From Micractinium sp. NFX-FRZ (Eukaryota; Chlorophyta; Trebouxiophyceae; Chlorellales; Chlorellaceae), in assembly GCA_029339195.1 (NCBI GenBank), contig JAPTJF010000048.1, forward strand, positions 62,001 through 126,000: a stretch of DNA of 64,000 nt, read 5' to 3'. How positions within the stretch are numbered: the stretch's first letter is position 1; each line of letters opens with the position of its first letter. This document shows, in pieces, positions 1 to 64,000 of this stretch. The notes under the pieces were generated by a model, which was given only the letters and a program-made list of their open reading frames with translations, was not told the DNA's origin and ran no database searches. The position numbers and the translations under genes were made by a program.

Positions 1-176
1 TCAAGACCAACGCCACACACTTGGCATCCAGAATGCACAGCGGGGCGCCCCGGCTTGCGTCGCTCTTTCTCTGCAGCAGAGCCTCCCCCGGACGAACCGG
101 GCTGCAGCTGGTGCTGTGCCACTTGGGGCTGGGCCTTTTCCTGCTGCCCTCCGGCAGCGGTTGAGTCGTCCACCAT
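1..176 (-). CDS. N-terminal exon of a possible SBP-box transcription factor (partial)
   Basis: An ATG at 176-174 opens a reading frame that stays open to the left edge of the window, about 58 residues. The start is acidic and Gln/Ser/Gly-rich. A basic AT-hook-like stretch (KERRKPGRP) follows, and then a cysteine pair in GCQVCGVGL just before the window ends. In SBP (SQUAMOSA promoter-binding) proteins the DNA-binding zinc domain begins with a very similar CQV...CGVDL segment, so I read this as the start of an SBP domain. The usual spacing there is C-x4-C, whereas here it is C-x2-C, which is why the call stays tentative. Any other C-x2-C zinc finger transcription factor is possible. The gene is divergent from the one starting at 1102. 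Confidence 0.4.
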   Translation of the reverse strand, partial: MVDDSTAAGGQQEKAQPQVAQHQLQPGSSGGGSAAEKERRKPGRPAVHSGCQVCGVGL

Positions 177-1101
177 GCTGCCAACCCGCCGCGAGCTCAC
201 GGGGAGGGCTGAAGCGGGACAAGTCACGCCTCCCGCCTGCGCAGGCGCCCAAGGAGGGACCGAGGCATGTTCGGTTGGCGGCGCCGCAGCTTGGAAGTGT
301 AAAGTGGCAGTGGCGGTGCAGACGGCGCTGGAGCAACTGCTGCACCGGAGCAGGCCGCTCCGGTGAACACAAGAATGTTGAAGAGGGGTCCCAATCAAGC
401 GCTCAGGGCCTTGCGCTACCCTGCAGAAAATTCAGTATTGCTGTAAGCGACGGGAAAATGCTCCCAATGTGTGGTGCCGCGTCCTGCGGGGGATGCCGTG
501 CCAGCCTGCCACTTGGCATGGGCCCGGCCGGGACCCATGAAAGGTTTGTGAGCCTAGGCATTCGGTGCATGTGCTTACGGAATCGGAAAGCAACGTATGA
601 AGGCATCGGTTTGTAAGGAGACTGATCAATACAAGCACGGCTTTTACCCTCAGAGTGTTTTTACCTACAGGGTTTTTACCGCGTCCGGGATATGGTACAG
701 CCGCCACAGAGACTGCGTGACTGTGTGCCTGCTCACCCAGGAGCCCTTCCATGTCCAAAACAGACTGCTGCCTTGTTGTGATGATTATGTACGCGTTGGG
801 GCTGCGCGAACTTACGGCATGGGTGGCGACCGAAACCACTGGCAGGCTGGTGGAGCCCGCCACCACCGCTTGCGCCCCGGCGGCCTGGCCGCGCCGGCTG
901 CGGCCCTTGTTTGCTGGTCAGCGTGGCACAGTGCACGACATGGGCTCAAGCAAAGCTTTCCATGAGCATGCACCACTGGGGATGCCCTGCCAACTTGGAG
1001 AAGACGCCGGGAGCCTCTGCCACGTCACGCCAGCTATGCCAGCTATCAAATTTGTTTGCTCGCTCTCTCCGGTCAACTAGCATTCGTTCACATCAGCCAC
1101 A
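177..1101. other. Divergent intergenic region
   Basis: About 925 bases lie between two divergent genes. Reading frames here are short and carry no motif I recognise. It should hold both promoters and 5' leaders. I could not point to a specific control element. Confidence 0.4.
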
Positions 1102-3393
1102 ATGGGCGATTCACGTAGCGAGCTCAGCGATTACTCGGATTACAGCTACGACTCAGGCGCGCCATCGACTATCGCAGACCTGTTGCAACGGTTCACTATT
1201 GATATAAAGCCCGAGATCACACTGAAGCTACGATCACAGTGCGTTTCCACCCGTCGGGGGCCGGTGGCCAAGTTGGGCGCCGCTCTGCCTCTGTGCGCGC
1301 CCTGTGCCTGCAGCGGCAGGAATCGTGGCAAGGAGCCAGGTGCCGCCCGCCGGATGCCCTGGCCTGCGCCGCAGCCCACCGCTGCAGGTAGCTCTCCGGC
1401 CTGCCACCCGCCGCCCGCCTCGTTCGCCCTCTGTGCTCTGCACTGCCACCCGCTGCAGGGTTGGCCCAGTGATTCTGGGTGCTGACCTCACGCGCATCAC
1501 GGGAGCCAAGAGCAATGTGGGGGCCCTTGTGGTGAGTCGCAGCTGGCCGCTGCTTGCGCTTCCCTGCTGCCCGGGTGGCGGCCGGGTACGGCGCGCCGCA
1601 GCGCTCTGCCCTGCTTCCTGGGTGCGTCGCTCCGCTCACCACTCCGTCTGCCCCGCCCTGAATGGCATGCCCCTGTTGGATCATCGCCGTCTCAGCCTCC
1701 GCCCACCATGCGCATTCTCTGCCAAGGCGGACCCGCCTCCCTGCCGCCCAGCCGTGTCCTCCCTCATTTGCCGCACCCCTCCCGTCCTGCCCTGCTTGCT
1801 GGCTCCTTCCCTGAAAGCGTTGAGGCCTCCCCGGCGATCCCTTGAAACCCAACCAGCCCTGGCGCCAGCGCCTGCCTACAACTGACCCCATCCCACCTGT
1901 GCCCACCTCCCTCCACGTTGCCCCCCCGCCAGATCAAGCCCTCCAACCCCAACCAGCCCTGGCGCCGCCTGCGCATGGACAACACCGGCACGCTGACGCT
2001 GCGCTCCCGCAAAATCGAGTGGTGGCTCTTCGCGCTGGACTTCACAGCCCACGCCAACCCCATCACCCGCACGTTCGACTTCTCCTACAGGTGCGCTGCG
2101 CACGCTGCGCTGTGCTGCGCTGCGCTGTGTTGCGCCACCACCAGTGCTGTGCTGCGCTGTGCTGCATTGTGCCGCCGCGCTGCGCTGCCTTTGCGCATGG
2201 TCTGCAGGCGCCTGCAACTGGGCGGTGCTGCTGCGTTGCACTACGCACAACGGTATAGATGTGCTGCACACGTGTAGCTGTCACCTTCGGGGGATCAGCA
2301 GCACAGGGCTGCGCTTGCCTGCGGTACTGGTTGCTGCACGATGTGTACCAATCAGCCAAGTGGCGTGGCTTCACCCTCCTGCAGGGTGGCCACCAAGTGG
2401 GACATCAAGCGTGGCGAGTACAGGAACAAGAAGGCACTAGAGCTGGGGGAGAAGACGGGGGCGCGCGTGCACTACAACATCTCCTACTCTTACCCCTCCA
2501 TCGATGGGTGAGACAGCAGGGCCTACTGCATGCTTCATTCCCAGGGTGGGGGGGAAGTCCCGGCCCAGGGGGGCTTGGCTGCCAGGCAGCTGCAGCACCT
2601 TGCCCTCAAGCTGCCATTGCGGGCTTGCTTGCGCCAGGGCTGCCCGCCGTGCACGCGTGTGTTGGGTGCTGGGCCGCCTTGTGGGCCGCCTGGTTGCCGC
2701 CATGCCTTTGCCGGCCTGGCCACCTGTGCTGCCCCCGCTTCTGGAGCGTGCGTGCTGAGCCACATCGAGGCACGCTGCGCCTGCTGACGCTGCTGCGCTG
2801 CGCGTGCTGTGCTGTGCAGCTCCATTGGCACGGCGGCGCGGCGCGGCGTGTCCCAAGAGACCCACACAGAGCTGGGGTACGCACACCTAGAGATACCCCG
2901 CTTAGAGCTTGTGGTCTGGCCAAGCGGCCGCCCCGCCCCGCCTCTCTCGGCATCAGCGGCGCCTGCAGAGCCCGCCGGCAGCGGCGAGGGCACGGCAGAG
3001 GGCGGCAGGGAGGCGGTGGCCTGCGGCGGCGCGGCGGGCGGCGGCAGCAGCGGTGCCGCGGGAGGAGCAGACTCAGCACGTGCTGGTGCAGCCAATGGTG
3101 GTGGCAGCAGCGGCAGCAGCAGCGCCAGCGGGGCGGCCAGCGGGAGCGGGCCGGCACCGCCGTGGGGCCACATCAGCAGCCGGCAGCAGCAAGGTGCCCG
3201 CCGCCTAGCGGGGCACTTGAGGGCCTTGGCCAGCAGGGGTGCAGGCGGCGGTGAGCACGGCGCGCAGCAGCGCCGACAGGCTGGGCTGGAGGAGCTGAAC
3301 AGCCACCTGGCGAGCATTGAGGGGCGGTGGTGGGACGCCAGCGGCGGCAGCTTCACTGCCAGCGGCGGCGTGGTGAGGTGGGCGCAGAGCTGA
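1102..3393 (+). CDS. Unrecognised five-exon protein, beta-strand-rich
   Basis: Five exons join in phase: 1102-1238, 1459-1531, 1933-2090, 2385-2507 and 2820-3393, giving about 354 residues. All introns are GT-AG. The first 30 residues are Ser/Asp/Tyr-rich. The middle (about residues 30-165) alternates hydrophobic and polar residues with many Trp, Tyr and Phe (for example KIEWWLFALDFTAHA and ARVHYNISYSYPSIDG), as in amphipathic beta strands. That recalls an outer-envelope beta-barrel, but this is inference only. The last 150 residues are a low-complexity Ala/Gly/Ser linker ending in an Arg-rich helix. I do not recognise the family. The clean joining of all five exons and the contrast of the conserved-looking middle with its introns support a real gene. 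Intron 2 carries a copy of the start of exon 3 (see repeats). Confidence 0.65.
1847..1876 (+). repeat. Intronic copy of the exon 3 start
   Basis: About 30 bases around AACCAGCCCTGGCGCC repeat, nearly unchanged, 100 bases further on at 1947-1975, inside the first codons of exon 3 of the gene at 1102-3393. The copy lies in the preceding intron and has no AG acceptor directly before it. Confidence 0.7.
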
Positions 3394-4378
3394 GACGTGA
3401 GCAGGGAGCGCTCCGTGGCTGCCTGCACCTGGCTGGCCCGGTCTGCATGCCACCCCCTCTCAACGCGCTTCATCTCCCTGTCGCGCTTATGCCACCCACC
3501 CCAGCTGGACCGCACCGCCCCTCGCCGGCGGTTGCTGTGTCAGGCCTGCCTGCCCTTTTTTGTTGGCTGCAACTTACTTTGCTCTGATCCGTTGATTGCT
3601 GCACTGCTCACTGCCTTAAATTTTAGTTTTCTGGCCCCGCCCGTCGCGCGTGTCAAGCCAGGGCTGCTCTTTTGACACCTAGTCTAGAGAGGATCAGAAT
3701 CAGATCAGCAGGGCATGCTACATACGATACAACTTGCTCAAACAGAAGCCTTGGGTTGGCGTGTAGTCAAAAGCAGGGGGATGAAATGGTGGGTTGCAGA
3801 GCAAGGGAAACAGAGACGGACAATTTTCACTTTTGTGCACAGCCGTGGCAGTGCACATTGCAGGCTGGGCCGCATCCCGCACCAGGACGCCTGTTGGCAC
3901 TGGATATGCGTAGCTGCCCCGCTGCCTCACTGCCAGCATCTGAGAAGCATCGCATGACTTGGGTGCTGCAGCTGCCTGCCATAGCGGCTGCAAGGCGAGC
4001 ACATCAGTGCCTGCTGAAGCGGGTGCTGCATCGCCCCAGGCTTCCTGGCTAGGTGTCAAATCCATCCACCCCCCTGCAGAAAGGGGCACACGCCAGGGGG
4101 CGGCAGGTCCAACAATCAAGAAGACATAGATCCCCACCCTGCAGACCCTGCACAACCCGCATACAAGGTACGTGTGTGAAAGCGCGAGGGGCCAGCATGT
4201 TGCTTGGTCGGCCCTGCCGCTTGCTCAGCCACCCGCCCACACCATCCCGCCTGAGCACGACGTACACGCCTGGTCCAGCCCTCCAACTGTTTGGGCAGTG
4301 CACTCGCCTATTGTGGCATTGGACCCCTTGAGGGCGGCGCTCGACGCAAGTGCCAGAGGGAAGTATCAACCACCCAGC
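3394..4378. other. Convergent intergenic region
   Basis: Nearly 1 kb lies between the 3' ends of two convergent genes. I see no further gene. It should contain both 3' untranslated regions. The AT content rises around 3590-3680. Confidence 0.4.
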
Positions 4379-5064
4379 TCACCAGATTTCGTCGTCTGGC
4401 ACCTCCCGCACCTCCAGCCGCGTGTAGCCGGAGGGGACGCCTGCAATGCAGGCCCGCACAATGCCTGTGGAGGGCACAGTGCTGCTGCCGCTGCCGCCGT
4501 ACTTCCACACCTCCACCTGGCATACACATGAAGAGGGCAGGCAGGCGAGAGGAGGTGAGGGGTAAGACGCGAGCTGGGCTGGGCAGCGGCAACAGCAGGG
4601 CGGGACAGCTGTGACGGTGGGGCAAGGCTGAGAGGCACTGCCAGTACGGACTGGTGTGCAGAGGCAGCAGCCTGGTAGTCATTATCCTCGCCAGCATCCT
4701 CCCTGCCGCCGTCTCCACAGGTGGCAGCGGCCTGCCCCACATGGCTTGCCCCCCTGCCCCCGCTGCTGCCCACCTCGCACACCCCGCAGCTGCCTTGTGA
4801 GCAGCCCAGAGTGATGTGCGCCCCTGCTTCTTTGGCCACCTGCACATATTATCCACCAAAAGAGCAGTGATTGCTTGGTAGCATGGCGAGGGCTTGATCG
4901 CGTCGGTAGCGGGTGCGCTGGCAACACAACACGGGAGGCACGCGCTGCCTGCTCAACGTGCTGCATGTTTTCATCTCACCTCCCACAGGTTCTGCCCTGG
5001 TTGCGCGTCCACAGTGATCTCATCACCCTCCAAAATGAACGTGACTGGCACCGCCGCTCGCTGC

Positions 5065-5103
<39 letters not shown>

Positions 5104-5282
5104 GGTCCTGCTGCCGCCGCCGCTGCCGCAGCTCCAGGTTGCTGGGCTGCCACTGGCGCGGCTTGTTGCCGCCTAGATGGACGGGTGGGACAAACAGTTG
5201 CACGCATTCTGGTGCTGGGTCCGCTGCAGGCTGGCTGGCTGACGCGCAAGGCGCCACAAAGTTTGAGGCAAGCGCCGGGCAT
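4379..5282 (-). CDS. Plant-type [2Fe-2S] ferredoxin-like protein
   Basis: Three exons (5282-4980, 4839-4774, 4516-4379) join in phase to about 168 residues. The C-terminal 80 residues form a plant-type ferredoxin fold: VTFILEGDEITVDAQPGQNLWE, then CSQGSCGVC and a fourth cysteine in VRACIAGVPSG. These supply the C-x4-C-x2-C...C ligands for a [2Fe-2S] cluster, so the protein should carry single electrons. The first 80 residues are Arg/Ala/Gln-rich with few acidic residues, like a chloroplast transit peptide, and include a run of about ten glutamines just before the domain. The start at 5282 is the first in-frame ATG; a second at about residue 26 is possible. It resembles the divergent plastid ferredoxin-like proteins more than photosynthetic ferredoxin. 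Its redox partner cannot be read from the sequence. Confidence 0.85.
5061..5101. repeat. CTG triplet run encoding polyglutamine
   Basis: A nearly pure CTG run on the plus strand reads as CAG codons for the glutamine stretch in the ferredoxin-like gene. Triplet runs like this recur across the window and are prone to length changes. Confidence 0.9.
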
Positions 5283-5720
5283 GTCGCAGATGCGCGTCTG
5301 CGCCTTTATAATTCGCTTGCGATATCACAAAAGCAGAATTACAGGGGCAAACACACGACAGGCGCGATCGCCGAAGCGAATTCCACAAAAGAAACTTGGG
5401 AGGAAGGGAGGAGGCCGGGCAGTCTCCTTGGTGGCCAACGCGCCGGCTACGTGCTCCATCTACGCTCCGATCGGCGTCCTGAGCACGGTTACGGGACAGG
5501 AGGGCAGGCATTGGCAGCGACGTAGCGCCCATCAAAGAGGAGCCGCCTCAGCGTTTGGCATCGCGTGCAGCAGAGAGTGGTGAGTTGCTGGAGTGCACGG
5601 GGCTGGCGAGCGGAGGCCCCCTTCCCGACAGCAGTCTGGATGAGTTCTGATCGTGCCTGGCCTTGCCTTGGGTGCCTCCTTGCGTGTTACAGATTTGGAG
5701 CAGGCGCGCCCCCAGCAGCC
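5283..5720. promoter_or_regulatory. Divergent promoter region of the ferredoxin-like and SR45-like genes
   Basis: About 440 bases separate two head-to-head start codons. The stretch 5300-5400 is less GC-rich than its surroundings. I recognise no specific binding site. Confidence 0.4.
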
Positions 5721-7123
5721 ATGGCCCGCTCGGGCTCCGCCAAGAGCTCGAGCTCGTCGGGCTCCTCCTCCCGCAGCAGTGGCTCCTCTTCCTCTAGCGG
5801 CACCAGCTCCAGCAGCGGCACCTCCCGCTCCAGCGGTTCGCCCTCCGGTTCCCCTTCACGCGGCCGCTCACCGCCCCGCCGCGGTGACCGCCGCAGCAGT
5901 GGCGCCGACGCCGCCGCCAAGCCTGCAGCCGACGGCAAGCCGCAGGAGCGCAAGCCTGCGGGCGGCGAGGCGGCAGCAGGGCCTGCAGCAGCGGCGGCTG
6001 CAGCAGGGGGTGATGATGGCAACACACGCCTGCATGTGGGGCACCTGACCCGCAACGTGACGGATGCACACGTGCGCGAAATCTTCGGGCACTTTGGAAA
6101 GCTGCGCAGCGTGGAGCTGGCAATGGACAAGGTGGTCAACCTCCCCAGGTGGGTGCTGGCCTGCCTGCAGGGGACAGCAATACACACAGCTGGGTGCTGC
6201 CGACTCCAGGCCAGCCAGCAGCACTGCGAGCCGCCGGCGCAGCTCAGCAGCAGGGGTGCGGGCGGGCGGTAGGGCGGTGTGTGGACTTGCTGGTCCCGGC
6301 TGGGTGACTTTTCATGGCGTATGCAACAGCCAGGCACAGCGGGCGTGCTGTGCTGGTTATGCAGCGGTCAGCAAGCGCACTCTGCTAGCCACGGGTTTGC
6401 TCACCACCTTGGCTAGCCCATGATTGGCCAGCTTGCCCCTGGCTCCAAGCAGTGCCCCATGGTAAACTGCCCCTGCCCACCCTCCCGAGCTGCAGGGGCT
6501 TTGCTTACGTGGAGTTTGAGACCCGGGCGGCGGCAGACAAGGCGCGGGACCACATGGATGGAGGGCAGATTGACGGCAACACAATCGCCGTGCAGTTTGT
6601 GCTGCTGCCCAAGCGGAGGGAGCCCAGCCCGCCGCCCCCACGGCGCGACGAGCGCGGGCGGTCACCGCCGCGCCGCCCGCCCAGCCCCCGGCGCCGCAGC
6701 CCGCCGCCCCGGGGAGGCCGCAGCCCGCCGCCGCCGCGGGGAGGCCGCAGCCCGCCGCCGCGAGGTGGCCGCTCGCCGCCGCCGCCACGGGGTGGCCGCT
6801 CGCCGCCGCGCCGCCGCTCCATCTCACCCCCACGCCGCCGCAGCCCGCCGCCTCGAGGCGGGCGCTCACCGCCCCGGCGCGGGCCCAGCCAGCGCCGTCG
6901 GAGCCGCAGCCCCTACAGGGGAGGTCGGCGCTCTCCGCCGCGGGGCATGCGCTCCCCACCCGGGCGCGGCGGCCGCCGCAGCCCGCCACCTCGCAGCCGC
7001 CGCTCGCCCTCGCCCCCCAGGCGGCGGGGCCGCAGCAGCAGCAGCAGCAGCCGCAGCAGCGGCTCAAGCAGCAGCTACAGCAGCGACAGCAGCAGGAGCC
7101 GCAGCCGCAGCCGGCGGAAGTAG
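5721..7123 (+). CDS. SR45/RNPS1-like splicing and exon-junction factor
   Basis: Two exons (5721-6148 and 6496-7123) join in phase to 351 residues. The start sits in a good context after GCAGCC. The order is an N-terminal Ser/Arg-rich region (about residues 1-60), an Ala-rich linker, a single RNA recognition motif (about 100-178) with RNP2 LHVGHL and RNP1 GFAYVEF, and a long C-terminal region of RRSPPPRGG-type repeats ending in SRSRSRSRRK. An RRM flanked on both sides by RS regions is the hallmark of RNPS1 in animals and SR45 in plants. These act in the nucleus as splicing activators and as part of the exon-junction-associated ASAP/PSAP complex. The single intron splits the RRM. The C-terminal half is highly repetitive at DNA level and likely varies in length between strains. 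Confidence 0.9.
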
Positions 7124-7453
7124 AACCACTATGGCGTGCATGGCGTGCATGCTGAGCATGCTGTGCATTGTTGGGCCGACCGCCAAGACATTGCTTGCCC
7201 AGTGCCAAGACATTGCCTGCTTTGCTGCCTCTGTCGTTGGTTGATAGTTTCCCATCCACCCCCACCTCTTCACCCTGCCCAAGCTGCATCCTGTGCTAAA
7301 TCTGTGACAGTCACGACTTTCATACAAATGCTGCTTAGAGTGCGAGATTTGCAGCAGGCAGAGGCACATCAGCGGGGAGCAGGCGGCAGGCAGCCTGTTT
7401 CAATAAATCGGAACGCAGCTGGACCATTAGAAACCACGGCAGCAGCAACGCCG
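7124..7453. other. Convergent 3' ends
   Basis: About 330 bases lie between the SR45-like gene and the 3' end of the IQ-motif gene. I see no coding signal. A short tandem of GGCGTGCAT appears just after the stop at 7133-7152. Confidence 0.4.
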
Positions 7454-9372
7454 CTATTCTGCCCAGCCTTCCAGGGGCTCCATGCTTGAAGGCACCCCCT
7501 CCACCACCTTGCCAGTGGGCCTGCTGCTGCCCACCCTGCGAATGCTGCGCCTGCTGCTGCCGCCGCTGCCGTGAGTGCCGCCTGATGCCGAGCGCTGCAG
7601 ATCTGCCACCCGCCCAGCCACCCGCTCCCTTGCCTCAAGTGCAGCTTGAGACGCCACAGAGCCTGCTGAGCCATCAACCCCGAGCTGCACGGTCTCTAGC
7701 AGCTGAATACTGCTGAGCCGGCGGTACAGGTGGCCAGCCGTACCGCTGCACCCTGCCTGACTGCTGCCATCGTACCCGCGTGCCGTGCGGCCACCGCTGC
7801 TGGCGGTACGTGGGGGCGAGTCCCAGCCACAGCTGCTGTCAGGTGTGGCGGTGCGTGGCGGAGTCGCACCGCTCTGGCCCTTGAAGCTGCTGGGGCTGTT
7901 AATTGCTGTCCGGGGCGGTGGGGGAAGGCACTGCTGCAGGCACCCCTGCGGCAGCGCTGGCGGCTGGGCGGGGCCGCCCCCTCGGCTGCTGCTGCTGCTG
8001 CGTGGCAGCGCTGGGCTGCGTGGCGGGGTGTGCCTGGGAGCGCGGGATGCGCGTGGTGGCTCAGGTGGTGCTATCTCTGGAGCCACAGGCTGTAGCGCTA
8101 CCTGCAGTGGTGGAGCTGGTGGTGACTGCGGTGCTTGCGGCTGCACTGGCAAGGGCTCATGCACTGCTGGCAGTGCCACTGGCGCTGGTGCTGGCGACGC
8201 CACCAGCGAGGCAGAGCTCGGTGGGCCAGCAGCAGGGGCAGCTGGTTCTCGGTGCGGCTGCGACAATGGAGGTGTGAGAACAGGCTCAGCTGCTGCCGGC
8301 GATGTGTGCGCCGCGCTGGCTTGGGCTTCTGGCGCCTGCTGCTCTCCTGCGACCCCCAGCACTGCTTGCTCTTCTGTAGCCTGCTGCTGGGTGCACGCCA
8401 CTTGCTGTCGCTGCTGCCCTTCCTGCTCATGCTCTTCTGCTGACCCGGCAGCCTCCGGCATTTGGCTGCTGCGCTGCTCCCGTCGCCGCCGCTTCTGCTG
8501 CGCCCGCCACAGCCAGCGCCGCCAGCTCCCCAGGCGGGCTCCAAGCGCCTGCCGTGCCAGGCGCCGCTGCGGTCCGCACACCCTTCGGTATGCACCAGCC
8601 AGGAGCCGTGCTACCAGGCGGTTGACCGCCAGCCGCTGTGCCTGCAGGGCCTGCAGCAGCAGCTGTGCTCTGTGCCGCCGCCACGAGCACTGAATAGTCA
8701 GCGCTGCCTGGATCCGCCGCCTTCCCACGGCTGCTTGAGCTGCCGCCAGCATGGATGCTAGGTCCTCTCCCTCACGGCCTTGGAATTCCTCCAAATCGCT
8801 GTCACTCTCGCTCCTGCTGTGCTCGCCTGCCAGCGGCGGCGGCTGTGCTGTGCTGCTGCCTGCGACGGGCCGTGGCGGTGGCTGGGCAGGCTGCTGCCAC
8901 GGCAGGGGAGACAAGCTGGCGCCTCCCAAAATGCCTTCCTCGTCATCATCAAGCACCATGCCCTGTGAAAAGTGGAGGGGCCAGACCAAGCTATTCTAAT
9001 CAGGCGTGGCGGGCCCCGACTGTCAAGAGCATCGGTGTTGGTGCGGTGGGTGCCCAGCGACCACTCCCACCCACATGCCATCAGCCCCGCAACTCACCGT
9101 GGACAGGTACTGGTTCAGGCGGCGCACCCTGCCCAGCACATCTGCAGGGGGCTGAGTACTGCTGCTGCCGCCAGCCACCGCCGCCTGTAGGCCCTGCCGG
9201 CAGCGTTCGCGGTATGCGCCGTCCACCGCCAGGCGTGCCGCTACCCGACCCAGGTCCTGCGACGGGCCTCCCGGCATACCGACGCTCAAGAGGCGTTCAC
9301 CAGAGCACGGGACAGAGGGAAGCCTGGTCAGGAGCTGTCGACATGCGGCGGTTGCAGGAGAGCCTGGGCCCA
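7454..9372 (-). CDS. IQ-motif protein, otherwise unrecognised (5' end uncertain)
   Basis: Two exons are clear: 9372-9098 and 8962-7454, joined in phase 0, about 590 residues. The upstream exon encodes a helical segment (DGAYRERCRQGLQAAV...RVRRLNQYLST). The downstream exon begins with an acidic patch (MVLDDDEEG) and carries an IQ motif, IQAALTIQCSWRRHRAQ, followed by a long Arg/Gln-rich helix, so it may bind calmodulin or centrin-like proteins. The remaining 350 residues are Pro/Ser/Ala-rich and low in complexity. No ATG suits the start of the first exon. A short exon beginning with the ATG at about 9549, spliced by a phase-1 donor near 9435, would fit but is unproven. The protein family and role are unknown to me. 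Confidence 0.65.
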
Positions 9373-9669
9373 CTGTGAAGAAACCCGGGTGCTATTGAAC
9401 TGCGGGTGGGTGCACAGCGGTGCGGAACCGGTCAATTTAGTCTGCGCGTCTTGCAGAGGTGGCAGAGCTGGTGCCAGCTCTGCCACCTGGTGCCAGCAGG
9501 TGGCAGATGCAAGGCCCCTCTGGCTTGCATTGTTTGTTTGCACCGTCATCGACATTACCCACACCCACACCGACATCCACCGACACTCAGGCAAGGCGAT
9601 CGGTCCCTGAGTGGCTTGCGGCAAACCGGGGGTGCTCGCTCCTTACCGCTACCTACCGCCCCTGCAGGA

Positions 9670-10766
9670 ATGGCTGATCTCGCCAAGGCCCTCTTCAACA
9701 AGCAAAACGGCACCCAGAACGGCACCCAGGAGCACAAGGGTGAGCAGAGGGGCCGATGGGCGACGGGCCCGATGGGCGACGGGCCCTTGGTGTGACCGTT
9801 GTTCCGACGGGTATTGTGTGGGGAGGAGGCAGGGAAACCCAGGTCCGACATCCGGAACGCCATGGCTGACGTGGGGTCGTGCCGCCGCCGCCGCTGCCGC
9901 TCCCGACCCGGCAACGTCTCACCCTCGTCCCGCGTATTAAAACCCTGCCTGTAGACAAGCTTGCCGCCAAGAAGCAGCACGAGAAGGAGGTGCATGATGC
10001 GCTGAAGCAGGCCCAGGTGATGCTAGTTTGAAGATGTGGTGGCTGGGGCGGCGAGGCGCGTTGGGGTGCACACCCGCCTCACCAGCACCCAGCTCGACTG
10101 CAGTGGCCCAGTCACAACCCGACCAGCTACTATCCCCGCTCCCCCTTTGCGCCTGTCCCTGCCTGCAGCGCGAGAAGAAGGAGGAGAGCAAGAGCAAGGC
10201 GGAGGCCGCCAAGGTGAGCATTTCTGTGCGGCGGTCAAAGGTTTGTGCCGGAGCGTGGAGGATGCCTGACGTGGGTGCTGCGCCGTGGTATCCCACATTT
10301 CAGACAGACATAAACTGTGTATGCAATGCTGTTACCATTGGTGCTGTTACCTTCCCGCCGTCCGCAGGCGCTGCTCAAGGAGGAGCGCATGCTGCACGAC
10401 ACCAAGCGCGCGCACGCGGGTGAGGCTGGGCAGGGCAGGGCTGATGCTTTTGTGCATGCCTGCGGGGCGGTGCGGCAGGCGGCCCGACACAATTCAAGTG
10501 GGTGCATGCGTGTACCGCCACTGCTGCTGGGTCCTATCGATGGTATGCTAGCAGGCTGCTTTCAGATATGAAGAGCTCCAGCTGCCCTTCCATTGGCTGG
10601 CTCGTCCCTTACGTGAACGCTATGGTGCCCGTGCCCCCGCACCTGTCCTTCCCGTCCCGCAGATGCGCGCCACCTGGCCAAGCGGGAGGAGCACAAGCAG
10701 ACGGGGCAGATGTGTGAGCACGGCGTGTGGCGCTGCAAGATATGCTTCCCCCACTCATCTCACTAG
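9670..10766 (+). CDS. Small coiled-coil protein with a Cys/His C-terminal motif
   Basis: Five short exons (9670-9739, 9955-10016, 10169-10213, 10368-10419, 10663-10766) join in phase to 110 residues. After MADLAKALFNKQNG the protein is a continuous Lys/Glu/Ala-rich helix, probably a coiled coil. It ends with CEHGVWRCKICFPHSSH, whose C-x-H-x4-C-x2-C spacing could bind one zinc ion. I do not recognise the family. All five junctions follow GT-AG and keep frame, and the exon coding is charged and regular while the introns are not, so the gene looks real. Its start lies close to the 5' end of the IQ-motif gene on the other strand, so the two probably share a promoter. Confidence 0.75.
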
Positions 10767-12443
10767 GTGCCAGCGATGCTCTGGCAGCACGGTGCCCTTG
10801 ATGGCGTGCCCGGTGCCAGCAGCATGCTGGAGCCATGCAGTGGCTTCTAGTGCTCCATAAACAGTAGGCAACATTTTAGACCACACCAAACTTGCCCTCA
10901 CCCTTGCCACTGGTAACCGTTTTTCCTTGCTTGTATGATGCTCTTGGATCCTGGATACTGCTCCACCCGCCATGACCCACACCTCCGAGCTGCATGGCCC
11001 CTTCCATGCACGCACGCCCGCCCCCTGTACTTCCAAATCCCGCCACGCCCACCCTGTCCCCTTGCCACCCCATCACTGTGCCCCCCGACCTTGCTCTCCT
11101 GCCGGGCACTGCCTGCCACGCGCGGGGCAATATCTGTGTGCGGCAAATTTGTTATACGGGAGAGCAGCAGCAGCATGAGGAGCAGCATCTGGCCTACGCT
11201 GCCGGAGGTGCCGCCGAGCAGCCGTCGCTGCAGACAGCGCCTGCAGCCGTACCGCCGCCTTTGCTGCCGGCACGTTCACTGCGCCTGCCTGTCGCAGAGC
11301 TCTGCTGTTGCAACGTATCCCCATGCTGGCTCTGCCTTGGCATACAGGTGACCAACAGGCAGGCTTCGTCCGCAGCTATAGGACACCTCTTACAGCGCTA
11401 GGAGTGCAAGTCGGTTGGAGCATGGTGCCTGCTGCTCTCCCAACCCTCTGCATGAGTGAACCCGTACACCTCTCTCAGAGATTGCGGGAGGTGTGGGTGT
11501 CCCACATGATCTCGGGCAGTTTGTACGTCTCCTCCTCTTCTTATTCTTGCAGTGTGTGATGCCGGGCAGAACCCCCAAACCCTAAAGCTGAGTGTGGGCA
11601 CCTCCCGAGAGGAGCACCAGCGCGCAGCCAGCCTGGAGCAAGGCCCTCACTCCACTTCCCTCTTGTTGACCTCAGTCTGACCCCTCGCGTGCCTCCCGTC
11701 TCCTCCCTTCAGGAGGCGTTGCCCATGCCCGTGCGTCCAGCAAGTGCGGCGAAAGAGGCCTGCAGACCACCACCTTGTTCTCGGTGAAGCATCACATGTC
11801 CCAAATGCAGAGCCCAACGGCAGGCCTGTGCATTTGGGACGGACGCTGACCTGCCTCCTATGCTAAGCACCCCTCTCTCGGAGCAGGCTCCAGCGTGCTT
11901 GCCCGCCCTGCACCTGCTGCCGCGGCTGCCATGCAAGCGGCATGCACCGGCTGTGGAAGGAACGGCCGTTGGAGAAGCCCCGCCCCTGCCCAGGTCGGTG
12001 GCTTGTCGCGCTCTTTGTTCCAAACCAGCCTTGCTTTGCCGCAGCATGGTGCCGCATCGCGTCTTCATGCCACCATTTGGGAGGGGTGGAGGGGCAGCGC
12101 GGGGTGTGCAGGAAGTGCAGCTACAGGCCAGGCAGAGGAGCACTCAGCGGGAGCCGTGGCTTTGGCCAACCGCAGCAGTGCTACCGCCATGCATGTTCCA
12201 AGCCATGAGGTGGGCAATTGAAGCTTTGTGTTCCCCGCAAATACATTGAGTCCCCGTACATCGGACATCTCTATTGCCCCCAAACTACTGCTACAAATTT
12301 TGCACAGTGCCGTGCTGCGCCTGACGTGCGTGCCCAACGTCAGGTCCTCTTGGCCCAGATACGCCTCAAAACACGTCTGAACACACAGCAGTCGCGAATT
12401 GAACTGCTACGGCCCTTCAAGGAGGAACACGGTTCCTGCTGCC
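10767..12443. other. Region without a supported gene
   Basis: About 1.7 kb. Several short open frames exist on both strands but none joins into a convincing protein. Two C-x2-C pairs at about 11955 (CTGCGRNGRW) and 12108 (VCRKCSYRPG) lie in different frames and might be exons of an unrecognised zinc-finger gene. A pyrimidine-rich acceptor-like site ends at 11550. I call nothing here. Confidence 0.3.
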
Positions 12444-13121
12444 ATGATGCGCCCCACCGCCACTCTCAAAACCACAGCCTGGCCCTCCTCACAGCCCCGA
12501 CACCAACGTAGAGCCTCATGGCTGCCTGCACCAGGGCTCGGGCGCGCCCGCAGGCTGCCAGCGCATGGCGGCACGCCAGCTGCCGGCAGCGGCGCCGGTG
12601 AGCTCCCCCGGCGCCCCCAGCCGCCGGAAGTCGTCGGTCTCACCGTAGATGAGACGAGTCAGGCAATCCGTCGCTATTTGGCTGAGCTGAAAGCCTACGA
12701 CAAAGAGCGGGAGCAGGCGCGCAAAGCCGTGCGCCCGCCAGCGGCGTCAAAGGCGCCAGCGCCTCCCCCCCTCGTCTCCCTGGCTGCCGCATGGCCGCCG
12801 GTTGTGGACAGCACGCCGCCAGCAGCGCGAGCAGGTGCAGCCGAGGCGGCCGCCGCTGCTGCAGTCGCGTTTGCAGGTGCAGCTGTGGGCCACGAGGCGG
12901 CGGCCGAGGCGGCGCGTGCGACTGCTGCCACGCAGCCGGCGCCGGCGCTGGCGGCGGCAGGCGAGGAGTGGCTGCGGGCGAGCGCGGCGTGGCGCAAAGC
13001 GTACGAGGCTCTGGAGGTGGCACGGCAGGCGCACCCTGGGGCGGCTGCGGTGAGGGAGGCGGAGGCAGAGGTGGAGGCTGCACGGCGCTTCAAGCACCAC
13101 ATGCACGGCTTGAGCAGCTGA
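12444..13121 (+). CDS. Unknown protein with an organelle-targeting-like N-terminus
   Basis: A single open frame of 225 residues starts at tandem ATGs (12444, 12447). The first 60 residues are rich in Arg, Ser, Thr, Pro and Ala and almost free of acidic residues (MMRPTATLKTTAWPSSQPRH), like a mitochondrial or chloroplast presequence. A helical segment follows (VDETSQAIRRYLAELKAYDKE), then an Ala-rich linker and a second helical segment (EEWLRASAAWRKAYEALEVA) ending at KHHMHGLSS. I do not recognise the family. Alanine-rich coding in GC-rich DNA can arise by chance, so the presequence and the two charged helices are the main support. A TGTAA poly(A)-type signal lies 409 bases downstream. The gene converges on the MOR1 homologue. 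Confidence 0.55.
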   Translation: MMRPTATLKTTAWPSSQPRHQRRASWLPAPGLGRARRLPAHGGTPAAGSGAGELPRRPQPPEVVGLTVDETSQAIRRYLAELKAYDKEREQARKAVRPPAASKAPAPPPLVSLAAAWPPVVDSTPPAARAGAAEAAAAAAVAFAGAAVGHEAAAEAARATAATQPAPALAAAGEEWLRASAAWRKAYEALEVARQAHPGAAAVREAEAEVEAARRFKHHMHGLSS

Positions 13122-13953
13122 GCGGACCCCAGGTGCAGTGCCTGCTGTGCGTGGCTGGGCTGCTGGCTGCGCCGGTGGTATCCGTGCTCAATGGTGCACA
13201 CATACGAGCGCGAGTGCCAAGCATGCCCGACCTGCTGGCATGTTTGAGCGAGTGTGTGACATCGACCCTTCCATTTGTTTGCTGCAGCAGCATGCCACCC
13301 ATCGTGACAGGGCGTCCTGGCCAAGCCTGGCCCCAACTGCTCAGGGTTGCTATTTGGACAGCTAGCAGACAGCTGCGCTGACTGAGCGCCAGCTGGCAGG
13401 AGTCGCAGCATGGCAGGCTGCGGCAGCAGGTGCTGGCGGTAGAGGCTGTGGAATTGAGGAGTTTTGGTGCTGGCTGGCATGCGCAGCTGTTGCCTTTCTT
13501 CCGCTTGACGCTCTGTGGTCTTGCTTGCTTGTAAAAGATTGTGTGTGCTGCGGCATGCACCTCTTGGGGACTGTGCGCCTCAAGGGCAGGCCACGCAGCA
13601 CATGCATGCACGCTAACCAGCATCTGGCTTCCAAACGCCGCCACCTGTGCTGCCTCAGACAGAGCGTAGACCCTGCCTGCGTTGGGCCATACAGGGTGGC
13701 GCAGCCCAAACCCGCCAGCGCCTCCTGCTACATGCAAACCTGCCCCTCCCTGCTGCCCATGCTGTTGAGCGTGGCACCGCTGTGGCTTGCAAGGAGCGAG
13801 CAGTTTGCACACCTTGACACGATACAGAGGCACATGAACTGTGGAACCCGAGTGTGGGCTGGCAGGCAGAGAACGGGTGGGTGAGAAGCTACGGGCTAGC
13901 TGGGACGGACTGCCGCGGCAGGCGCTGCGCGTGATGACCCAGGTTGGCTCTAA
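13122..13953. other. Convergent intergenic region
   Basis: About 830 bases between the unknown gene at 12444 and the 3' end of the MOR1 homologue. An open frame runs through much of it on the minus strand, but its composition is that of noncoding sequence and it has no motif. Confidence 0.4.
13530..13534 (+). terminator. Probable poly(A) signal TGTAA
   Basis: TGTAA, the usual green-algal polyadenylation signal, lies 409 bases after the stop codon at 13121. The distance is long for this group, so it is a candidate only. Confidence 0.4.
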
Positions 13954-16900
13954 CTACTCCTGGCTAGTTTGCCGCCTGCTCTGCAGCTGCTGCAGGCGTG
14001 CCTGCAAGCCCTGCACACCGGCGGCAAGGGGGGGCACAGGTGGCCGTCGAGTCAGAGGGCAGGCGAGAGTGATGTAGGCCAGACCCCAGACCCCAGCCGC
14101 CCAACTACCAAGCAGGGGATCTGCCAGCTGTCCAGCCACTCGCCAGCACAATCTGCATGCCAGGGTACGGCAGGCAGCGCCCCAGACCCCAGCGTACCTC
14201 CAGGCTGCTGCTCATGGAGCTGACGTCAGCAGCGGCCGAGCGGCTGCTCGTGGGCAGGCTGGTGCTGCTGCCATTCAGGCTGGCAGCGCCGCTGTCGCCG
14301 CTCACACGCATCTGGCCCAGGCGCTCGCGCAGCGCCGAAAGGCGTTCGCCACTGACACCCCCGCTGGCCGACCGGTTGCTCGCGAGTGGCGACAGGGCCG
14401 GGCCGGGGCCAGGGGGCGGCAGGCCCGGGCTGGGCGCCCCGTAGGCAGTGTTGTAGCCGCCTCGCGCAGAGTCCAGCAGGGGAGGGGTGGTGGCGGGGCG
14501 CTGCAGTGCCAGCGGCGGCACCGGGGCGGCGCGCCGCGTCTCGTCCTGCTGCTGCGGCTGCTGCTGCGGCAGATATGCCTGGTACTGCTGCTGCTGCTGC
14601 TGCTGCCGTGCTGCCGGCGCCTCGTCGCCCACGCTGCCTGTGCGGCTGCCACCACCCGCCTCCTGCGCCTCAAGCGCCGCCAGCCCGCTCTCTATGAAGT
14701 TCTTGAACATGTCGGACGTGTTCTCTATGTACCGCTCCACAAACGCGGGGTACTCCCTGCGGTACACAGAAGCGGTCGACATGTGGGACCTGTTCTTGTT
14801 GTACTGCTTCACAAAGGCAGGGTGGTTCATGCGTTGGAGGCAAGGCAAAGAGGTGAGTGTGCCAGGGAGCAGCAGGGTGTGTGCCGAGGGCAGCACAGCA
14901 CCACTGAACAGAAGCCGGGTGCCCGCTCCCCCGCTGCTGCGCCGCTTGCCTGCCGCCCCACTGTTGCCGGCCCCATGCCTTGCGACCCTGCTGCCCTCTT
15001 CCACCCATGCTGCCCCCCCCACCCATCCCACCTGCGCAGCACATAGAGCTCCTGCATGGCGCCCGCGCTCTGGTCCCGGTGCATCAGACGTGACATCACA
15101 TCCTTGAGCCGCCCCTTGAGCTCCGCCTTCTGGCTGTCGCTCATCGCAGCCTGCACCGCCTGCTGCACCTCTGCCGCACTTGCGCCACCAGGCGCGCCAG
15201 TGCCAGCGCTGCCGGGCGCCGCTGGTGCTTCGCCGTCGGCGGAGTGCGTGTACGCCGGGGTGCCCGCTGGCGCGCCATCACCGCCAGCTGGCGGTGCCAC
15301 CAGCCCCGACTGGCTGAGGGTCTGGAGGTTGAGCGAGATGTAGGCAAAGATGATGGGCTGGGGGTCGGCGTCGCGCCCAGGGATGCATGCGGCGTAGCGG
15401 TAGATGTCGTAGCCCTGAGGCGAGGAGGGTGGGGGCAACAAGGGCACACATGGGGGTGGTAAGAGTCGAGGGGAGCGGGCAAGTATACTTGGGCCAGGGG
15501 GAATGGGCCGGAGGCAGCGCTAAGGTAGATGCTGTCGATAGGGTGCAGGGATGGGTGAACAGGCGGCAAACGCGAGGGTGTCATCCCGCCCAGCTCGACT
15601 CTTTCGCCCTCCCCCACCCCGATGCGACCTCCCCCCTTGGCAACCCCTGCGCCCCCCGCCCCCCTGCAGCTCACCAGCATCTTGCACATCTCGTGCAGTA
15701 TGGTCTTCACCATGCGCAGCGGCTTGTCGTCGGAGGAGGAGCGCTTGCGGATTTCGTCCACCCCCAGGAAGAGGAAGAAGTCGTGGAGGTTGAACAGCAG
15801 GGCAGACAGGTCCACGCCCTGCAGTGCAGTGGCGGGGGGCACGGGGGAGGGAGGGGAGGGCAGTGACACAGAGCAGTACAAGATGCAGTGCAAGTGGGGA
15901 GAGGAGGGGAGGGCAGTGTCGCAGTGGTACAGGAGGTTAGAGAGCGCAGTCCGCACCCAAGAGGGGGAGGCAAGTCATGGAGGTCGTTCAGTTGCGTAGA
16001 CAGGCCCACACCCCACCCAGGCGGGGGCGGGAAGCCCGGTGAGATTCCAGGGGCGTGTACCCGTCCCCCTATCAACCAGCCCACCCGCGTGCACCCCCCC
16101 AGCCCCATGCTGCCACCCACCACGCACCTCTGTGTTCCCCTGCAGCCCCTTTGTGAGCTTGATCAGGCACTTGACCACCAGGTCGTAGAACTTGTGGGTG
16201 GCGTCGGGCGCCACCTCAGCAGGCGGGTCACGCAGCAGCTGGAGCAGCGCGGCAAAGGCGTAGGTGCGGTTGCTGCGGGGCGGGGGGGCAGTTTGCATGC
16301 AGGGAGGTCAGGTGAGTTTCAGGGTGGAGGGACATGTGAGGGGCAGGGGGGGCAAGGTCAAGGGCAGGCAAGGGCATGCTGGACGATTGCTGTGGGCAGG
16401 GCAGGCAACGCAGGGGCAGGCAGGGGGCCAGCGAGTGGTAGCAGGGGGACGCCATCTGCACGAGGTGCGGCAGGGTGTCAGGCAGGCCAGGCCGGGCAGG
16501 GGGCAGCCGCCGGTGCCAGCTTTTTAGCTGCAGCCAGAAACGACCCCCACCCAGCCTGCACACTTGTTCTCGCTGGCTCACAAACGCTTGGGCAGGAGGC
16601 TGCATGCCTTCAGACCGCCTTGACCAGGGTGCCACCCTATCCAAGGTGCAGCAGCCCACACACCCGCCACCAGCAAAACACTGCCACGCAGCCCCTGTTG
16701 TGCCACCGATGCCCACCTGGCCTCCAGTATCTTCAGCATCAGCACGTTGACCGCCTTGACCAGGGTGGCCCCCTCCTCAAAGTGCAGCAGCCCACGGTCG
16801 TCCAGCAGGCGCAGCAGCAGCAGCGACACCGAGTCGCGCAGCGTGGCCTGCAGGGGACGGGCAGGGGTGGGGCAGGCTTGATGAGGCGTGGGCAGCTACC

Positions 16901-19900
16901 AGGGCGGAAAGCAGGGGTGCCAGACGGGCCGACCCAAGGCTTGGAGGGGCAGGGCAGCTGCCAGGGCAAAATGCAAGGGCGGCGCAAGAGCTCCTGCTGC
17001 TGACGCCGTGCCATGCAGCAGCCTGCTTTGCCTGCCCTGCTGGCCACGTACCGAGGTGAGGCCCGACGCGATCTGTGGCACATTCATGCCCTGCAGGAGG
17101 GGATGGCCGCAGCAACAGTGCAGCTCAGGAGACAGGCACCTGGCGCCGGCAGCAGGCAACATTGGTGGTTTACGGCGGACAGGCACATGCCCCGCCCTCC
17201 TACACACCGCATGCTGGGACGAAACGGCATGCGCGGGGCCTGGGGCTTTGAAAGCCTGCAACTGGATATGGTCCTCTGCCTGGGTCCCTCTCTGCATTGC
17301 CACACCCACCAGACCTGCCTTCTTTACAGAACCCCACCTGCTATTGAGTGTGCGCCTGGCCCACTGATGTTCCAACACACACTCACACACATGGTCCACG
17401 CCCACAACTCTTGGAGCCCAGCCCACCTGCAGCATGATGTTCAGAGCGTACTTGGCCCCACGGCTGGGGGGCTGGCCGCCGCCCGCCACCGCCGCCGCCT
17501 CTGCCGCCTCAAAAATGCGCAGCAGCTGCGGGGGTGGAGCAGACCAAAGATACGTCAGCTTTGAGACAAAAGACACTCAGCTGTACTGTGCTCTTAATGG
17601 CACCACTATGTCAGCACACGAAGACTGTTCTGCAACTGCGCCTCTTGCTAATCACCTGCTGGTTGACGGTGGCAAACAGGGCGTCGGCAGACTGGCCCAT
17701 CACCGCCAGCATGTGGGGTGAGGCGGCACCCTGCAGAGCCAGCATGATGTCGCCACACCTGCAGCGTGTGTGTGCAGGCGGGTGGTCACCAGCGGGAGTG
17801 CCACCACAGGCGGGCAGCGGTAGCAGGGGAGGGAGGGCGCATGGCGGTGGGAGTGGGTCCCGGAGCGGTGAGGGCAGTTGCAGCAGGGGGTTAGCCAGCG
17901 CCATCAAGCAGGCACTGCCCCACCTCAAAACCCCACAATGGACTGTCCTGCCCCAGCAGGGCCCCCTGCCTTGCCTGTGTTTCACCGCATCTCATCCCCA
18001 GTGTGCCCCTACCTCCCCGCTTTGCATCGCACCCCACACAGTGCACCCTGCCTCTCCGCCTCACATGAGCTTCATGTGCTCCACCGCCTCCTCCACATTC
18101 TGAGAGGCAATGCCCTCCATGCTCTCAGACCAGCGGGCATCAAAGTCGGCGTCATCCACCACCGGCATGGGTGCTGATGCGACTGCACGACAAAGGGGCG
18201 GCACGTGGGATCAATAAAGCGAGAGGCGAGGCCAGGGCAAACGTGTGCTCATGAGCTGGGGTGCAGATGCCCAACCAGGGGTTGGCAGTCGGCATCATGC
18301 GCTGGCATTGGGCTGGCGTGGCTGAGAGAGAAGAGAGGGGTGAGTGGAAGGCGAGGGGAGGGTGCCGGCCTTTGGGCGAGGCAACAACAGGCCAGAGGCA
18401 GCAAGGGTGAGGCATGCAGGCAGAAGCAGGGCAGGGAGGAACAAAGCAGGCACAGCATCCGCCCTTGCACTGCCCCAGCACCCACCCCACACGTCAATCC
18501 AGCTGCCATGCACGCCCACCTGGCGCTGTGTAGGGCCGCATGCCAGGCACCGGTGTGGGTGCCGCTGATGCCTGCTGCGCCAGATGTGGCGGCTGGACAT
18601 ACGCCATTGCAGTGCCAGGGCGCTCTGGCAGCGGCGTGTTGAGTGCATTGGGTGGCGTGAAGGCCTGGCGGCTGTACTGCAGCGCGGCGTCGCTGTACTG
18701 CCCACCGCTGTACGAGCCGGCGCTGTACGCCCCTGCCGACTCGGCATCCGTGCTGCCGCTTGCATAGGGCAGGCCGCCATAGGCGCCCACTGGCGTGCCA
18801 GCCATGGGCAGGGGCGCTACCGGTGCGTCTGCAGCACCGGGGCCGGGCTCGCGAGGCACAAAGGCGCCCGGGCGGTGGCGCGCCGTGGGGGCAGCTGCGG
18901 CGGGCGCCGTCTCCACGGGCGCAACCTTGGGCTGCCTGCTGGAGCGCCTCAGCTTCTCCTGCACCATGTCCTGCTCCCGGTTGTCCAGCCTGGGGAGGGT
19001 TGAGGCCAGGAGGGGTTGGGAGTGAGTTGTCCAGCAGGAGCCAGCGCGATCATCGGTTGACCAGCTGACTGGTCAGTCGGGGAAATACAGTAAGCGGAGC
19101 ACAGAGAGTGACGAGCGAGCATTCCCCAGCTGCCTGCACCATGGCCCGCCGACCCGCCCCGTGCCACCCAGTCCCCTTCCAGCTCCCAGGCCCCGCTCAG
19201 CGCACCTGCCCAGCAGCTTGAACACGCCCTCCCCCTCCTCCACCCAGGCCTGCTCAATGCAGGCAAGCGCCGCCGAACGCGTGGCGCCATCCCGCTCCTT
19301 CAGCAGCGCCGCCACCGTCACCATGGGCTTGGAGCGCGCAGCCTGGACGGGGGCAATGCCGTCCCGCTCAATGATTTCGGCGATGCCCTCTGCAGGGGAG
19401 CAGACGGTCAAATAACGGCAGCCAGGCAGCAGGCGTCGGTGGGGGAGGGCCAGCGAGCAGCCACGCCAACTCAGCGCTCCGGCAATACAGGGATACCTCC
19501 CTCCAGTCCTTGCTGCCTTCACCCATGTGCAACTGCATTGCATCCCCATGTCCAGGCAAGCACACATCCTAACTCCCACTACCCAGGGCAGCTGCCGGCG
19601 ACCGCCGGCGGGCACGCTACCACTCGGCCTCACCGCAGCACTCGACCCTGGTGCGGTTGCTCTTGGAGGAGAGGCCCTGTGAGATGAAGTCCACCACCTT
19701 GGTGGACGGGTGGAGGGAGCAGGCCAGGCGCAGGACGTCGCGGTGCAGCGCTCGCACGCGGTCCTACGACACAAACGGGAGTTGGGATGACGGGGTGTGA
19801 GCATGGGAGCTGGCGGGCCGGGTGAGGGGAGGCCGCAGGGGATGGCGCCAAGGGGAGCGGGCAGGCACATGGCAAGCCAGCGACTGGCACGTCTCAAAAA

Positions 19901-22900
19901 TACTGCACCTGTCTCTGGGCCCCCACCTGGCCATGCCCCCCCACACACAGAACCCCACCACGCACCTGGTTGTGCCCCATCTTCTCCACCACGGCCGGCA
20001 GGAAGACCAGCGCCTCGTAGTCGGTCATGGTGTAGCCCACCCCCGCCAGCGCCTCCATCACCGCCTTGCACATCTCCAGCACCTTGACCAGGGACTGCAG
20101 CAAGGGTGGGGCGTGAACGAGGTCAACACAAATTGATTGATGCCCCGCCAGCACATCCACCACTGCCACAGCACATCCCAACCAGGGGCTGCGGGCGGGT
20201 AAGCTTCCATGATCCACAGACTGAAGAAACCTCTTGACCCACACTGGCTGGGGAGACCAATGAGGCAACGGCACCGAGCACTGCCCCAGCCCTGCCTTTC
20301 ACCAGCCAGGCCCCCCACCCACGCGGCCTGCCAGGCACACCTGCATGTTTCCGTCGCAGATGCGCAGCACCGCCCAGCGCAGCAGCAGGTCCAGGCTGGC
20401 CTGCACCTCCTCCAGCAGCCCAGCCAGGTTGGACAGCAGCAGCTCCACAGCGTCCAGGTGGCGCTTGAAGTCCTGGGCAGGCAAATGGATGGGGGAGGGG
20501 GGCAAGGAGTGTATAGCAGTATGGCAAGCGTAGGGCGGTGGAGCAGGCAAGCTTGCCGGGTGCCAGGTGGCGCTCAAGGTGCTGGGGCGGGCGGGCATGG
20601 AACGGGCCCATGGAGGGAAAGAAGTGGGAGGTGGTTGTTGCCCTATGCGAAGGCGGGAGGAGTGTTTGTGAGGAGGTCGGCCCAAGCTGCTCCCCCCCCA
20701 CCCCTGCCCACCTTGTGGAAGAGCAGGGCGGCCCAGTCTGGGGAGGCCACCGCCATCAGCTCCCGCTGCAGGGCCTCCACCTCCTCGGGGTTCAGCCCCT
20801 CAAACTTGCCGGGGCGCGGACGGTACTGCGCAGCAGGGGGGCACGGGGCCAAGTTGAAAGATGGGCGGTGAGAGTGTGCGGGCGCGGGTGCAGGAGTTTG
20901 GCACGCCTGGCGAGGAGGCAGGCGGGCCGTGACCCAGGCAAGCATGCAACACGACATGTAAGAGCAGACCACCAATGCAGGCCGCACTGCAATGCCCCAG
21001 GGAGCATGGCTGGACGCCCTGCCCGCCCACGCCTGTGCTGCACCCGCGCCGGCCTCACCTTGCGCACACGCTCGGCCTTGCCGTCGCTGAATGCCAGGAT
21101 GGTGCCCGCAGGTGCTGCCTCAGCTGCCGCCACCGGCGCAGCAACAGGCGCAGGCGCCGCAGCGCCACGCGCAGGCCCTGCCCGGCTGGCGCCGCGTGCC
21201 GCGGGAGCCTTGGCCGCCGCCGCAGAAGTGCCGGGGCGGGAGGCGGCAGCAGCTGCAGAGGACGCGGCAGCGGCTGACGTGGCGCTCACTGGCCCGCCCA
21301 GCACCTTGCTCAGCGCCTCCATTGCCGCCTTCTTGTCCGCACTGACCAGCAGGGCGGCAGCCTTCACCACCTCCTCCTGCCCCAGCTGGGCAATCATTTC
21401 GTTCAGCAGCGCCGTCCCTGCGTCCCGCACGCTGACAGCCTTGTCTCCCATGGCTCCGGCCGCAGAGCGCAGGGCAGAGTCCACACCTTTCTTGCCCTGG
21501 CCCTCCGCCGTCACCTTGGTCAGCCTGCAAGTAATGAACGTGAAGGGAGGTCGGAGGAGGAGTGGAGAGTGGGGAACCTAGGGTGGGGGGCATGCAGGGG
21601 GGCGACAAGCGGTGGGGAGGAGCGTCAGGCATGGCGTGCAGGCAGGTGGAGGGTGCCTGGGTGCAGGCGGGAAGCTGGCAGGCATGCAAAAGCACGCGCT
21701 ATAGGTATCCTGCCTGGTGGCCCTGATGTCACGCACGCCGGCCAGACCAACACGCCAGTCGGTCGTGTCGCCTGCGCCCGCGCATCTATCCCAGCCCGCC
21801 ACATGCGCCTGCACCCTGTCGCCCACCCTCCCGCGCCCACCCCTGCGCGCACGCACAAGTGCACGCTTGCCACCTTGCCCCCACCAAAGCCCCCTCCTCA
21901 TCTAACTGCCCCCAGTGGCCAGCCCCCTGCCCTGCTTAACAGACGGGCTACATGGGTTGCCACAAAGAGGGCTCACCACTGCAGCGCCGAGATCTTGCCG
22001 TCGGCCAGGCACTTGGGGTTGGCTACCGAGTCTGCCACAGCCGGGAAGAGCTTGTCTGAGGAGGACACAGTGATCCAGGCATCCAGCATGTAGATCACGC
22101 CGTCGCGCACCTGCGCACACGCATGGGGCAACAGGCAGAGGTGTTGGGAGAGTGGGCACACAGCAGGTGGCATGGGACATAGAGGAGCAGCAAGGCGCGT
22201 GGCATGCGCAACACGCTGCCGCGTCGGCACAGCCCTTTAAAACGGAGGCACAATGTGGATAACTGAGAAGCGGCCAGCCTTGTAGGGAGTTGATCATGCT
22301 CCAATGGCACGGTGAGCAGCAGGACAAAACGCGCTGTGTATCTTTCTACAGGCCAGCACACCCCCAAGCCTGGCCCAGCAACAGAGGAAAGGAGCTCAAG
22401 ACATATGCACCTGCTTCTTGTTGTCCGCCAGGTTGGTGACCGCCGGGGAGAGGATGGGGCGGGCAACCCGGTCAAAGGGCGGCCCCATGGCACGCGCGAT
22501 GTCCCCCAGCAGCACCAGAACCTTGGCTGTCAGGTTGCGGTTGCTGTCGCCCATGCGGCCCTGCAGGGGGTGTATGTGAGACAGGGTAGGCAACCACAGG
22601 CAAGCTTGAGAACGGCAGATGTACACATGCAAGCGCATGGCAGTGGCTGCGCTGTGCATGGCCGCTCAGGAGGCACCTGCCCCCCATGGAGGCACAGCAG
22701 AAAGCTTGAACTGGTGCAGCTGCACGCCCAATAGCAACGCCCCAGCAGGGTCACGCGAAACGAAATAACAGCAGCGCACGTGCCTTGAGTGCGCCAAACA
22801 GCTCTCCCACATTGGGCGCGATGCGCTGGCTGGCCTCTGCCAGCAGCTGGGAGACCTGCAGTGCAGGTGTGGTGAAGGCCTCAGCGTCCAAAGTGGTGCA

Positions 22901-25900
22901 GGGCAGGCAGGCCGGGGCGGGGAGGAAAGGCGTGCAGGGCGGCAGGAGCGGGTGGGCACGTCATACGCAGGGAAGCAAGAGGCAACATGTCACAGGCAGG
23001 TAGGCAGACAGCCACCCAGCATCCACTCCCCAACCAATCGAGCAACTGTGCGCTAACCAAGATGCCTGCCCTTACCTGGTCCACCCCCGCATTGCGCTCC
23101 TTCCAGTTAGAGCTGCTGATCATGCCCAGCAGGGCGGGCGTGATGCTGCCGCTGATGTCGGTGCGCGGCAGCAGGTCCTCTGGGTTCAGGGTACCCCCGC
23201 CCTCCTCATCATCCTCATCCTCATCCGCACCCTCTTCAGCTGCTGCAGCGGCGGCGGCAGCGCCCACCACTGCCGCCCCAGCGCCCGCCTTCTTGCCCTT
23301 CTTGCAGCGCACACTGCGGGTGGGCACCACCTGCAGTGCGAGAGGGAGGAGCGGAACAGCAGGGCAGGCCCGTTGGGCACGGCAGGCGATTGGGCGGTCG
23401 GTAAGGCTGCAGATGGCAGCTCCTGCAGCTGGCGATTGTGCCGCGCTTTGTCTCAACCCGTCTCTTCCACTCAGCATGAGCCCCAGCACCCTGCTTCCCT
23501 TCTTCAGGACCACCCTCACCCACCCTCCCAGCCAGCCCCCGCCAGAGCACTGCCCTCCACCCTGCCCTGCACACCGCCCACCTCGGCCTTGGGGTTCTGC
23601 TTGAAGTGCTCCTCCAGCGCCATCAGCTGCGCCGGCTTCAGCCCCTCCAGGAAGTCCACCAGGCTGGGGCCCAGCTGCGCGTGGCACTTGCCCAGCACCT
23701 CCATCGCGCGGTTGCGCACTGCAGGGCAGGTGGAAGCCAGCATGGCAGGGAGAGTGAGCATGGCAACAGCAGGGACTTGATGACGGGATGCTGCAGAGCA
23801 GCAGCAGCATGGGAAGTGACCGGCACTGTAGCAGAAGGAGGCAGGGCGGCCAGGCAGCGGCCAGGCAGGGCCAAAGAAGGCAAGAAGTGCTCACCAGGGG
23901 CGTTGGCCGACCCCAGGTCTGCCTTCATCCAGTCGATGATGCCCCGCACATCCATCACACCCAGGCCAAACTCGGGGATCGCCTCAGCCATCCACCCCAG
24001 AGCCTCAGCAAGGACCTGCAGGGAGGGCCACAATCGGAAATTGAGTGTGTGGCACATGGAAGCCGCTGGGGGGCAGAGGTAGGCCGCGTGGCAGTTGACA
24101 CTGACGAGGTGTGCCGCTCCCGCCAGGCATGCCTGCTGGTGAGCCACGCCCACAAGCACGCCCTGCAGCCCCCTGGGTGCTTGGTGCGCCCCTCAACCGA
24201 CCTTTGGGTTCTTGTTGGCTGTGGCGCGCTTGTGCAGCTCGGCCATCACGAACTGGGGGCCCACCGCCTCAGACATGGCTGTCAGGCCCTCGTACACTTG
24301 CATCCTGCAGGGGCATCGGGCGAGGGAGGAAAGCAGAACGTGAGGAAAGCAGAACGTGCGGGAGCGGAGCACGGAGCCCATTGTGCTGCTCATGTCATGT
24401 GGCCTCCCTCCGCCGCAGCCGTGCCTGCCCCAGCCTCGCTGGCAGAAGGAGCACAGCACACAACGATGCCCGGTGGAAAGAGGGAAACACAGCATGCAGT
24501 GGCGGGCAATCAGTCCAACTCACTTGTGCTTCAGCTCGTGAATTTTGTCAGCCAGCCCTCCCAGCGCATTGAACGTGTCCCGCCGGCTGAAGGTGGAGGC
24601 GGTGCGCGCCAGGTGAGTCAGCACCTCAAACTCCTTGTTCAGCACCTGCGGCACGTGCAGCAGGCAGGGGCAGCAGATGGTACTACATAATGAGTCCAGG
24701 ATCAGATGGGTGCAGCACACCGGCTCGCTCAAGCTGCACGCCACCGCTGAGCCAGCCCCCGCCAACCCCCCGCAGTGAAAATGCCCACCCTGCGACCTGC
24801 CAGCCCTGCGTGCCTGGAAGTTCTTGTCCCCGAAGCCGGGCAGGAAGGCGACGCACTGCACCAGCTCGTGGCAGCGGGGGCCGGGGTCGCCCATCTCCTG
24901 CACCACGCTGAGCACGCTGCCCATCGCCTCAACACGCTCCTGCCACTTGGCGCTGCGCAGCAGCTCCACTGCGGTGGGGCAGCAAAGGGCAGGGGGGCAC
25001 AAAGAGTGACGACGCTCCAGTGGTGCGGAGAGCAGCAGGCGCATGACAGCTTGTACATGCACGCAGCACGGCACTGCCTGCCATGCGTGCCTGGCCCCAG
25101 ATCTGCCTCTCGCTCGCTCACCCTCAGGCCCACAGCCGCTCTATATAACACAATGCTCCAAACACATGCCTACAGCCTCAAGTGCCCCATCACACTCCAT
25201 CCCACCCCACCTGTGGAGGCGCCAAACATCTCAGTCATGCGCTCCTCCAGCTCCTCGTTGCTGAGCTTGCCGCCAGACAGGTCCTCCTCGGCTGCCGGGC
25301 CCCCGCTGCTGCTGCCGCCTGCCCGCCCGCGTGCGGCGGCAGGCGCGCTGCCACCCTGCGTGCGCCTGGCTGCGGGTCCGCCCTTTGCGGCAGCGCTCAC
25401 CCCAGATCCAGCACGGTTCAGGTTCTTAGGCGCGAGCGCCTTGGGGCTGCTGCGCGTGCTGGCTGAACTGCCCGCTGCCGCGCCGCCACGCGCAGAGGAC
25501 GGGCGTGACCCGGCACCCCCGCCTGCTGCCTTGGCTGGTGCCTTGGCTGCGCCGCTGCCTCCCTTGGCGGCAATTGCCTCCTGCACCATCTCCTCAATCT
25601 TCTTCTTCCGCACGTCGTCCAGCTTGTCCATGACCTGGCAAGGAACGAGAACAGCAGGCGAGGATGTTTGTAGCGTGAGGCGATTGAACAATTGGGGAGC
25701 ACGTGGTGTGTGGGAGAGGGAGCGAGTTTGCAGGGAACGATGGGTGCTGGCAAGCCAGGCTCGACTGTGTCAGTAAACAGCCCATCAGACAACAGCACAG
25801 ACCGATAGCAGCGGGAAGAGGCAAGCAGGCAGGCAGGCTGCATGACCGCCACCGCTCCAAAACGTGCGGAGCCCATGGCGCCGCCGTTTCCCATGGCGCC

Positions 25901-28900
25901 CTGCCTCACCGTGCTGCCTACCATTGCACCGCACTTGGCTGGCAATGATGTGATGCCTGCCCACTGCAAACCTCTCACAATCAGCCCACACTACCTTGTC
26001 AACCCTAACCCACCCTCACCTTGTCGAGCACAGACATGCTGCCTGCCCGCACGGCAAAGGCCACCAGCGCCGCCTGCCCCGCCTCGCGCACGTCAACCTC
26101 GCCAGCACCCGCCAGCTTGGCGCAGGCTGGCAGCACCGAGTCCTTCAGCTTGACTACCACGGCCTTGGGTGTCTGCTGCAGCACATCGTACACGAGCTTT
26201 GCGGTCTCGCGCTTCACTGCGCTTGGGGATGGGGAGGGGGTGAAAGTGGGCGGTTCCTGGCAAGTGAGGTGAACATTTGGCGGGCGGGCCAGCCCGCACA
26301 GCGGGCCAGCGTTGCTGTCGGTGGGTAAAGGCAGCGGGGGCAGAATAGCAGGCATACATGCCAAAACACAGCTTTCGCACGAGCTGTGCCATGCATCTGC
26401 TAGCCACCAAGCGGTGCACACCTCTCTTGCTACTCCCAACCTGCACCCCACGTTGCCCCCACGGCCTACCCTTGGGGTTCTTGTGGTCCAGCGCTGCCGT
26501 GACGTCCTCCGCCACGTCAGCCAGCGTGAAGCAGTACTGAGCCAGCGTGCGCAGGCTCTCCTCTGCCGCCTTGCTCATCACGATGTTCTTCTCCTTGAAG
26601 CGCTCCAGCAGTGCGGTGCAGAGCGACTGCAGGGGAGCGGGGCCCATCGGATGTGAGAGTCACAGAATCGTTGGGACAGGGAGCCAGCGGATTGGCGAGT
26701 AAGAGGGGCAGTACAATGGCCATCGCAGCTGTGTTGAGCCAAGGACCGAGCTTGCCTGCCGTCCTCTGCTGTAGCCTGCTCAGAAGAGCAACCACCCTTC
26801 CGCCCTGTATATCCTTCTGTACCACCCTAGCACCAGCGTTCACTGCGCGCCCGCCCCTCCCACCTTGGCTTGGCTGGAGAAGTTCTCACGCAGCCCCGAG
26901 CCCAGCACCGCCGCCACCTCGGCCGCTGCAGCCGCAGGAGGGATGATGCTGTCCTTCTGCAAGATCTTCTTGAGCGCCTTGACCTGCAGGTAAAGACGGT
27001 GTGAAAAGAAGGGGCGACGTGAGGGGCAAGCACGAAACGACGCGAAGCGGGGTGTGGCAGCGTGCGAGGGAAGCAGCAGTGAGCATGACAGGGGCTTGCT
27101 TCCGACAGCATCACCCGGCAACATTGCGCTTGCCCTGCTAATCCCACACACGCACCAGGTCTCCGTAGTCGCCTGTTGCCAGCCGGGGGGTGCGGCCCAG
27201 CTCCTTGACCTTGTCTAGTGCAGCCTGCAGGCAGTGGAAAGGGCAGGGTAGGGAGGGCGGGGCAGCAGTGAGTGTGCATGGTAGGGGTGAGAGGTGGCAG
27301 GGGCAGGACCGGGCTGTGCTGCGCTGTTGACACACAGCCAGTAAAAAAAAACGTGCACAGCCACAAAGTAGTACACAGAGCAATGGCAACAGCGCACCCC
27401 TCACATCCACACACACACACACACACACACACACCTGCTTACTGCCCCACACCTGCACGCATGCGGCCCACCCACTCACTGGCTCACCGCCGCCCAGTCA
27501 CTTGCCCACCCATCACCCACCTTGCGCAGCCCCCACTTCTTGTGCTCGAGCGCGTCCCAGAACGCCACCGGTGGGTCGTCATCCACCGTGCACTGCACCT
27601 TGGCCAGCGGGCCCAGGATGTCCACCGGGGTGGAAAAATCGTAGGGGTCGCCCTCCTGTGGGGGGACAAAAGGAGGGAGGGATGGGGCGAGGGCAAGGCA
27701 CAACAAGCACCTGGGCGAATAGGCGGCTAGCACGCATGCACTATGATGCGGAGCGCAACCCAGCTCTGATCCCCCTTCATATGCAGTGGCCAGGGCCCTG
27801 GTGCCAGTCCAGACCAACCCTCTGCAACCAGCCCCAGACCAGTTCTCTTTCTCACCTGCTCCTCCTCCTCCACCGCCGCCGCCACCTCGCCGCCCTCGCC
27901 TCCATCTCCATCCACATCCATGGGCTGCGCATCAGCCTCGCGTGCCGCCCGCTCAGCCGCCTCCTTGCGGGTGAACCGGCTGGGCTGCTTCTTGCCTCCG
28001 GGCAGGTCTGCAATGGCGGCGTCCACATCCTTGCGCATCGCTGCAGGCATCTTGTCCAGCAGCACCCCAGCCACCACGCCCTGCGGTGGGGGGGCAGGCA
28101 GGCAGGCACAGGCGGACGGGTGGCGGCTGAGGACACGGTGTGGAGCAGCAATGCCGGTGGGAGGTGCTGCCCGGCGATGGCACCAGGCACGTTGCACTGC
28201 GGCATGCAGCACCCACGTTCAGGTGGCTGCACATCTACGCTGCGCTGCCCGCCGACTTTCAGCACCCGACAGTGCAGCACCCAAGTGCACAAGCATGCAC
28301 CCCGCTCAACCCTACCATGCCACATCGCAGCACCCACCTGGCCCAGGTAGGCACACAGCTGCACGCTGATCTCCTTGGCCTTGTCGCGCACCCCCGCCTG
28401 CGTGTGGCCGAACAGCGCCGGCAGCGCTTTCATGATGGGCTTGGGATCCACCGCCCGGCCAAAGGAGCTGCACAGGAAACGGGCACAGAGATGGTGCAGC
28501 AGACCACGGCTTAGAAGAGGCAACGGGAGGAGGCGCAGTCGCTTGGCGGGGCTGGGGCACAGCGGCAGGAGCAGCACCCACAGCACATCTGCTTCCAAGC
28601 CCCCGCTGACCTGATGGCCTGCAGAACGATGTCCACAGCTGCCAGCACCACCTTGGGCACCTGCAAACGCAGGGCGGCGACGTGCTCAGAGCAGGTGGCC
28701 AGTAAGCCACGGCATCTTCAGGCAGTCCATGGCGCAAGATGCCACTTCTGCAGCTCGCGCTGCCTTGCTCCTTCCTCGTAGCCGCGTTGAGCACCGGCTG
28801 AAGGCGCATGTGGGCTGCAGCACCCACGTCGCCACAATGCAGCGCCTGCCACCATCCACCAGCACCCACCTTGTCTCCAAAAGCCTTAAGCACAGCCTCC

Positions 28901-29610
28901 ACCACCGCCGCCTCCTGCTCCAGCTCGATTAGCAGCATGCACGCCTCCCCTGTCTTCGCCACAGTGGCTGGCTTGCCCTTGAGGCACTTGCTGGCCAGCA
29001 CCGCGCAGACGGGGCCCGCGATGCTGCAGCAGCGGTTGGCGGGATAACAAATCAGAAGGTGGAATGGTTGAAACAAACTGGTGGACCAACGTGTTGCAAT
29101 GAGGCATGAGAGATATGGAGAGGGCAACCATGCCTCGTGATCGCCTGCCGGCGGCGGTTGCCAACCGACTCCTTGCAGTGCCTGTAGCGCCCGGGCTCAC
29201 CGTGCCACCAGCCCCTCATCTGCCTTCTCCAGGTATGCCACCAGCGCCTCCACTGCCTTGTCCATCACATTGGCATTCGAGTCGCCCGCCGCCTTGGCCA
29301 GCAGCGGGCCTGCAAGGGGAAGGAGGGCGACGGTCGGGGCCGCCAAGCGCGGCACAGTGCGCCGCCAGTGCCACCTGCAGCGCCGCCCTGCGGCCTTCCG
29401 GCCGGCTCCCCCGATTGAGCCAGTGGCCCCAGGACCTTCCCGCTCACCTGCTTCTGTGAATATCTCATCGCTCGGCGAGAATGCCCGACCAAGTTTCTCC
29501 TTGATCGTTTCGAGGCCCTGCGCTCTCACTTTCCAGGAGCTGTGAGCGATTTGCACCGACAGAGGCTCGGCCTTGGCTGACCGAAGCAGCTCAGCCTCCT
29601 CTGCCGCCAT
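13954..29610 (-). CDS. MOR1: XMAP215/MOR1-type microtubule polymerase with TOG domains
   Basis: This gene has 38 exons over 15.7 kb and encodes about 2,150 residues; plant MOR1 and animal ch-TOG have about 2,000. It starts MAAEEAELLRSAKAEPLSVQ at 29610. Five TOG arrays of paired helices follow: TOG1 (29.6-27.8 kb; WKVRAQGLETI), TOG2 (27.66-26.0 kb; FWDALEHKKWGLRK), a basic Ser/Gly/Pro linker (25.6-25.2 kb), TOG3 (25.0-23.6 kb; SAKWQERVEAMGSV), TOG4 (23.3-21.4 kb; SSNWKERNAGVDQV) and TOG5 (20.85-19.2 kb). The linkers should contact the microtubule lattice, and the C-terminal region (18.2-13.95 kb; ELYVLRREYPAFVERYIENT) is the family's conserved end. TOG domains bind tubulin dimers and speed plus-end growth. 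Two introns start with GC instead of GT (24813 and 22783); the GC choice gives the family sequence NFQVLNKEFEVL and ALKGRMGDSN. The exact last exon (14008-13954) is my least certain junction. Several introns carry copies of neighbouring exon edges. Confidence 0.93.
14780..14829 (-). repeat. Intronic copy of a MOR1 exon start
   Basis: Read on the minus strand, this stretch encodes HPAFVKQYNKNRSHM. That is a diverged copy of YPAFVERYIENTSDM at the start of the true exon (14756 leftwards). No AG acceptor precedes the copy, while the true exon follows a good CCGCAG. It lies in the preceding intron. Confidence 0.7.
15971..16013 (-). repeat. Intronic copy of a MOR1 exon start
   Basis: About 43 bases match, with scattered changes, the first 40 bases of the exon beginning at 15818 (GVDLSALLFNLHDF). 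The copy lies in the intron upstream of that exon. A second, weaker resemblance lies at about 15925-15965. Confidence 0.65.
16613..16660 (-). repeat. Intronic copy of part of a MOR1 exon
   Basis: About 48 bases match the exon interior at 16750-16797 (DRGLLHFEEGATLVKAV), with a few substitutions and small gaps. The copy lies in the intron directly downstream of that exon. Confidence 0.7.
27408..27435. repeat. CA dinucleotide microsatellite
   Basis: About 14 CA units lie inside a MOR1 intron. It is a simple polymorphic marker with no evident role. Confidence 0.95.
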
Positions 29611-30508
29611 CGCTCAAATTGTATGGCGCGGGCCGGTTCCTCCTTTAGGACATTCGAAAGGAGACGGAATCAAGGAGACTTGAGAGTGCGTAAGAGCTCA
29701 AAATTAGGCAGTTGCCGCAAACGAGCTGGGCGGTTCGCCTGCCCAGGGCTTCAGTTGGATCTCGACAGAACAAATGAACAGGAAAAGGGGAGCAAGCGAC
29801 TGGCGGGAGAGGTGCAGGTGAGAGGGCCGCGGCGGTGGCGGCGACAGGCTGGCGGCAACCCGCCAACCGTCAGCAGTTCGTTCCATAACACCGGCCTCAT
29901 GGAAAATGGACAGCGCGACGTCTGTCAACTGGAGCGTGTGTATTGAGAAAGCACGTATTGGGGGTTCCTTTCATTTGGGGCGATGGATACTAGGGTAGCC
30001 GCACAACGCATGCTCCTCACTCAGTGATGGGATAATGCAAGAATGCAGCCGGGGCGGCGAGTGCTTCCTGAGCATGGCATGACGCCTCGGGCACCCCTAT
30101 TGTACAAGCAACGCGCACTGCCTCATGCCCCCCTCCTACCATGCAAGAAATGCAATGCCTTCCGGGGCAGCCACTTGCAGCCCATGTCTGTGCCAGCGGC
30201 TCCACTCGTGCCTCCGCAGCTGTCTCTGGCTTCAGCAGGACCGTACAGCAAAACATGGTGCAATCCTGGCAATCCAGGTCAGAGACGAGCTTGCATCTCC
30301 AGTAGGCTGCTCAGGATTAACGCTTGCATCACAGGGCATGATAGAGGCTGGCTGAGCATGTGTTGTCTTCGACCCGCACCCAGCAACGTCCCACAGGCTC
30401 CCAACTGCATTTGGCCTAAGGCTGCCCTCTACAAAGCCTTTGTTCATATGTCTCCTGCTCGGTGAATGCAGCACTACAATCTCCACTGGCTCAAATGATG
30501 CGCAGGTG

Positions 30509-30543
<35 letters not shown>

Positions 30544-30868
30544 ACGGTCGTGAGGCTCCTGCTGGCGGCAACGCTGCTGCCGCTGCAGGTCTGTCTGTGA
30601 CTCGAGAGTCACAGCTGCGTGCATTTACCGGCAAAAGCACGGGTGCCTTGAGTAGCTGAAATGTGTGCATGTGTGTAGGTCACCAGGTGGGTCGCAGGGG
30701 CCGCCGACGGCTTGCACCCTGCTGCGTGCTGCGCATTCCCTGTCCTGCCTGCTGTGCCCTGTTCGATTTGCCGCCAGCGCCCTCTCATCCTCCGTAATGT
30801 CGCAGGCGTGGTATCACTCTCCCTAAGCAAGCCAGGAGCTGCGTGCAAGTTCCGAGCAGCAGGCAGTG
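29611..30868. promoter_or_regulatory. Divergent intergenic region of MOR1 and the CFIm68-like gene
   Basis: About 1.26 kb lies between two divergent start codons. I find no further coding unit. The block 29640-29720 is comparatively AT-rich and lies directly upstream of the MOR1 start, a likely core promoter, but no specific element is recognisable. Confidence 0.4.
30511..30543. repeat. GCT triplet run
   Basis: Eleven GCT units lie in noncoding sequence upstream of the CFIm68-like gene. Confidence 0.95.
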
Positions 30869-33009
30869 ATGATGGGCGGCTACGAGGACTATGCCGGTGA
30901 GTTTGGAGTGGACGTGTGCTGCGATTGGTAACGTGCTATCAGAGGGCAGCGCAACTTGCCCTGTGCCCCGCCCGACCCGCCGTCTCCTTCGCCTGCGACG
31001 TGCAGGCCATCAAAACGGCATGGACCACATGGGAGACGCAGGTGGGGTGTCGAGCTGGGCGCACAACTTGCCTGCACGCCGCGGCTCGCCCCTGCCGCTG
31101 CCGTTCCCGCCTGCCGCCACTGCCGCCGCCTGCCGCCGTCTGCCCTGCCGCCCACTCCCTTGCCAACTTATGCTGTTGCAACCCCGACTCCTGTAGGCGG
31201 CCATGGCAGTGGGGGCAGCGGCGAGGGTTCAGCTGTGTTCGTCAGCAACCTGCAGTGGTGGACGACCGACGCTGAGCTGGAGCAGCTGTGCGCAGCCTAC
31301 GGCCAGGTGCTCGGCATTCGATTCATAGATGACAAGGCGTGCGGCAAGTCGAGAGGCATGGCGATTGTGGAGTTTGCCGAGAGCGGCGCAGCGGATGCGT
31401 GCATAACAGGGCTCAACGGGTGCGAGCTGGGTCTGCTGGGCTGCAGGCTGGGGTGGGCAGGGCTGGGCCAGGCGGCACGGTGCTGTAATGTTGCCATGCC
31501 CAAGGCAGCTGCGATGTGCTGTGTCCTGTGGTCAGCCATCATGCTTGATGAGTAGCACCAGAGGGCAGCACCCAAGTGCAGCCACAGCTGTGCTGTGCTG
31601 TGCACCCACGCTAGCAGCTCCGGTTGGCTCGCCCTGAGCTCCCGCCCTGCACTGCCCACCCCGCTTCCATCACCCCAATACGTGCTGCAGGCGGGACCTG
31701 AATGGCCGGGCGTGCCGCGTGGCTCATCAGCAATCGCGCAACCAGGCTGGAGCAGGCAGCGGCCGGGACTATGGCGGCGGCGGCGGGCGCGGCGTGAGCA
31801 GCGGCATGGGCGGAGGCGGCGGCGGCCGCGGCGGCAGCGGGCGCGGCATGGGCGGCGCCGGCGGGCGCGGCAGGGGCCGGGGCGGCGGGCGGGACAGAGA
31901 AGACAGCGGCATGGTTGCGCAGGGCGGCGGCGATGGCATGATGGGAGGCATGGCCATGGGGCCTGGCGGTATGATGGTCATGCCTGGCATGATGGCGCCA
32001 GGCATGATGGGTGAGAGCGACGCCAGCTGGGCTGGATCTGGGGTGGGGCTGGCTGGGATGCTACCGTTTGTGAATGGTGGCCAAAGCTACGCTCCGCATG
32101 GTTGCGTTGTGGGCAGCCCAGCAGTGGAGCGCTGTTTCATTCACTTGCTGCCTGGCTGGGCTGCAGGAGTGCTGCCGCCCCGCAATGTGGCCTCCCTGTG
32201 GGTTGGGACGACCGATGCCACCGGCCTGCCTGCCCTGCTGCCTCACGCAAGCTGCTTCCTGGCCCGCCGTTGGTGCAGGCATGGGGATGCCCGGCATGGA
32301 CATGATGCAGGGGATGGCGATGATGATGCCGCAGGTGATGGTGCCACACTGGCAGCGTGGTGGGGTGGCGGTAATGGTTTCTGGGTTGTAGGCAAGGATG
32401 GCGATCAGTATGCCGCAGGTGGGTGTCGGAATGTTTGCTTGGCGGGGGGGTGGGACTTGTGGGAACGACTTCTGCTGCGGGTTGGATGCAAATAGGGACA
32501 GGGAGATGGACAGGTGGGAGGCAGCGTCTCCTGGGGCTGGTCTGCACTGCCTGGCTGCCGCAGTTGTGGCGGCGCATGATTGCTAGCTAGGTCTGCGTGT
32601 GCCCGAACGCCACTGGGGTCCTAGTGAACCTCCTCAGAACATCCTTGCATGATTCTGTAGGGGGCAGCCAACAGGGGCGTCAGCAGCTTTGAGTATAAAA
32701 GGGCGCAGGCAAACCGTCCTGACACATGTGCCTGCTCTGCCCACCCCACCCTTGTTGTGAGCAGATGATGGGAGGCATGCCTGGCATGATGATGCAAGGG
32801 ATGCCAGGTGCGGCGCGGGGCGGGGCGGCAGCAAGGCGGGATGGTGAGGTCTGCACGCCGGTGGCGGCGCTCGCTGTTCCTCCTCTCTGCTGTGCGTCTG
32901 CGCTGCTTGACAGCACATACCTGAGCCCCTTGTGCGCACCTCTTCTGCTGCAGGCATGCCTGGTTTCAAGCCGCCACCGCCGCCCGGCGGGCCACCCAAG
33001 AAGGAGTGA
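30869..33009 (+). CDS. CFIm68/CPSF6-like subunit of mRNA 3'-end cleavage factor I
   Basis: Exons 30869-30896, 31006-31041, 31197-31419, 31691-32010, 32279-32334, (optional 32392-32418), 32765-32843 and 32954-33009 join in phase, about 265-275 residues. After MMGGYEDYAG comes one RRM with RNP2 VFVSNL and RNP1 KSRGMAIVEF. The segment NLQWWTTDAELEQL matches the signature of the CFIm68/CPSF6 family, whose RRM binds the CFIm25 subunit and RNA and guides poly(A) site choice in the nucleus. The rest is Gly/Arg-rich, then Met/Gly-rich (repeats of GGMPGMMMQGMPG), ending in PPPPPGGPPKKE. Animal CPSF6 has a Pro-rich middle and a C-terminal RS domain; here no RS domain is seen. A 27-nt potential exon that copies the end of the previous exon makes two in-frame isoforms possible. 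Confidence 0.85.
32392..32418 (+). repeat. 27-nt exon-like copy of the preceding exon end
   Basis: The sequence ending ATGCCGCAG and followed by GTGGGTG closely repeats the last 27 bases of the exon ending at 32334 together with its donor. It is preceded by GGTTGTAG, so it can be spliced as a 9-residue in-frame exon (ARMAISMPQ). It may also act only as a decoy donor. Confidence 0.65.
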
Positions 33010-33464
33010 AGCGCAGGTGCCTTCCGGTTGACCGTCATGTACCACTGGCCAGCAGATTTTGCAGCAGCCTGCCCGACGAACCCGCCCTCCTTCACCTGTT
33101 GACTTCCTCTTATACCACTTGACCCCTCACTTGCTGCCTGGTGCCTCTGAGCACATTTAACAAATTTACATGACGGAAAGCAAGCAGGCAGCAGGAAACG
33201 AGAAGCAGGAAGCAACGCACAGCATGCAAATAAGAGGGGCGGGCACATCACATTTACAGCTACAGTCGTGGTGTACAGTCAGCCGAGTGGGGCGGGGCCA
33301 GCAGGGTGTGTGTGCAGCATCTGGTATGGCGGGTATTTGCTTGCCTGGAGGGCGCTTGTTAGCACCTGAGCACTAACCAGTCCTGGCTGTGCGCATCACC
33401 AGGCCCTTGCACTGGTCACTACAAGGCCCGCCAGGAAGGCAGCCGTGGGGCGGGGCCGCAGGCG
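33010..33464. other. Convergent 3' untranslated region
   Basis: About 455 bases lie between the 3' ends of the CFIm68-like gene and FIS1. They are relatively AT-rich around 33100-33250 and have no coding signal. Confidence 0.45.
33254..33258 (-). terminator. Probable poly(A) signal TGTAA of FIS1
   Basis: TGTAA on the minus strand lies about 207 bases after the FIS1 stop, a plausible green-algal polyadenylation signal. Confidence 0.5.
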
Positions 33465-35385
33465 CTACCGGCTGCGGAAGGCTGCCACAGCAATGGCCGC
33501 CACCGCGCCCACGATGGCTGCCCCCGCACCCAGGCCCACCAGCCCGTCCTTCAGGATCTCCTTATCGCACGCCTCCAGCAGCGCCTCACCCTGCCGGAAC
33601 TCGGGGTGGTGCTGCGGTGTGCGGCAGGGGGCAGGGGGCAGGGGGCAGGGGTTGTGTTCGAGGTGGGGTATCGTGGTGGCAAAAGTTTCAGCAAAATTCC
33701 CTTGCGCGCCTCCATCAAGTGGGGCGGCGGGTTGAGCAGAAGGGAAGGGCTTAAGGGCAGGGGCAGGGGGGAAGAGCAACTTGGGTGTTGGGGAGCAGTG
33801 GAGGCCACGCCAGCACGGGGAAATTCGAGTACGGCAGGGCGCCGCAGGGGGTGAGGGGGCGCGGTGGTTGTTGTGTTCGGGGCGCCGGGACGGCTGAGTG
33901 TGCGCCCCCCAATCCTAAAACTCACGCGATCCGATTACCAGCACAAAAGCATAAGTCTGTGTGCACCCCTCAGCTCGAAAGCATACCTTTACGTGACCCT
34001 TTGAGCGTGCGCCGCGCCCCAACATAACGCCTCTGTCGGTACTGCGCCCACCCACAGTGGAAACAATCCACAAACTCCATACAAAACAAACAAAAATAGC
34101 CGCCCCACCTCCATGAGCCCCTTCAGGGTGCGCCGCGCCTCGATGTAGTGCCTCTGCCTGAACTTGCCCACGGCCACGAGGTACAGCAGGTCGCGCGCGT
34201 CCAGCCCCTCCCCCGGGTGGTGGCTCAAAGCCTCCGCCAGCTCAATCCCCCGCTGCTGCTGCGCCTCCTGCGGAGAGTGCACCAGCGCCCAGGACAGCCT
34301 GCAGCCAGGGGGGGAGAGGCGGAGGGAGGCGGGTGGCAGGCAGGGGCAGGGGCGGCGTGAGAGCGAGGGCGGATGTGGGAGGGGGGAAGAGGCCGGGGTG
34401 CGCCCGTGGGGCGTAGGACAGCCTAGAAGCAGGCAAAAGAGGAGCGGTGGCAGGTACGGGCAAGCTCCCAGGGTGGCCTGCAATGTCTACAGCATGTGGG
34501 CAAAGGCCGGAACGCGGGTGCAACCGCTAGATGTGCAGGGGCGCCCATGCAGGAACGGCGAAGAATATGAGCGGGGGGTGGCTCCCGCATTGCCCCCAGC
34601 AGGCAGCAGGCAGTTGGTTCACACATCCCCTTATTGCCTCACTCACCCCAGAGGCAGGCCAGGGGGGCAACCGCTGCCTCCTGCCCTGTCCTCCCCCCTT
34701 GCTTGCTGCCCGCCCCTTCCACCAAGTTGAGGCAGGCATCTGGCGCCTCACTGCCTGCCTGCCTGCCACCCTCCCTGCGCGTCTCTCCCCAGGCTCCGCA
34801 ATGCCCCTCCGCCTCCCTCCCCTGCTTCAGCCCTCATTCTCTCTTCCTCACTTCAAGCGTCCCACCGCGTGTTGCCACCCTCCCTCCTCCGACCTGCCTC
34901 AAATCCTCTTTACCCCACCCACGCACCTGAAGCACGCATCCAGCGCCTCTTGGCCCCCATGCTGTGCCGCCGCCTCATACTCCCGCTCGCACTGCTGCAC
35001 CAGCTCCGGTTCGGTCACCGGCAGGTCGTCACGCATCGCGCCCCCGGGCTGTGCCGCGTCTCCGCTGCTGCCGCTGCTGCTCAGGTGCTGCTTGGCCTTG
35101 GACAGGAGGTCGTTCAGCGGCACCTGTAGGGAATGAGGGCGGGTTTTGTATAATAGACTATGTGCTGGTGGCCCACACCAGTGCTGGTTGGCGGAGGTGT
35201 GAACTCGGCGGCAGCAGGAGCAGCGGCGGCAGCGGCGGCGTCGGCAGAGCCAAGTCAGGGGCGGCAGTGGGCGACCGTCCGGGGAGCGCTCGAGATGAAG
35301 CACAAACGGCTCACAGGCACCCCTCCAGACGGTGTGAGAACCTTAGAAGCTCCCGACGAACCTTTAGGAAGGGCTGGCCGCTCAT
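33465..35385 (-). CDS. FIS1: Mitochondrial/peroxisomal fission protein FIS1
   Basis: Four exons (35385-35362, 35123-34927, 34298-34109, 33611-33465) join in phase to 185 residues, close to the 167 of plant FIS1. The 24-nt first exon gives MSGQPFLK. The centre LSWALVHSPQEAQQQRGIEL followed by RDLLYLVAVGKFRQRHYIEA matches the two TPR-like repeats of plant FIS1. The C-terminus KDGLVGLGAGAAIVGAVAAI is a single membrane helix with a short basic tail (RSR), so this is a tail-anchored outer membrane protein facing the cytosol. FIS1 helps recruit the dynamin-type fission machinery to mitochondria and peroxisomes. The start codon is inferred from the only short exon that splices in phase; no in-frame ATG precedes the conserved part in exon 2. 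An intronic copy of the end of exon 3 lies at 33987-34047. Confidence 0.9.
33987..34047 (-). repeat. Intronic copy of FIS1 exon 3 end with its donor
   Basis: Read on the minus strand it gives RQRRYVGARRTLKGSRK, a diverged copy of RQRHYIEARRTLKGLME at the end of exon 3, followed by a donor-like GTATGC. It lies in the next intron, about 60 bases downstream of the real exon end (34109). No good acceptor directly precedes it. Confidence 0.7.
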
Positions 35386-35585
35386 TCAAGCTCCCCGAGG
35401 TGGTGATCGGCCTGAATCCGCTGCTGAATTTGAACTACGAGTAGAGGGACGCCTTGGCTCACAAGGTCTTGGCCGCGTGAGAAGCGGTACACTTGGAAGT
35501 ACACTCTCCGAGACGACTTGACACAGTTGCCAGAGTGGTTTCCACTGAACTGTGAAACAGCATCGTCTAGCAGTAGCGCACCCCG
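35386..35585. promoter_or_regulatory. Compact head-to-head promoter of FIS1 and biotin ligase
   Basis: Only 200 bases separate the two start codons on opposite strands, so both promoters and 5' leaders must overlap here. I see no clear TATA box. Confidence 0.6.
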
Positions 35586-38464
35586 ATGCGCCCTGCCCTG
35601 CGACCACAACTTGTTCACAACCTGCTTGCACCACTGCGGCACTCTCGGCCTCTAGCAGCTCGTCCAGTGCTGCGCACGTACCTTCTGACCCGCAACATGG
35701 CGACAGCCGACAGCAGCGTCACTGCCGCAGCTGCCGCTGCTGGCACCGCCACCGTCTGCGTGCACGCCGCCACACCCGCAGAGCTGCAGGCGGCGCGCCA
35801 AACGCTGGAGCAGGCACGTGTGCAGCGCACTGTGCTGCAGCCTGTATTGCAGTCTGTCATGGAGCCGCTACTAGGCGCGAGTGCGGCAGCGGCACTGAAT
35901 CCAGCTTGTCCTTGCCTGCAGGGCGGCCCGCTCGTATCGCGTCGTGCCACAGCCGACCAGGCAGAGCAGCATTGCCGCCTGGCTTTTGCAGCCGCTGCCG
36001 ATGACCTCACCAACAACGGCAGCGCCGACGCCGCCCTCGGCCCTGGCTCGTGCGGCGCCTTCTCAGTCCCCCGCTACCTGTCGGCACTGGACACGCGGGT
36101 GCTGGGGCGGGTAGTGCTGACAGCGGCCGCCACGACCTCCACCCAGGTCGTGGTGCAGCAGAATGTGGCGGGCCTGCCAGATGGGCTGCTGTTTGTTGCA
36201 GACAAGCAGTACGGCGGCAAAGGTGCGCTGGCGTCGGTGCGCTGCATGACATCCGAGTGGATGTCAAGCCCACGCTGTATTCGTCAGGCTTGGTTACACA
36301 ACCCATTCGCACGTTGCTGCAGCATCTGCTTCCGTGCAGCCCGCACATGGCGTCCTGCACAGCTGTTTGCGGGCACCTCTGCATGCCCTACTTTTGTGTC
36401 AAGTTCCCTGCAAGCATGCCCGATCCCAGATTGAGGGATGGACACCCAGCTACACCACGGCAGTGCACAAACACCCTCACACTCCACTTCGAGCCCATGC
36501 ATGCAGGGCGGGGGGGCAACGTTTGGGAGTCGCCCGATGGCTGCCTCATGTTCTCGGCTCTCAAGCGGCTGGAAATCCCGGGGCAGCGCCTGCCGTTTGT
36601 GCAGTACATTGTGTCGCTGGCGGTGGTGCAGGCGGTACAGGCAGAGGCAGCAGCGCGGCTGCAGGTGGGTGCGCTGGGCGCGGGCAGTGGGTTGAGCAGG
36701 CAGTTCAGCCAAAGGTGGCAGCACGCTCGCAGGTGGATGCAGTTTGCTGGGCGGTAAGCAGTGGGTCAGGCGGTGGGGCAGGCAGAGGCAGCGGCGCGGC
36801 TGCAGGTGGGTGCACCAAGTGCAGAGGAGTTGCACAGAGCAGCCCTCGTGCTGACGCTCGCCGTTGCAGCATCTCCTTGTCGTGTGGGCGGCAGCAACAG
36901 GAGGAGGCAGCGACAGCCCGCCGTCAAGGGTCTTGCCCGGGGATGGCCCAAACGGGCCCCCACTTTGTCCATGCGCTCCCCCCTGCCAGCCTGCCCATGC
37001 ACGCACGCCCATGCACGCACGCCTTGCACTGCGTGCCCATGCAGGGGCGTGAGGTGGACGTGCGCATTAAATGGCCCAACGATGTGTATGCCGGCCGCCT
37101 CAAGCTGGGAGGCATCCTGTGCCACTCCTCCTACCGGGACAAGCGCTTCCACATCATCATGGGGGTGAGCGGGGGAGAGGACGGGCGGGGTGAGCGGGGG
37201 TGGACGGGCGGGGGTGACCGGGGGTGGAAATGGGGGGTGAGGAGGAGCACGGGAGGGGTGGCGGGTGGATGACGTGTTGCGGTTAACATGACCTGACAGT
37301 ATGTGCAGGTGAGGGTGCACAGGGATGGGGCTGATGCGTGTTTCCCATGTCATCATGGGCGTGAGTTGGCGAGGGTCAGGTGGCTGGTACCACACCTTGC
37401 TACGCTAAACAACAGCCGGAGGATGGCGAGCGAGGCTTGCGTTCCTCTCAGGCGCACGTGCCGCGGTTTTCTCATTGATGCCGGCCGTGCTTAAACAGCG
37501 TCAGGGGAGCATCATATCCTTAATTGGATCTAGGGGATTGCCTTTGTTCTCATCTCGATGATTAACCCCTCCTGCCCGCAGGTCGGCCTGAACCTGTCCA
37601 ACCGCACACCCACCACCTGCGTGGACGCTTTGATAGAGCAGGCGGCAGGGGCAGGGGCAGCAGCAGCAGCAGGCGGGCAGCAGGCAGCGCAGCAGGCGCA
37701 GCAGCAACAGGCTCAAGAGCAGCAGCAGGAGAAGCAGCAGCAGCAGCACACGCAGCAGGCGCTAGAGCCCGTCAGCCGGGAGTCGCTTCTGGCGGGGATT
37801 ATGAGCCGGCTGGAGCCGATGCTTGACCGGCTGGCAGCAGAGGGGTTTGCCCCCTTTGAGGCCGAGTACTGCCGCCACTGGCTGCACTCCGACCAGCAGG
37901 TGGGTGGGAGGGGCCGGGTGGGGCGGGCGGGCTGGGATGGTGATAGGCTGGCCAAGGGTGCCCCTGCCACGCCCTGCCCTGCCCACGCAGCCTCATTCGG
38001 TGCTTCACAATTTCCCAGCTGTCCCACCCTGCTGCTCGCCCTCCCGGCCTTGACACGTGGTGGCTGCCCTTCCCCGCCGCCTTGCTGCCTCGCCTGACCG
38101 CTCGCCATGCCCACTGGCTGCCCCCCGCCCCAGCCCTCCACTGTGCCATTTGGCGCATGTGGAAGGAGGGCGGTCGGAACAACATCAAATGAATGCACAC
38201 GCAACCAACTGCACTTGAGCACACTCAAGTGCCCCGCTAAACTGGCACCCCCCCCCACAGGTGCACTTGGAGGAGGGCGGGCAGCTGACCCCGGTGACCA
38301 TCCGGGGGCTCAGCCCAAACGGGTACCTATTGGTGGGTGGGCGGGTGGGTGCTGCTGCTGCTGCTGCTGTTGCTTTTGCTGGTGCTGTTGCTGGTGCTGC
38401 CGCTGCTGCTGCTGCTGCTGGTGCTGCCGCTGCCGCTGCCGCTGCCGCTGCCGCTGCCGCTGCC

Positions 38465-38495
<31 letters not shown>

Positions 38496-38944
38496 GTGCT
38501 GCCGCTGCCGCTGCCGCTGCTGTTGCTGTTGCTGTTGCCCCTGCTGGGAAGGTTGGATCAGGGTGTGAGGGTGGGCAGCTGCGCAACTGTGAAACAGTTT
38601 GTGCCATCACCTGCACGTGTGCTGTTGTGCACAGCCCGCTACCCGCTCCTGCCTGTGTAGCCTTGTCTGCTCGGCACTGCCTGACCCTGCTGGCTAAGTA
38701 GCCATGCAGCACTGCTGTCGTCACTGCCACCGCCCCACCTTGTCTGACCCTGTTCGCTCCTTGCAGGCCACAGGCGCAGCGGGGGAGCGGTAATTGCAGC
38801 TCCCCACGTCCCACCCTTGCCTGCCCCCCTGCCCCCTACGTCCCGCAGGCCACAGATGCTGGTGGGGAGCGGTATGAGCTGCACCCAGACGGCAACAGCC
38901 TCGACTTCTTCCAGGGCCTGGTGCGCAAGAAGCTGCCAGCGTGA
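35586..38944 (+). CDS. HCS1: Biotin protein ligase (holocarboxylase synthetase)
   Basis: Six exons (35586-36222, 36507-36664, 37045-37164, 37582-37899, 38261-38332, 38849-38944) join to about 466 residues. The Arg-rich, acid-free start MRPALRPQLVHNLLAPLRH looks like an organelle presequence, with a second ATG (TRNMATADS) as a possible cytosolic start, as known for plant HCS1. The catalytic core is clear: STQVVVQQNV, YGGKGRGGNVWESP for biotinyl-AMP binding, IKWPNDVYAGRLKLGGILC, and VGLNLSNRTPTTCVDAL. The C-terminal domain ends YELHPDGNSLDFFQGLVRKK, close to Arabidopsis HCS1. It activates biotin with ATP and attaches it to carboxylases such as acetyl-CoA carboxylase. A Gln/Ala-rich insert of about 40 residues interrupts the core after DALIEQ. 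A cryptic intron within exon 1 (about 35808-35921, possibly with a GC donor) cannot be excluded. Confidence 0.92.
36764..36805 (+). repeat. Intronic copy of biotin ligase exon 2 end with donor
   Basis: About 42 bases ending GCGGCTGCAG and followed by GTGGGTGCA repeat the end of exon 2 (36623-36664) and its donor with few changes. It lies about 140 bases downstream in the same intron. Confidence 0.75.
38351..38540. repeat. Long CTG/CCG triplet tract in an intron
   Basis: About 190 bases of mixed GCTGCTG and GCTGCCG units fill much of the fifth intron of the biotin ligase gene. If the intron is retained, the frame stays open through the tract and on to about 38700 and would add a poly-alanine tail. 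Confidence 0.9.
38763..38808 (+). repeat. Intronic copy of the last biotin ligase exon start with acceptor
   Basis: GCAG followed by GCCACAGGCGCAG...GGGGAGCGGT repeats the acceptor and first 40 bases of the true last exon (38845 on). The copy contains an in-frame TAA, so splicing to it would cut the protein short. Confidence 0.75.
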
Positions 38945-39681
38945 CGCCGAGGGATGGGGGAGCCGCGCCGCTGGCTGGGGGCGGCAACCAGCTCTGCACC
39001 ACACAACACAATGTCACGCCAGCTAGAGCAGCTGTGCGGCTGCTGAGCACCGCGTGCTACCCACTCCTGGCACTTGTAACACGCAAAATGGATGTATTCT
39101 TGCTGCTCAAAATCATACTTATTAATACACAGGGTGCAGCTGCCGGGTACTAACGTCAGGCACCAGGCACACCAGTGTGGGACAGGAGGAACTTTATCAT
39201 CAGTTCAAGACTTGGGAGCATCCGCCAGCCCACAGGGGCAGGCATCACGAGGGCAGTTCAACGCGGATTCACTGGCTGGAGGTCACCAAAAAGTCACGGC
39301 AGCCGAGGCAGGTCACGGGCCATCATAAACCGGCATGGCAGTTGAGCGCAGGCGCTTGGGCCTGGCGCAACTTAAGAGCATATGAAGGGAAGGCAGATGA
39401 GGCGCGGCCCTCTAAAGAGAGGGTTTGCAAGGGGAACTGTGGGTGGTTGGGTGGGGCAGGGGATGGACCCCTGGTAGGGCGGAGGGCAGGTAGCACGCAT
39501 GTGCCGTATCCTCGCTTGGGTCCCAGAGCACCCTGGCAGGTGTGGCTCAGCCCTCCTGGGCGGCGCGCAGTCTCAGCCGGCAAGCCGGGGCGGTCAGCCA
39601 ACCAGCAAGGCTGGGGCAGGCGGCGGCCCCGACGCCTTGAGCCAGCCATGTGGCAGCGCAGGCCCAGGCCGGCCAATTGCT
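38945..39681. other. Convergent 3' untranslated regions
   Basis: About 740 bases lie between the biotin ligase and the secreted Cys-rich gene. They hold the poly(A) signal of the former at 39075. No further gene is seen. Confidence 0.45.
39075..39079 (+). terminator. Poly(A) signal TGTAA of biotin ligase
   Basis: TGTAA lies 131 bases after the stop codon, at the start of a locally AT-rich stretch, as expected for a green-algal 3' end. Confidence 0.65.
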
Positions 39682-41670
39682 TCAGCACTTCTGGCACTTG
39701 GCGGCAGCCCCGAAGCCAAACTTCTTCCACTGCTTCTTGCACCAGGGGGACAGCTGCACCAGGGTGGTGGGGGGCCAGGAGCGGCAGGTGAGGCTGGGGA
39801 AGCGGCAAACGGCAGCGTGGCATAGCACAGAAAGGCAGGGTCCACGTGTGCGTGCAAGGCGCAGCCAGCTGGCCGCGCTCTACGGCACAGGCCCGCACAG
39901 ATGCACCGGACGGGGTGCCCCCTATTTTGCCTTCCGCGCCTGCCACCATGCACCCGCATACCGGAGCTCTGCTGCAGGCTCCCCATCTCACACTCGCCCT
40001 GCCATGTGGTGCACGCCAGGGACGCCCTTTGCCCTTGCACCTTCGACCTGTTGTCTGCAACTTCCTCCCGACTGCTCCTCCCAATGACCCCCAGCTACCG
40101 CCATGCTCGTATGCACTCCACCCCTTCTGTACGTCCACACAACCCCACCCCAATACGAAGGCATTAAGTGAGCCGCCAACCCACCCCCCAGTGGATGCCC
40201 TCACCTTGACCTTCGTGTCGGTGATTTCCTCCCACACCTCCCAGCAGAACCTGCAGGCGCAGGCAAAGGCAGGGGGAAGCTCGGTGGCAGAGCAGGGCAG
40301 GGCAGGCAGGATGAAGTGGCAGCAGGGCAGGGCAGGGCAGGCGGGATGAAGTGGCGGCAGGGCAGGGCAGGACAGGCGGGATGAAGAGGTGGCAGGCAGC
40401 AGCGGATCACGCATGCAGCAGCGCCGCTTCTGCTGCCACAATATGTGTCACCGTCATGTGACACATATTTGATTTGAAGGCGAGTGGAGAGAAGGTGGCC
40501 ACTCACTGTGCCTTGATGCATTCGTACTTGCATCGGTTGGGGAAGACCTGGAGGCGGGCCAGGGCAGGATGGCAGAGGGGAGGGGTGGGGTGGCAGCGGG
40601 ACCGGGGACGGGGCCACATGCACGCCGCCTGCAGGACGGCACAGCTGCAGATGGCCACATGAACAAAGATGCTTGTTGTCTGTGCATTCTCATGAGGAGT
40701 CCTGCTGCGTCCGTGGGCTACGCTGCAGGCACTTGATTGACCCGGAGTGTGGTTGAGCCAGTTGGTTTTACGTCGGCTCAAACACACAGCCCACGCACCC
40801 GGCGGCGGCGGGGCACCCCCTCCAGCGTCATGCACCGCCCCTCCTGGATGTCGGGGTTGCCCCACCAGCTGGGCTTGCACATCGTGTCATAGTGCTCCTG
40901 TGGGGCAGGGCAGGGCAAAGGGCTTGTGTGGCAAGGCGGTGCAGGCGACACCGGTGGGAGGGGGGCGAGAGTGAGGCAGGGCCGTGTGCCGTGGTGTCGT
41001 TGTCGTTGCAGGCGGCGATGCGTGAGGGGTTACCAGAGGGGACGACGACGTGCGGCTGCCTTCCGCCTGTACAGGTGGCGCTGGGCGAGGCAAGGCATCC
41101 CAGAGCGCCGTGGCGGGGCGGGCACTCACCACACAGATGGGCTTCAGGTCCGACTTGCAGGCTGCCTCACACGCGTTGGTGACTCTCTGGGAGAAGCTGG
41201 CGGGATGGAAGGTGGAGAGAAGGAGCGAGGGAGATGTTCAGGGGAGGGAGGGGGCGGGCGGGCAGAGCAGGAGGGTTGGGGCTGCTCCGTGGCGGCCAGC
41301 AGGCCATGGGGGCAGTTGGCCGGCCTGTGAAGCATCCTGCTGATGCATTGATCAGGCGGAAGCTTGACTGTCAGGCGTTATTTTGTAGGGAGCCTTAGTG
41401 ACTATGGTGCAGTAGGGAGCGCGGCGAGCAGGCCCGCTCGGCAGGTACGCTGCGGCCGCCCACCTCGGGCTGCCGCCCACCGCCACGGACTGCAGGCCCC
41501 CTCCCCCTTGGCTGCCCCACGCCCTAATCTCTCTCCTGTCTCAACGCTAGCAGATTAGCAGCAAATCAAGCTTCGCAAGTCCTCCGACACCACCCAGACT
41601 CAGCCCGTATCGGCTCGCCCCACCTGCAGGCGATGCTGCTCAGCAGCAGCACTGCCAGAAACAGCCGCAT
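39682..41670 (-). CDS. Small secreted cysteine-rich protein
   Basis: Six short exons (41670-41624, 41184-41130, 40897-40799, 40547-40507, 40250-40205, 39753-39682) join in phase to 119 residues. It begins with a signal peptide, MRLFLAVLLLSSIACR. The mature part has 11 cysteines, in segments such as TNACEAACKSD, NRCKYECIK and AAAKCQKC, and many Trp and Lys residues. The intron before exon 2 uses the acceptor CCCAGAG, the only one that keeps the frame. No transmembrane helix follows, so the product should be exported to the cell wall or medium. I do not recognise the family. It could be a structural, protective or signalling protein; the cysteine count alone does not decide. It is divergent from another small secreted protein at 42676. 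Confidence 0.75.
40291..40390. repeat. Minisatellite, three units of 30-35 bp
   Basis: Three adjoining units built of GGGCAGGGCAGG blocks and GGATGAAG lie in an intron of the secreted Cys-rich gene. Confidence 0.85.
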
Positions 41671-42675
41671 GGTTGAGGACAGCAGCGGTGCAGGGGAATA
41701 CAGGAGAGAGCGCAACAGCCCGGCAGCCGTGTTCGTCAAAGCCAGAAGCGCCAGAGGCGCCAGAGGCTGCTTCAAGCGGGATTCCTGTGGATTTCGATGC
41801 GGGGTTAACACTGCAGCGCCGCCACCATCAAAGGGTGCCAGTTGGTTCGCCCACAGTGAGCGTCCCACCAGCTGGCGCCGGTTGGCTGACGTCAGCAGAC
41901 GGCAACGCACTGAATCCCCTGGCAGCAAGCTTGCTAAACGTGGCATGAAGCAGATGAAGATGTGACCAGGCTGAAATCTGCTTGCATGCACATATTTTAC
42001 AAGTAAAAGCCGAGACGCCTCTAAATCGATGCTGAGGGAGGGATGGGAGTACGCAATGATGCACCATGTGAGACAAGGCGGTGAGAGGGTGGCCAGGCGT
42101 GCCAGGAGAGTGAGGGTGCGTGGGGAGTGCACGGCCGGAGGGCAGCTATTGTAAGGAAATGTCAGGAGGGCAGGGTGGAGGCCGCAGCTGAATTCGAACA
42201 GCACGCGTCCCCGCCCTGCTGGGCACGCCTCGCCAGTACCGCAGCGTGAGCGACATCGCAGCCAGGACCGCGCTGTGCTCTGCAGATTGGCTATACTCTC
42301 AGACCCAATCTCTCGCTCACTATTTAGAGGTTCCCTCGCAGTCAAGCCTTTCATCTGATAGTCAGGAGCCACAAGCCCAGGTAAGCCGCCCAGCTTAGGG
42401 TGTTGGGACCTCCCAGCTGACACTGCCCCGTCATGGGCTGCCTCCAAGCTAACTTCCAACCTGCCCATGCCAGGCAGTCTCCAGCGCGTATACCTAGCGC
42501 TCTGCGGCCAGTAGGCAGCCCAAGCCGCCATTTTGGCTTGGGTTCGGGGGGGCAGGCGGTCCGAGGGTGCCTTCTCACCTCCCACCCAACGCCCTGTGTT
42601 GCCGACGCCGCTGGCATCCGCCCAGCCCCTGCCCACATGCCTACCCATTTCTTCCCCACCGCATGCAGAAGCGCC
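41671..42675. promoter_or_regulatory. Divergent promoter region of two secreted-protein genes
   Basis: About 1 kb. A probable 5' untranslated intron of the plus-strand gene runs from GGTAAG near 42379 to GCATGCAG at 42668, seven bases before its ATG. I found no further coding signal. Confidence 0.45.
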
Positions 42676-43360
42676 ATGGGATACAAAGTGCCCTTCGCCA
42701 TCGCCCTGCTGGCGTGCCTGCTGGTGCAAGCCGCCCAGGCTGGCCGTTGGGTAAGCAGGGTTTCAAGCCCAACAGAAACCCTCCTCTGCTCTTCCCTTGT
42801 TCCTAAACTGCGCCGTACGGGCATGTGAATTTAGTGTGTCACCCTTCTTAATATGCAGGATGCCAAGCCCGATGACGCGGGTGCAAGAAACATCGGCACT
42901 AGCCAGGCAAGTTTGCTGCTGCGCCTGCTGCCGCCTCTGCACCGGCACCGTATCCCGAACAGGTCCCTATCAGGGCACCATGGCTCCCTCCCACCGTGGT
43001 GACCAGAACTGGTCAGCCGCCCGTCTGCCTGCCTGCATCACTGTTTGGGCTACCAGCAATCGAAAGCTGGCACACCCCTCTCTACCACCACCCCAGCCAA
43101 CCCTGGCTCACTTTCAGTCTGCCAGCCTGCCCCTCTTGCCGGCGCAACAGGCCCACATTCGTGAGGAGAGGATCAGGGTTGCTGACCCGCCCCCCGATGA
43201 CCAAGCAGACGGCTCTGAGCAGGCCATGCTGTCCACCAATCAAGTGACGGAGGGCGGATCTGGTGCCCACACCTTGCGCATCCGCGAGCCCAATGCCCAG
43301 GGGCTGCAGGCTGACCGCATCCGTGAGGCCATGAAGAAGAGGAAAGTTGTGCTGCCCTGA
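42676..43360 (+). CDS. Small secreted or lumenal protein of unknown function
   Basis: Three exons (42676-42750, 42859-42906, 43151-43360) join in phase to 110 residues. It starts with a classic signal peptide, MGYKVPFAIALLACLLVQAAQA, probably cut after AQA. The mature part is hydrophilic, charged and lacks cysteine (REERIRVADPPPDDQADGSE, ending RIREAMKKRKVVLP). The second intron begins with GC (CAG then GCAAGT), a typical strong GC-AG donor. No alternative GT donor nearby keeps the frame. I do not recognise the family. A cell-wall, vacuolar or secreted role is possible. The ATG context (GCGCCATGG) is good. Confidence 0.75.
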
Positions 43361-44024
43361 GACCTGCCACAAGAAGCACCTTCCCCTGGGCTTGCACACT
43401 CACCGGTGGCTGCAGCGGCGGGTGCCGCTGCAGTTTGCCACAGATTGACGGCAGGGCACACAGGCTATCCACACACCTGCTGGCACCACCTGCCTCCCGC
43501 CCAATCCCACAAGCTTCACGAATACCACGTAGCGCTAGCGCACCCCCGCCTGCATGTCCTGCTGCGCTCCGAGAAGCTCAAGAGGCGCGCTGAGTTACAC
43601 ATTGATGAACCCATGGAATGACATGGTATGCTCCCCCAATGTTTGAAACCAGCACAGTCCCCTCCCGCCAAGCTCGGTGCACGTGCGAGAGAGGCAACAG
43701 CAGAGCTGTGCAGCACCCGCGGTCGGGAGGGCACTTGCTTGAAGCTGGCAAAGCAATGCACTTTCGCAGGAACGATCAATGTTTGATGTCCAGCTGCGCA
43801 GAGGCGGACCGCGCATTGCAGCGGCGGGCGGCAGCGGCAGTGGCGGCGACAGCGGCAGCGGCGGAAGCGGCGGCAGCTGACGTGGCATCGCTTGTTGGCT
43901 GCGCTCCATGCTTCCTGGCTCGAAACACTTCTAGGGTCGATTGTCTGAGCCCGAAGTGGGTGCTCGGGGGCGTGTTGTTGCCCGCCCAGGCTGCCTGCTT
44001 GTTTTCGCGCAGAGTTGAGGTGCG
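43361..44024. other. Intergenic region before PRP38
   Basis: About 660 bases hold the 3' end of the small secreted gene and the PRP38 promoter. A GGC/GCA-rich repetitive block lies at 43815-43882. No further gene is seen. Confidence 0.4.
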
Positions 44025-47000
44025 ATGGCGAACCGCACCGACAAGGAGGCGTATGCCATCCACGGCACGAACCCGCAGGTGCGCCAACCAGTGGAGCACG
44101 GCTGTACGCCGCAGAGGCAGGGAACAGCGGTGATGCCGGACCGTAGGGTCACGATAGAGCCACTGCGCTGGTGATGGGCGCCCTGGAGGCCCGCAGCGCC
44201 GCAGGGGCCACTTGCCGCCGCTGCCGCCGCCGCCGCCTGCCGCGCCCGCCTGCTGACCGCCTGCCCATTCGTCCCCGCTGCCCTGCCCCGCCCTTTGTTC
44301 CCGCCAGAACCTGGTGGAGTACATATCTCGCCAGAAGATCTATGACAGCGTGTACTGGAAGCAGGACTGCTTTGGGCTGAGCGCGGAGCGGCTGGTGGAG
44401 AAGGCGGTGGAGCTCAAGGAGGTGGGCGGGTGCTCCTGGGGAGTTTATAGGCTGCAGGAGGCTGCTTGTGAGCAGTGTCATCGGGAGGGTCGCCTGGGGG
44501 TGATTATTGCTGGGCACAGTGCAGTGGAACTCAAGTATTTGCTACACAAGTTGGTTGGTGGTGGGTGCAGGGTTGAGGCTGTGGGCGAGATGGGTGCACA
44601 CGCTGGTTCGTCTGTCTGGGCTGACTATGTGCGAGGTTGTTGTAATGACGCAGCTCCCGGCGGACCTGTTGCTGTGGCCTTTGCCTGCCATTGCGGCGCT
44701 GCCCTGACGCGCGTGTCCACCGCCCCGTCCCCTTGCCCCCTGGCCCCGCATCCATCCCAGGTGGGCGGCATGTTTGGCGAGCCGCAGAAGCCCTCCAACT
44801 TCCTGTGCCTCATCCTGAAGATGCTCCAGATCCAGCCCTCCAAGGACATCATCGTGGAGTTCATCAAAAACGACGACTTCAAATACCTGCGCCTGCTGGG
44901 TGGGTGGGTGGGGCAGGCTGGGCGGGGGCGCTGCAGACTTGCCTACGTGCTGGGTACAGACAGTGGGTGCAGGGCGCTGGGGGCCCGCCTGCGTCCTGCG
45001 AACATTGACAGAAAGTCTGTGGAAAGCAGGAAAGTCTCAACAGTGCGTGCTGCGTACAAAGTTATGGGAATAGGGCAGGGCGCACGGTGGTCACAGCACC
45101 TTCTGCCTGCATCAGCGTCACATCGCCACGGCCTGGACCAATGCGCTCACCCGGCGCCGCCACTCCCCGGCCTCCTGCTGCTGCTGCCGCAGGCGCCTTC
45201 TACATGCGCCTGGTGGGCCGCCCGCTGGATGTGTACCAATACCTGGAGCCGCTGTACAACGACTACCGGAAGGTGCGTGGACGCGGCCATTGGGCAGGCA
45301 CCATTGCTGCCCTGATTCGCAGCTTGTGTGGGGAACGGTTGTTGTGTGTGGGGTGCCTGGTCTGGTCTGTGGCTGAGGCTTCTAAGTGCGCACCCGCATC
45401 TGATGCCGTACATCGAGTGCTAGAAAGGGCATGTGGTGGGACGTCGATGCCACGCCGTGATGCTCTCTGGTTGCCCGCTGTGTCTCGTGTGAGGGCGTGT
45501 GCTGGTGGAATGCTGTGTCCGGACTGGCCACAGGAAGGTGCGCTGCAGGGTGTCAACATCAGCAGAGTCAGATGGGCTGCGCACCGCTTGCCAGGTGCCC
45601 GTGCTGCGCATGCCGCAAGGTTACGTGGCCCCGCTCCGCCCCCACAGCCCGTCTCATCGCTGCACCTGGTGCCGCTGCCGCCGCTGCTGCTGCTCCTGCT
45701 GCAGGTCAGGGTGCGCACCCTGCTGGGGGGGCAGGAGCTCTCCCACGTGGACGAGGTGAGGGGCGGCAGGCAGTGTGGGCGAGCAGGTCTTGGCAGGCAG
45801 GGCGGGTGGCCCCAGGCTCTGATAGCTCTGGAATGTGGCCCAATGTCACTTCACCCTGCACGCAGCCACACCGGCCCATTGTTCCTGCAAGCGCCGCCAG
45901 GGCCGTCCCGCCTGCTGCTGCCCCACTGCTCCGCTCCCCCCGGCCTTGCACACGTCACCCCCGGTTCATTGACGCAGCGCTGCACAAGGACAGCTGTGTC
46001 CCATCTTGCGTCCGCGCCTGCCCATCTCCTCCCTAACACCTCTGCCCCTCCCCCCTGCCCGCCTCCCCACAGCTGATCGACGCCATGCTGCACAAGGACC
46101 GGCTGTTCACCATCTCGCTGCCGCGCCTGCCCAGCCGGCTGATGCTGGAGAACACGGGGCAGCTGGAGCCGCGCATCTCGGTGCTGGATGAGGAGTTTGA
46201 TGAGGCGGCCCTGGAGGTGGGTGGTCAGGGTTTTGAGAGTTGGCAGTAGGTCGTTGTGGCTGGGCGGCTGCAGGGGCATCTTGGTGCTGGATGAGGAGGT
46301 TGATGAGGCGGCCGGCCCTGGGGGTGGGTGGCACCCGCCTAAGCCCGTGATTTTGAGTGCTGACAGTGAGTTGTTGTGGTTGGGCAGCCGCGCGTCTTGG
46401 TGCTGGAGGAGGGGTTGGTGAGGCGGCCCTGGAGGTGGGTGCACCTACCTGAGCCTGAAGTTGAGTTGAGAGGAAGGGCGGTGTGGATGGGGCAGCTGAG
46501 GGCTTGCTGTCTGTGGTGGGGAAGGAGTAGGACGAGGCGGCCCTGGAACTGAGGGGTGTGGGAGGGATTACGGCTGTTGCAGGTGGAGAGCACATGCTCA
46601 GCTCCCCAGCAATACCACGCCTGCTCGCTGCCCTGCCAGCGTATGTGCTGACCACTCTCTGCGCTTCTGCTGTACCCTTGCCGGCCTGCCTGCCCGCCTG
46701 CAGGAGGAGCAGCAGGAGCAGGCGGACGCGATAAAGCAGCAGCATGCGGCAGCGGCAGGGCGGGAGCAGCAGGAGGAGGGGGAGATGGAGGAGGAGGAGG
46801 AGGCCAGGGAGCGGCGGCGGGAGAAGGAGAAGTGGCAGGTGGGGTCTAGGGCTGGGGAGGGGGGCGGGCTGGTGGATGAGGGTGACATCAGAGCAGGCCT
46901 GAGCTTGCGCTGAGTTGCTGATTGCCAGCTCTCGCCATACTACTCTCCCCACTCCCCCCACCCCGCCTGCCCGCATCCCGCCCTCCTCACCCTGCCCCGC

Positions 47001-47810
47001 AGCTCACCAAGGACGAGAAGAGGCGGCATGAGCGGGAGGTGGGGCGCGCACGCAGCCGCAGCCGCAGCCGGGAGCGCCGGCGGTCGCGCAGCCGCAGCAG
47101 GGAGGGGCGGCACGACGAGCGCGACCGGCACGAGCGGCGGCGGGAGCGCAGCAGGAGCCGCAGCAGGGGGCGGGACGGCAGGCGGTACGACGAGCGCGAG
47201 CGGCACGATAGGCGGCGCGATGACAGGTCTGTGTGCGTGGGAAGGAGGGGTGGGATGGCAGGAGGTTGAGTGATGGTGTGGGGCAGCACAGCACCTCACA
47301 CACTGTCTGGCTTGGAGATACGTGGGGGCCTGAGGAGGGCGTGCTGCTGTAAGGTGCAACGCCACGGCTTCATCTGCAAAGAGGTATTGCCTGTTTCACC
47401 ACCCCAGCACCCGCCGCCACTGCAGGGACAGGCGGCGTGAGCGCAGCCGCAGCGGGGAGCGGCGGCGGCATGACGACCGGCGCGACAGGTGGGCCTGCCC
47501 GCCTGCCTGGGTGCCTGCCGTGGCTGCTCTACTTTCAGGGGCTAGTGCAGTGTTCTCTGACTGGCCTGACGCCTTGATTCTGCCACTGCAACTTAGCCCC
47601 AACGTGCTCATGACACCACTCCCTCCCTCTGCCACATCATCATGCAGGGATGACCGGCGAGAGCGGGACGTGCGCGGCAGCGACCGCCGGCGGGAGCGCA
47701 GCGTCAGCCCCGGCGAGCAAGGCGGCGGGAAGCGGGCGCGGGGGGAGGAGGGAGAGATTGCAGAGGCGAATGCGCTGCGGGCCAGCCTGGGGCTCAAGCC
47801 GCTCAAGTGA
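44025..47810 (+). CDS. PRP38: Pre-mRNA-splicing factor PRP38
   Basis: Ten exons (44025-44078, 44308-44421, 44761-44899, 45193-45272, 45705-45755, 46073-46216, 46704-46838, 47003-47226, 47426-47488, 47648-47810) join in phase to 388 residues. Residues 1-180 form the PRP38 domain: NLVEYISRQKIYDSVYWKQD, VGGMFGEPQKPSNFLCLIL, FKYLRLLGAFYMRLVG and LEPLYNDYRKVRVR. A Glu/Gln coiled segment and an RS-rich tail follow (RARSRSRSRERRRSRSRSRE), ending ALRASLGLKPLK. PRP38 is a U4/U6.U5 tri-snRNP component needed to activate the spliceosome in the nucleus. The RS tail is typical of plant and animal forms and absent from yeast. Intron 6 holds three degraded copies of the exon 6 end. A TGTAA signal follows at 48007. 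Confidence 0.95.
46272..46548 (+). repeat. Three tandem degraded copies of PRP38 exon 6 end plus donor
   Basis: Copies at about 46272-46322, 46390-46434 and 46510-46548 each resemble the exon end GTGCTGGATGAGGAG...GATGAGGCGGCCCTGGAG (46178-46216). The first two also keep the following GTGGGTG donor. Spacing is about 100-130 bases, and similarity falls with distance from the exon. Confidence 0.8.
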
Positions 47811-48324
47811 GCGCTGCGCACGCTTCGGGCAGGTCTGTACTTCCAACACAAATCAGGGGGGCCGCCTGGCATCTCATTTAGGGGCACAGGAGCATCCCCT
47901 GCTAAGGACATTTACTATGTTGACCGGCTTGCTTGATCCCACCCACATGCGTGCTCATGTGACGTCAGCATTTGCATGCCTGCCCAACCTGACCTGTTGT
48001 TGAGGCTGTAAGCAGCAGTTGCAAAGGTTGCACGGAAAGCGGGCAGAGCAGAACGGGACGATGCAAGAGCGCTGCATGACATCGCGAGCTGGAGGGCAAA
48101 GCAAAACCGAGAGAACAGGTGCAGGTTCAGTACAGGGTAGACAATTGGAAAGCAGGGCGTTGTGCAGGTGCTACAGCTGGGCAAGACTACAGACAGGACA
48201 GTTTAGGCACGGAGCGGAAGGGAGCAGGGAGTGTGTGCCCAAAGGGAGTGTGTGCGCAAAGGGCCCAGGATGGCAAGTACTGCATCGGGTTCGCAGTGAC
48301 CCCCCGGAAGGGCACCTGCTGCAT
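47811..48324. other. Convergent 3' untranslated regions of PRP38 and RAD17
   Basis: About 510 bases without a coding signal. A TGTAA poly(A)-type signal at 48007-48011 lies about 200 bases after the PRP38 stop. Confidence 0.5.
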
Positions 48325-51300
48325 TCACCAATCGTCCTCATCCTCAGATTCCTCGATGACATCTTCGGCTGGAAACAGCAGCTGCCCCCTGCTGCCGCCC
48401 AGCCCCGCCGCCGCGTCCTCTTGCTCCTGCTGCCAGCCGCTGCCGCCCCCCTGCTGCTGCTCAAACAGCTGGCCGTTCCAAAACCTCGTCCAGCGCGCCG
48501 GCTGCAGGCGCTGCAGCGCCGGCGGGTTGTTGCAGCAGGCAGCGATGGCCCGCGCATACGGTAGGAGCTCTGCAGCCAGCCGGCCGCCTGGCTCTAGGCT
48601 GCCTATGCCGCCCGCCACCGCCCACGTGGCGGCGGTGTGCCTGCTCAGCTCCCCTCGGTTGGCTGCCGTCCCTTTGCTCGTGAGGAACACCGCGGGTGCC
48701 TTGAGCGGCAGCCAGCGGCGAGGCGCGGGGTGGGCGTTGGAGAAGCAGATGCCGCGGGCGGCTGTTGAGGCTGCCAGCGCATCCAGCAGGGTGCTGCTGG
48801 CACTGTCCTCATCTCCCATCATCTGGTCGCCGGCTGCAGCAGACAGAAGGCAGGGAGGTTGCCAGGTTGGTTGGGCCACGCATGGTGCGCAAGTGGGCAG
48901 GGTCCGCAGCCAGACAGGCAGTTGAGCAGTAGGCAGATGCAGCAGCATTCGCTATCAGCAGCATATTAAACAGCACCAGCAGCAATGCAGCAGCGAGATG
49001 AAAGCAGCCATGCCGGCAGCGCCAGGCGGCGTCATTGGCACTCACTCCCCCAGCGCCGCCCGGATGCCAGGCAGTCGGCCGCGCTCAGCTGGTCCAGGCA
49101 GCCAGCCACATCCTCTATTGCGCTCTCATCTATGAAGTTGAGCATGTTCTCATGCAGGAAGGCGGCTACCGAGCCTGCACAGAGAGGGGCGAGAGGGATT
49201 GGGGGATGAGGGAGGCGTGGGGTGATAGCTGCACCAGCCTGGAGCCCCCACGCTGCAGCATCCTGTGCCACGTTTGCTAAGAGCAAAGAGCAGGGCTCAC
49301 AGGGATGCTCAGGCAGAGCAGACGAGGTCACGGCTGCGGTCACCTGCCCTCCCAGTGCTGCAGATAGGCAGCCAGGCAGGCACATGAAGCAGGGCCCAGC
49401 AGGCAGGCACGCCCAACGTGCCCCGAACGTCAAGCCGCCCCGCTCACCGGCCTCCAGCCCGGCTGCCGCCAGCACAGCCTCTGGGTCAAAATCCATGGGC
49501 CGCCGCTGAGCCCAGGCCGCCAGCGGGAGCGGCTGCTCCGGAACTGCTGCCGCTGCCAGCGCCGCATGCCAGGACTCCGCTGCGGCACCGGGCCGCTGCG
49601 TCTGCTGTGTCTGCGTCAGCGGCGGCATGCTGCTGCTGACGGGCTGCTGGCTGGCGCTGGCGGCGGCAGCTGCTTTGACGGCCGCAGCAGCGGCGGCCCC
49701 CTCCAGCCGCTTGTTGTACAAAAGCTTGCCCAGGGCATGGAAGAGGGTGAGGGTGCTGTCTCTGAGGGCAAAGCCCACCGTGGACTCGCCGCTGCCGCCC
49801 TTTTTGCCAGCCCCTGCCACCGTTCCCCTTGCACCGCTGCTGCTGCTGCCGCCGCCGGCCGCGCCCGCCGTCTTGCGCTTGGTGCCGCGCCCCCGGCCCC
49901 GCGCCGCGGGCGCTGGCGCCGGTGCAGCTGCAATGCCGGTGCACACAAACTGTAGGGTGCTGATCGCGTTGTGCAGGTCTCCATTGCTCTGCTCAGCAAT
50001 GGCCTGCACATCCGCCTCTGGCAGCGCCCGCCGCTCCGTTTCCAGGATGGCTTTAAGGGCTTTGGCGATCATGAGCGGGGTGAAGGGGTTGAAGGAGATG
50101 GTGGTGGCACGATGCGCCTCAAGCACTGCAATGAGCTCCTGCAGGCAGTACAAAGCAAGGGAGGCAGTACAGCCTGGGGTTGCGCGGGCAGGCACGGGGT
50201 GATGCCGGGGTAGGGGAAGTAGGCGAGGAGCGGGAGGAGCATATGACGGTGCAGGCATGTGCTGCAGTGCACCGGTGCTGGCGAGTAATGCTGCTGATCC
50301 TGCGCAGCTGACAGCAACGCCTCACCCCTCCTCCCTCCGCCCTGCACTTCCACCGACCCTGCCACTCAACACGTCTCTCCGTGCCCCTGCACCACGCCCA
50401 CCTTGTGTAGCCCCTGATACGTCCCCGCCGCCGCGCTCAGCCCCTTCTCCTGCTGCGCCTTGCCCGACGTCTCTGTTGCCACCACCACCACTGGGAAGCG
50501 AGCCCCGCCTGCTAGGTCCCCCAGAGCCTCCGCTATCTGCCGCCGCTGCTCTGGGCCAGCAGCGTGCGGCAGGTCGTCTACTACCACTAGCGTGGGCAGC
50601 AGGGACGGCGGCAGCCGCCGCGCCGACCGCCCCGCCACCGCCGCCGCCTGCGTTGTCTGCATGGCTGCCGCAAGCGGCTGCTGCTGCGACTGCTGCTGCT
50701 GCTGCTGCTGCTGCGTAGAGGCTTCCGCGGCGCTGGAGGTGCCGCCGCCTCCGCTGCTATGGCCGCCGCCGCCGTCACCCCCGCCGCTGCTCCTGCTGTT
50801 GTGCAGCGACAGGTGCGGCATTTTGGAGCGCACCACAAAGTCGCTGAACTCGTCCAGCTTGGACCTGAAACAAAAAGTTAAATTATCAGTTCGGATGTTT
50901 GCACGTAAACCATAAAAACAAACCTACAGGCGCTGCACGTATTTGAGCATGGACAGGTGACAGGCAATCCACCCCTCGCCGCGTCGTGCTTGGGTTGCAC
51001 ACATGATTGCATGCTAGTTCCCAGCCCCTACTGTACTCCCAGCCTCACCTGCGCTCGATGCCGGCGTACTCGGCTTCCTCCCAAGGCACTGCGCTGGGCG
51101 GCCGCCACTCGTTGATGTCGAACCCCACCGCAGCTGCCAGGGCGGTGAGCACCGAGGACTTGCCACACCCGGGAGGGCCTGCACAGAGGAGCACCCAGGA
51201 GGTAGGCAGAAACACTTTGGAGAGGGCAGGGCGGCGCAGGGCGGGGAAGCAGCACCCAATGGTACCAGATGGTCTTATGTCAAATGCAAGCACGGCATTC

Positions 51301-52054
51301 ACGCCACCCAGCAAGCTTCCATTCCGAGATTGCGGGGCCAGGAGGGGTGCGCCCCAGCAGGCACCAGGAGGCGGGCTTTGGAGCTGGTCAATGCCAGATG
51401 CTATGCATGCTGCGCTCAGCCCCTCATCATGGCAACCGCCCAACCCCCACACGCACCTGTCAACACCAGCAGGCGCGGCACGCCCGGCTGGCCCAGCCTG
51501 CGCTGCTGCTCCTCCAGCCACTCCCTCACTTCCTGCACCTTCTTCTTGTGCACCACCAGATCTGCCTCGCTGGCAGGGGCGTGACGCTCCACCCAGAGCT
51601 CCCCTCGCCCCGCTGCCGCTGCCATTGTTGCCGCAGCTGCCGCCGTTGCTGCTGTCGCTGCTGTTGCTGCCGACATCCGTGGTGCTGCTGTGCCTGGCTG
51701 GCTGCTGCTGCCGCCAGACCCAGCAGCAGCAGTGTCCTGGGAGTGCACGGCCCGGCTGCCACGCCGGGGGTAGGACTTGGTGGCAGCAGCTCCAGCCCCG
51801 GTTGCAGCAGCGGTGCCGGAGATGGCGCCGTTGGCGGCTGCTGCTGCTCGCGACCCAGCCAGCAGCACTGCCAGGGCGTTGCTGGCGGACCCGCCGGTGT
51901 CGCCCGCAGCAGTCGACTGGCTGAGCTGCAAGCCAGCCCGGCGGGACGCGCGCGGCGCCGGCTCCGCTGCCCGCTGCTGCTGCTGTCGCCGCTCATCCTC
52001 ATCGCTGCTCATCTCCTCATCAGCCACAGGTGCGCGCCACCGCCGCTTGCTCAT
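48325..52054 (-). CDS. RAD17: RAD17-like DNA damage checkpoint clamp loader
   Basis: Six exons (52054-51457, 51178-51049, 50864-50402, 50138-49448, 49174-49046, 48833-48325) join in phase to 839 residues. After a low-complexity, partly acidic N-terminus comes LWVERHAPASEADLVVHKKK, the RAD17/RFC entry motif. It is followed by the Walker A loop GPPGCGKSS (about residue 200), and, after a long Gln/Ser/Gly insert, LVVVDDLPH in the Walker B position. FNPFTPLMIAKALKAILETE and SNGDLHNAISTLQF match the RFC-like AAA+ fold; FALRDSTLTLFHALGKLLYNKR matches RAD17. The C-terminus is acidic (EESEDEDDW), as in animal RAD17. With RFC2-5 it loads the 9-1-1 clamp at damaged DNA to start checkpoint signalling. 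The insert between Walker A and B and the Ala-rich inserts make it longer than the human protein. Confidence 0.88.
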
Positions 52055-52137
52055 GCCGCCGCTGCACCCGCTGCCCGTCCTGCCACTGCGTCAACCCTGC
52101 AGTGCTGCTGCGTGCTAAGCACGCGCCCGGTGCAACG

Positions 52138-52828
52138 CTACCCGCTGCGCTTGGTGGGTGCTGCGCCGTGCGTGGGGCTGGCTGTACCTGGCGCTGCCTT
52201 GTCCTCCTCAGCCTCTCCCAGCAGGTGTTCCCTGATGGCCTGCGCCAGCCTGCGTGCAGGGCGCTGCTGGGGCACCCCCTCCAGCCGTGCAGCCTCGGCG
52301 CCACCCTTGAGCAGCACAAAGGTGGGCAGGGTCTTGATGTCAAGCAGCTCTCCAAGCTCCTACAGCAACAACCAGCACCCACAAGCGAATGTGCTCATGA
52401 TGACATGCTTGACTTGGCAAAAGAGGATGCACTGCCAGCCAAGGAACGGCTTGCTGGGTGCTGGAGCGGCAGACTGCCGGCCTCAGCCGCTAGCAGCACC
52501 CACCTGCGACGTGCCCCCTGCACCAACGCACCTCGCACTCGTCTAGGTCAACAGCGTAGAAGCTCACTTCCGCATAGTCTGTGGGGAACCCAGCCACCTT
52601 CTCGGCCACCTGGCGACAGCGAAAGCACCTGCTAGGGCGGCAGGTGGCGGCAGGTGGGCGAGCGGCGGCAGCAGTGGCGGCGCCTGCAGACAAGGTCGGA
52701 CGCCAGCCTCAGGCAGTCAATGGCGCGCCTACTCACCACGGGGCGGTGACGTAGACACAGACCAATGGCGCAGATTCAGTAAAACTAAAGAACTGGGCGG
52801 CGCTCGTGACGGGTGCCCAGCCTAGCAT
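52138..52828 (-). CDS. Thioredoxin-like protein with a WCFRC active site
   Basis: Three exons (52828-52737, 52628-52532, 52359-52138) join in phase to 136 residues. The start MLGWAPVTSAAQFFSF leads to PLVCVYVTAPWCFRCRQVAE. The thioredoxin active-site pair C-x2-C is split by an intron right after the Trp. The sequences FYAVDLDECEELGELLDIKTLPTFVLLKGG and the cis-Pro in TLPT complete the fold. The usual pair sequence is CGPC; here it is CFRC, with Arg and Phe between the cysteines, so its redox potential and partners may differ. No targeting peptide is evident, so it is probably cytosolic or nuclear. The stop lies only 83 bases before the RAD17 start on the same strand. Confidence 0.85.
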
Positions 52829-53119
52829 ACGCCTGCTCGCTCTGCTGCACTCAGCCCAACCGGATCGCTTCCTTCATCTCCAGAGCGCAAGTAGGGATTG
52901 AATGGGGTGCCCGACCGACCGAGCTGCGCATGTCGTGACAAGCACAGCGCGGGCTGGAATGCTCCTGGGAGTCTCGGAGGCTTGCAGCAGCATGTGGATC
53001 TCTTCCGACAGAGTAGGGGCACGGGACCAGCAGCTCGAAGCCCTTCTGAGTCCAGCCTCGTCCTGATCGCCAGACCAGCGCCCTCCCAACCCCCTGACCA
53101 GCCCAGCCACCCTTCCGCC
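52829..53119. promoter_or_regulatory. Divergent promoter of the thioredoxin and NECAP genes
   Basis: Fewer than 300 bases separate two head-to-head start codons, so both promoters lie here. No specific element is recognised. Confidence 0.5.
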
Positions 53120-55703
53120 ATGTCGCTGGAGCAGGTGGGAGCATATCTGGGCGCCGGCGTGCTCGCCGGTGCCCGCTGCCAGCAGCGTGCCAACCGACGG
53201 CGGCGCAGCCGCCGTACCCCGTCCGACGGGCTTCCGCCGCCCTCTCGCCCACACTCTCCCACGCTGCTTGCCTTGACCCTGCACAGGTTCTGTTTTTGCA
53301 CAAGGAGCTCGATGTGTTCCGTATCCCGCCACGTGCTGGGGCGGGCGGCTGGCGCAGTGGGGAGTGGCGCATGGCAGACAAAATCTTCAGCGGGCGCTGC
53401 CGGGTGGTGGCGCTAGGTGATGCGCTGGAGGTGCGGCTGGAGGATGGCATCAGGTGGGTGTGGCAGATGGCAGGGGAGGGTACTTCAGGGAGGGAGGTGC
53501 ACTGGGGGGGAGGGCAGGGTAGGTTCTGCAGGGTGCAGCAGAGGTGCGGCAGAGCCTGCCCTCAGCATGTGGGTGTGTGCTGGGTGGCAGGCAAGAAAGT
53601 TGAGTAGGGGAAATGCATGCGTAGGCAGGGCGGGACGGCCCCGAGGTGTGCCGGTCAGGAGGCGGGCAGCGCGGCGCAGCGTCTACCTCATCAGCTGCTG
53701 TGTGGGCGGCGCGGATGCGGGAGGGAGGGCTGTGCAAACAGGGTGTGGTGTGCAGCGCTCCATGGCACGGACGATGGGCGCCGGTATAGACGTTGGCAGC
53801 GAAGTTGACAGGAACCCAGGAGGCTCGTAGACTGCATGCCTATTGGTTGCTCCTCACGACTGCTCCTGTGCCATGCCCCTGTGCTGCGGCCCTGCTGCAG
53901 TGGCGAGCTGTTTGGCGTGGCGCCGGTGCCGCCCGGCCAGGCGCACATCGCTGTGGAGCAGGCATCCGACTCTTCCCGCAAGTAAGGATGGGATGAGGCT
54001 TGTTGGCAAGGTTTTGGTCTGGCTGGGTGGCCTCTCCAGGCTGCCTTGGAAGCGGGAGAAACGTGCTGGGCGGTGGGCAGCCAAGGCTGATGTGTTGGTG
54101 AACTGGGTGCATGGGAAGACGTGCCTGCCAGCTGCCATTGAGAGCCTGTTGTCGCTGCCACCTGGTGGTACAACCACCATACGCCGCCCGACTCCCTGTT
54201 TTCATGCTGCCCTCAAACCCGCCTGCCTACCCGACTCCCCCAGCTCAGTCCTGCTCAGAAGCTGGAAGCTGTTCCCACGTCTTGCCTTCCTCACTCCCAC
54301 CCACCTCTGCACCCCCTCCCACCCACCTCGTGTCTTCCCCACCCCCACCTCTGCATCCTTCTCCCGCACTGCCGTGGTCTTCATTTCGTTACCACCCCTG
54401 CACCCCCTTCCCCCCAACCCTCCCACCCCAACCAGCTTTGTGCTGCGCCTGGAAGATGCGGCCAGCAAGCGGCACGCCTTTGTGGGCGTCTCCTTCTCGG
54501 AGCGCTCCACCGCCTTTGACTTCAACGTGGCAATCTCGGACCACGAGCGCCAGCGGCAGCGCGCCGAGGAGATGGGCAAAATCGCGGCGGCGGCGGACCC
54601 GCTGGCGGCGGCAGAGGTGAGCGGGCGCACAGGCGCTGCTGAAAGCGTGCACACTTGCGCAAGCATGTGGGCTGTGCTGTCTCACCGGCTTTGGTAGTGC
54701 AGCTGCCTTTGCCGTGTCGGTCTGCGTGCCTGCCCGCGAGCGCCTGTTCGTGCATGCATGAGACCCACCTGCTGTCGCTGCTGCCACACCACGATGTGCA
54801 GGCGAGTGCAGTGATGCCTGAGGCTGCGGCGCTGTACCGCCACGCTGGCGACCTCAGCCTGAAGGAGGGGGAGACAATCAAGTGAGGCGGGGGTGAGAGG
54901 AGACGTTTTCTGGGGCAGGGGATGTGCTGGCTGCGCTTGCATTGCGAATTCTGCGCCGCCTCATTCCGAGGGGGGGACGTCGTGTGCAAGTGTAGTGGGA
55001 GAGGGTGCAGGGAAAGAAGGGGGGGCCGGGGGCACACAAGCATGAGACAGAAGGCAGATGCACGTGTGCAGGGTCTGCGCTGACTGTGCATGGAAACGGG
55101 GTGCTGCGTGGATTTCGCCACACAACAGTACCGAAGAGTGGTGAACCTTTGACCCTGAGTCCAACCGCTGACTGTGCATGCCGCGTGGCTGTGAGGCGTG
55201 CAGCCAGCTGTTGCTGGGGCTGAGGGCGCATGCACCCTGCCTCCCTGCCAGTTGCATTCAGCATGCATTCAGCATGCCTGCCACGGCTTTCGGCCACCCC
55301 TGCTGTGCCCCCATTATGCTGCAGGATCACGATGCGGAAGAAGGACGCAGATGGGGACAGCTTCCTGTCCCGCCTGGGCCAATCAGCAGCAGGCGGCGCG
55401 GCGGCAGCAAGCAGCAGCGGGCAGGGCCCTGCACGGCTGGCGCCGCTTGCGCCGCCACCGGGCCAGCCAGCGGTTGGCGGGTTTGGTATCCTGGCACCGC
55501 CACCCAGCAGCGCTGCTGCTGCGCCAACTCCAGCCCCATCACAGCAGCAGCAGCAGCAGCAGCAGCGATCGGCAGCCGTTGATCTGTTGGGCTTGGATTT
55601 CGGGGTGCCAACCGCAGCTGTGCCAGCAGCAGTACCAGCGCCCGCACCAGCGGCCTCCAGCGCTGCACCTGCAGCAGAAGACGGCTGGGCCACCTTTGAA
55701 TGA
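53120..55703 (+). CDS. NECAP-type clathrin-coat accessory protein
   Basis: Six exons (53120-53134, 53287-53453, 53901-53981, 54436-54616, 54802-54881, 55325-55703) join in phase to 300 residues. The first exon codes for five residues only (MSLEQ). Residues 6-165 form the NECAP PH-like (PHear) domain: ELDVFRIPPRAGAGGWRSGEW, SGELFGVAPVPPG, VEQASDSSRNFVLRLED and STAFDFNVAISDHERQRQ, then KEGETIKITM. The tail is Pro/Ala/Gln-rich with DLLGLDFG and ends GWATFE, a WxxF-type motif that binds the ear of the AP adaptor complexes. NECAPs act at clathrin-coated pits with AP-2 in endocytosis. The end of the protein is complete. Length and motifs agree with plant NECAP-like proteins. Confidence 0.93.
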
Positions 55704-57225
55704 GACATTATGCACTACACATTCATGTGTACAGCTGCTGAACACAAACTTGCATTTGAATGTTGTAGTAGTGAACATACATATGAAGGCCAGCACCCAC
55801 AACGAGGGCTATGTAGCTTGAGGGTCCACAGAGGGGGCATGGCATTCCTGTGGCAAGGCTATGTCCCTGTACGCCACCGCTGCTGTACCGAACCAATCGC
55901 GGTTCCCCGATAGGTTCCGAGCGTGAGAGGCAACAAGGTGCGCCTCCAAGGTTGCAAGCAGCACCGTGTGCATGTGGGCACACCGGGTTGATTGCTGTCG
56001 CCAGGCGGCGCACCCTGCTGCCCCTTGGGCCCTCTTTTTCCACAGCGCAGGGCCAGATATTTGATGCATCGGTGTGCCACACCAAGTCTCTGTGGGAGCA
56101 GCCGGTGAGAAACGCGTGCAGGTGAGGTGAAAGTTTCTGGCGGGCTGTGGGAGCACAGCGTGGCGCAGCATCTCAGCATGCCCTCCCGATTTGGATGCCC
56201 CTGCCCCGGAGAGTTCAACATTGGGCATGCCTGCACCACTGCCCAAATGCCAGGCAGCTGCCCAACAGAACCCACTGGTGGGGTGAGTTGGAGGGCCGAA
56301 CTGCTCTAACCCCCTGCAGCTCTCAAATGCGCCTTGGGTTGCGTGCAGGTCTCGCTGCATCGAGCATTGCATTTTCAGCAGCCAGGCAGGATCGGCGGGA
56401 GCTAGTAAACCTGTCAGCCCAGGCGCGGCAATGCCTGGTTAACAATGGCGGTCTGTGGAAAGCGGGCCAAAGAAGGAGGGGAGCGTCCAAGGGCAGCAGG
56501 CAAGGTGTCCGTGGCTGGGGTCAGGAGGGAGATGGGGAAGGGATAAGGGGACACGGGGGCAGTAGGTGACGGACACAGCCATCGCTGGGCGGAGGGCGTG
56601 GGTAAGCGCGGCTGTGCAGCGCGCCAGGGGAATCACGGCAGGGGGTGGGGTTGGCACAGGCAGACGGTGGCAGTGGCAGGGACAGTGACTCTCCTTGCCT
56701 CAATGCAGGCAGAGAAAGAGCCGACAGGTGGAAAGTGGGGGGTGGGAGGGATGCAGGTGCTGCACATGCTCACAGGCATCTCAGCCTCGGCACACATCAA
56801 ACAACCCTAGTGGCAGAGGAGGCTGTGATGAGGCTGACAGGCGGGGGTGTGAAGATGGGGTGTGGGGGGGTGGAGGGGACTGTATGGTGTTGTTGCACAC
56901 CCTGGGATGGGGGGTGGACAGGCAATGCTGAGCACAATCTAGCAGGCTGGCTTGCCCGAGGGGGGGGCGCGCGCCCGTGCACTGTTTCAACGGCAGCAAC
57001 GGCAGTGGGTTCCTTGGGTTTGGGGTGGGGTGGGAGGGCGTGTCAGCAATCAAAGGGGATGAGGGGCGAGTGATGTGAATGAGAGGATCATGTGGCGGGC
57101 CCAGGGCAGACTCTTTCCAGCCAGCCATGCCATGGCGTGCAGCCATGTCCGTTTTGTCCAAATTCTTGAGAGCATGTCACCAGAGCAGGCCGTGCTGCTA
57201 ACGTGCGGCGAGTTGCGTGTACCAC
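55704..57225. other. Region without a supported gene
   Basis: About 1.5 kb lies between the convergent 3' ends of NECAP and the Cys-rich giant. Open frames here are short, with no recognisable motif. A G-rich block at 56460-56600 and 56830-56980 gives long accidental frames. I see nothing I can support. Confidence 0.4.
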
Positions 57226-60200
57226 TCAGTAGGCGCCGGGGGTTGGGACATCGCCTGCACAGCGGCAGCACACGCAGGTAATTAGGGGGGTGCAGCGATA
57301 CAGTGAGTCACTGCAGGCCCCCAGCGGGCACAGCGCACTCGGCTGGTGCAAGGTGCGCACTGAACCCCACCCCGGGGTCGTGCTCTTTGCTCAAGAAGAG
57401 TATGCAGCACGCCATCAGGCGCAGGGATGAGAGATCATTCCACAGAGGCTTCACATACAGATGGAGAGGGCGGGGCGGCTCACCAGTCTCGTACACGCAC
57501 GGCGCCCAGCCCTTGCAGACCGTGCCTCCCGGGCAGAAGAACTCCTTGCCACCTGCAGCATGCGAGCGCACAAGGCGGACACGTTCAACGAGGCGCCTGC
57601 TGCCGGCGCATCCTTTCTAGATTGAGACGAGGGGCAGGCCAGGCGCCAGCACAGCACAGCCACAATTTCCCGCAGCAAGCGTGTGTGAGAGAGGCAGGCA
57701 GGCGCCACAGGGCAGGCGGCCTCTTGCCCCCATCGCATGCCGCCTCCTTCACAGCACACGACCCATCAATCAAGCAGGAAGCAGGTGCACATCCGAAGCG
57801 AGCTCGTGACACAGCGCACGGTTCTGTGGGGCTGCACGTCGAGCGACACTTATTGTGGGCAGCTTGTTGGCAGGCTGAGAGCAAGTGACAGCTGGGCGGG
57901 GGTGGTGGCTCCTCACCTGAGCAGAAGGAGCGGTCGGTGGCGCAGCGGTACTCTCCGGCGGGGCACTTGGGCTGCACCACATCGCGTGGCTCCTTGCAGG
58001 GGCTCTCCCCCTTGACCGACCCCAGGCAGATCGTGCCGGCGGGGCAGCGGGTCTTAAAGCCGCCTGCGGGGGAGGCGGGGAGCAGCACGGGGCGGGGCGC
58101 GTCAGTAACAGGGTTCGGCGAGCGGGTGTTGTGTGTCTGGAGGGGTTTCAGCGGCGCATGTGGCTGCATGAGTTGCAGGCCAAGATGGGAGAGTGCGTGC
58201 TGCCGCAGCAGCGCAAGGTGGCTGGCAAAGCAACGCATAGCAGAACACGTGAGGTGCGCCCCCCTCACCATGGCAGAAGTGTGTGATGTCGCAGCACTGG
58301 AAGTCGGCCCAGGATCCGGCGCACCGCTGACGCGGCTCTTCAACCTCGCAGCAGTGCCTGCCGCTGCGGGAGCCTTTGCAGGTGGTGCGGTGGGGGCAGC
58401 GCAGGATCTCGCCCTGCCGGGAGGGGAGGGAGGGGGAGGGACGGGCCGGGGCGGCAGGGTGAGGAGCCGGCGGGGTAGCGGTGCAGGGGGTGGGGTGGGG
58501 CTGCGCAGGCCTCGTTGTGTTGCGGGGAGAAGTAAGAGCCAGAGGCAGTAGGGCTGCCCACGTGTGTGTGTCCCCCAGGCCCTGCCCACCTTGTAACAGT
58601 ACTCGTGCTTGTCCCGGCACTTCCAGTCCTCCTCGGAGCACTGCGGCTCGTGCTTGTCCTCCGGCTTGTCGGGGTGCTCCGGCTTTGGCTTGTGCTCGTC
58701 CTTGCCGTTGTCGTGCGTGGCTGCAGGGGCAGGGGGAGGCACAAATGCGATGAGGACGTGGCCATTGGATGGGAAGAGAGTGGGCTTGCAAGTGGCAAAA
58801 GCACATGGGTCCCGGCACAAGGCTGACGTAAGCGGCCGGTGAAGCGGCAGGCGAGGTGGCCGGCGTGGCACCGCTCGCCATGCAGGGACACCCCATGCCC
58901 ACCAACACTTGCCGCACTGAGGCGTGTGCCGACCGGTGGCACACACCCCAGTCAAGACTTGCTGCCGGAAGTGCACGCCGCAGCTCCGAGACAGCCTTGC
59001 AAGCCTGTGCCAACTTGCACGCCGCATCACCACCCCGGTGTGTCTGGCACCCACGCAAGCCCGCGCCCACGTCGGCGCCCCTCCTCCCCCACCTGGGCAC
59101 CACGCGTTCTCCACGCATGGGAAGGGAGCCAGCCCCGTGCACAGGGTGGTGTTGGGGCACTGGTAGTGCACGCCGCCGGAGCAGTAGGTACTGCGGTGGG
59201 GAAGAAGACGCACAGCTTGCGCGTCAGAAGGTGCAGACTCACAGCAGCTCAAAACAACGAGCAGCTGCGACGCAGCCTGTGTGTGTGCAGCAGAAGGGCA
59301 CAAGCTGTGTGTGTGCAGCAGAAGGGCACAAGCTGTGTGTGTGCAGCAGAAGGGCACAAGCTCCCTGCTCTCCCCACCGCCTGCCTCAAGTGGCCCCTTG
59401 CCTCCCACCTCAAAAGCGAGCCGCAGTCCGGCCTCACACACAACCCCCTCTTGATGCGCCTGCACAGCCATGCCCCAACATACCCCCACACAATAGCCTT
59501 CAACAAGTGCCCACTCGTGTGTTGGCCACGCCAGGCCAACATAGATCAGATGCGTAGGCCACAGGGCGCAGGTGAGGCCCCCCTTCCCCCATCCCCTGCT
59601 TCCCTTCGGCTCTCTCTCACTCCCACCCTCACTCTCGCTACGTCACCCTCCCACCACAGCGCAGGCCCGAGGCCTCCCGGTGCCCTCACGTGTTGGTCAG
59701 GCAGGTCATCTCGGGCAGGGTGCAGGTCAGGTTGGTGGGCTTGTCGGGCAGGCACGGCTCCTCGTCCTCCTCAATCCGCCCCACGCAGAAGGTGTTGGCA
59801 GGGCACTCCATGCTCATGCCACCCAGGCAGTAGTGGCTGCGGGGGGTGACAATGGGGTGCGGGGGGAGGAAGGGGCGGGGGTGGGTGTGAAGAAAGGGAG
59901 GGATGGGGGAGTGCACTCCGCATGCATCCTGCCCAGGCAGCAGCGGCGGCGGGGAGGAAGGCGCCATGGGGGGAGGGAGGGCAGGTGTGTTGTGAGCAGG
60001 CAGCGCTGGGTGCAGGGAGTGGTGAACAGAAGTGGCCTCCCCATTATGTGCAGGCAGATGGCAAGTGCCTTTGCAACTGCCCACCCTAACGCCGACACAC
60101 ACAAGCCTTGGTTGCGGAGCCCCCAAAACACACAGACTCCGTCGCTCGCCTAAGCTAGCAGCGTTCAACACTCGGGCATTCACTCGACTCATTCAGAGCA

Positions 60201-62741
60201 CGCTGGCGCACCCCTCACCCGATGTCGAAGCACACGTCGTCGTCAAAGGGACCCGGGCACTGGGCAGGGGGCAGCTGCAGGCGGTGGCAGGGAGGGGCGG
60301 GCGAAGGACAGCGGCGGTTTGTCATACATACACATAGGGGGAGCAACACGGGGAGCACCTGCCTTTAGGGCACGTTCATAGAAAAGCAGTGCTTGCCTGT
60401 AGGTGAATGCCCTGCTGCCTGTGGCCCCCGGCAAGAGTTACCAGCTGCGTTGTTGAGTGGCGCCATGCTGGCACATGCTGGCTGGCACAGTGCTACTCCT
60501 GTGCCACGTCACCCGCTGCCGCCAGATCACTCCCTTTGATATCAAAATAATACCGCATGTACTTCAACCCAGCACTCACGTCCTCCTTGCAGGGGTTGGA
60601 GACTCCGTCGGGGGACCCCACGCACTTGAAGCCGTCGGGGCAGCGCAGCGTCTCGCCCTGGAAGCAAAAGTCCCTGCACAGCACAGCAGAAGGTTTCACC
60701 GCTTCTTGCTTCCAGGGTAACAAAGCGTCCCATCAGCACTTTGGGTTGAATTTGCGCTGCAGGCAGGCATCGGGTGCACACGGTTCGCGCTGCTACCCTA
60801 CACGCCACAAGTTGCCTGCTTTTCTGTACACACACAGCAGCGAAATGCACACGCAATCATCATTCAAGGCGCCCCACCTGTCGGAGTCTTCAAGGCACTC
60901 GTTGTCGCTTGCCTCACATTGTTCATCAGGCTCTTCAGAAGGGGAGGGGGACAGGCGGGGGAGTCGCCAGAAGTTGGAGCAGCAGCCACCACAGCCACAG
61001 CCAGGCACAGGGCAGCGCAACCACTGCGGGTGCCTTCCGGGGAAGCTAAGCACGGCACAGCACGCACGGCACAGCACAGGCACAGCACGGCACAGCACGG
61101 CACAGCACGGCACAGCGCAGCGCAACTCACGGGTGGTGCAGGGGGCGGACCCGCGGCAGATCGAGTCCCCGGGGCAATCGAAGCCCACGCCGAATGCGCA
61201 GTACGAGCTGCGCAGGGCGGGTGGGGGAGGAGGGGTGAGGCAGGGCGGGGGTGGGCAGGTGGGGGGAGCACAGCCCAGGCGCTGACACTTGGTGGAGGTC
61301 GCAGGGCACCTTGTGCCCGTCTTTGGTCAATTCATTACCCTATCAATTGCTTAAATGTCCCGGCGTCCCCTCGAGCTGTGCCCCTCCTCCTCCGCCCCTT
61401 CCCATCTCCCCTCTTCCCTCTTTCCCCCTCCCGTCCCCCCGTCCCTCTACTCAGCCTTCCCCCCTCTCACTCGAGGTTCACGCAGCTGTAAGGGGATTGG
61501 GTGCAGGCAGGCTGCACGGGCTGCGTGGGCTGGCAGGGGTTGCCGTCCCCGCTGTCGGTGGCGGGGTTGCAGTACGTGTTGGCGGCGCACTTGAGCACGG
61601 AGCCACCTGTGGGAGGCAGGCAGGGGTCAGATGTTCAGGTGTGGGTCACACTCGGCGGTGAGCGAGCTGCAGTGGTGCAGTGGTGCTGTGGTGGCAAGCC
61701 GACGGGCGCGCCACAAAACCGGCTGTTGTGGCAAGCCACACGGGTGCACTATAAAACCGGCAGCGCACTCGGCTCCACACATGCACCGAGCCGGCCCAAT
61801 CGAGCAGTACATGTTGGGCGGTACTGTTGAAGTCATACGGGCACTTGCTGCCAGGCACCAGCGGCACACCCGGCAGCTCCCAAGGGACATGCGGTACACC
61901 TTTGAGCGGTACACCCTCACCAAGGCAGTACGAGTTCTTGTCGATGCACTGGAAGTCGTCATAGGCACCCGGGCAGTAGCCCGCGACTTCCACGGTGCAT
62001 GGAGACTTGCCGTTGACGGAGCCGGTGCACTTGGTGCCGTCGGGGCAGCGCCAGGCGGTCATGTCCTGGCAGTACTCACTGGAGAGGCAAAGGATGGGCG
62101 AACAAGAAGGACAAAGGTTTAGGGTTTAGGGTTTAGGGTTTAGGGTTTAGGGCAGCGCCAGGCCGTCTTGTCCTGGCAGTGCTCACTGGAGAGTGATGAA
62201 TGAAGGAGACGGGGAAGAGGGCAACAGGTAAGCAGGTGCACTGCACAGGACAGCAATGCACAGCACAGCACAGCACAGCGCAGCGCAGTGCAGCACAGCA
62301 CAGCACACAGTGGCGCAGTGTAGCACAGCACATCAGAGCACAGCCGTAACTGCAACCAAGTGGCGCAGCACAGCACAGCCACAGCTGCAGCCAAGGTGCA
62401 CGCACTTGTCGTTGAGGCAGGTCCAGTTGCCAACGGTGCACTCGGGCACCACGCCGCCGGGGTCTGCAGGACGGCAAGCAGGCAGGCAGGAGGCAGGCAT
62501 TGAGGGCGCGAGGCAGGGGTTCTGGCAGCCTGGTGAGGTGGCAGTCGGTGTGCCCTTGACAATTCGGACCAGGAGTCGGGAAGGTGAACAGCACAGGGGC
62601 AGAACAGCACTGCTAGCACCAGCGGCGGCTGCTTTTTTGCATGCAGCAGCAGCGCCAATGGCCAATCAACCGGCTTGCTCGCTTGTTTGGGCTTACAGTC
62701 TGTATTTCCGCAAAGAAACTTGCGACACAGACCAAGACCGG

Positions 62742-62777
<36 letters not shown>

Positions 62778-64000
62778 CTGCCGCACCCTTGCACTTGGTT
62801 TCGTGGACGCAGGGTCCCTCGCCCTTGCAGACGGTGCCCTTGGGACACTTGATTTCGCAGCCGCCGTCGCAGTAGGTCCTGCAGTGACGGAGAGCGCCCA
62901 CAGGCGGGCAGGCAGAGGTGGTGGGAAGCGGGGCACGCACGGCTGCAGGCAGGCATGCCAGTTTTTGGCAGGGCGGGCAGCAGCGGTAGCCGGCCAGGGA
63001 AAGTGACTGTGTGCCAAGGCTTGCTGCTGCTTGATGTGCGAGGGGTGGAGGTGATGGGCGGCTGGCGGGCACTGGCACACAGCTGCGCAAGTGTGGACCT
63101 CCAATCAGAAGCCAAAGCCAAGCCTCCGGCCACCCCAGGCTCTGGCTAGTGTTGCCATGCATTGCAAACCCATTTTTTTCAACAAAGGGCCGAGACAAAC
63201 ACAGCTGAGCAGGGTGGGGCTTGCCTCTCCCTGTGAGAAGCCCAATTAAAGGGCCGATAAGCAGAGCTGAGTCAGCAAGCGAGGGTACGCTCAGCAGGCA
63301 CCCTCTTTCCCCCCGCACCAGCAGCGGCCTTTAGATACACTGCCCCCCTCCCGCTACAACTAGAGCTGCCTCACGTGTTGGAGGTGCACATGTTGTCGCC
63401 GTTGGCGCATGCCTCTGGCTCTGCAGGCTCCCACTTGTGGTGCTTAGGGTTCTTAGGGTCCTTCTTCACCACCCGCTTCTTGGTGGCGCGGCAGGGGTGC
63501 CCGCTGCCGCCGCCGTCGCCGCGGCACTTGGTGCCTGCCTTGCACGCCACCTGTTGGGGCGGAGAGGGGCACAAGGCGAACAAGGAGTGAGGCCCTGGGG
63601 TGAACCACAGCGTGCACAGCTCCCCCCTGCAGGGCGCCTGAAGAAAGTGCACGAGTCGAACAGTGGAAAGCGCTCGTACACAGTACCCAGTGCTACCCCA
63701 AAAGCACTCTTTCGTGTCCGTGCCCTCGGACTTGCATGTTGCAGGCGTGCTCACCTGGAAGCCCTTCAAGCAGTAGTGCTTGGAGCTGCAGCATGCGTAG
63801 TCGTCGAAATCGCCGGGGCAGGGCTGCTTGCTCTCGGGCCAGGTGCAGGGCGAGTGGCCGCCGGTGGAGCCGGTGCACACGGTGCCCTCGGCGCACTCAA
63901 ACACAAGGTTGCCAAGGCAAAACTCCCTGCATGGTGTGGGCCCAGGGGGAAGTGGAGGAGGGCTGCCAAGTGGGTGGAAGCAGTGCGCCTTGGGCAGACC
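57226..64000 (-). CDS. Large secreted protein of repeated cysteine-rich modules (5' part outside window)
   Basis: At least 15 exons encode a repeated module of about 50 residues: (Y/F)C-x-GG-x4-CP-x-GT-x-C-x-G-x(3-8)-PC, then usually two more cysteines (for example CPAGTICLGSVKGESPC and CPDGTKCTGSVNGKSPC). I count 12 copies of the CPxGTxC core, starting near 63895, 63550, 62850, 62050, 61590, 61180, 60645, 59815, 59170, 58400, 58045 and 57545. The spacing recalls small disulfide-rich extracellular domains such as fungal or animal chitin-binding modules, but I cannot assign a family. A Lys/Glu/His/Pro-rich stretch (58720-58600) interrupts the array. The gene is open at the right edge. The last exon (GDVPTPGAY, ending 57226) is tentative; reading through the donor at about 57478 would end at 57308. 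No membrane helix is seen, so a cell-wall or matrix role is inferred. Confidence 0.75.
59278..59361. repeat. Minisatellite, three perfect 28-bp units
   Basis: Three adjoining copies of a unit containing GTGCAGCAGAAGGGCACAAGC lie in an intron of the Cys-rich gene. Confidence 0.9.
61045..61125. repeat. CACGGCACAG tandem tract
   Basis: Short CACGGCACAG/GCACAGCACG units repeat imperfectly in an intron of the Cys-rich gene. A related CAGCACAG-rich tract lies at 62255-62400. Confidence 0.8.
62118..62152 (+). repeat. Interstitial telomere-type repeat (TTTAGGG)5
   Basis: Five perfect TTTAGGG units lie in an intron of the Cys-rich gene, directly next to a degraded copy of the exon start that follows the intron. 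TTTAGGG is the telomere unit of land plants and Chlorella. Confidence 0.95.
62153..62193 (-). repeat. Intronic copy of an exon start of the Cys-rich gene
   Basis: About 41 bases (minus strand: HCQDKTAWRCP) nearly repeat the exon start at 62090-62047 (YCQDMTAWRCP), with part of the acceptor region. The copy stops exactly where the telomere-type repeat begins. Confidence 0.75.

Follow-up and report, generated by a model that had tools for sequence, protein, structure and literature searches.

The window, by which we mean the whole stretch of 64,000 nucleotides of green-algal DNA analysed here, carries genes whose introns contain decaying copies of the adjoining exon edge, among them a PRP38 gene. 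An earlier note had cited ten such places, and an ungapped scan found the described pair at each of them. The nine strict copies of the window include seven of these, and the copy at 38763 fell under the strict threshold. The places at 14780, 15971 and 16613 belong to one gene (13954-29610) and those at 36764 and 38763 to another. The exon borders at 1847 and 32392 are uncertain because both lie just outside the final gene models; if these two are given to the adjoining models, the cited places represent seven genes. Further copies were found at 20143-20184 and 45968-46023, together with weaker ones such as that at 59907-59946 (Table 1). A tRNA scan and an Rfam scan of the window gave no matches.

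Table 1. Exon-edge copies and an associated repeat in the window
Feature	Position	Strand	Source	Intron	Match and score	Remarks
Downstream exon start copy	1839..1866	+	1939-1966		25/28	Offset 100; border 1933 in first gene model only, absent from second
Downstream exon start copy	14779..14833	-	14707-14761	14757-15031	42/55; SW 27, p 0.0026	
Downstream exon start copy	15956..16012	-	15763-15818	15819-16127	SW 24, p 0.0026	Ungapped 15778-15819/15972-16013, 32/42
Upstream exon end copy, partial	16613..16659	-	16749-16795	16273-16716	41/47; SW 22	Source ends 32 b before border
Downstream exon start copy	20143..20184	-	20041-20081	20095-20340	SW 19, p 0.0026	
Exon end and donor copy	32396..32421	+	32312-32337		23/26	Exon border uncertain
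Upstream exon end copy	33997..34043	-	34118-34164	33612-34108	35/47; SW 23	
Upstream exon end copy, including CAG/GTGGGTGC	36758..36813	+	36620-36672	36665-37044	SW 29 (to 36805)	Ungapped 36643-36672/36784-36813, 29/30
Second, weaker copy of the same exon end	36690..36732	+	36620-36672			Spacing 68, then 73; ungapped pair 36622-36672/36690-36740
Last exon start and acceptor copy	38763..38804	+	38845-38886	38345-38848	32/42	Not in strict 53
PRP38 downstream exon start copy	45968..46023	+	46076-46132	45756-46072	46/57; SW 30	
Three tandem copies of PRP38 exon end	46262..46547	+	46157-46216	46217-46703		46262-46313, 46386-46434, 46510-46547; spacing 103, 115, 114; ungapped 46173-46210/46276-46313, 36/38; more copies up to 46562
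Weak downstream exon start copy	59907..59946	-	59797-59836	59837-60218	35/48; SW 16, p 0.0025	Not in strict 53
TTTAGGG x5	62116..62152	+				Between exon and copy 62150..62193
Downstream exon start and acceptor copy	62150..62193	-	62043-62086	62079-62405	SW 30	Ungapped 62046-62086/62153-62193, 38/41

Six-frame ORF lists were unable to resolve genes in the GC-rich DNA of the window. Gene models were self-trained on ~289 kb of the 66-Mb genome, and all intron counts come from that sample, which comprised the window, twenty loci chosen by position and other loci. The closest protein relatives of the sampled DNA were from Micractinium and Chlorella. An initial gene model was discarded for over-splicing (median exon 32 b), and an exit cost and a per-intron penalty were added instead. 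Loci L002, L029 and L030 were excluded from gene-model counts because they overlap the window. The models predicted 458 introns; 437 of them were flanked by predicted exons on both sides, and the length limits (exons of at least 40 b, introns of 80-1200 b) left 418. Edge matches numbered 71 at p≤0.005; the strict set consists of the 53 with p≤0.003 and SW≥17, 50 of which come within 10 b of the border and 51 of which have a usable spacer.

The 53 strict copies lie in 48 of the 418 introns; a recognisable, decaying copy of the adjoining exon edge is thus present in about one in nine sampled introns. The frequency was 9/85 in the window, 36/293 in the twenty position-chosen loci and 3/40 elsewhere, and heterogeneity between genes was not significant (p=0.29). 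At SW≥18, 6.2% and 5.5% of introns contained a match to an edge of their own flanking exons, compared with 0.04-0.08% for other introns, and no reverse-complement edge match reached this score (0/418 introns). At p≤0.05, 117 introns were observed and ~41 expected. By ungapped scan, 27 segments of the window scored at least 20 at offsets of 40-339, compared with 2, 2, 0 and 0 when four control distances were used; merging left 26, including 7 coding repeats of an RS domain at 6.7-7.0 kb. Twenty independent 10-kb loci yielded 122 segments, compared with 10, 1 and 2 at control distances. Matches at SW≥17 between an upstream exon end and the next exon (4/418) had the appearance of coding repeats, and edges matched their own exon in 3/243 and 4/243 cases. 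The earlier note had proposed, as its own refutation test, a comparison with non-adjacent exon-intron pairs. Adjacent matches were about a hundred times as frequent as non-adjacent ones, so the claim passed, as far as the sampled ~289 kb shows. The presence of exon-edge copies is confirmed as a real observation, and it extends beyond the window.

The median offset of the copies from their source was 110 bases, and the commonest class, 100-125, accounted for 28/88 exon-intron pairs. The exon part of a copy measured 19-113 b (median 45 b); the medians for the intron part and the spacer were 5 b and 67 b. All are in the same orientation and in their own intron, adjoining the source, and they are located at their own border's end of that intron; exon ends were never found in the intron on the opposite side of their exon (0/347 and 0/347). 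It was mainly the ~40 b beside the border that were copied (upstream exon 26/418, then 2/347; downstream exon 21/418, then 1/349), and 40-b intron pieces beside the border recurred in the intron less often than these exon edges (10/400 and 5/400). Two or more copies were present at 15 edges, where spacing was mostly constant (Spearman 0.83; 0/20,000 permutations as close) and uneven in three arrays (287/141, 109/79 and 63/81). Among spacer comparisons in multi-copy introns, 12/30 reached z≥2.

Intron lengthening and decoy splice sites, both suggested previously, accompany the copies. Median intron length was 326 with a copy and 242 without. A competent decoy splice site was present in 29/53 copies, with GT at 14/28 copy borders and AG at 12/25, and decoy borders scored like real sites in 18/28 cases (background 3.5%) and 11/25 (background 3.1%). 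Identity of the 53 copies to their source ranged from 0.70 to 1.00, with a median of 0.83, from which it is plausible that the duplication process is ongoing. Mismatches by codon position (117/769, 148/771 and 160/767) displayed no strong bias, and indels of 1, 2, 4 and 5 b occurred. The codon positions and indels of the 53 copies, together with one paralogue pair, gave no sign of coding-like evolution of both copies.

Set beside the observed localisation, orientation, offset, array period and decoy sites, the likely origin of the copies is tandem duplication of ~110 bp spanning the exon-intron border, followed by neutral decay. The earlier note had suggested short tandem duplication across this border, and the multi-copy introns and the paralogue pair point to it. 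Small tandem duplications, with a unit mostly of 70-130 bp, would arise in transcribed parts of the genome, and a unit spanning a border would produce the exon edge plus intron edge twice. The spliceosome would keep to the outermost donor or acceptor; the mRNA would therefore be unchanged and the event nearly neutral. Each event would add one unit to the intron and leave the inner copy of the exon edge in intronic sequence, together with a decoy splice site, to decay as fast as the rest of the intron. Because protein selection preserves its source, the exon side would be recognisable for longest; the intron side would drift in both copies. Repeated duplication would generate arrays of near-constant period. 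We infer that the cell uses the outermost sites in vivo. That copies fall inside introns follows from how the gene models are built, and protein homologues confirm one joint, PRP38 homologues being continuous over 46216/46704.

Two neighbouring paralogous genes have copies in common at -108/-109 and -223/-224. Identity between them was 0.95 in the exon, 0.81 in the intronic copy and 0.83 in the spacer; in this one pair the intronic copy changes at an intron-like rate. Because copy and spacer diverge alike, we dropped the idea of constraint on the copies. Selection for the copies, perhaps as decoy exon ends with a regulatory role, or their renewal from the exon by gene conversion, is accordingly very unlikely, even though decoy borders score far over background and the exon part is more similar than the flank; mismatches without strong codon bias and the broad identity spread also speak against it. 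A role as alternative or mutually exclusive exons is highly improbable: both copies at 14707-14833 are open in one frame, but the indels, the weak codon-position bias and the presence of a single copy in four PRP38 relatives argue otherwise. Searches of viral and genome contig collections with PRP38 gave no relative. G is enriched at intron starts and C at intron ends, which favours weak matches, yet the matched controls, the absence of reverse-complement matches and the divergence of most copies leave chance, low complexity or assembly error scarcely credible. The same holds for a dispersed mobile element: the intron at 46217-46703 and that of L006 match only themselves and their own exon. 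No dispersed introner-like family was found for these two introns, where the search was informative; in a third intron it was obscured by simple repeats.

The remaining puzzle is that, of the best-preserved copies, about half lose similarity at the border. Similarity of the spacer past the copy was detected in 9/18 well-preserved copies (by rounded identity; 8/16 without two at 0.875) and in 15/51 spacers overall at p≤0.05, whereas simulated neutral tandem duplications retained it in 80/80, 79/80, 76/80 and 47/80 cases at 1, 1.5, 2 and 3 times the copy divergence. Duplication of intron sequence next to the border shows in part of the multi-copy introns (the 12/30 comparisons at z≥2) and in the paralogue pair. 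For the 16 copies with at least 0.88 identity, the intron side at 11-20 b past the border had an identity of 0.35 (control 0.30) and the exon side 0.85. The exon copies at L006:1167 (35/36 identical) and L014:7395 (26/27) both lack a similar flank. In addition, 39/53 matches stop no more than 3 b from the border, a larger share than random breakpoints would suggest. Spaced copy-paste, in which break repair or template switching places the exon edge alone ~100 b into the intron with the splice consensus as anchoring microhomology, would suit the missing flanks and the long exon part beside a short intron part and a spacer, and TTTAGGG x5 at one copy junction resembles repair filler. We nevertheless consider it unlikely, as multi-copy introns mostly keep one period and the paralogue array is visibly tandem despite a spacer test of p=0.52 on one paralogue. 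Templated insertions would be expected to include inverted copies, and these are absent at SW≥18. Telomeric filler was rejected as a general cause: the genome has just two exact TTTAGGG x4 sites, each inside a predicted intron, and around the second there is no local duplication (SW 12). Quite unlikely, too, is a process that recognises the splice border itself and writes exon edges ending a few bases from the splice site ~65 b into the adjoining intron without intron flank. Introns would then grow by the copying of exon edges, by way of microhomology in the splice consensus or of an RNA intermediate, and arrays would form later.

The proposal that duplicated AG-GT segments seed new introns was not borne out. 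The expected signature, an intron start resembling the downstream exon start and an intron end resembling the upstream exon end, was found in 0/418 and 0/418 introns at SW≥15. Intron gain by AGGT tandem duplication shares with our copies short tandem duplication in genes and duplicated splice-site sequences, but its sources are exon-internal AGGT, whereas here they are border segments. A closer parallel is the potato RdRp gene, where a tandem duplication crossing an intron/next-exon boundary is reported to have copied branch site, tract, acceptor and exon start, a cryptic donor giving an additional intron and exon (PMC4974935). Border-crossing tandem duplication is common to both; however, the potato report describes one gene with an extra intron, while in the alga about one in nine sampled introns is affected, the old intron is longer and no extra intron was seen. 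Direct repeats near splice borders also link our data to a study of 213 introns with 4-30 bp direct repeats at their borders, interpreted there as break traces (PMC11782384); the alga differs in the length of the exon part, in the comparison of an exon edge with its own intron interior and in the matched controls. Introners, as described for diverse eukaryotes, likewise represent genome-wide intron change (PMC9860276), but they are many similar dispersed copies, whereas each copy in the alga comes from its own neighbouring exon. As to molecular cause, CST and Pol alpha-primase are reported to leave small, same-orientation local tandem duplications after breaks when they fill in 3' overhangs (PMC8355091), and this is a possible source of the duplications proposed here.

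Our literature search, with subscription journals mostly outside its coverage, found no genome-wide report of exon-edge copies in introns. In the literature found, border-crossing tandem duplication is described for one gene; in this genome border duplication is abundant, without visible intron birth. With 48/418 introns in the strict set, the decay of copies and their effects on splicing can be measured within a single genome. These introns supply a natural collection of duplicated splice sites that started out alike, ~110 b apart, and between which the cell has to pick the outer; this opens to direct test both the rules by which splice sites are chosen and one way in which introns lengthen.

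Gene models were built with a purpose-written, self-trained two-strand gene finder whose splice motifs were sharp after convergence (donor CAG/GTGAG, acceptor TGCAG/G). The G+C content was 65%. The genome comprises 66,065,352 bases in 838 contigs, of which ~289 kb were analysed; this is a sample and not the genome-wide count that an earlier note had proposed. Besides the window, bases 62001-126000 of contig C48, it contained twenty independent 10-kb loci (bases 20001-30000 of contigs C1-C20) and eight smaller added loci, with three that overlapped the window left out. Predicted exons numbered 514, and the 458 predicted introns had a median length of 251 b. Many models encode long proteins without interruption; one of them, with 37 exons and ~2180 residues, we take to be XMAP215-like. 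The predicted PRP38 protein had its best hits in Micractinium tetrahymenae, Chlorella vulgaris and C. variabilis (83, 78 and 75% identity, respectively), which places the organism near Micractinium and Chlorella. Alignment with these homologues also revealed one misplaced acceptor elsewhere in the model, giving 19 residues too many.

Features in the window (bare positions) and in loci sampled outside it (L handles; C12, contig)
Position	Feature	Detail
6671-7017	RS-domain coding repeats	period 24-51 b
44025-47810	predicted PRP38 gene	
46217-46703	array	spanning exon joint confirmed by PRP38 homologues
57226-64000	gene, 15 predicted exons	many cysteine-rich repeats, roughly one per exon by eye
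59277-59362	28-b unit x3	within predicted intron
62116-62152	exact TTTAGGG x4	inside predicted intron
L031:1501-1528	exact TTTAGGG x4	inside predicted intron
L026:1898-9774	gene	strict copies in 5/15 introns; several multi-copy arrays
L020:4134-6450	one of two paralogous genes	neighbour of the next entry
C12:19296-21530	the other paralogous gene (L032/L020)	neighbour of the previous entry

The last 60 b of each upstream exon and the first 60 b of each downstream exon were compared with 418 predicted introns at a match score (SW) of at least 18. Upstream exon ends matched their own intron in 26 cases (6.2%) and downstream exon starts in 23 (5.5%). Against the remaining introns of their gene (5218 pairs) the rates were 0.08% and 0.04%, respectively, and against introns of other genes (169,088 pairs) 0.04% for both edges. 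In the comparison with non-adjacent exon-intron pairs that the earlier note had proposed, matches were thus in excess within the sample. Reverse-complemented edges matched their own intron in 0/418 cases for each edge at the same threshold. Copies were called strict at SW of at least 17 and p ≤ 0.003, that is, when an intron's own edge outscored practically all other edges on it. There were 53 strict copies in 48 of the 418 introns (window, 9 in 9/85 introns; independent loci, 41 in 36/293; others, 3 in 3/40), with no significant heterogeneity among genes. At p ≤ 0.05 on either edge, 117 introns were observed against ~41 expected.

An ungapped diagonal scan recovered every pair for which the earlier note had reported exon-edge copies. 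Window segments scoring at least 20 at offsets of 40-339 numbered 27, whereas four control distances gave 2, 2, 0 and 0; 26 remained after merging, 7 of them RS-domain coding repeats by hand count. Such RS-domain repeats account for many of the local repeats within the window's coding DNA. The twenty independent loci yielded 122 merged segments, compared to 10, 1 and 2 at control distances. Exon-edge copies in introns are confirmed and extend past the window.

The offset from exon edge to copy had a median of 110 (middle half 98-154; 71 edges), and exon-intron pair offsets peaked at 100-125 (28 of 88 pairs). Mainly the exon nearest the border was copied: bases 1-40 of the upstream exon in 26/418, bases 41-80 in 2/347 and deeper parts in 0.4-1.4%; the first 40 b of the downstream exon in 21/418, the next in 1/349, then 0. 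Within the intron, copies of upstream exon ends sat on the 5' side of the midpoint and copies of downstream exon starts on the 3' side, opposite placement occurring in only 3/418 and 4/418, and edges were absent from the intron at the exon's far end (0/347 and 0/347). Strict copies were 0.70-1.00 identical to their source (median 0.83). By codon position their mismatches came to 117/769, 148/771 and 160/767, and some copies carried indels of 1, 2, 4 or 5 b; the copies therefore do not evolve as coding sequence. The border dinucleotide was retained in 14/28 donor-side and 12/25 acceptor-side copies. Decoy sites, counted if they reached the 5th percentile of real splice-site scores, lay no more than 3 b from the copied border in 18/28 donor-side copies versus 3.5% of random intron positions, and in 11/25 acceptor-side copies versus 3.1%. 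Median intron length was 326 with copies and 242 without. Intron composition followed a strong strand-polar gradient, with G making up 40% of the first quarter and C 43% of the final one (418 introns). The L026 gene is presumably an Hsp70/Hsp110 relative.

Local pairs at offsets of at least 40 were more frequent in introns (56; 0.44 per kb) than in predicted non-genic DNA (4; 0.08 per kb; p=2.5e-5), the latter covering only ~52 kb with untranslated regions included. Against 300 annotation rotations, exon-intron pairs were raised (61 observed, 38 ± 6 on rotation, maximum 54), as were exon-exon pairs (41 versus 26), and intron-intron pairs were not (33 versus 39). Young pairs (at least 0.9 identity, offsets of at least 75), counted by hand, comprised 13 exon-intron and 10 intron-intron pairs, roughly what a hand estimate gives for uniform placement of ~110-b units minus protein-altering ones.

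Fifteen edges had at least two intronic copies at SW of at least 15, versus none in the control. First and second spacings mostly agreed (for example 68/73, 87/80, 96/97, 109/116, 115/117), with three uneven (287/141, 109/79, 63/81); the Spearman correlation was 0.83, and 0 of 20,000 permutations were as close. Among spacer comparisons in multi-copy introns, 12/30 exceeded z 2. Near-equal spacings with related spacers are the pattern given by repeated duplication of one unit of exon edge plus intron edge. The 28-b repeat seems very young, because its units carry zero mismatches. The two exact TTTAGGG x4 sites are the only ones in the assembly, and one separates an exon from the copy of its edge.

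Border-spanning tandem duplication followed by neutral decay is the favoured and probable mechanism, and the intronic flanks of the copies do not fit it well. In 16 border-reaching copies at least 0.88 identical, identity 6-10 b from the border was 0.96 on the exon side and 0.56 on the intron side (control 0.32); 11-20 b from it the values were 0.85 and 0.35 (control 0.30). Choosing the best exon matches inflates this contrast. Spacer similarity beyond the copy was detected in 9/18 best-preserved copies (rounded identity at least 0.88) and, at p ≤ 0.05, in 15/51 of all copies with a spacer; simulated neutral tandem duplications (16 cases x 5) retained it in 80/80, 79/80, 76/80 and 47/80 at 1, 1.5, 2 and 3 times the copy divergence. 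Intron pieces beside the border recurred more rarely within the intron than exon edges did: donor-side pieces in 10/400, 10/350 and 8/266 cases (exon edges, 26/418) and acceptor-side pieces in 5/400, 1/350 and 3/266 (exon edges, 21/418), although two-sided drift would lower such recurrence. Given the weak intron-side and spacer similarity, roughly half of the best-preserved copies appear exon-limited. Copying confined to the exon could account for this, as could faster erosion of the skewed intron flanks or their later replacement.

Two adjacent paralogous genes at locus L020, the first completed with 2.1 kb of extra sequence, offer a natural experiment on neutral decay. Copies of the downstream exon start lie 108/109 and 223/224 b upstream of the acceptor in the intron shared by both; the simplest reading is that the array predates the duplication of the gene. 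Identity between the paralogues was 40/42 in the exon, 34/42 in the intronic copy, 54/65 in the spacer and 13/16 in the upstream flank; the copy diverges about as much as spacer and flank and therefore changes like ordinary intron. The neutral decay of copies has this one gene pair as its basis. By eye the first paralogue's two spacers are related to each other, yet the second paralogue, taken by itself, showed no similarity in the spacer test (p=0.52); lost flank similarity is thus compatible with tandem duplication.

In the literature, a tandem duplication over an intron-exon boundary created a new intron in one potato gene (PMC4974935), the AGGT model and its evidence have been reviewed (PMC3443670), a break-repair route leads to small tandem duplications (PMC8355091), and direct repeats of 4-30 bp occur at intron borders (PMC11782384). 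Within the literature covered, which included few subscription journals, we found no study describing exon-edge copies in introns on a genome-wide scale. The earlier suggestion that such duplications could seed new introns was not supported here: introns starting like the downstream exon and introns ending like the upstream exon, both predicted by the AG-GT model, were each 0/418. Border duplication lengthens introns here and does not visibly create them, and the L020 paralogues with their common array provide a ready-made clock.
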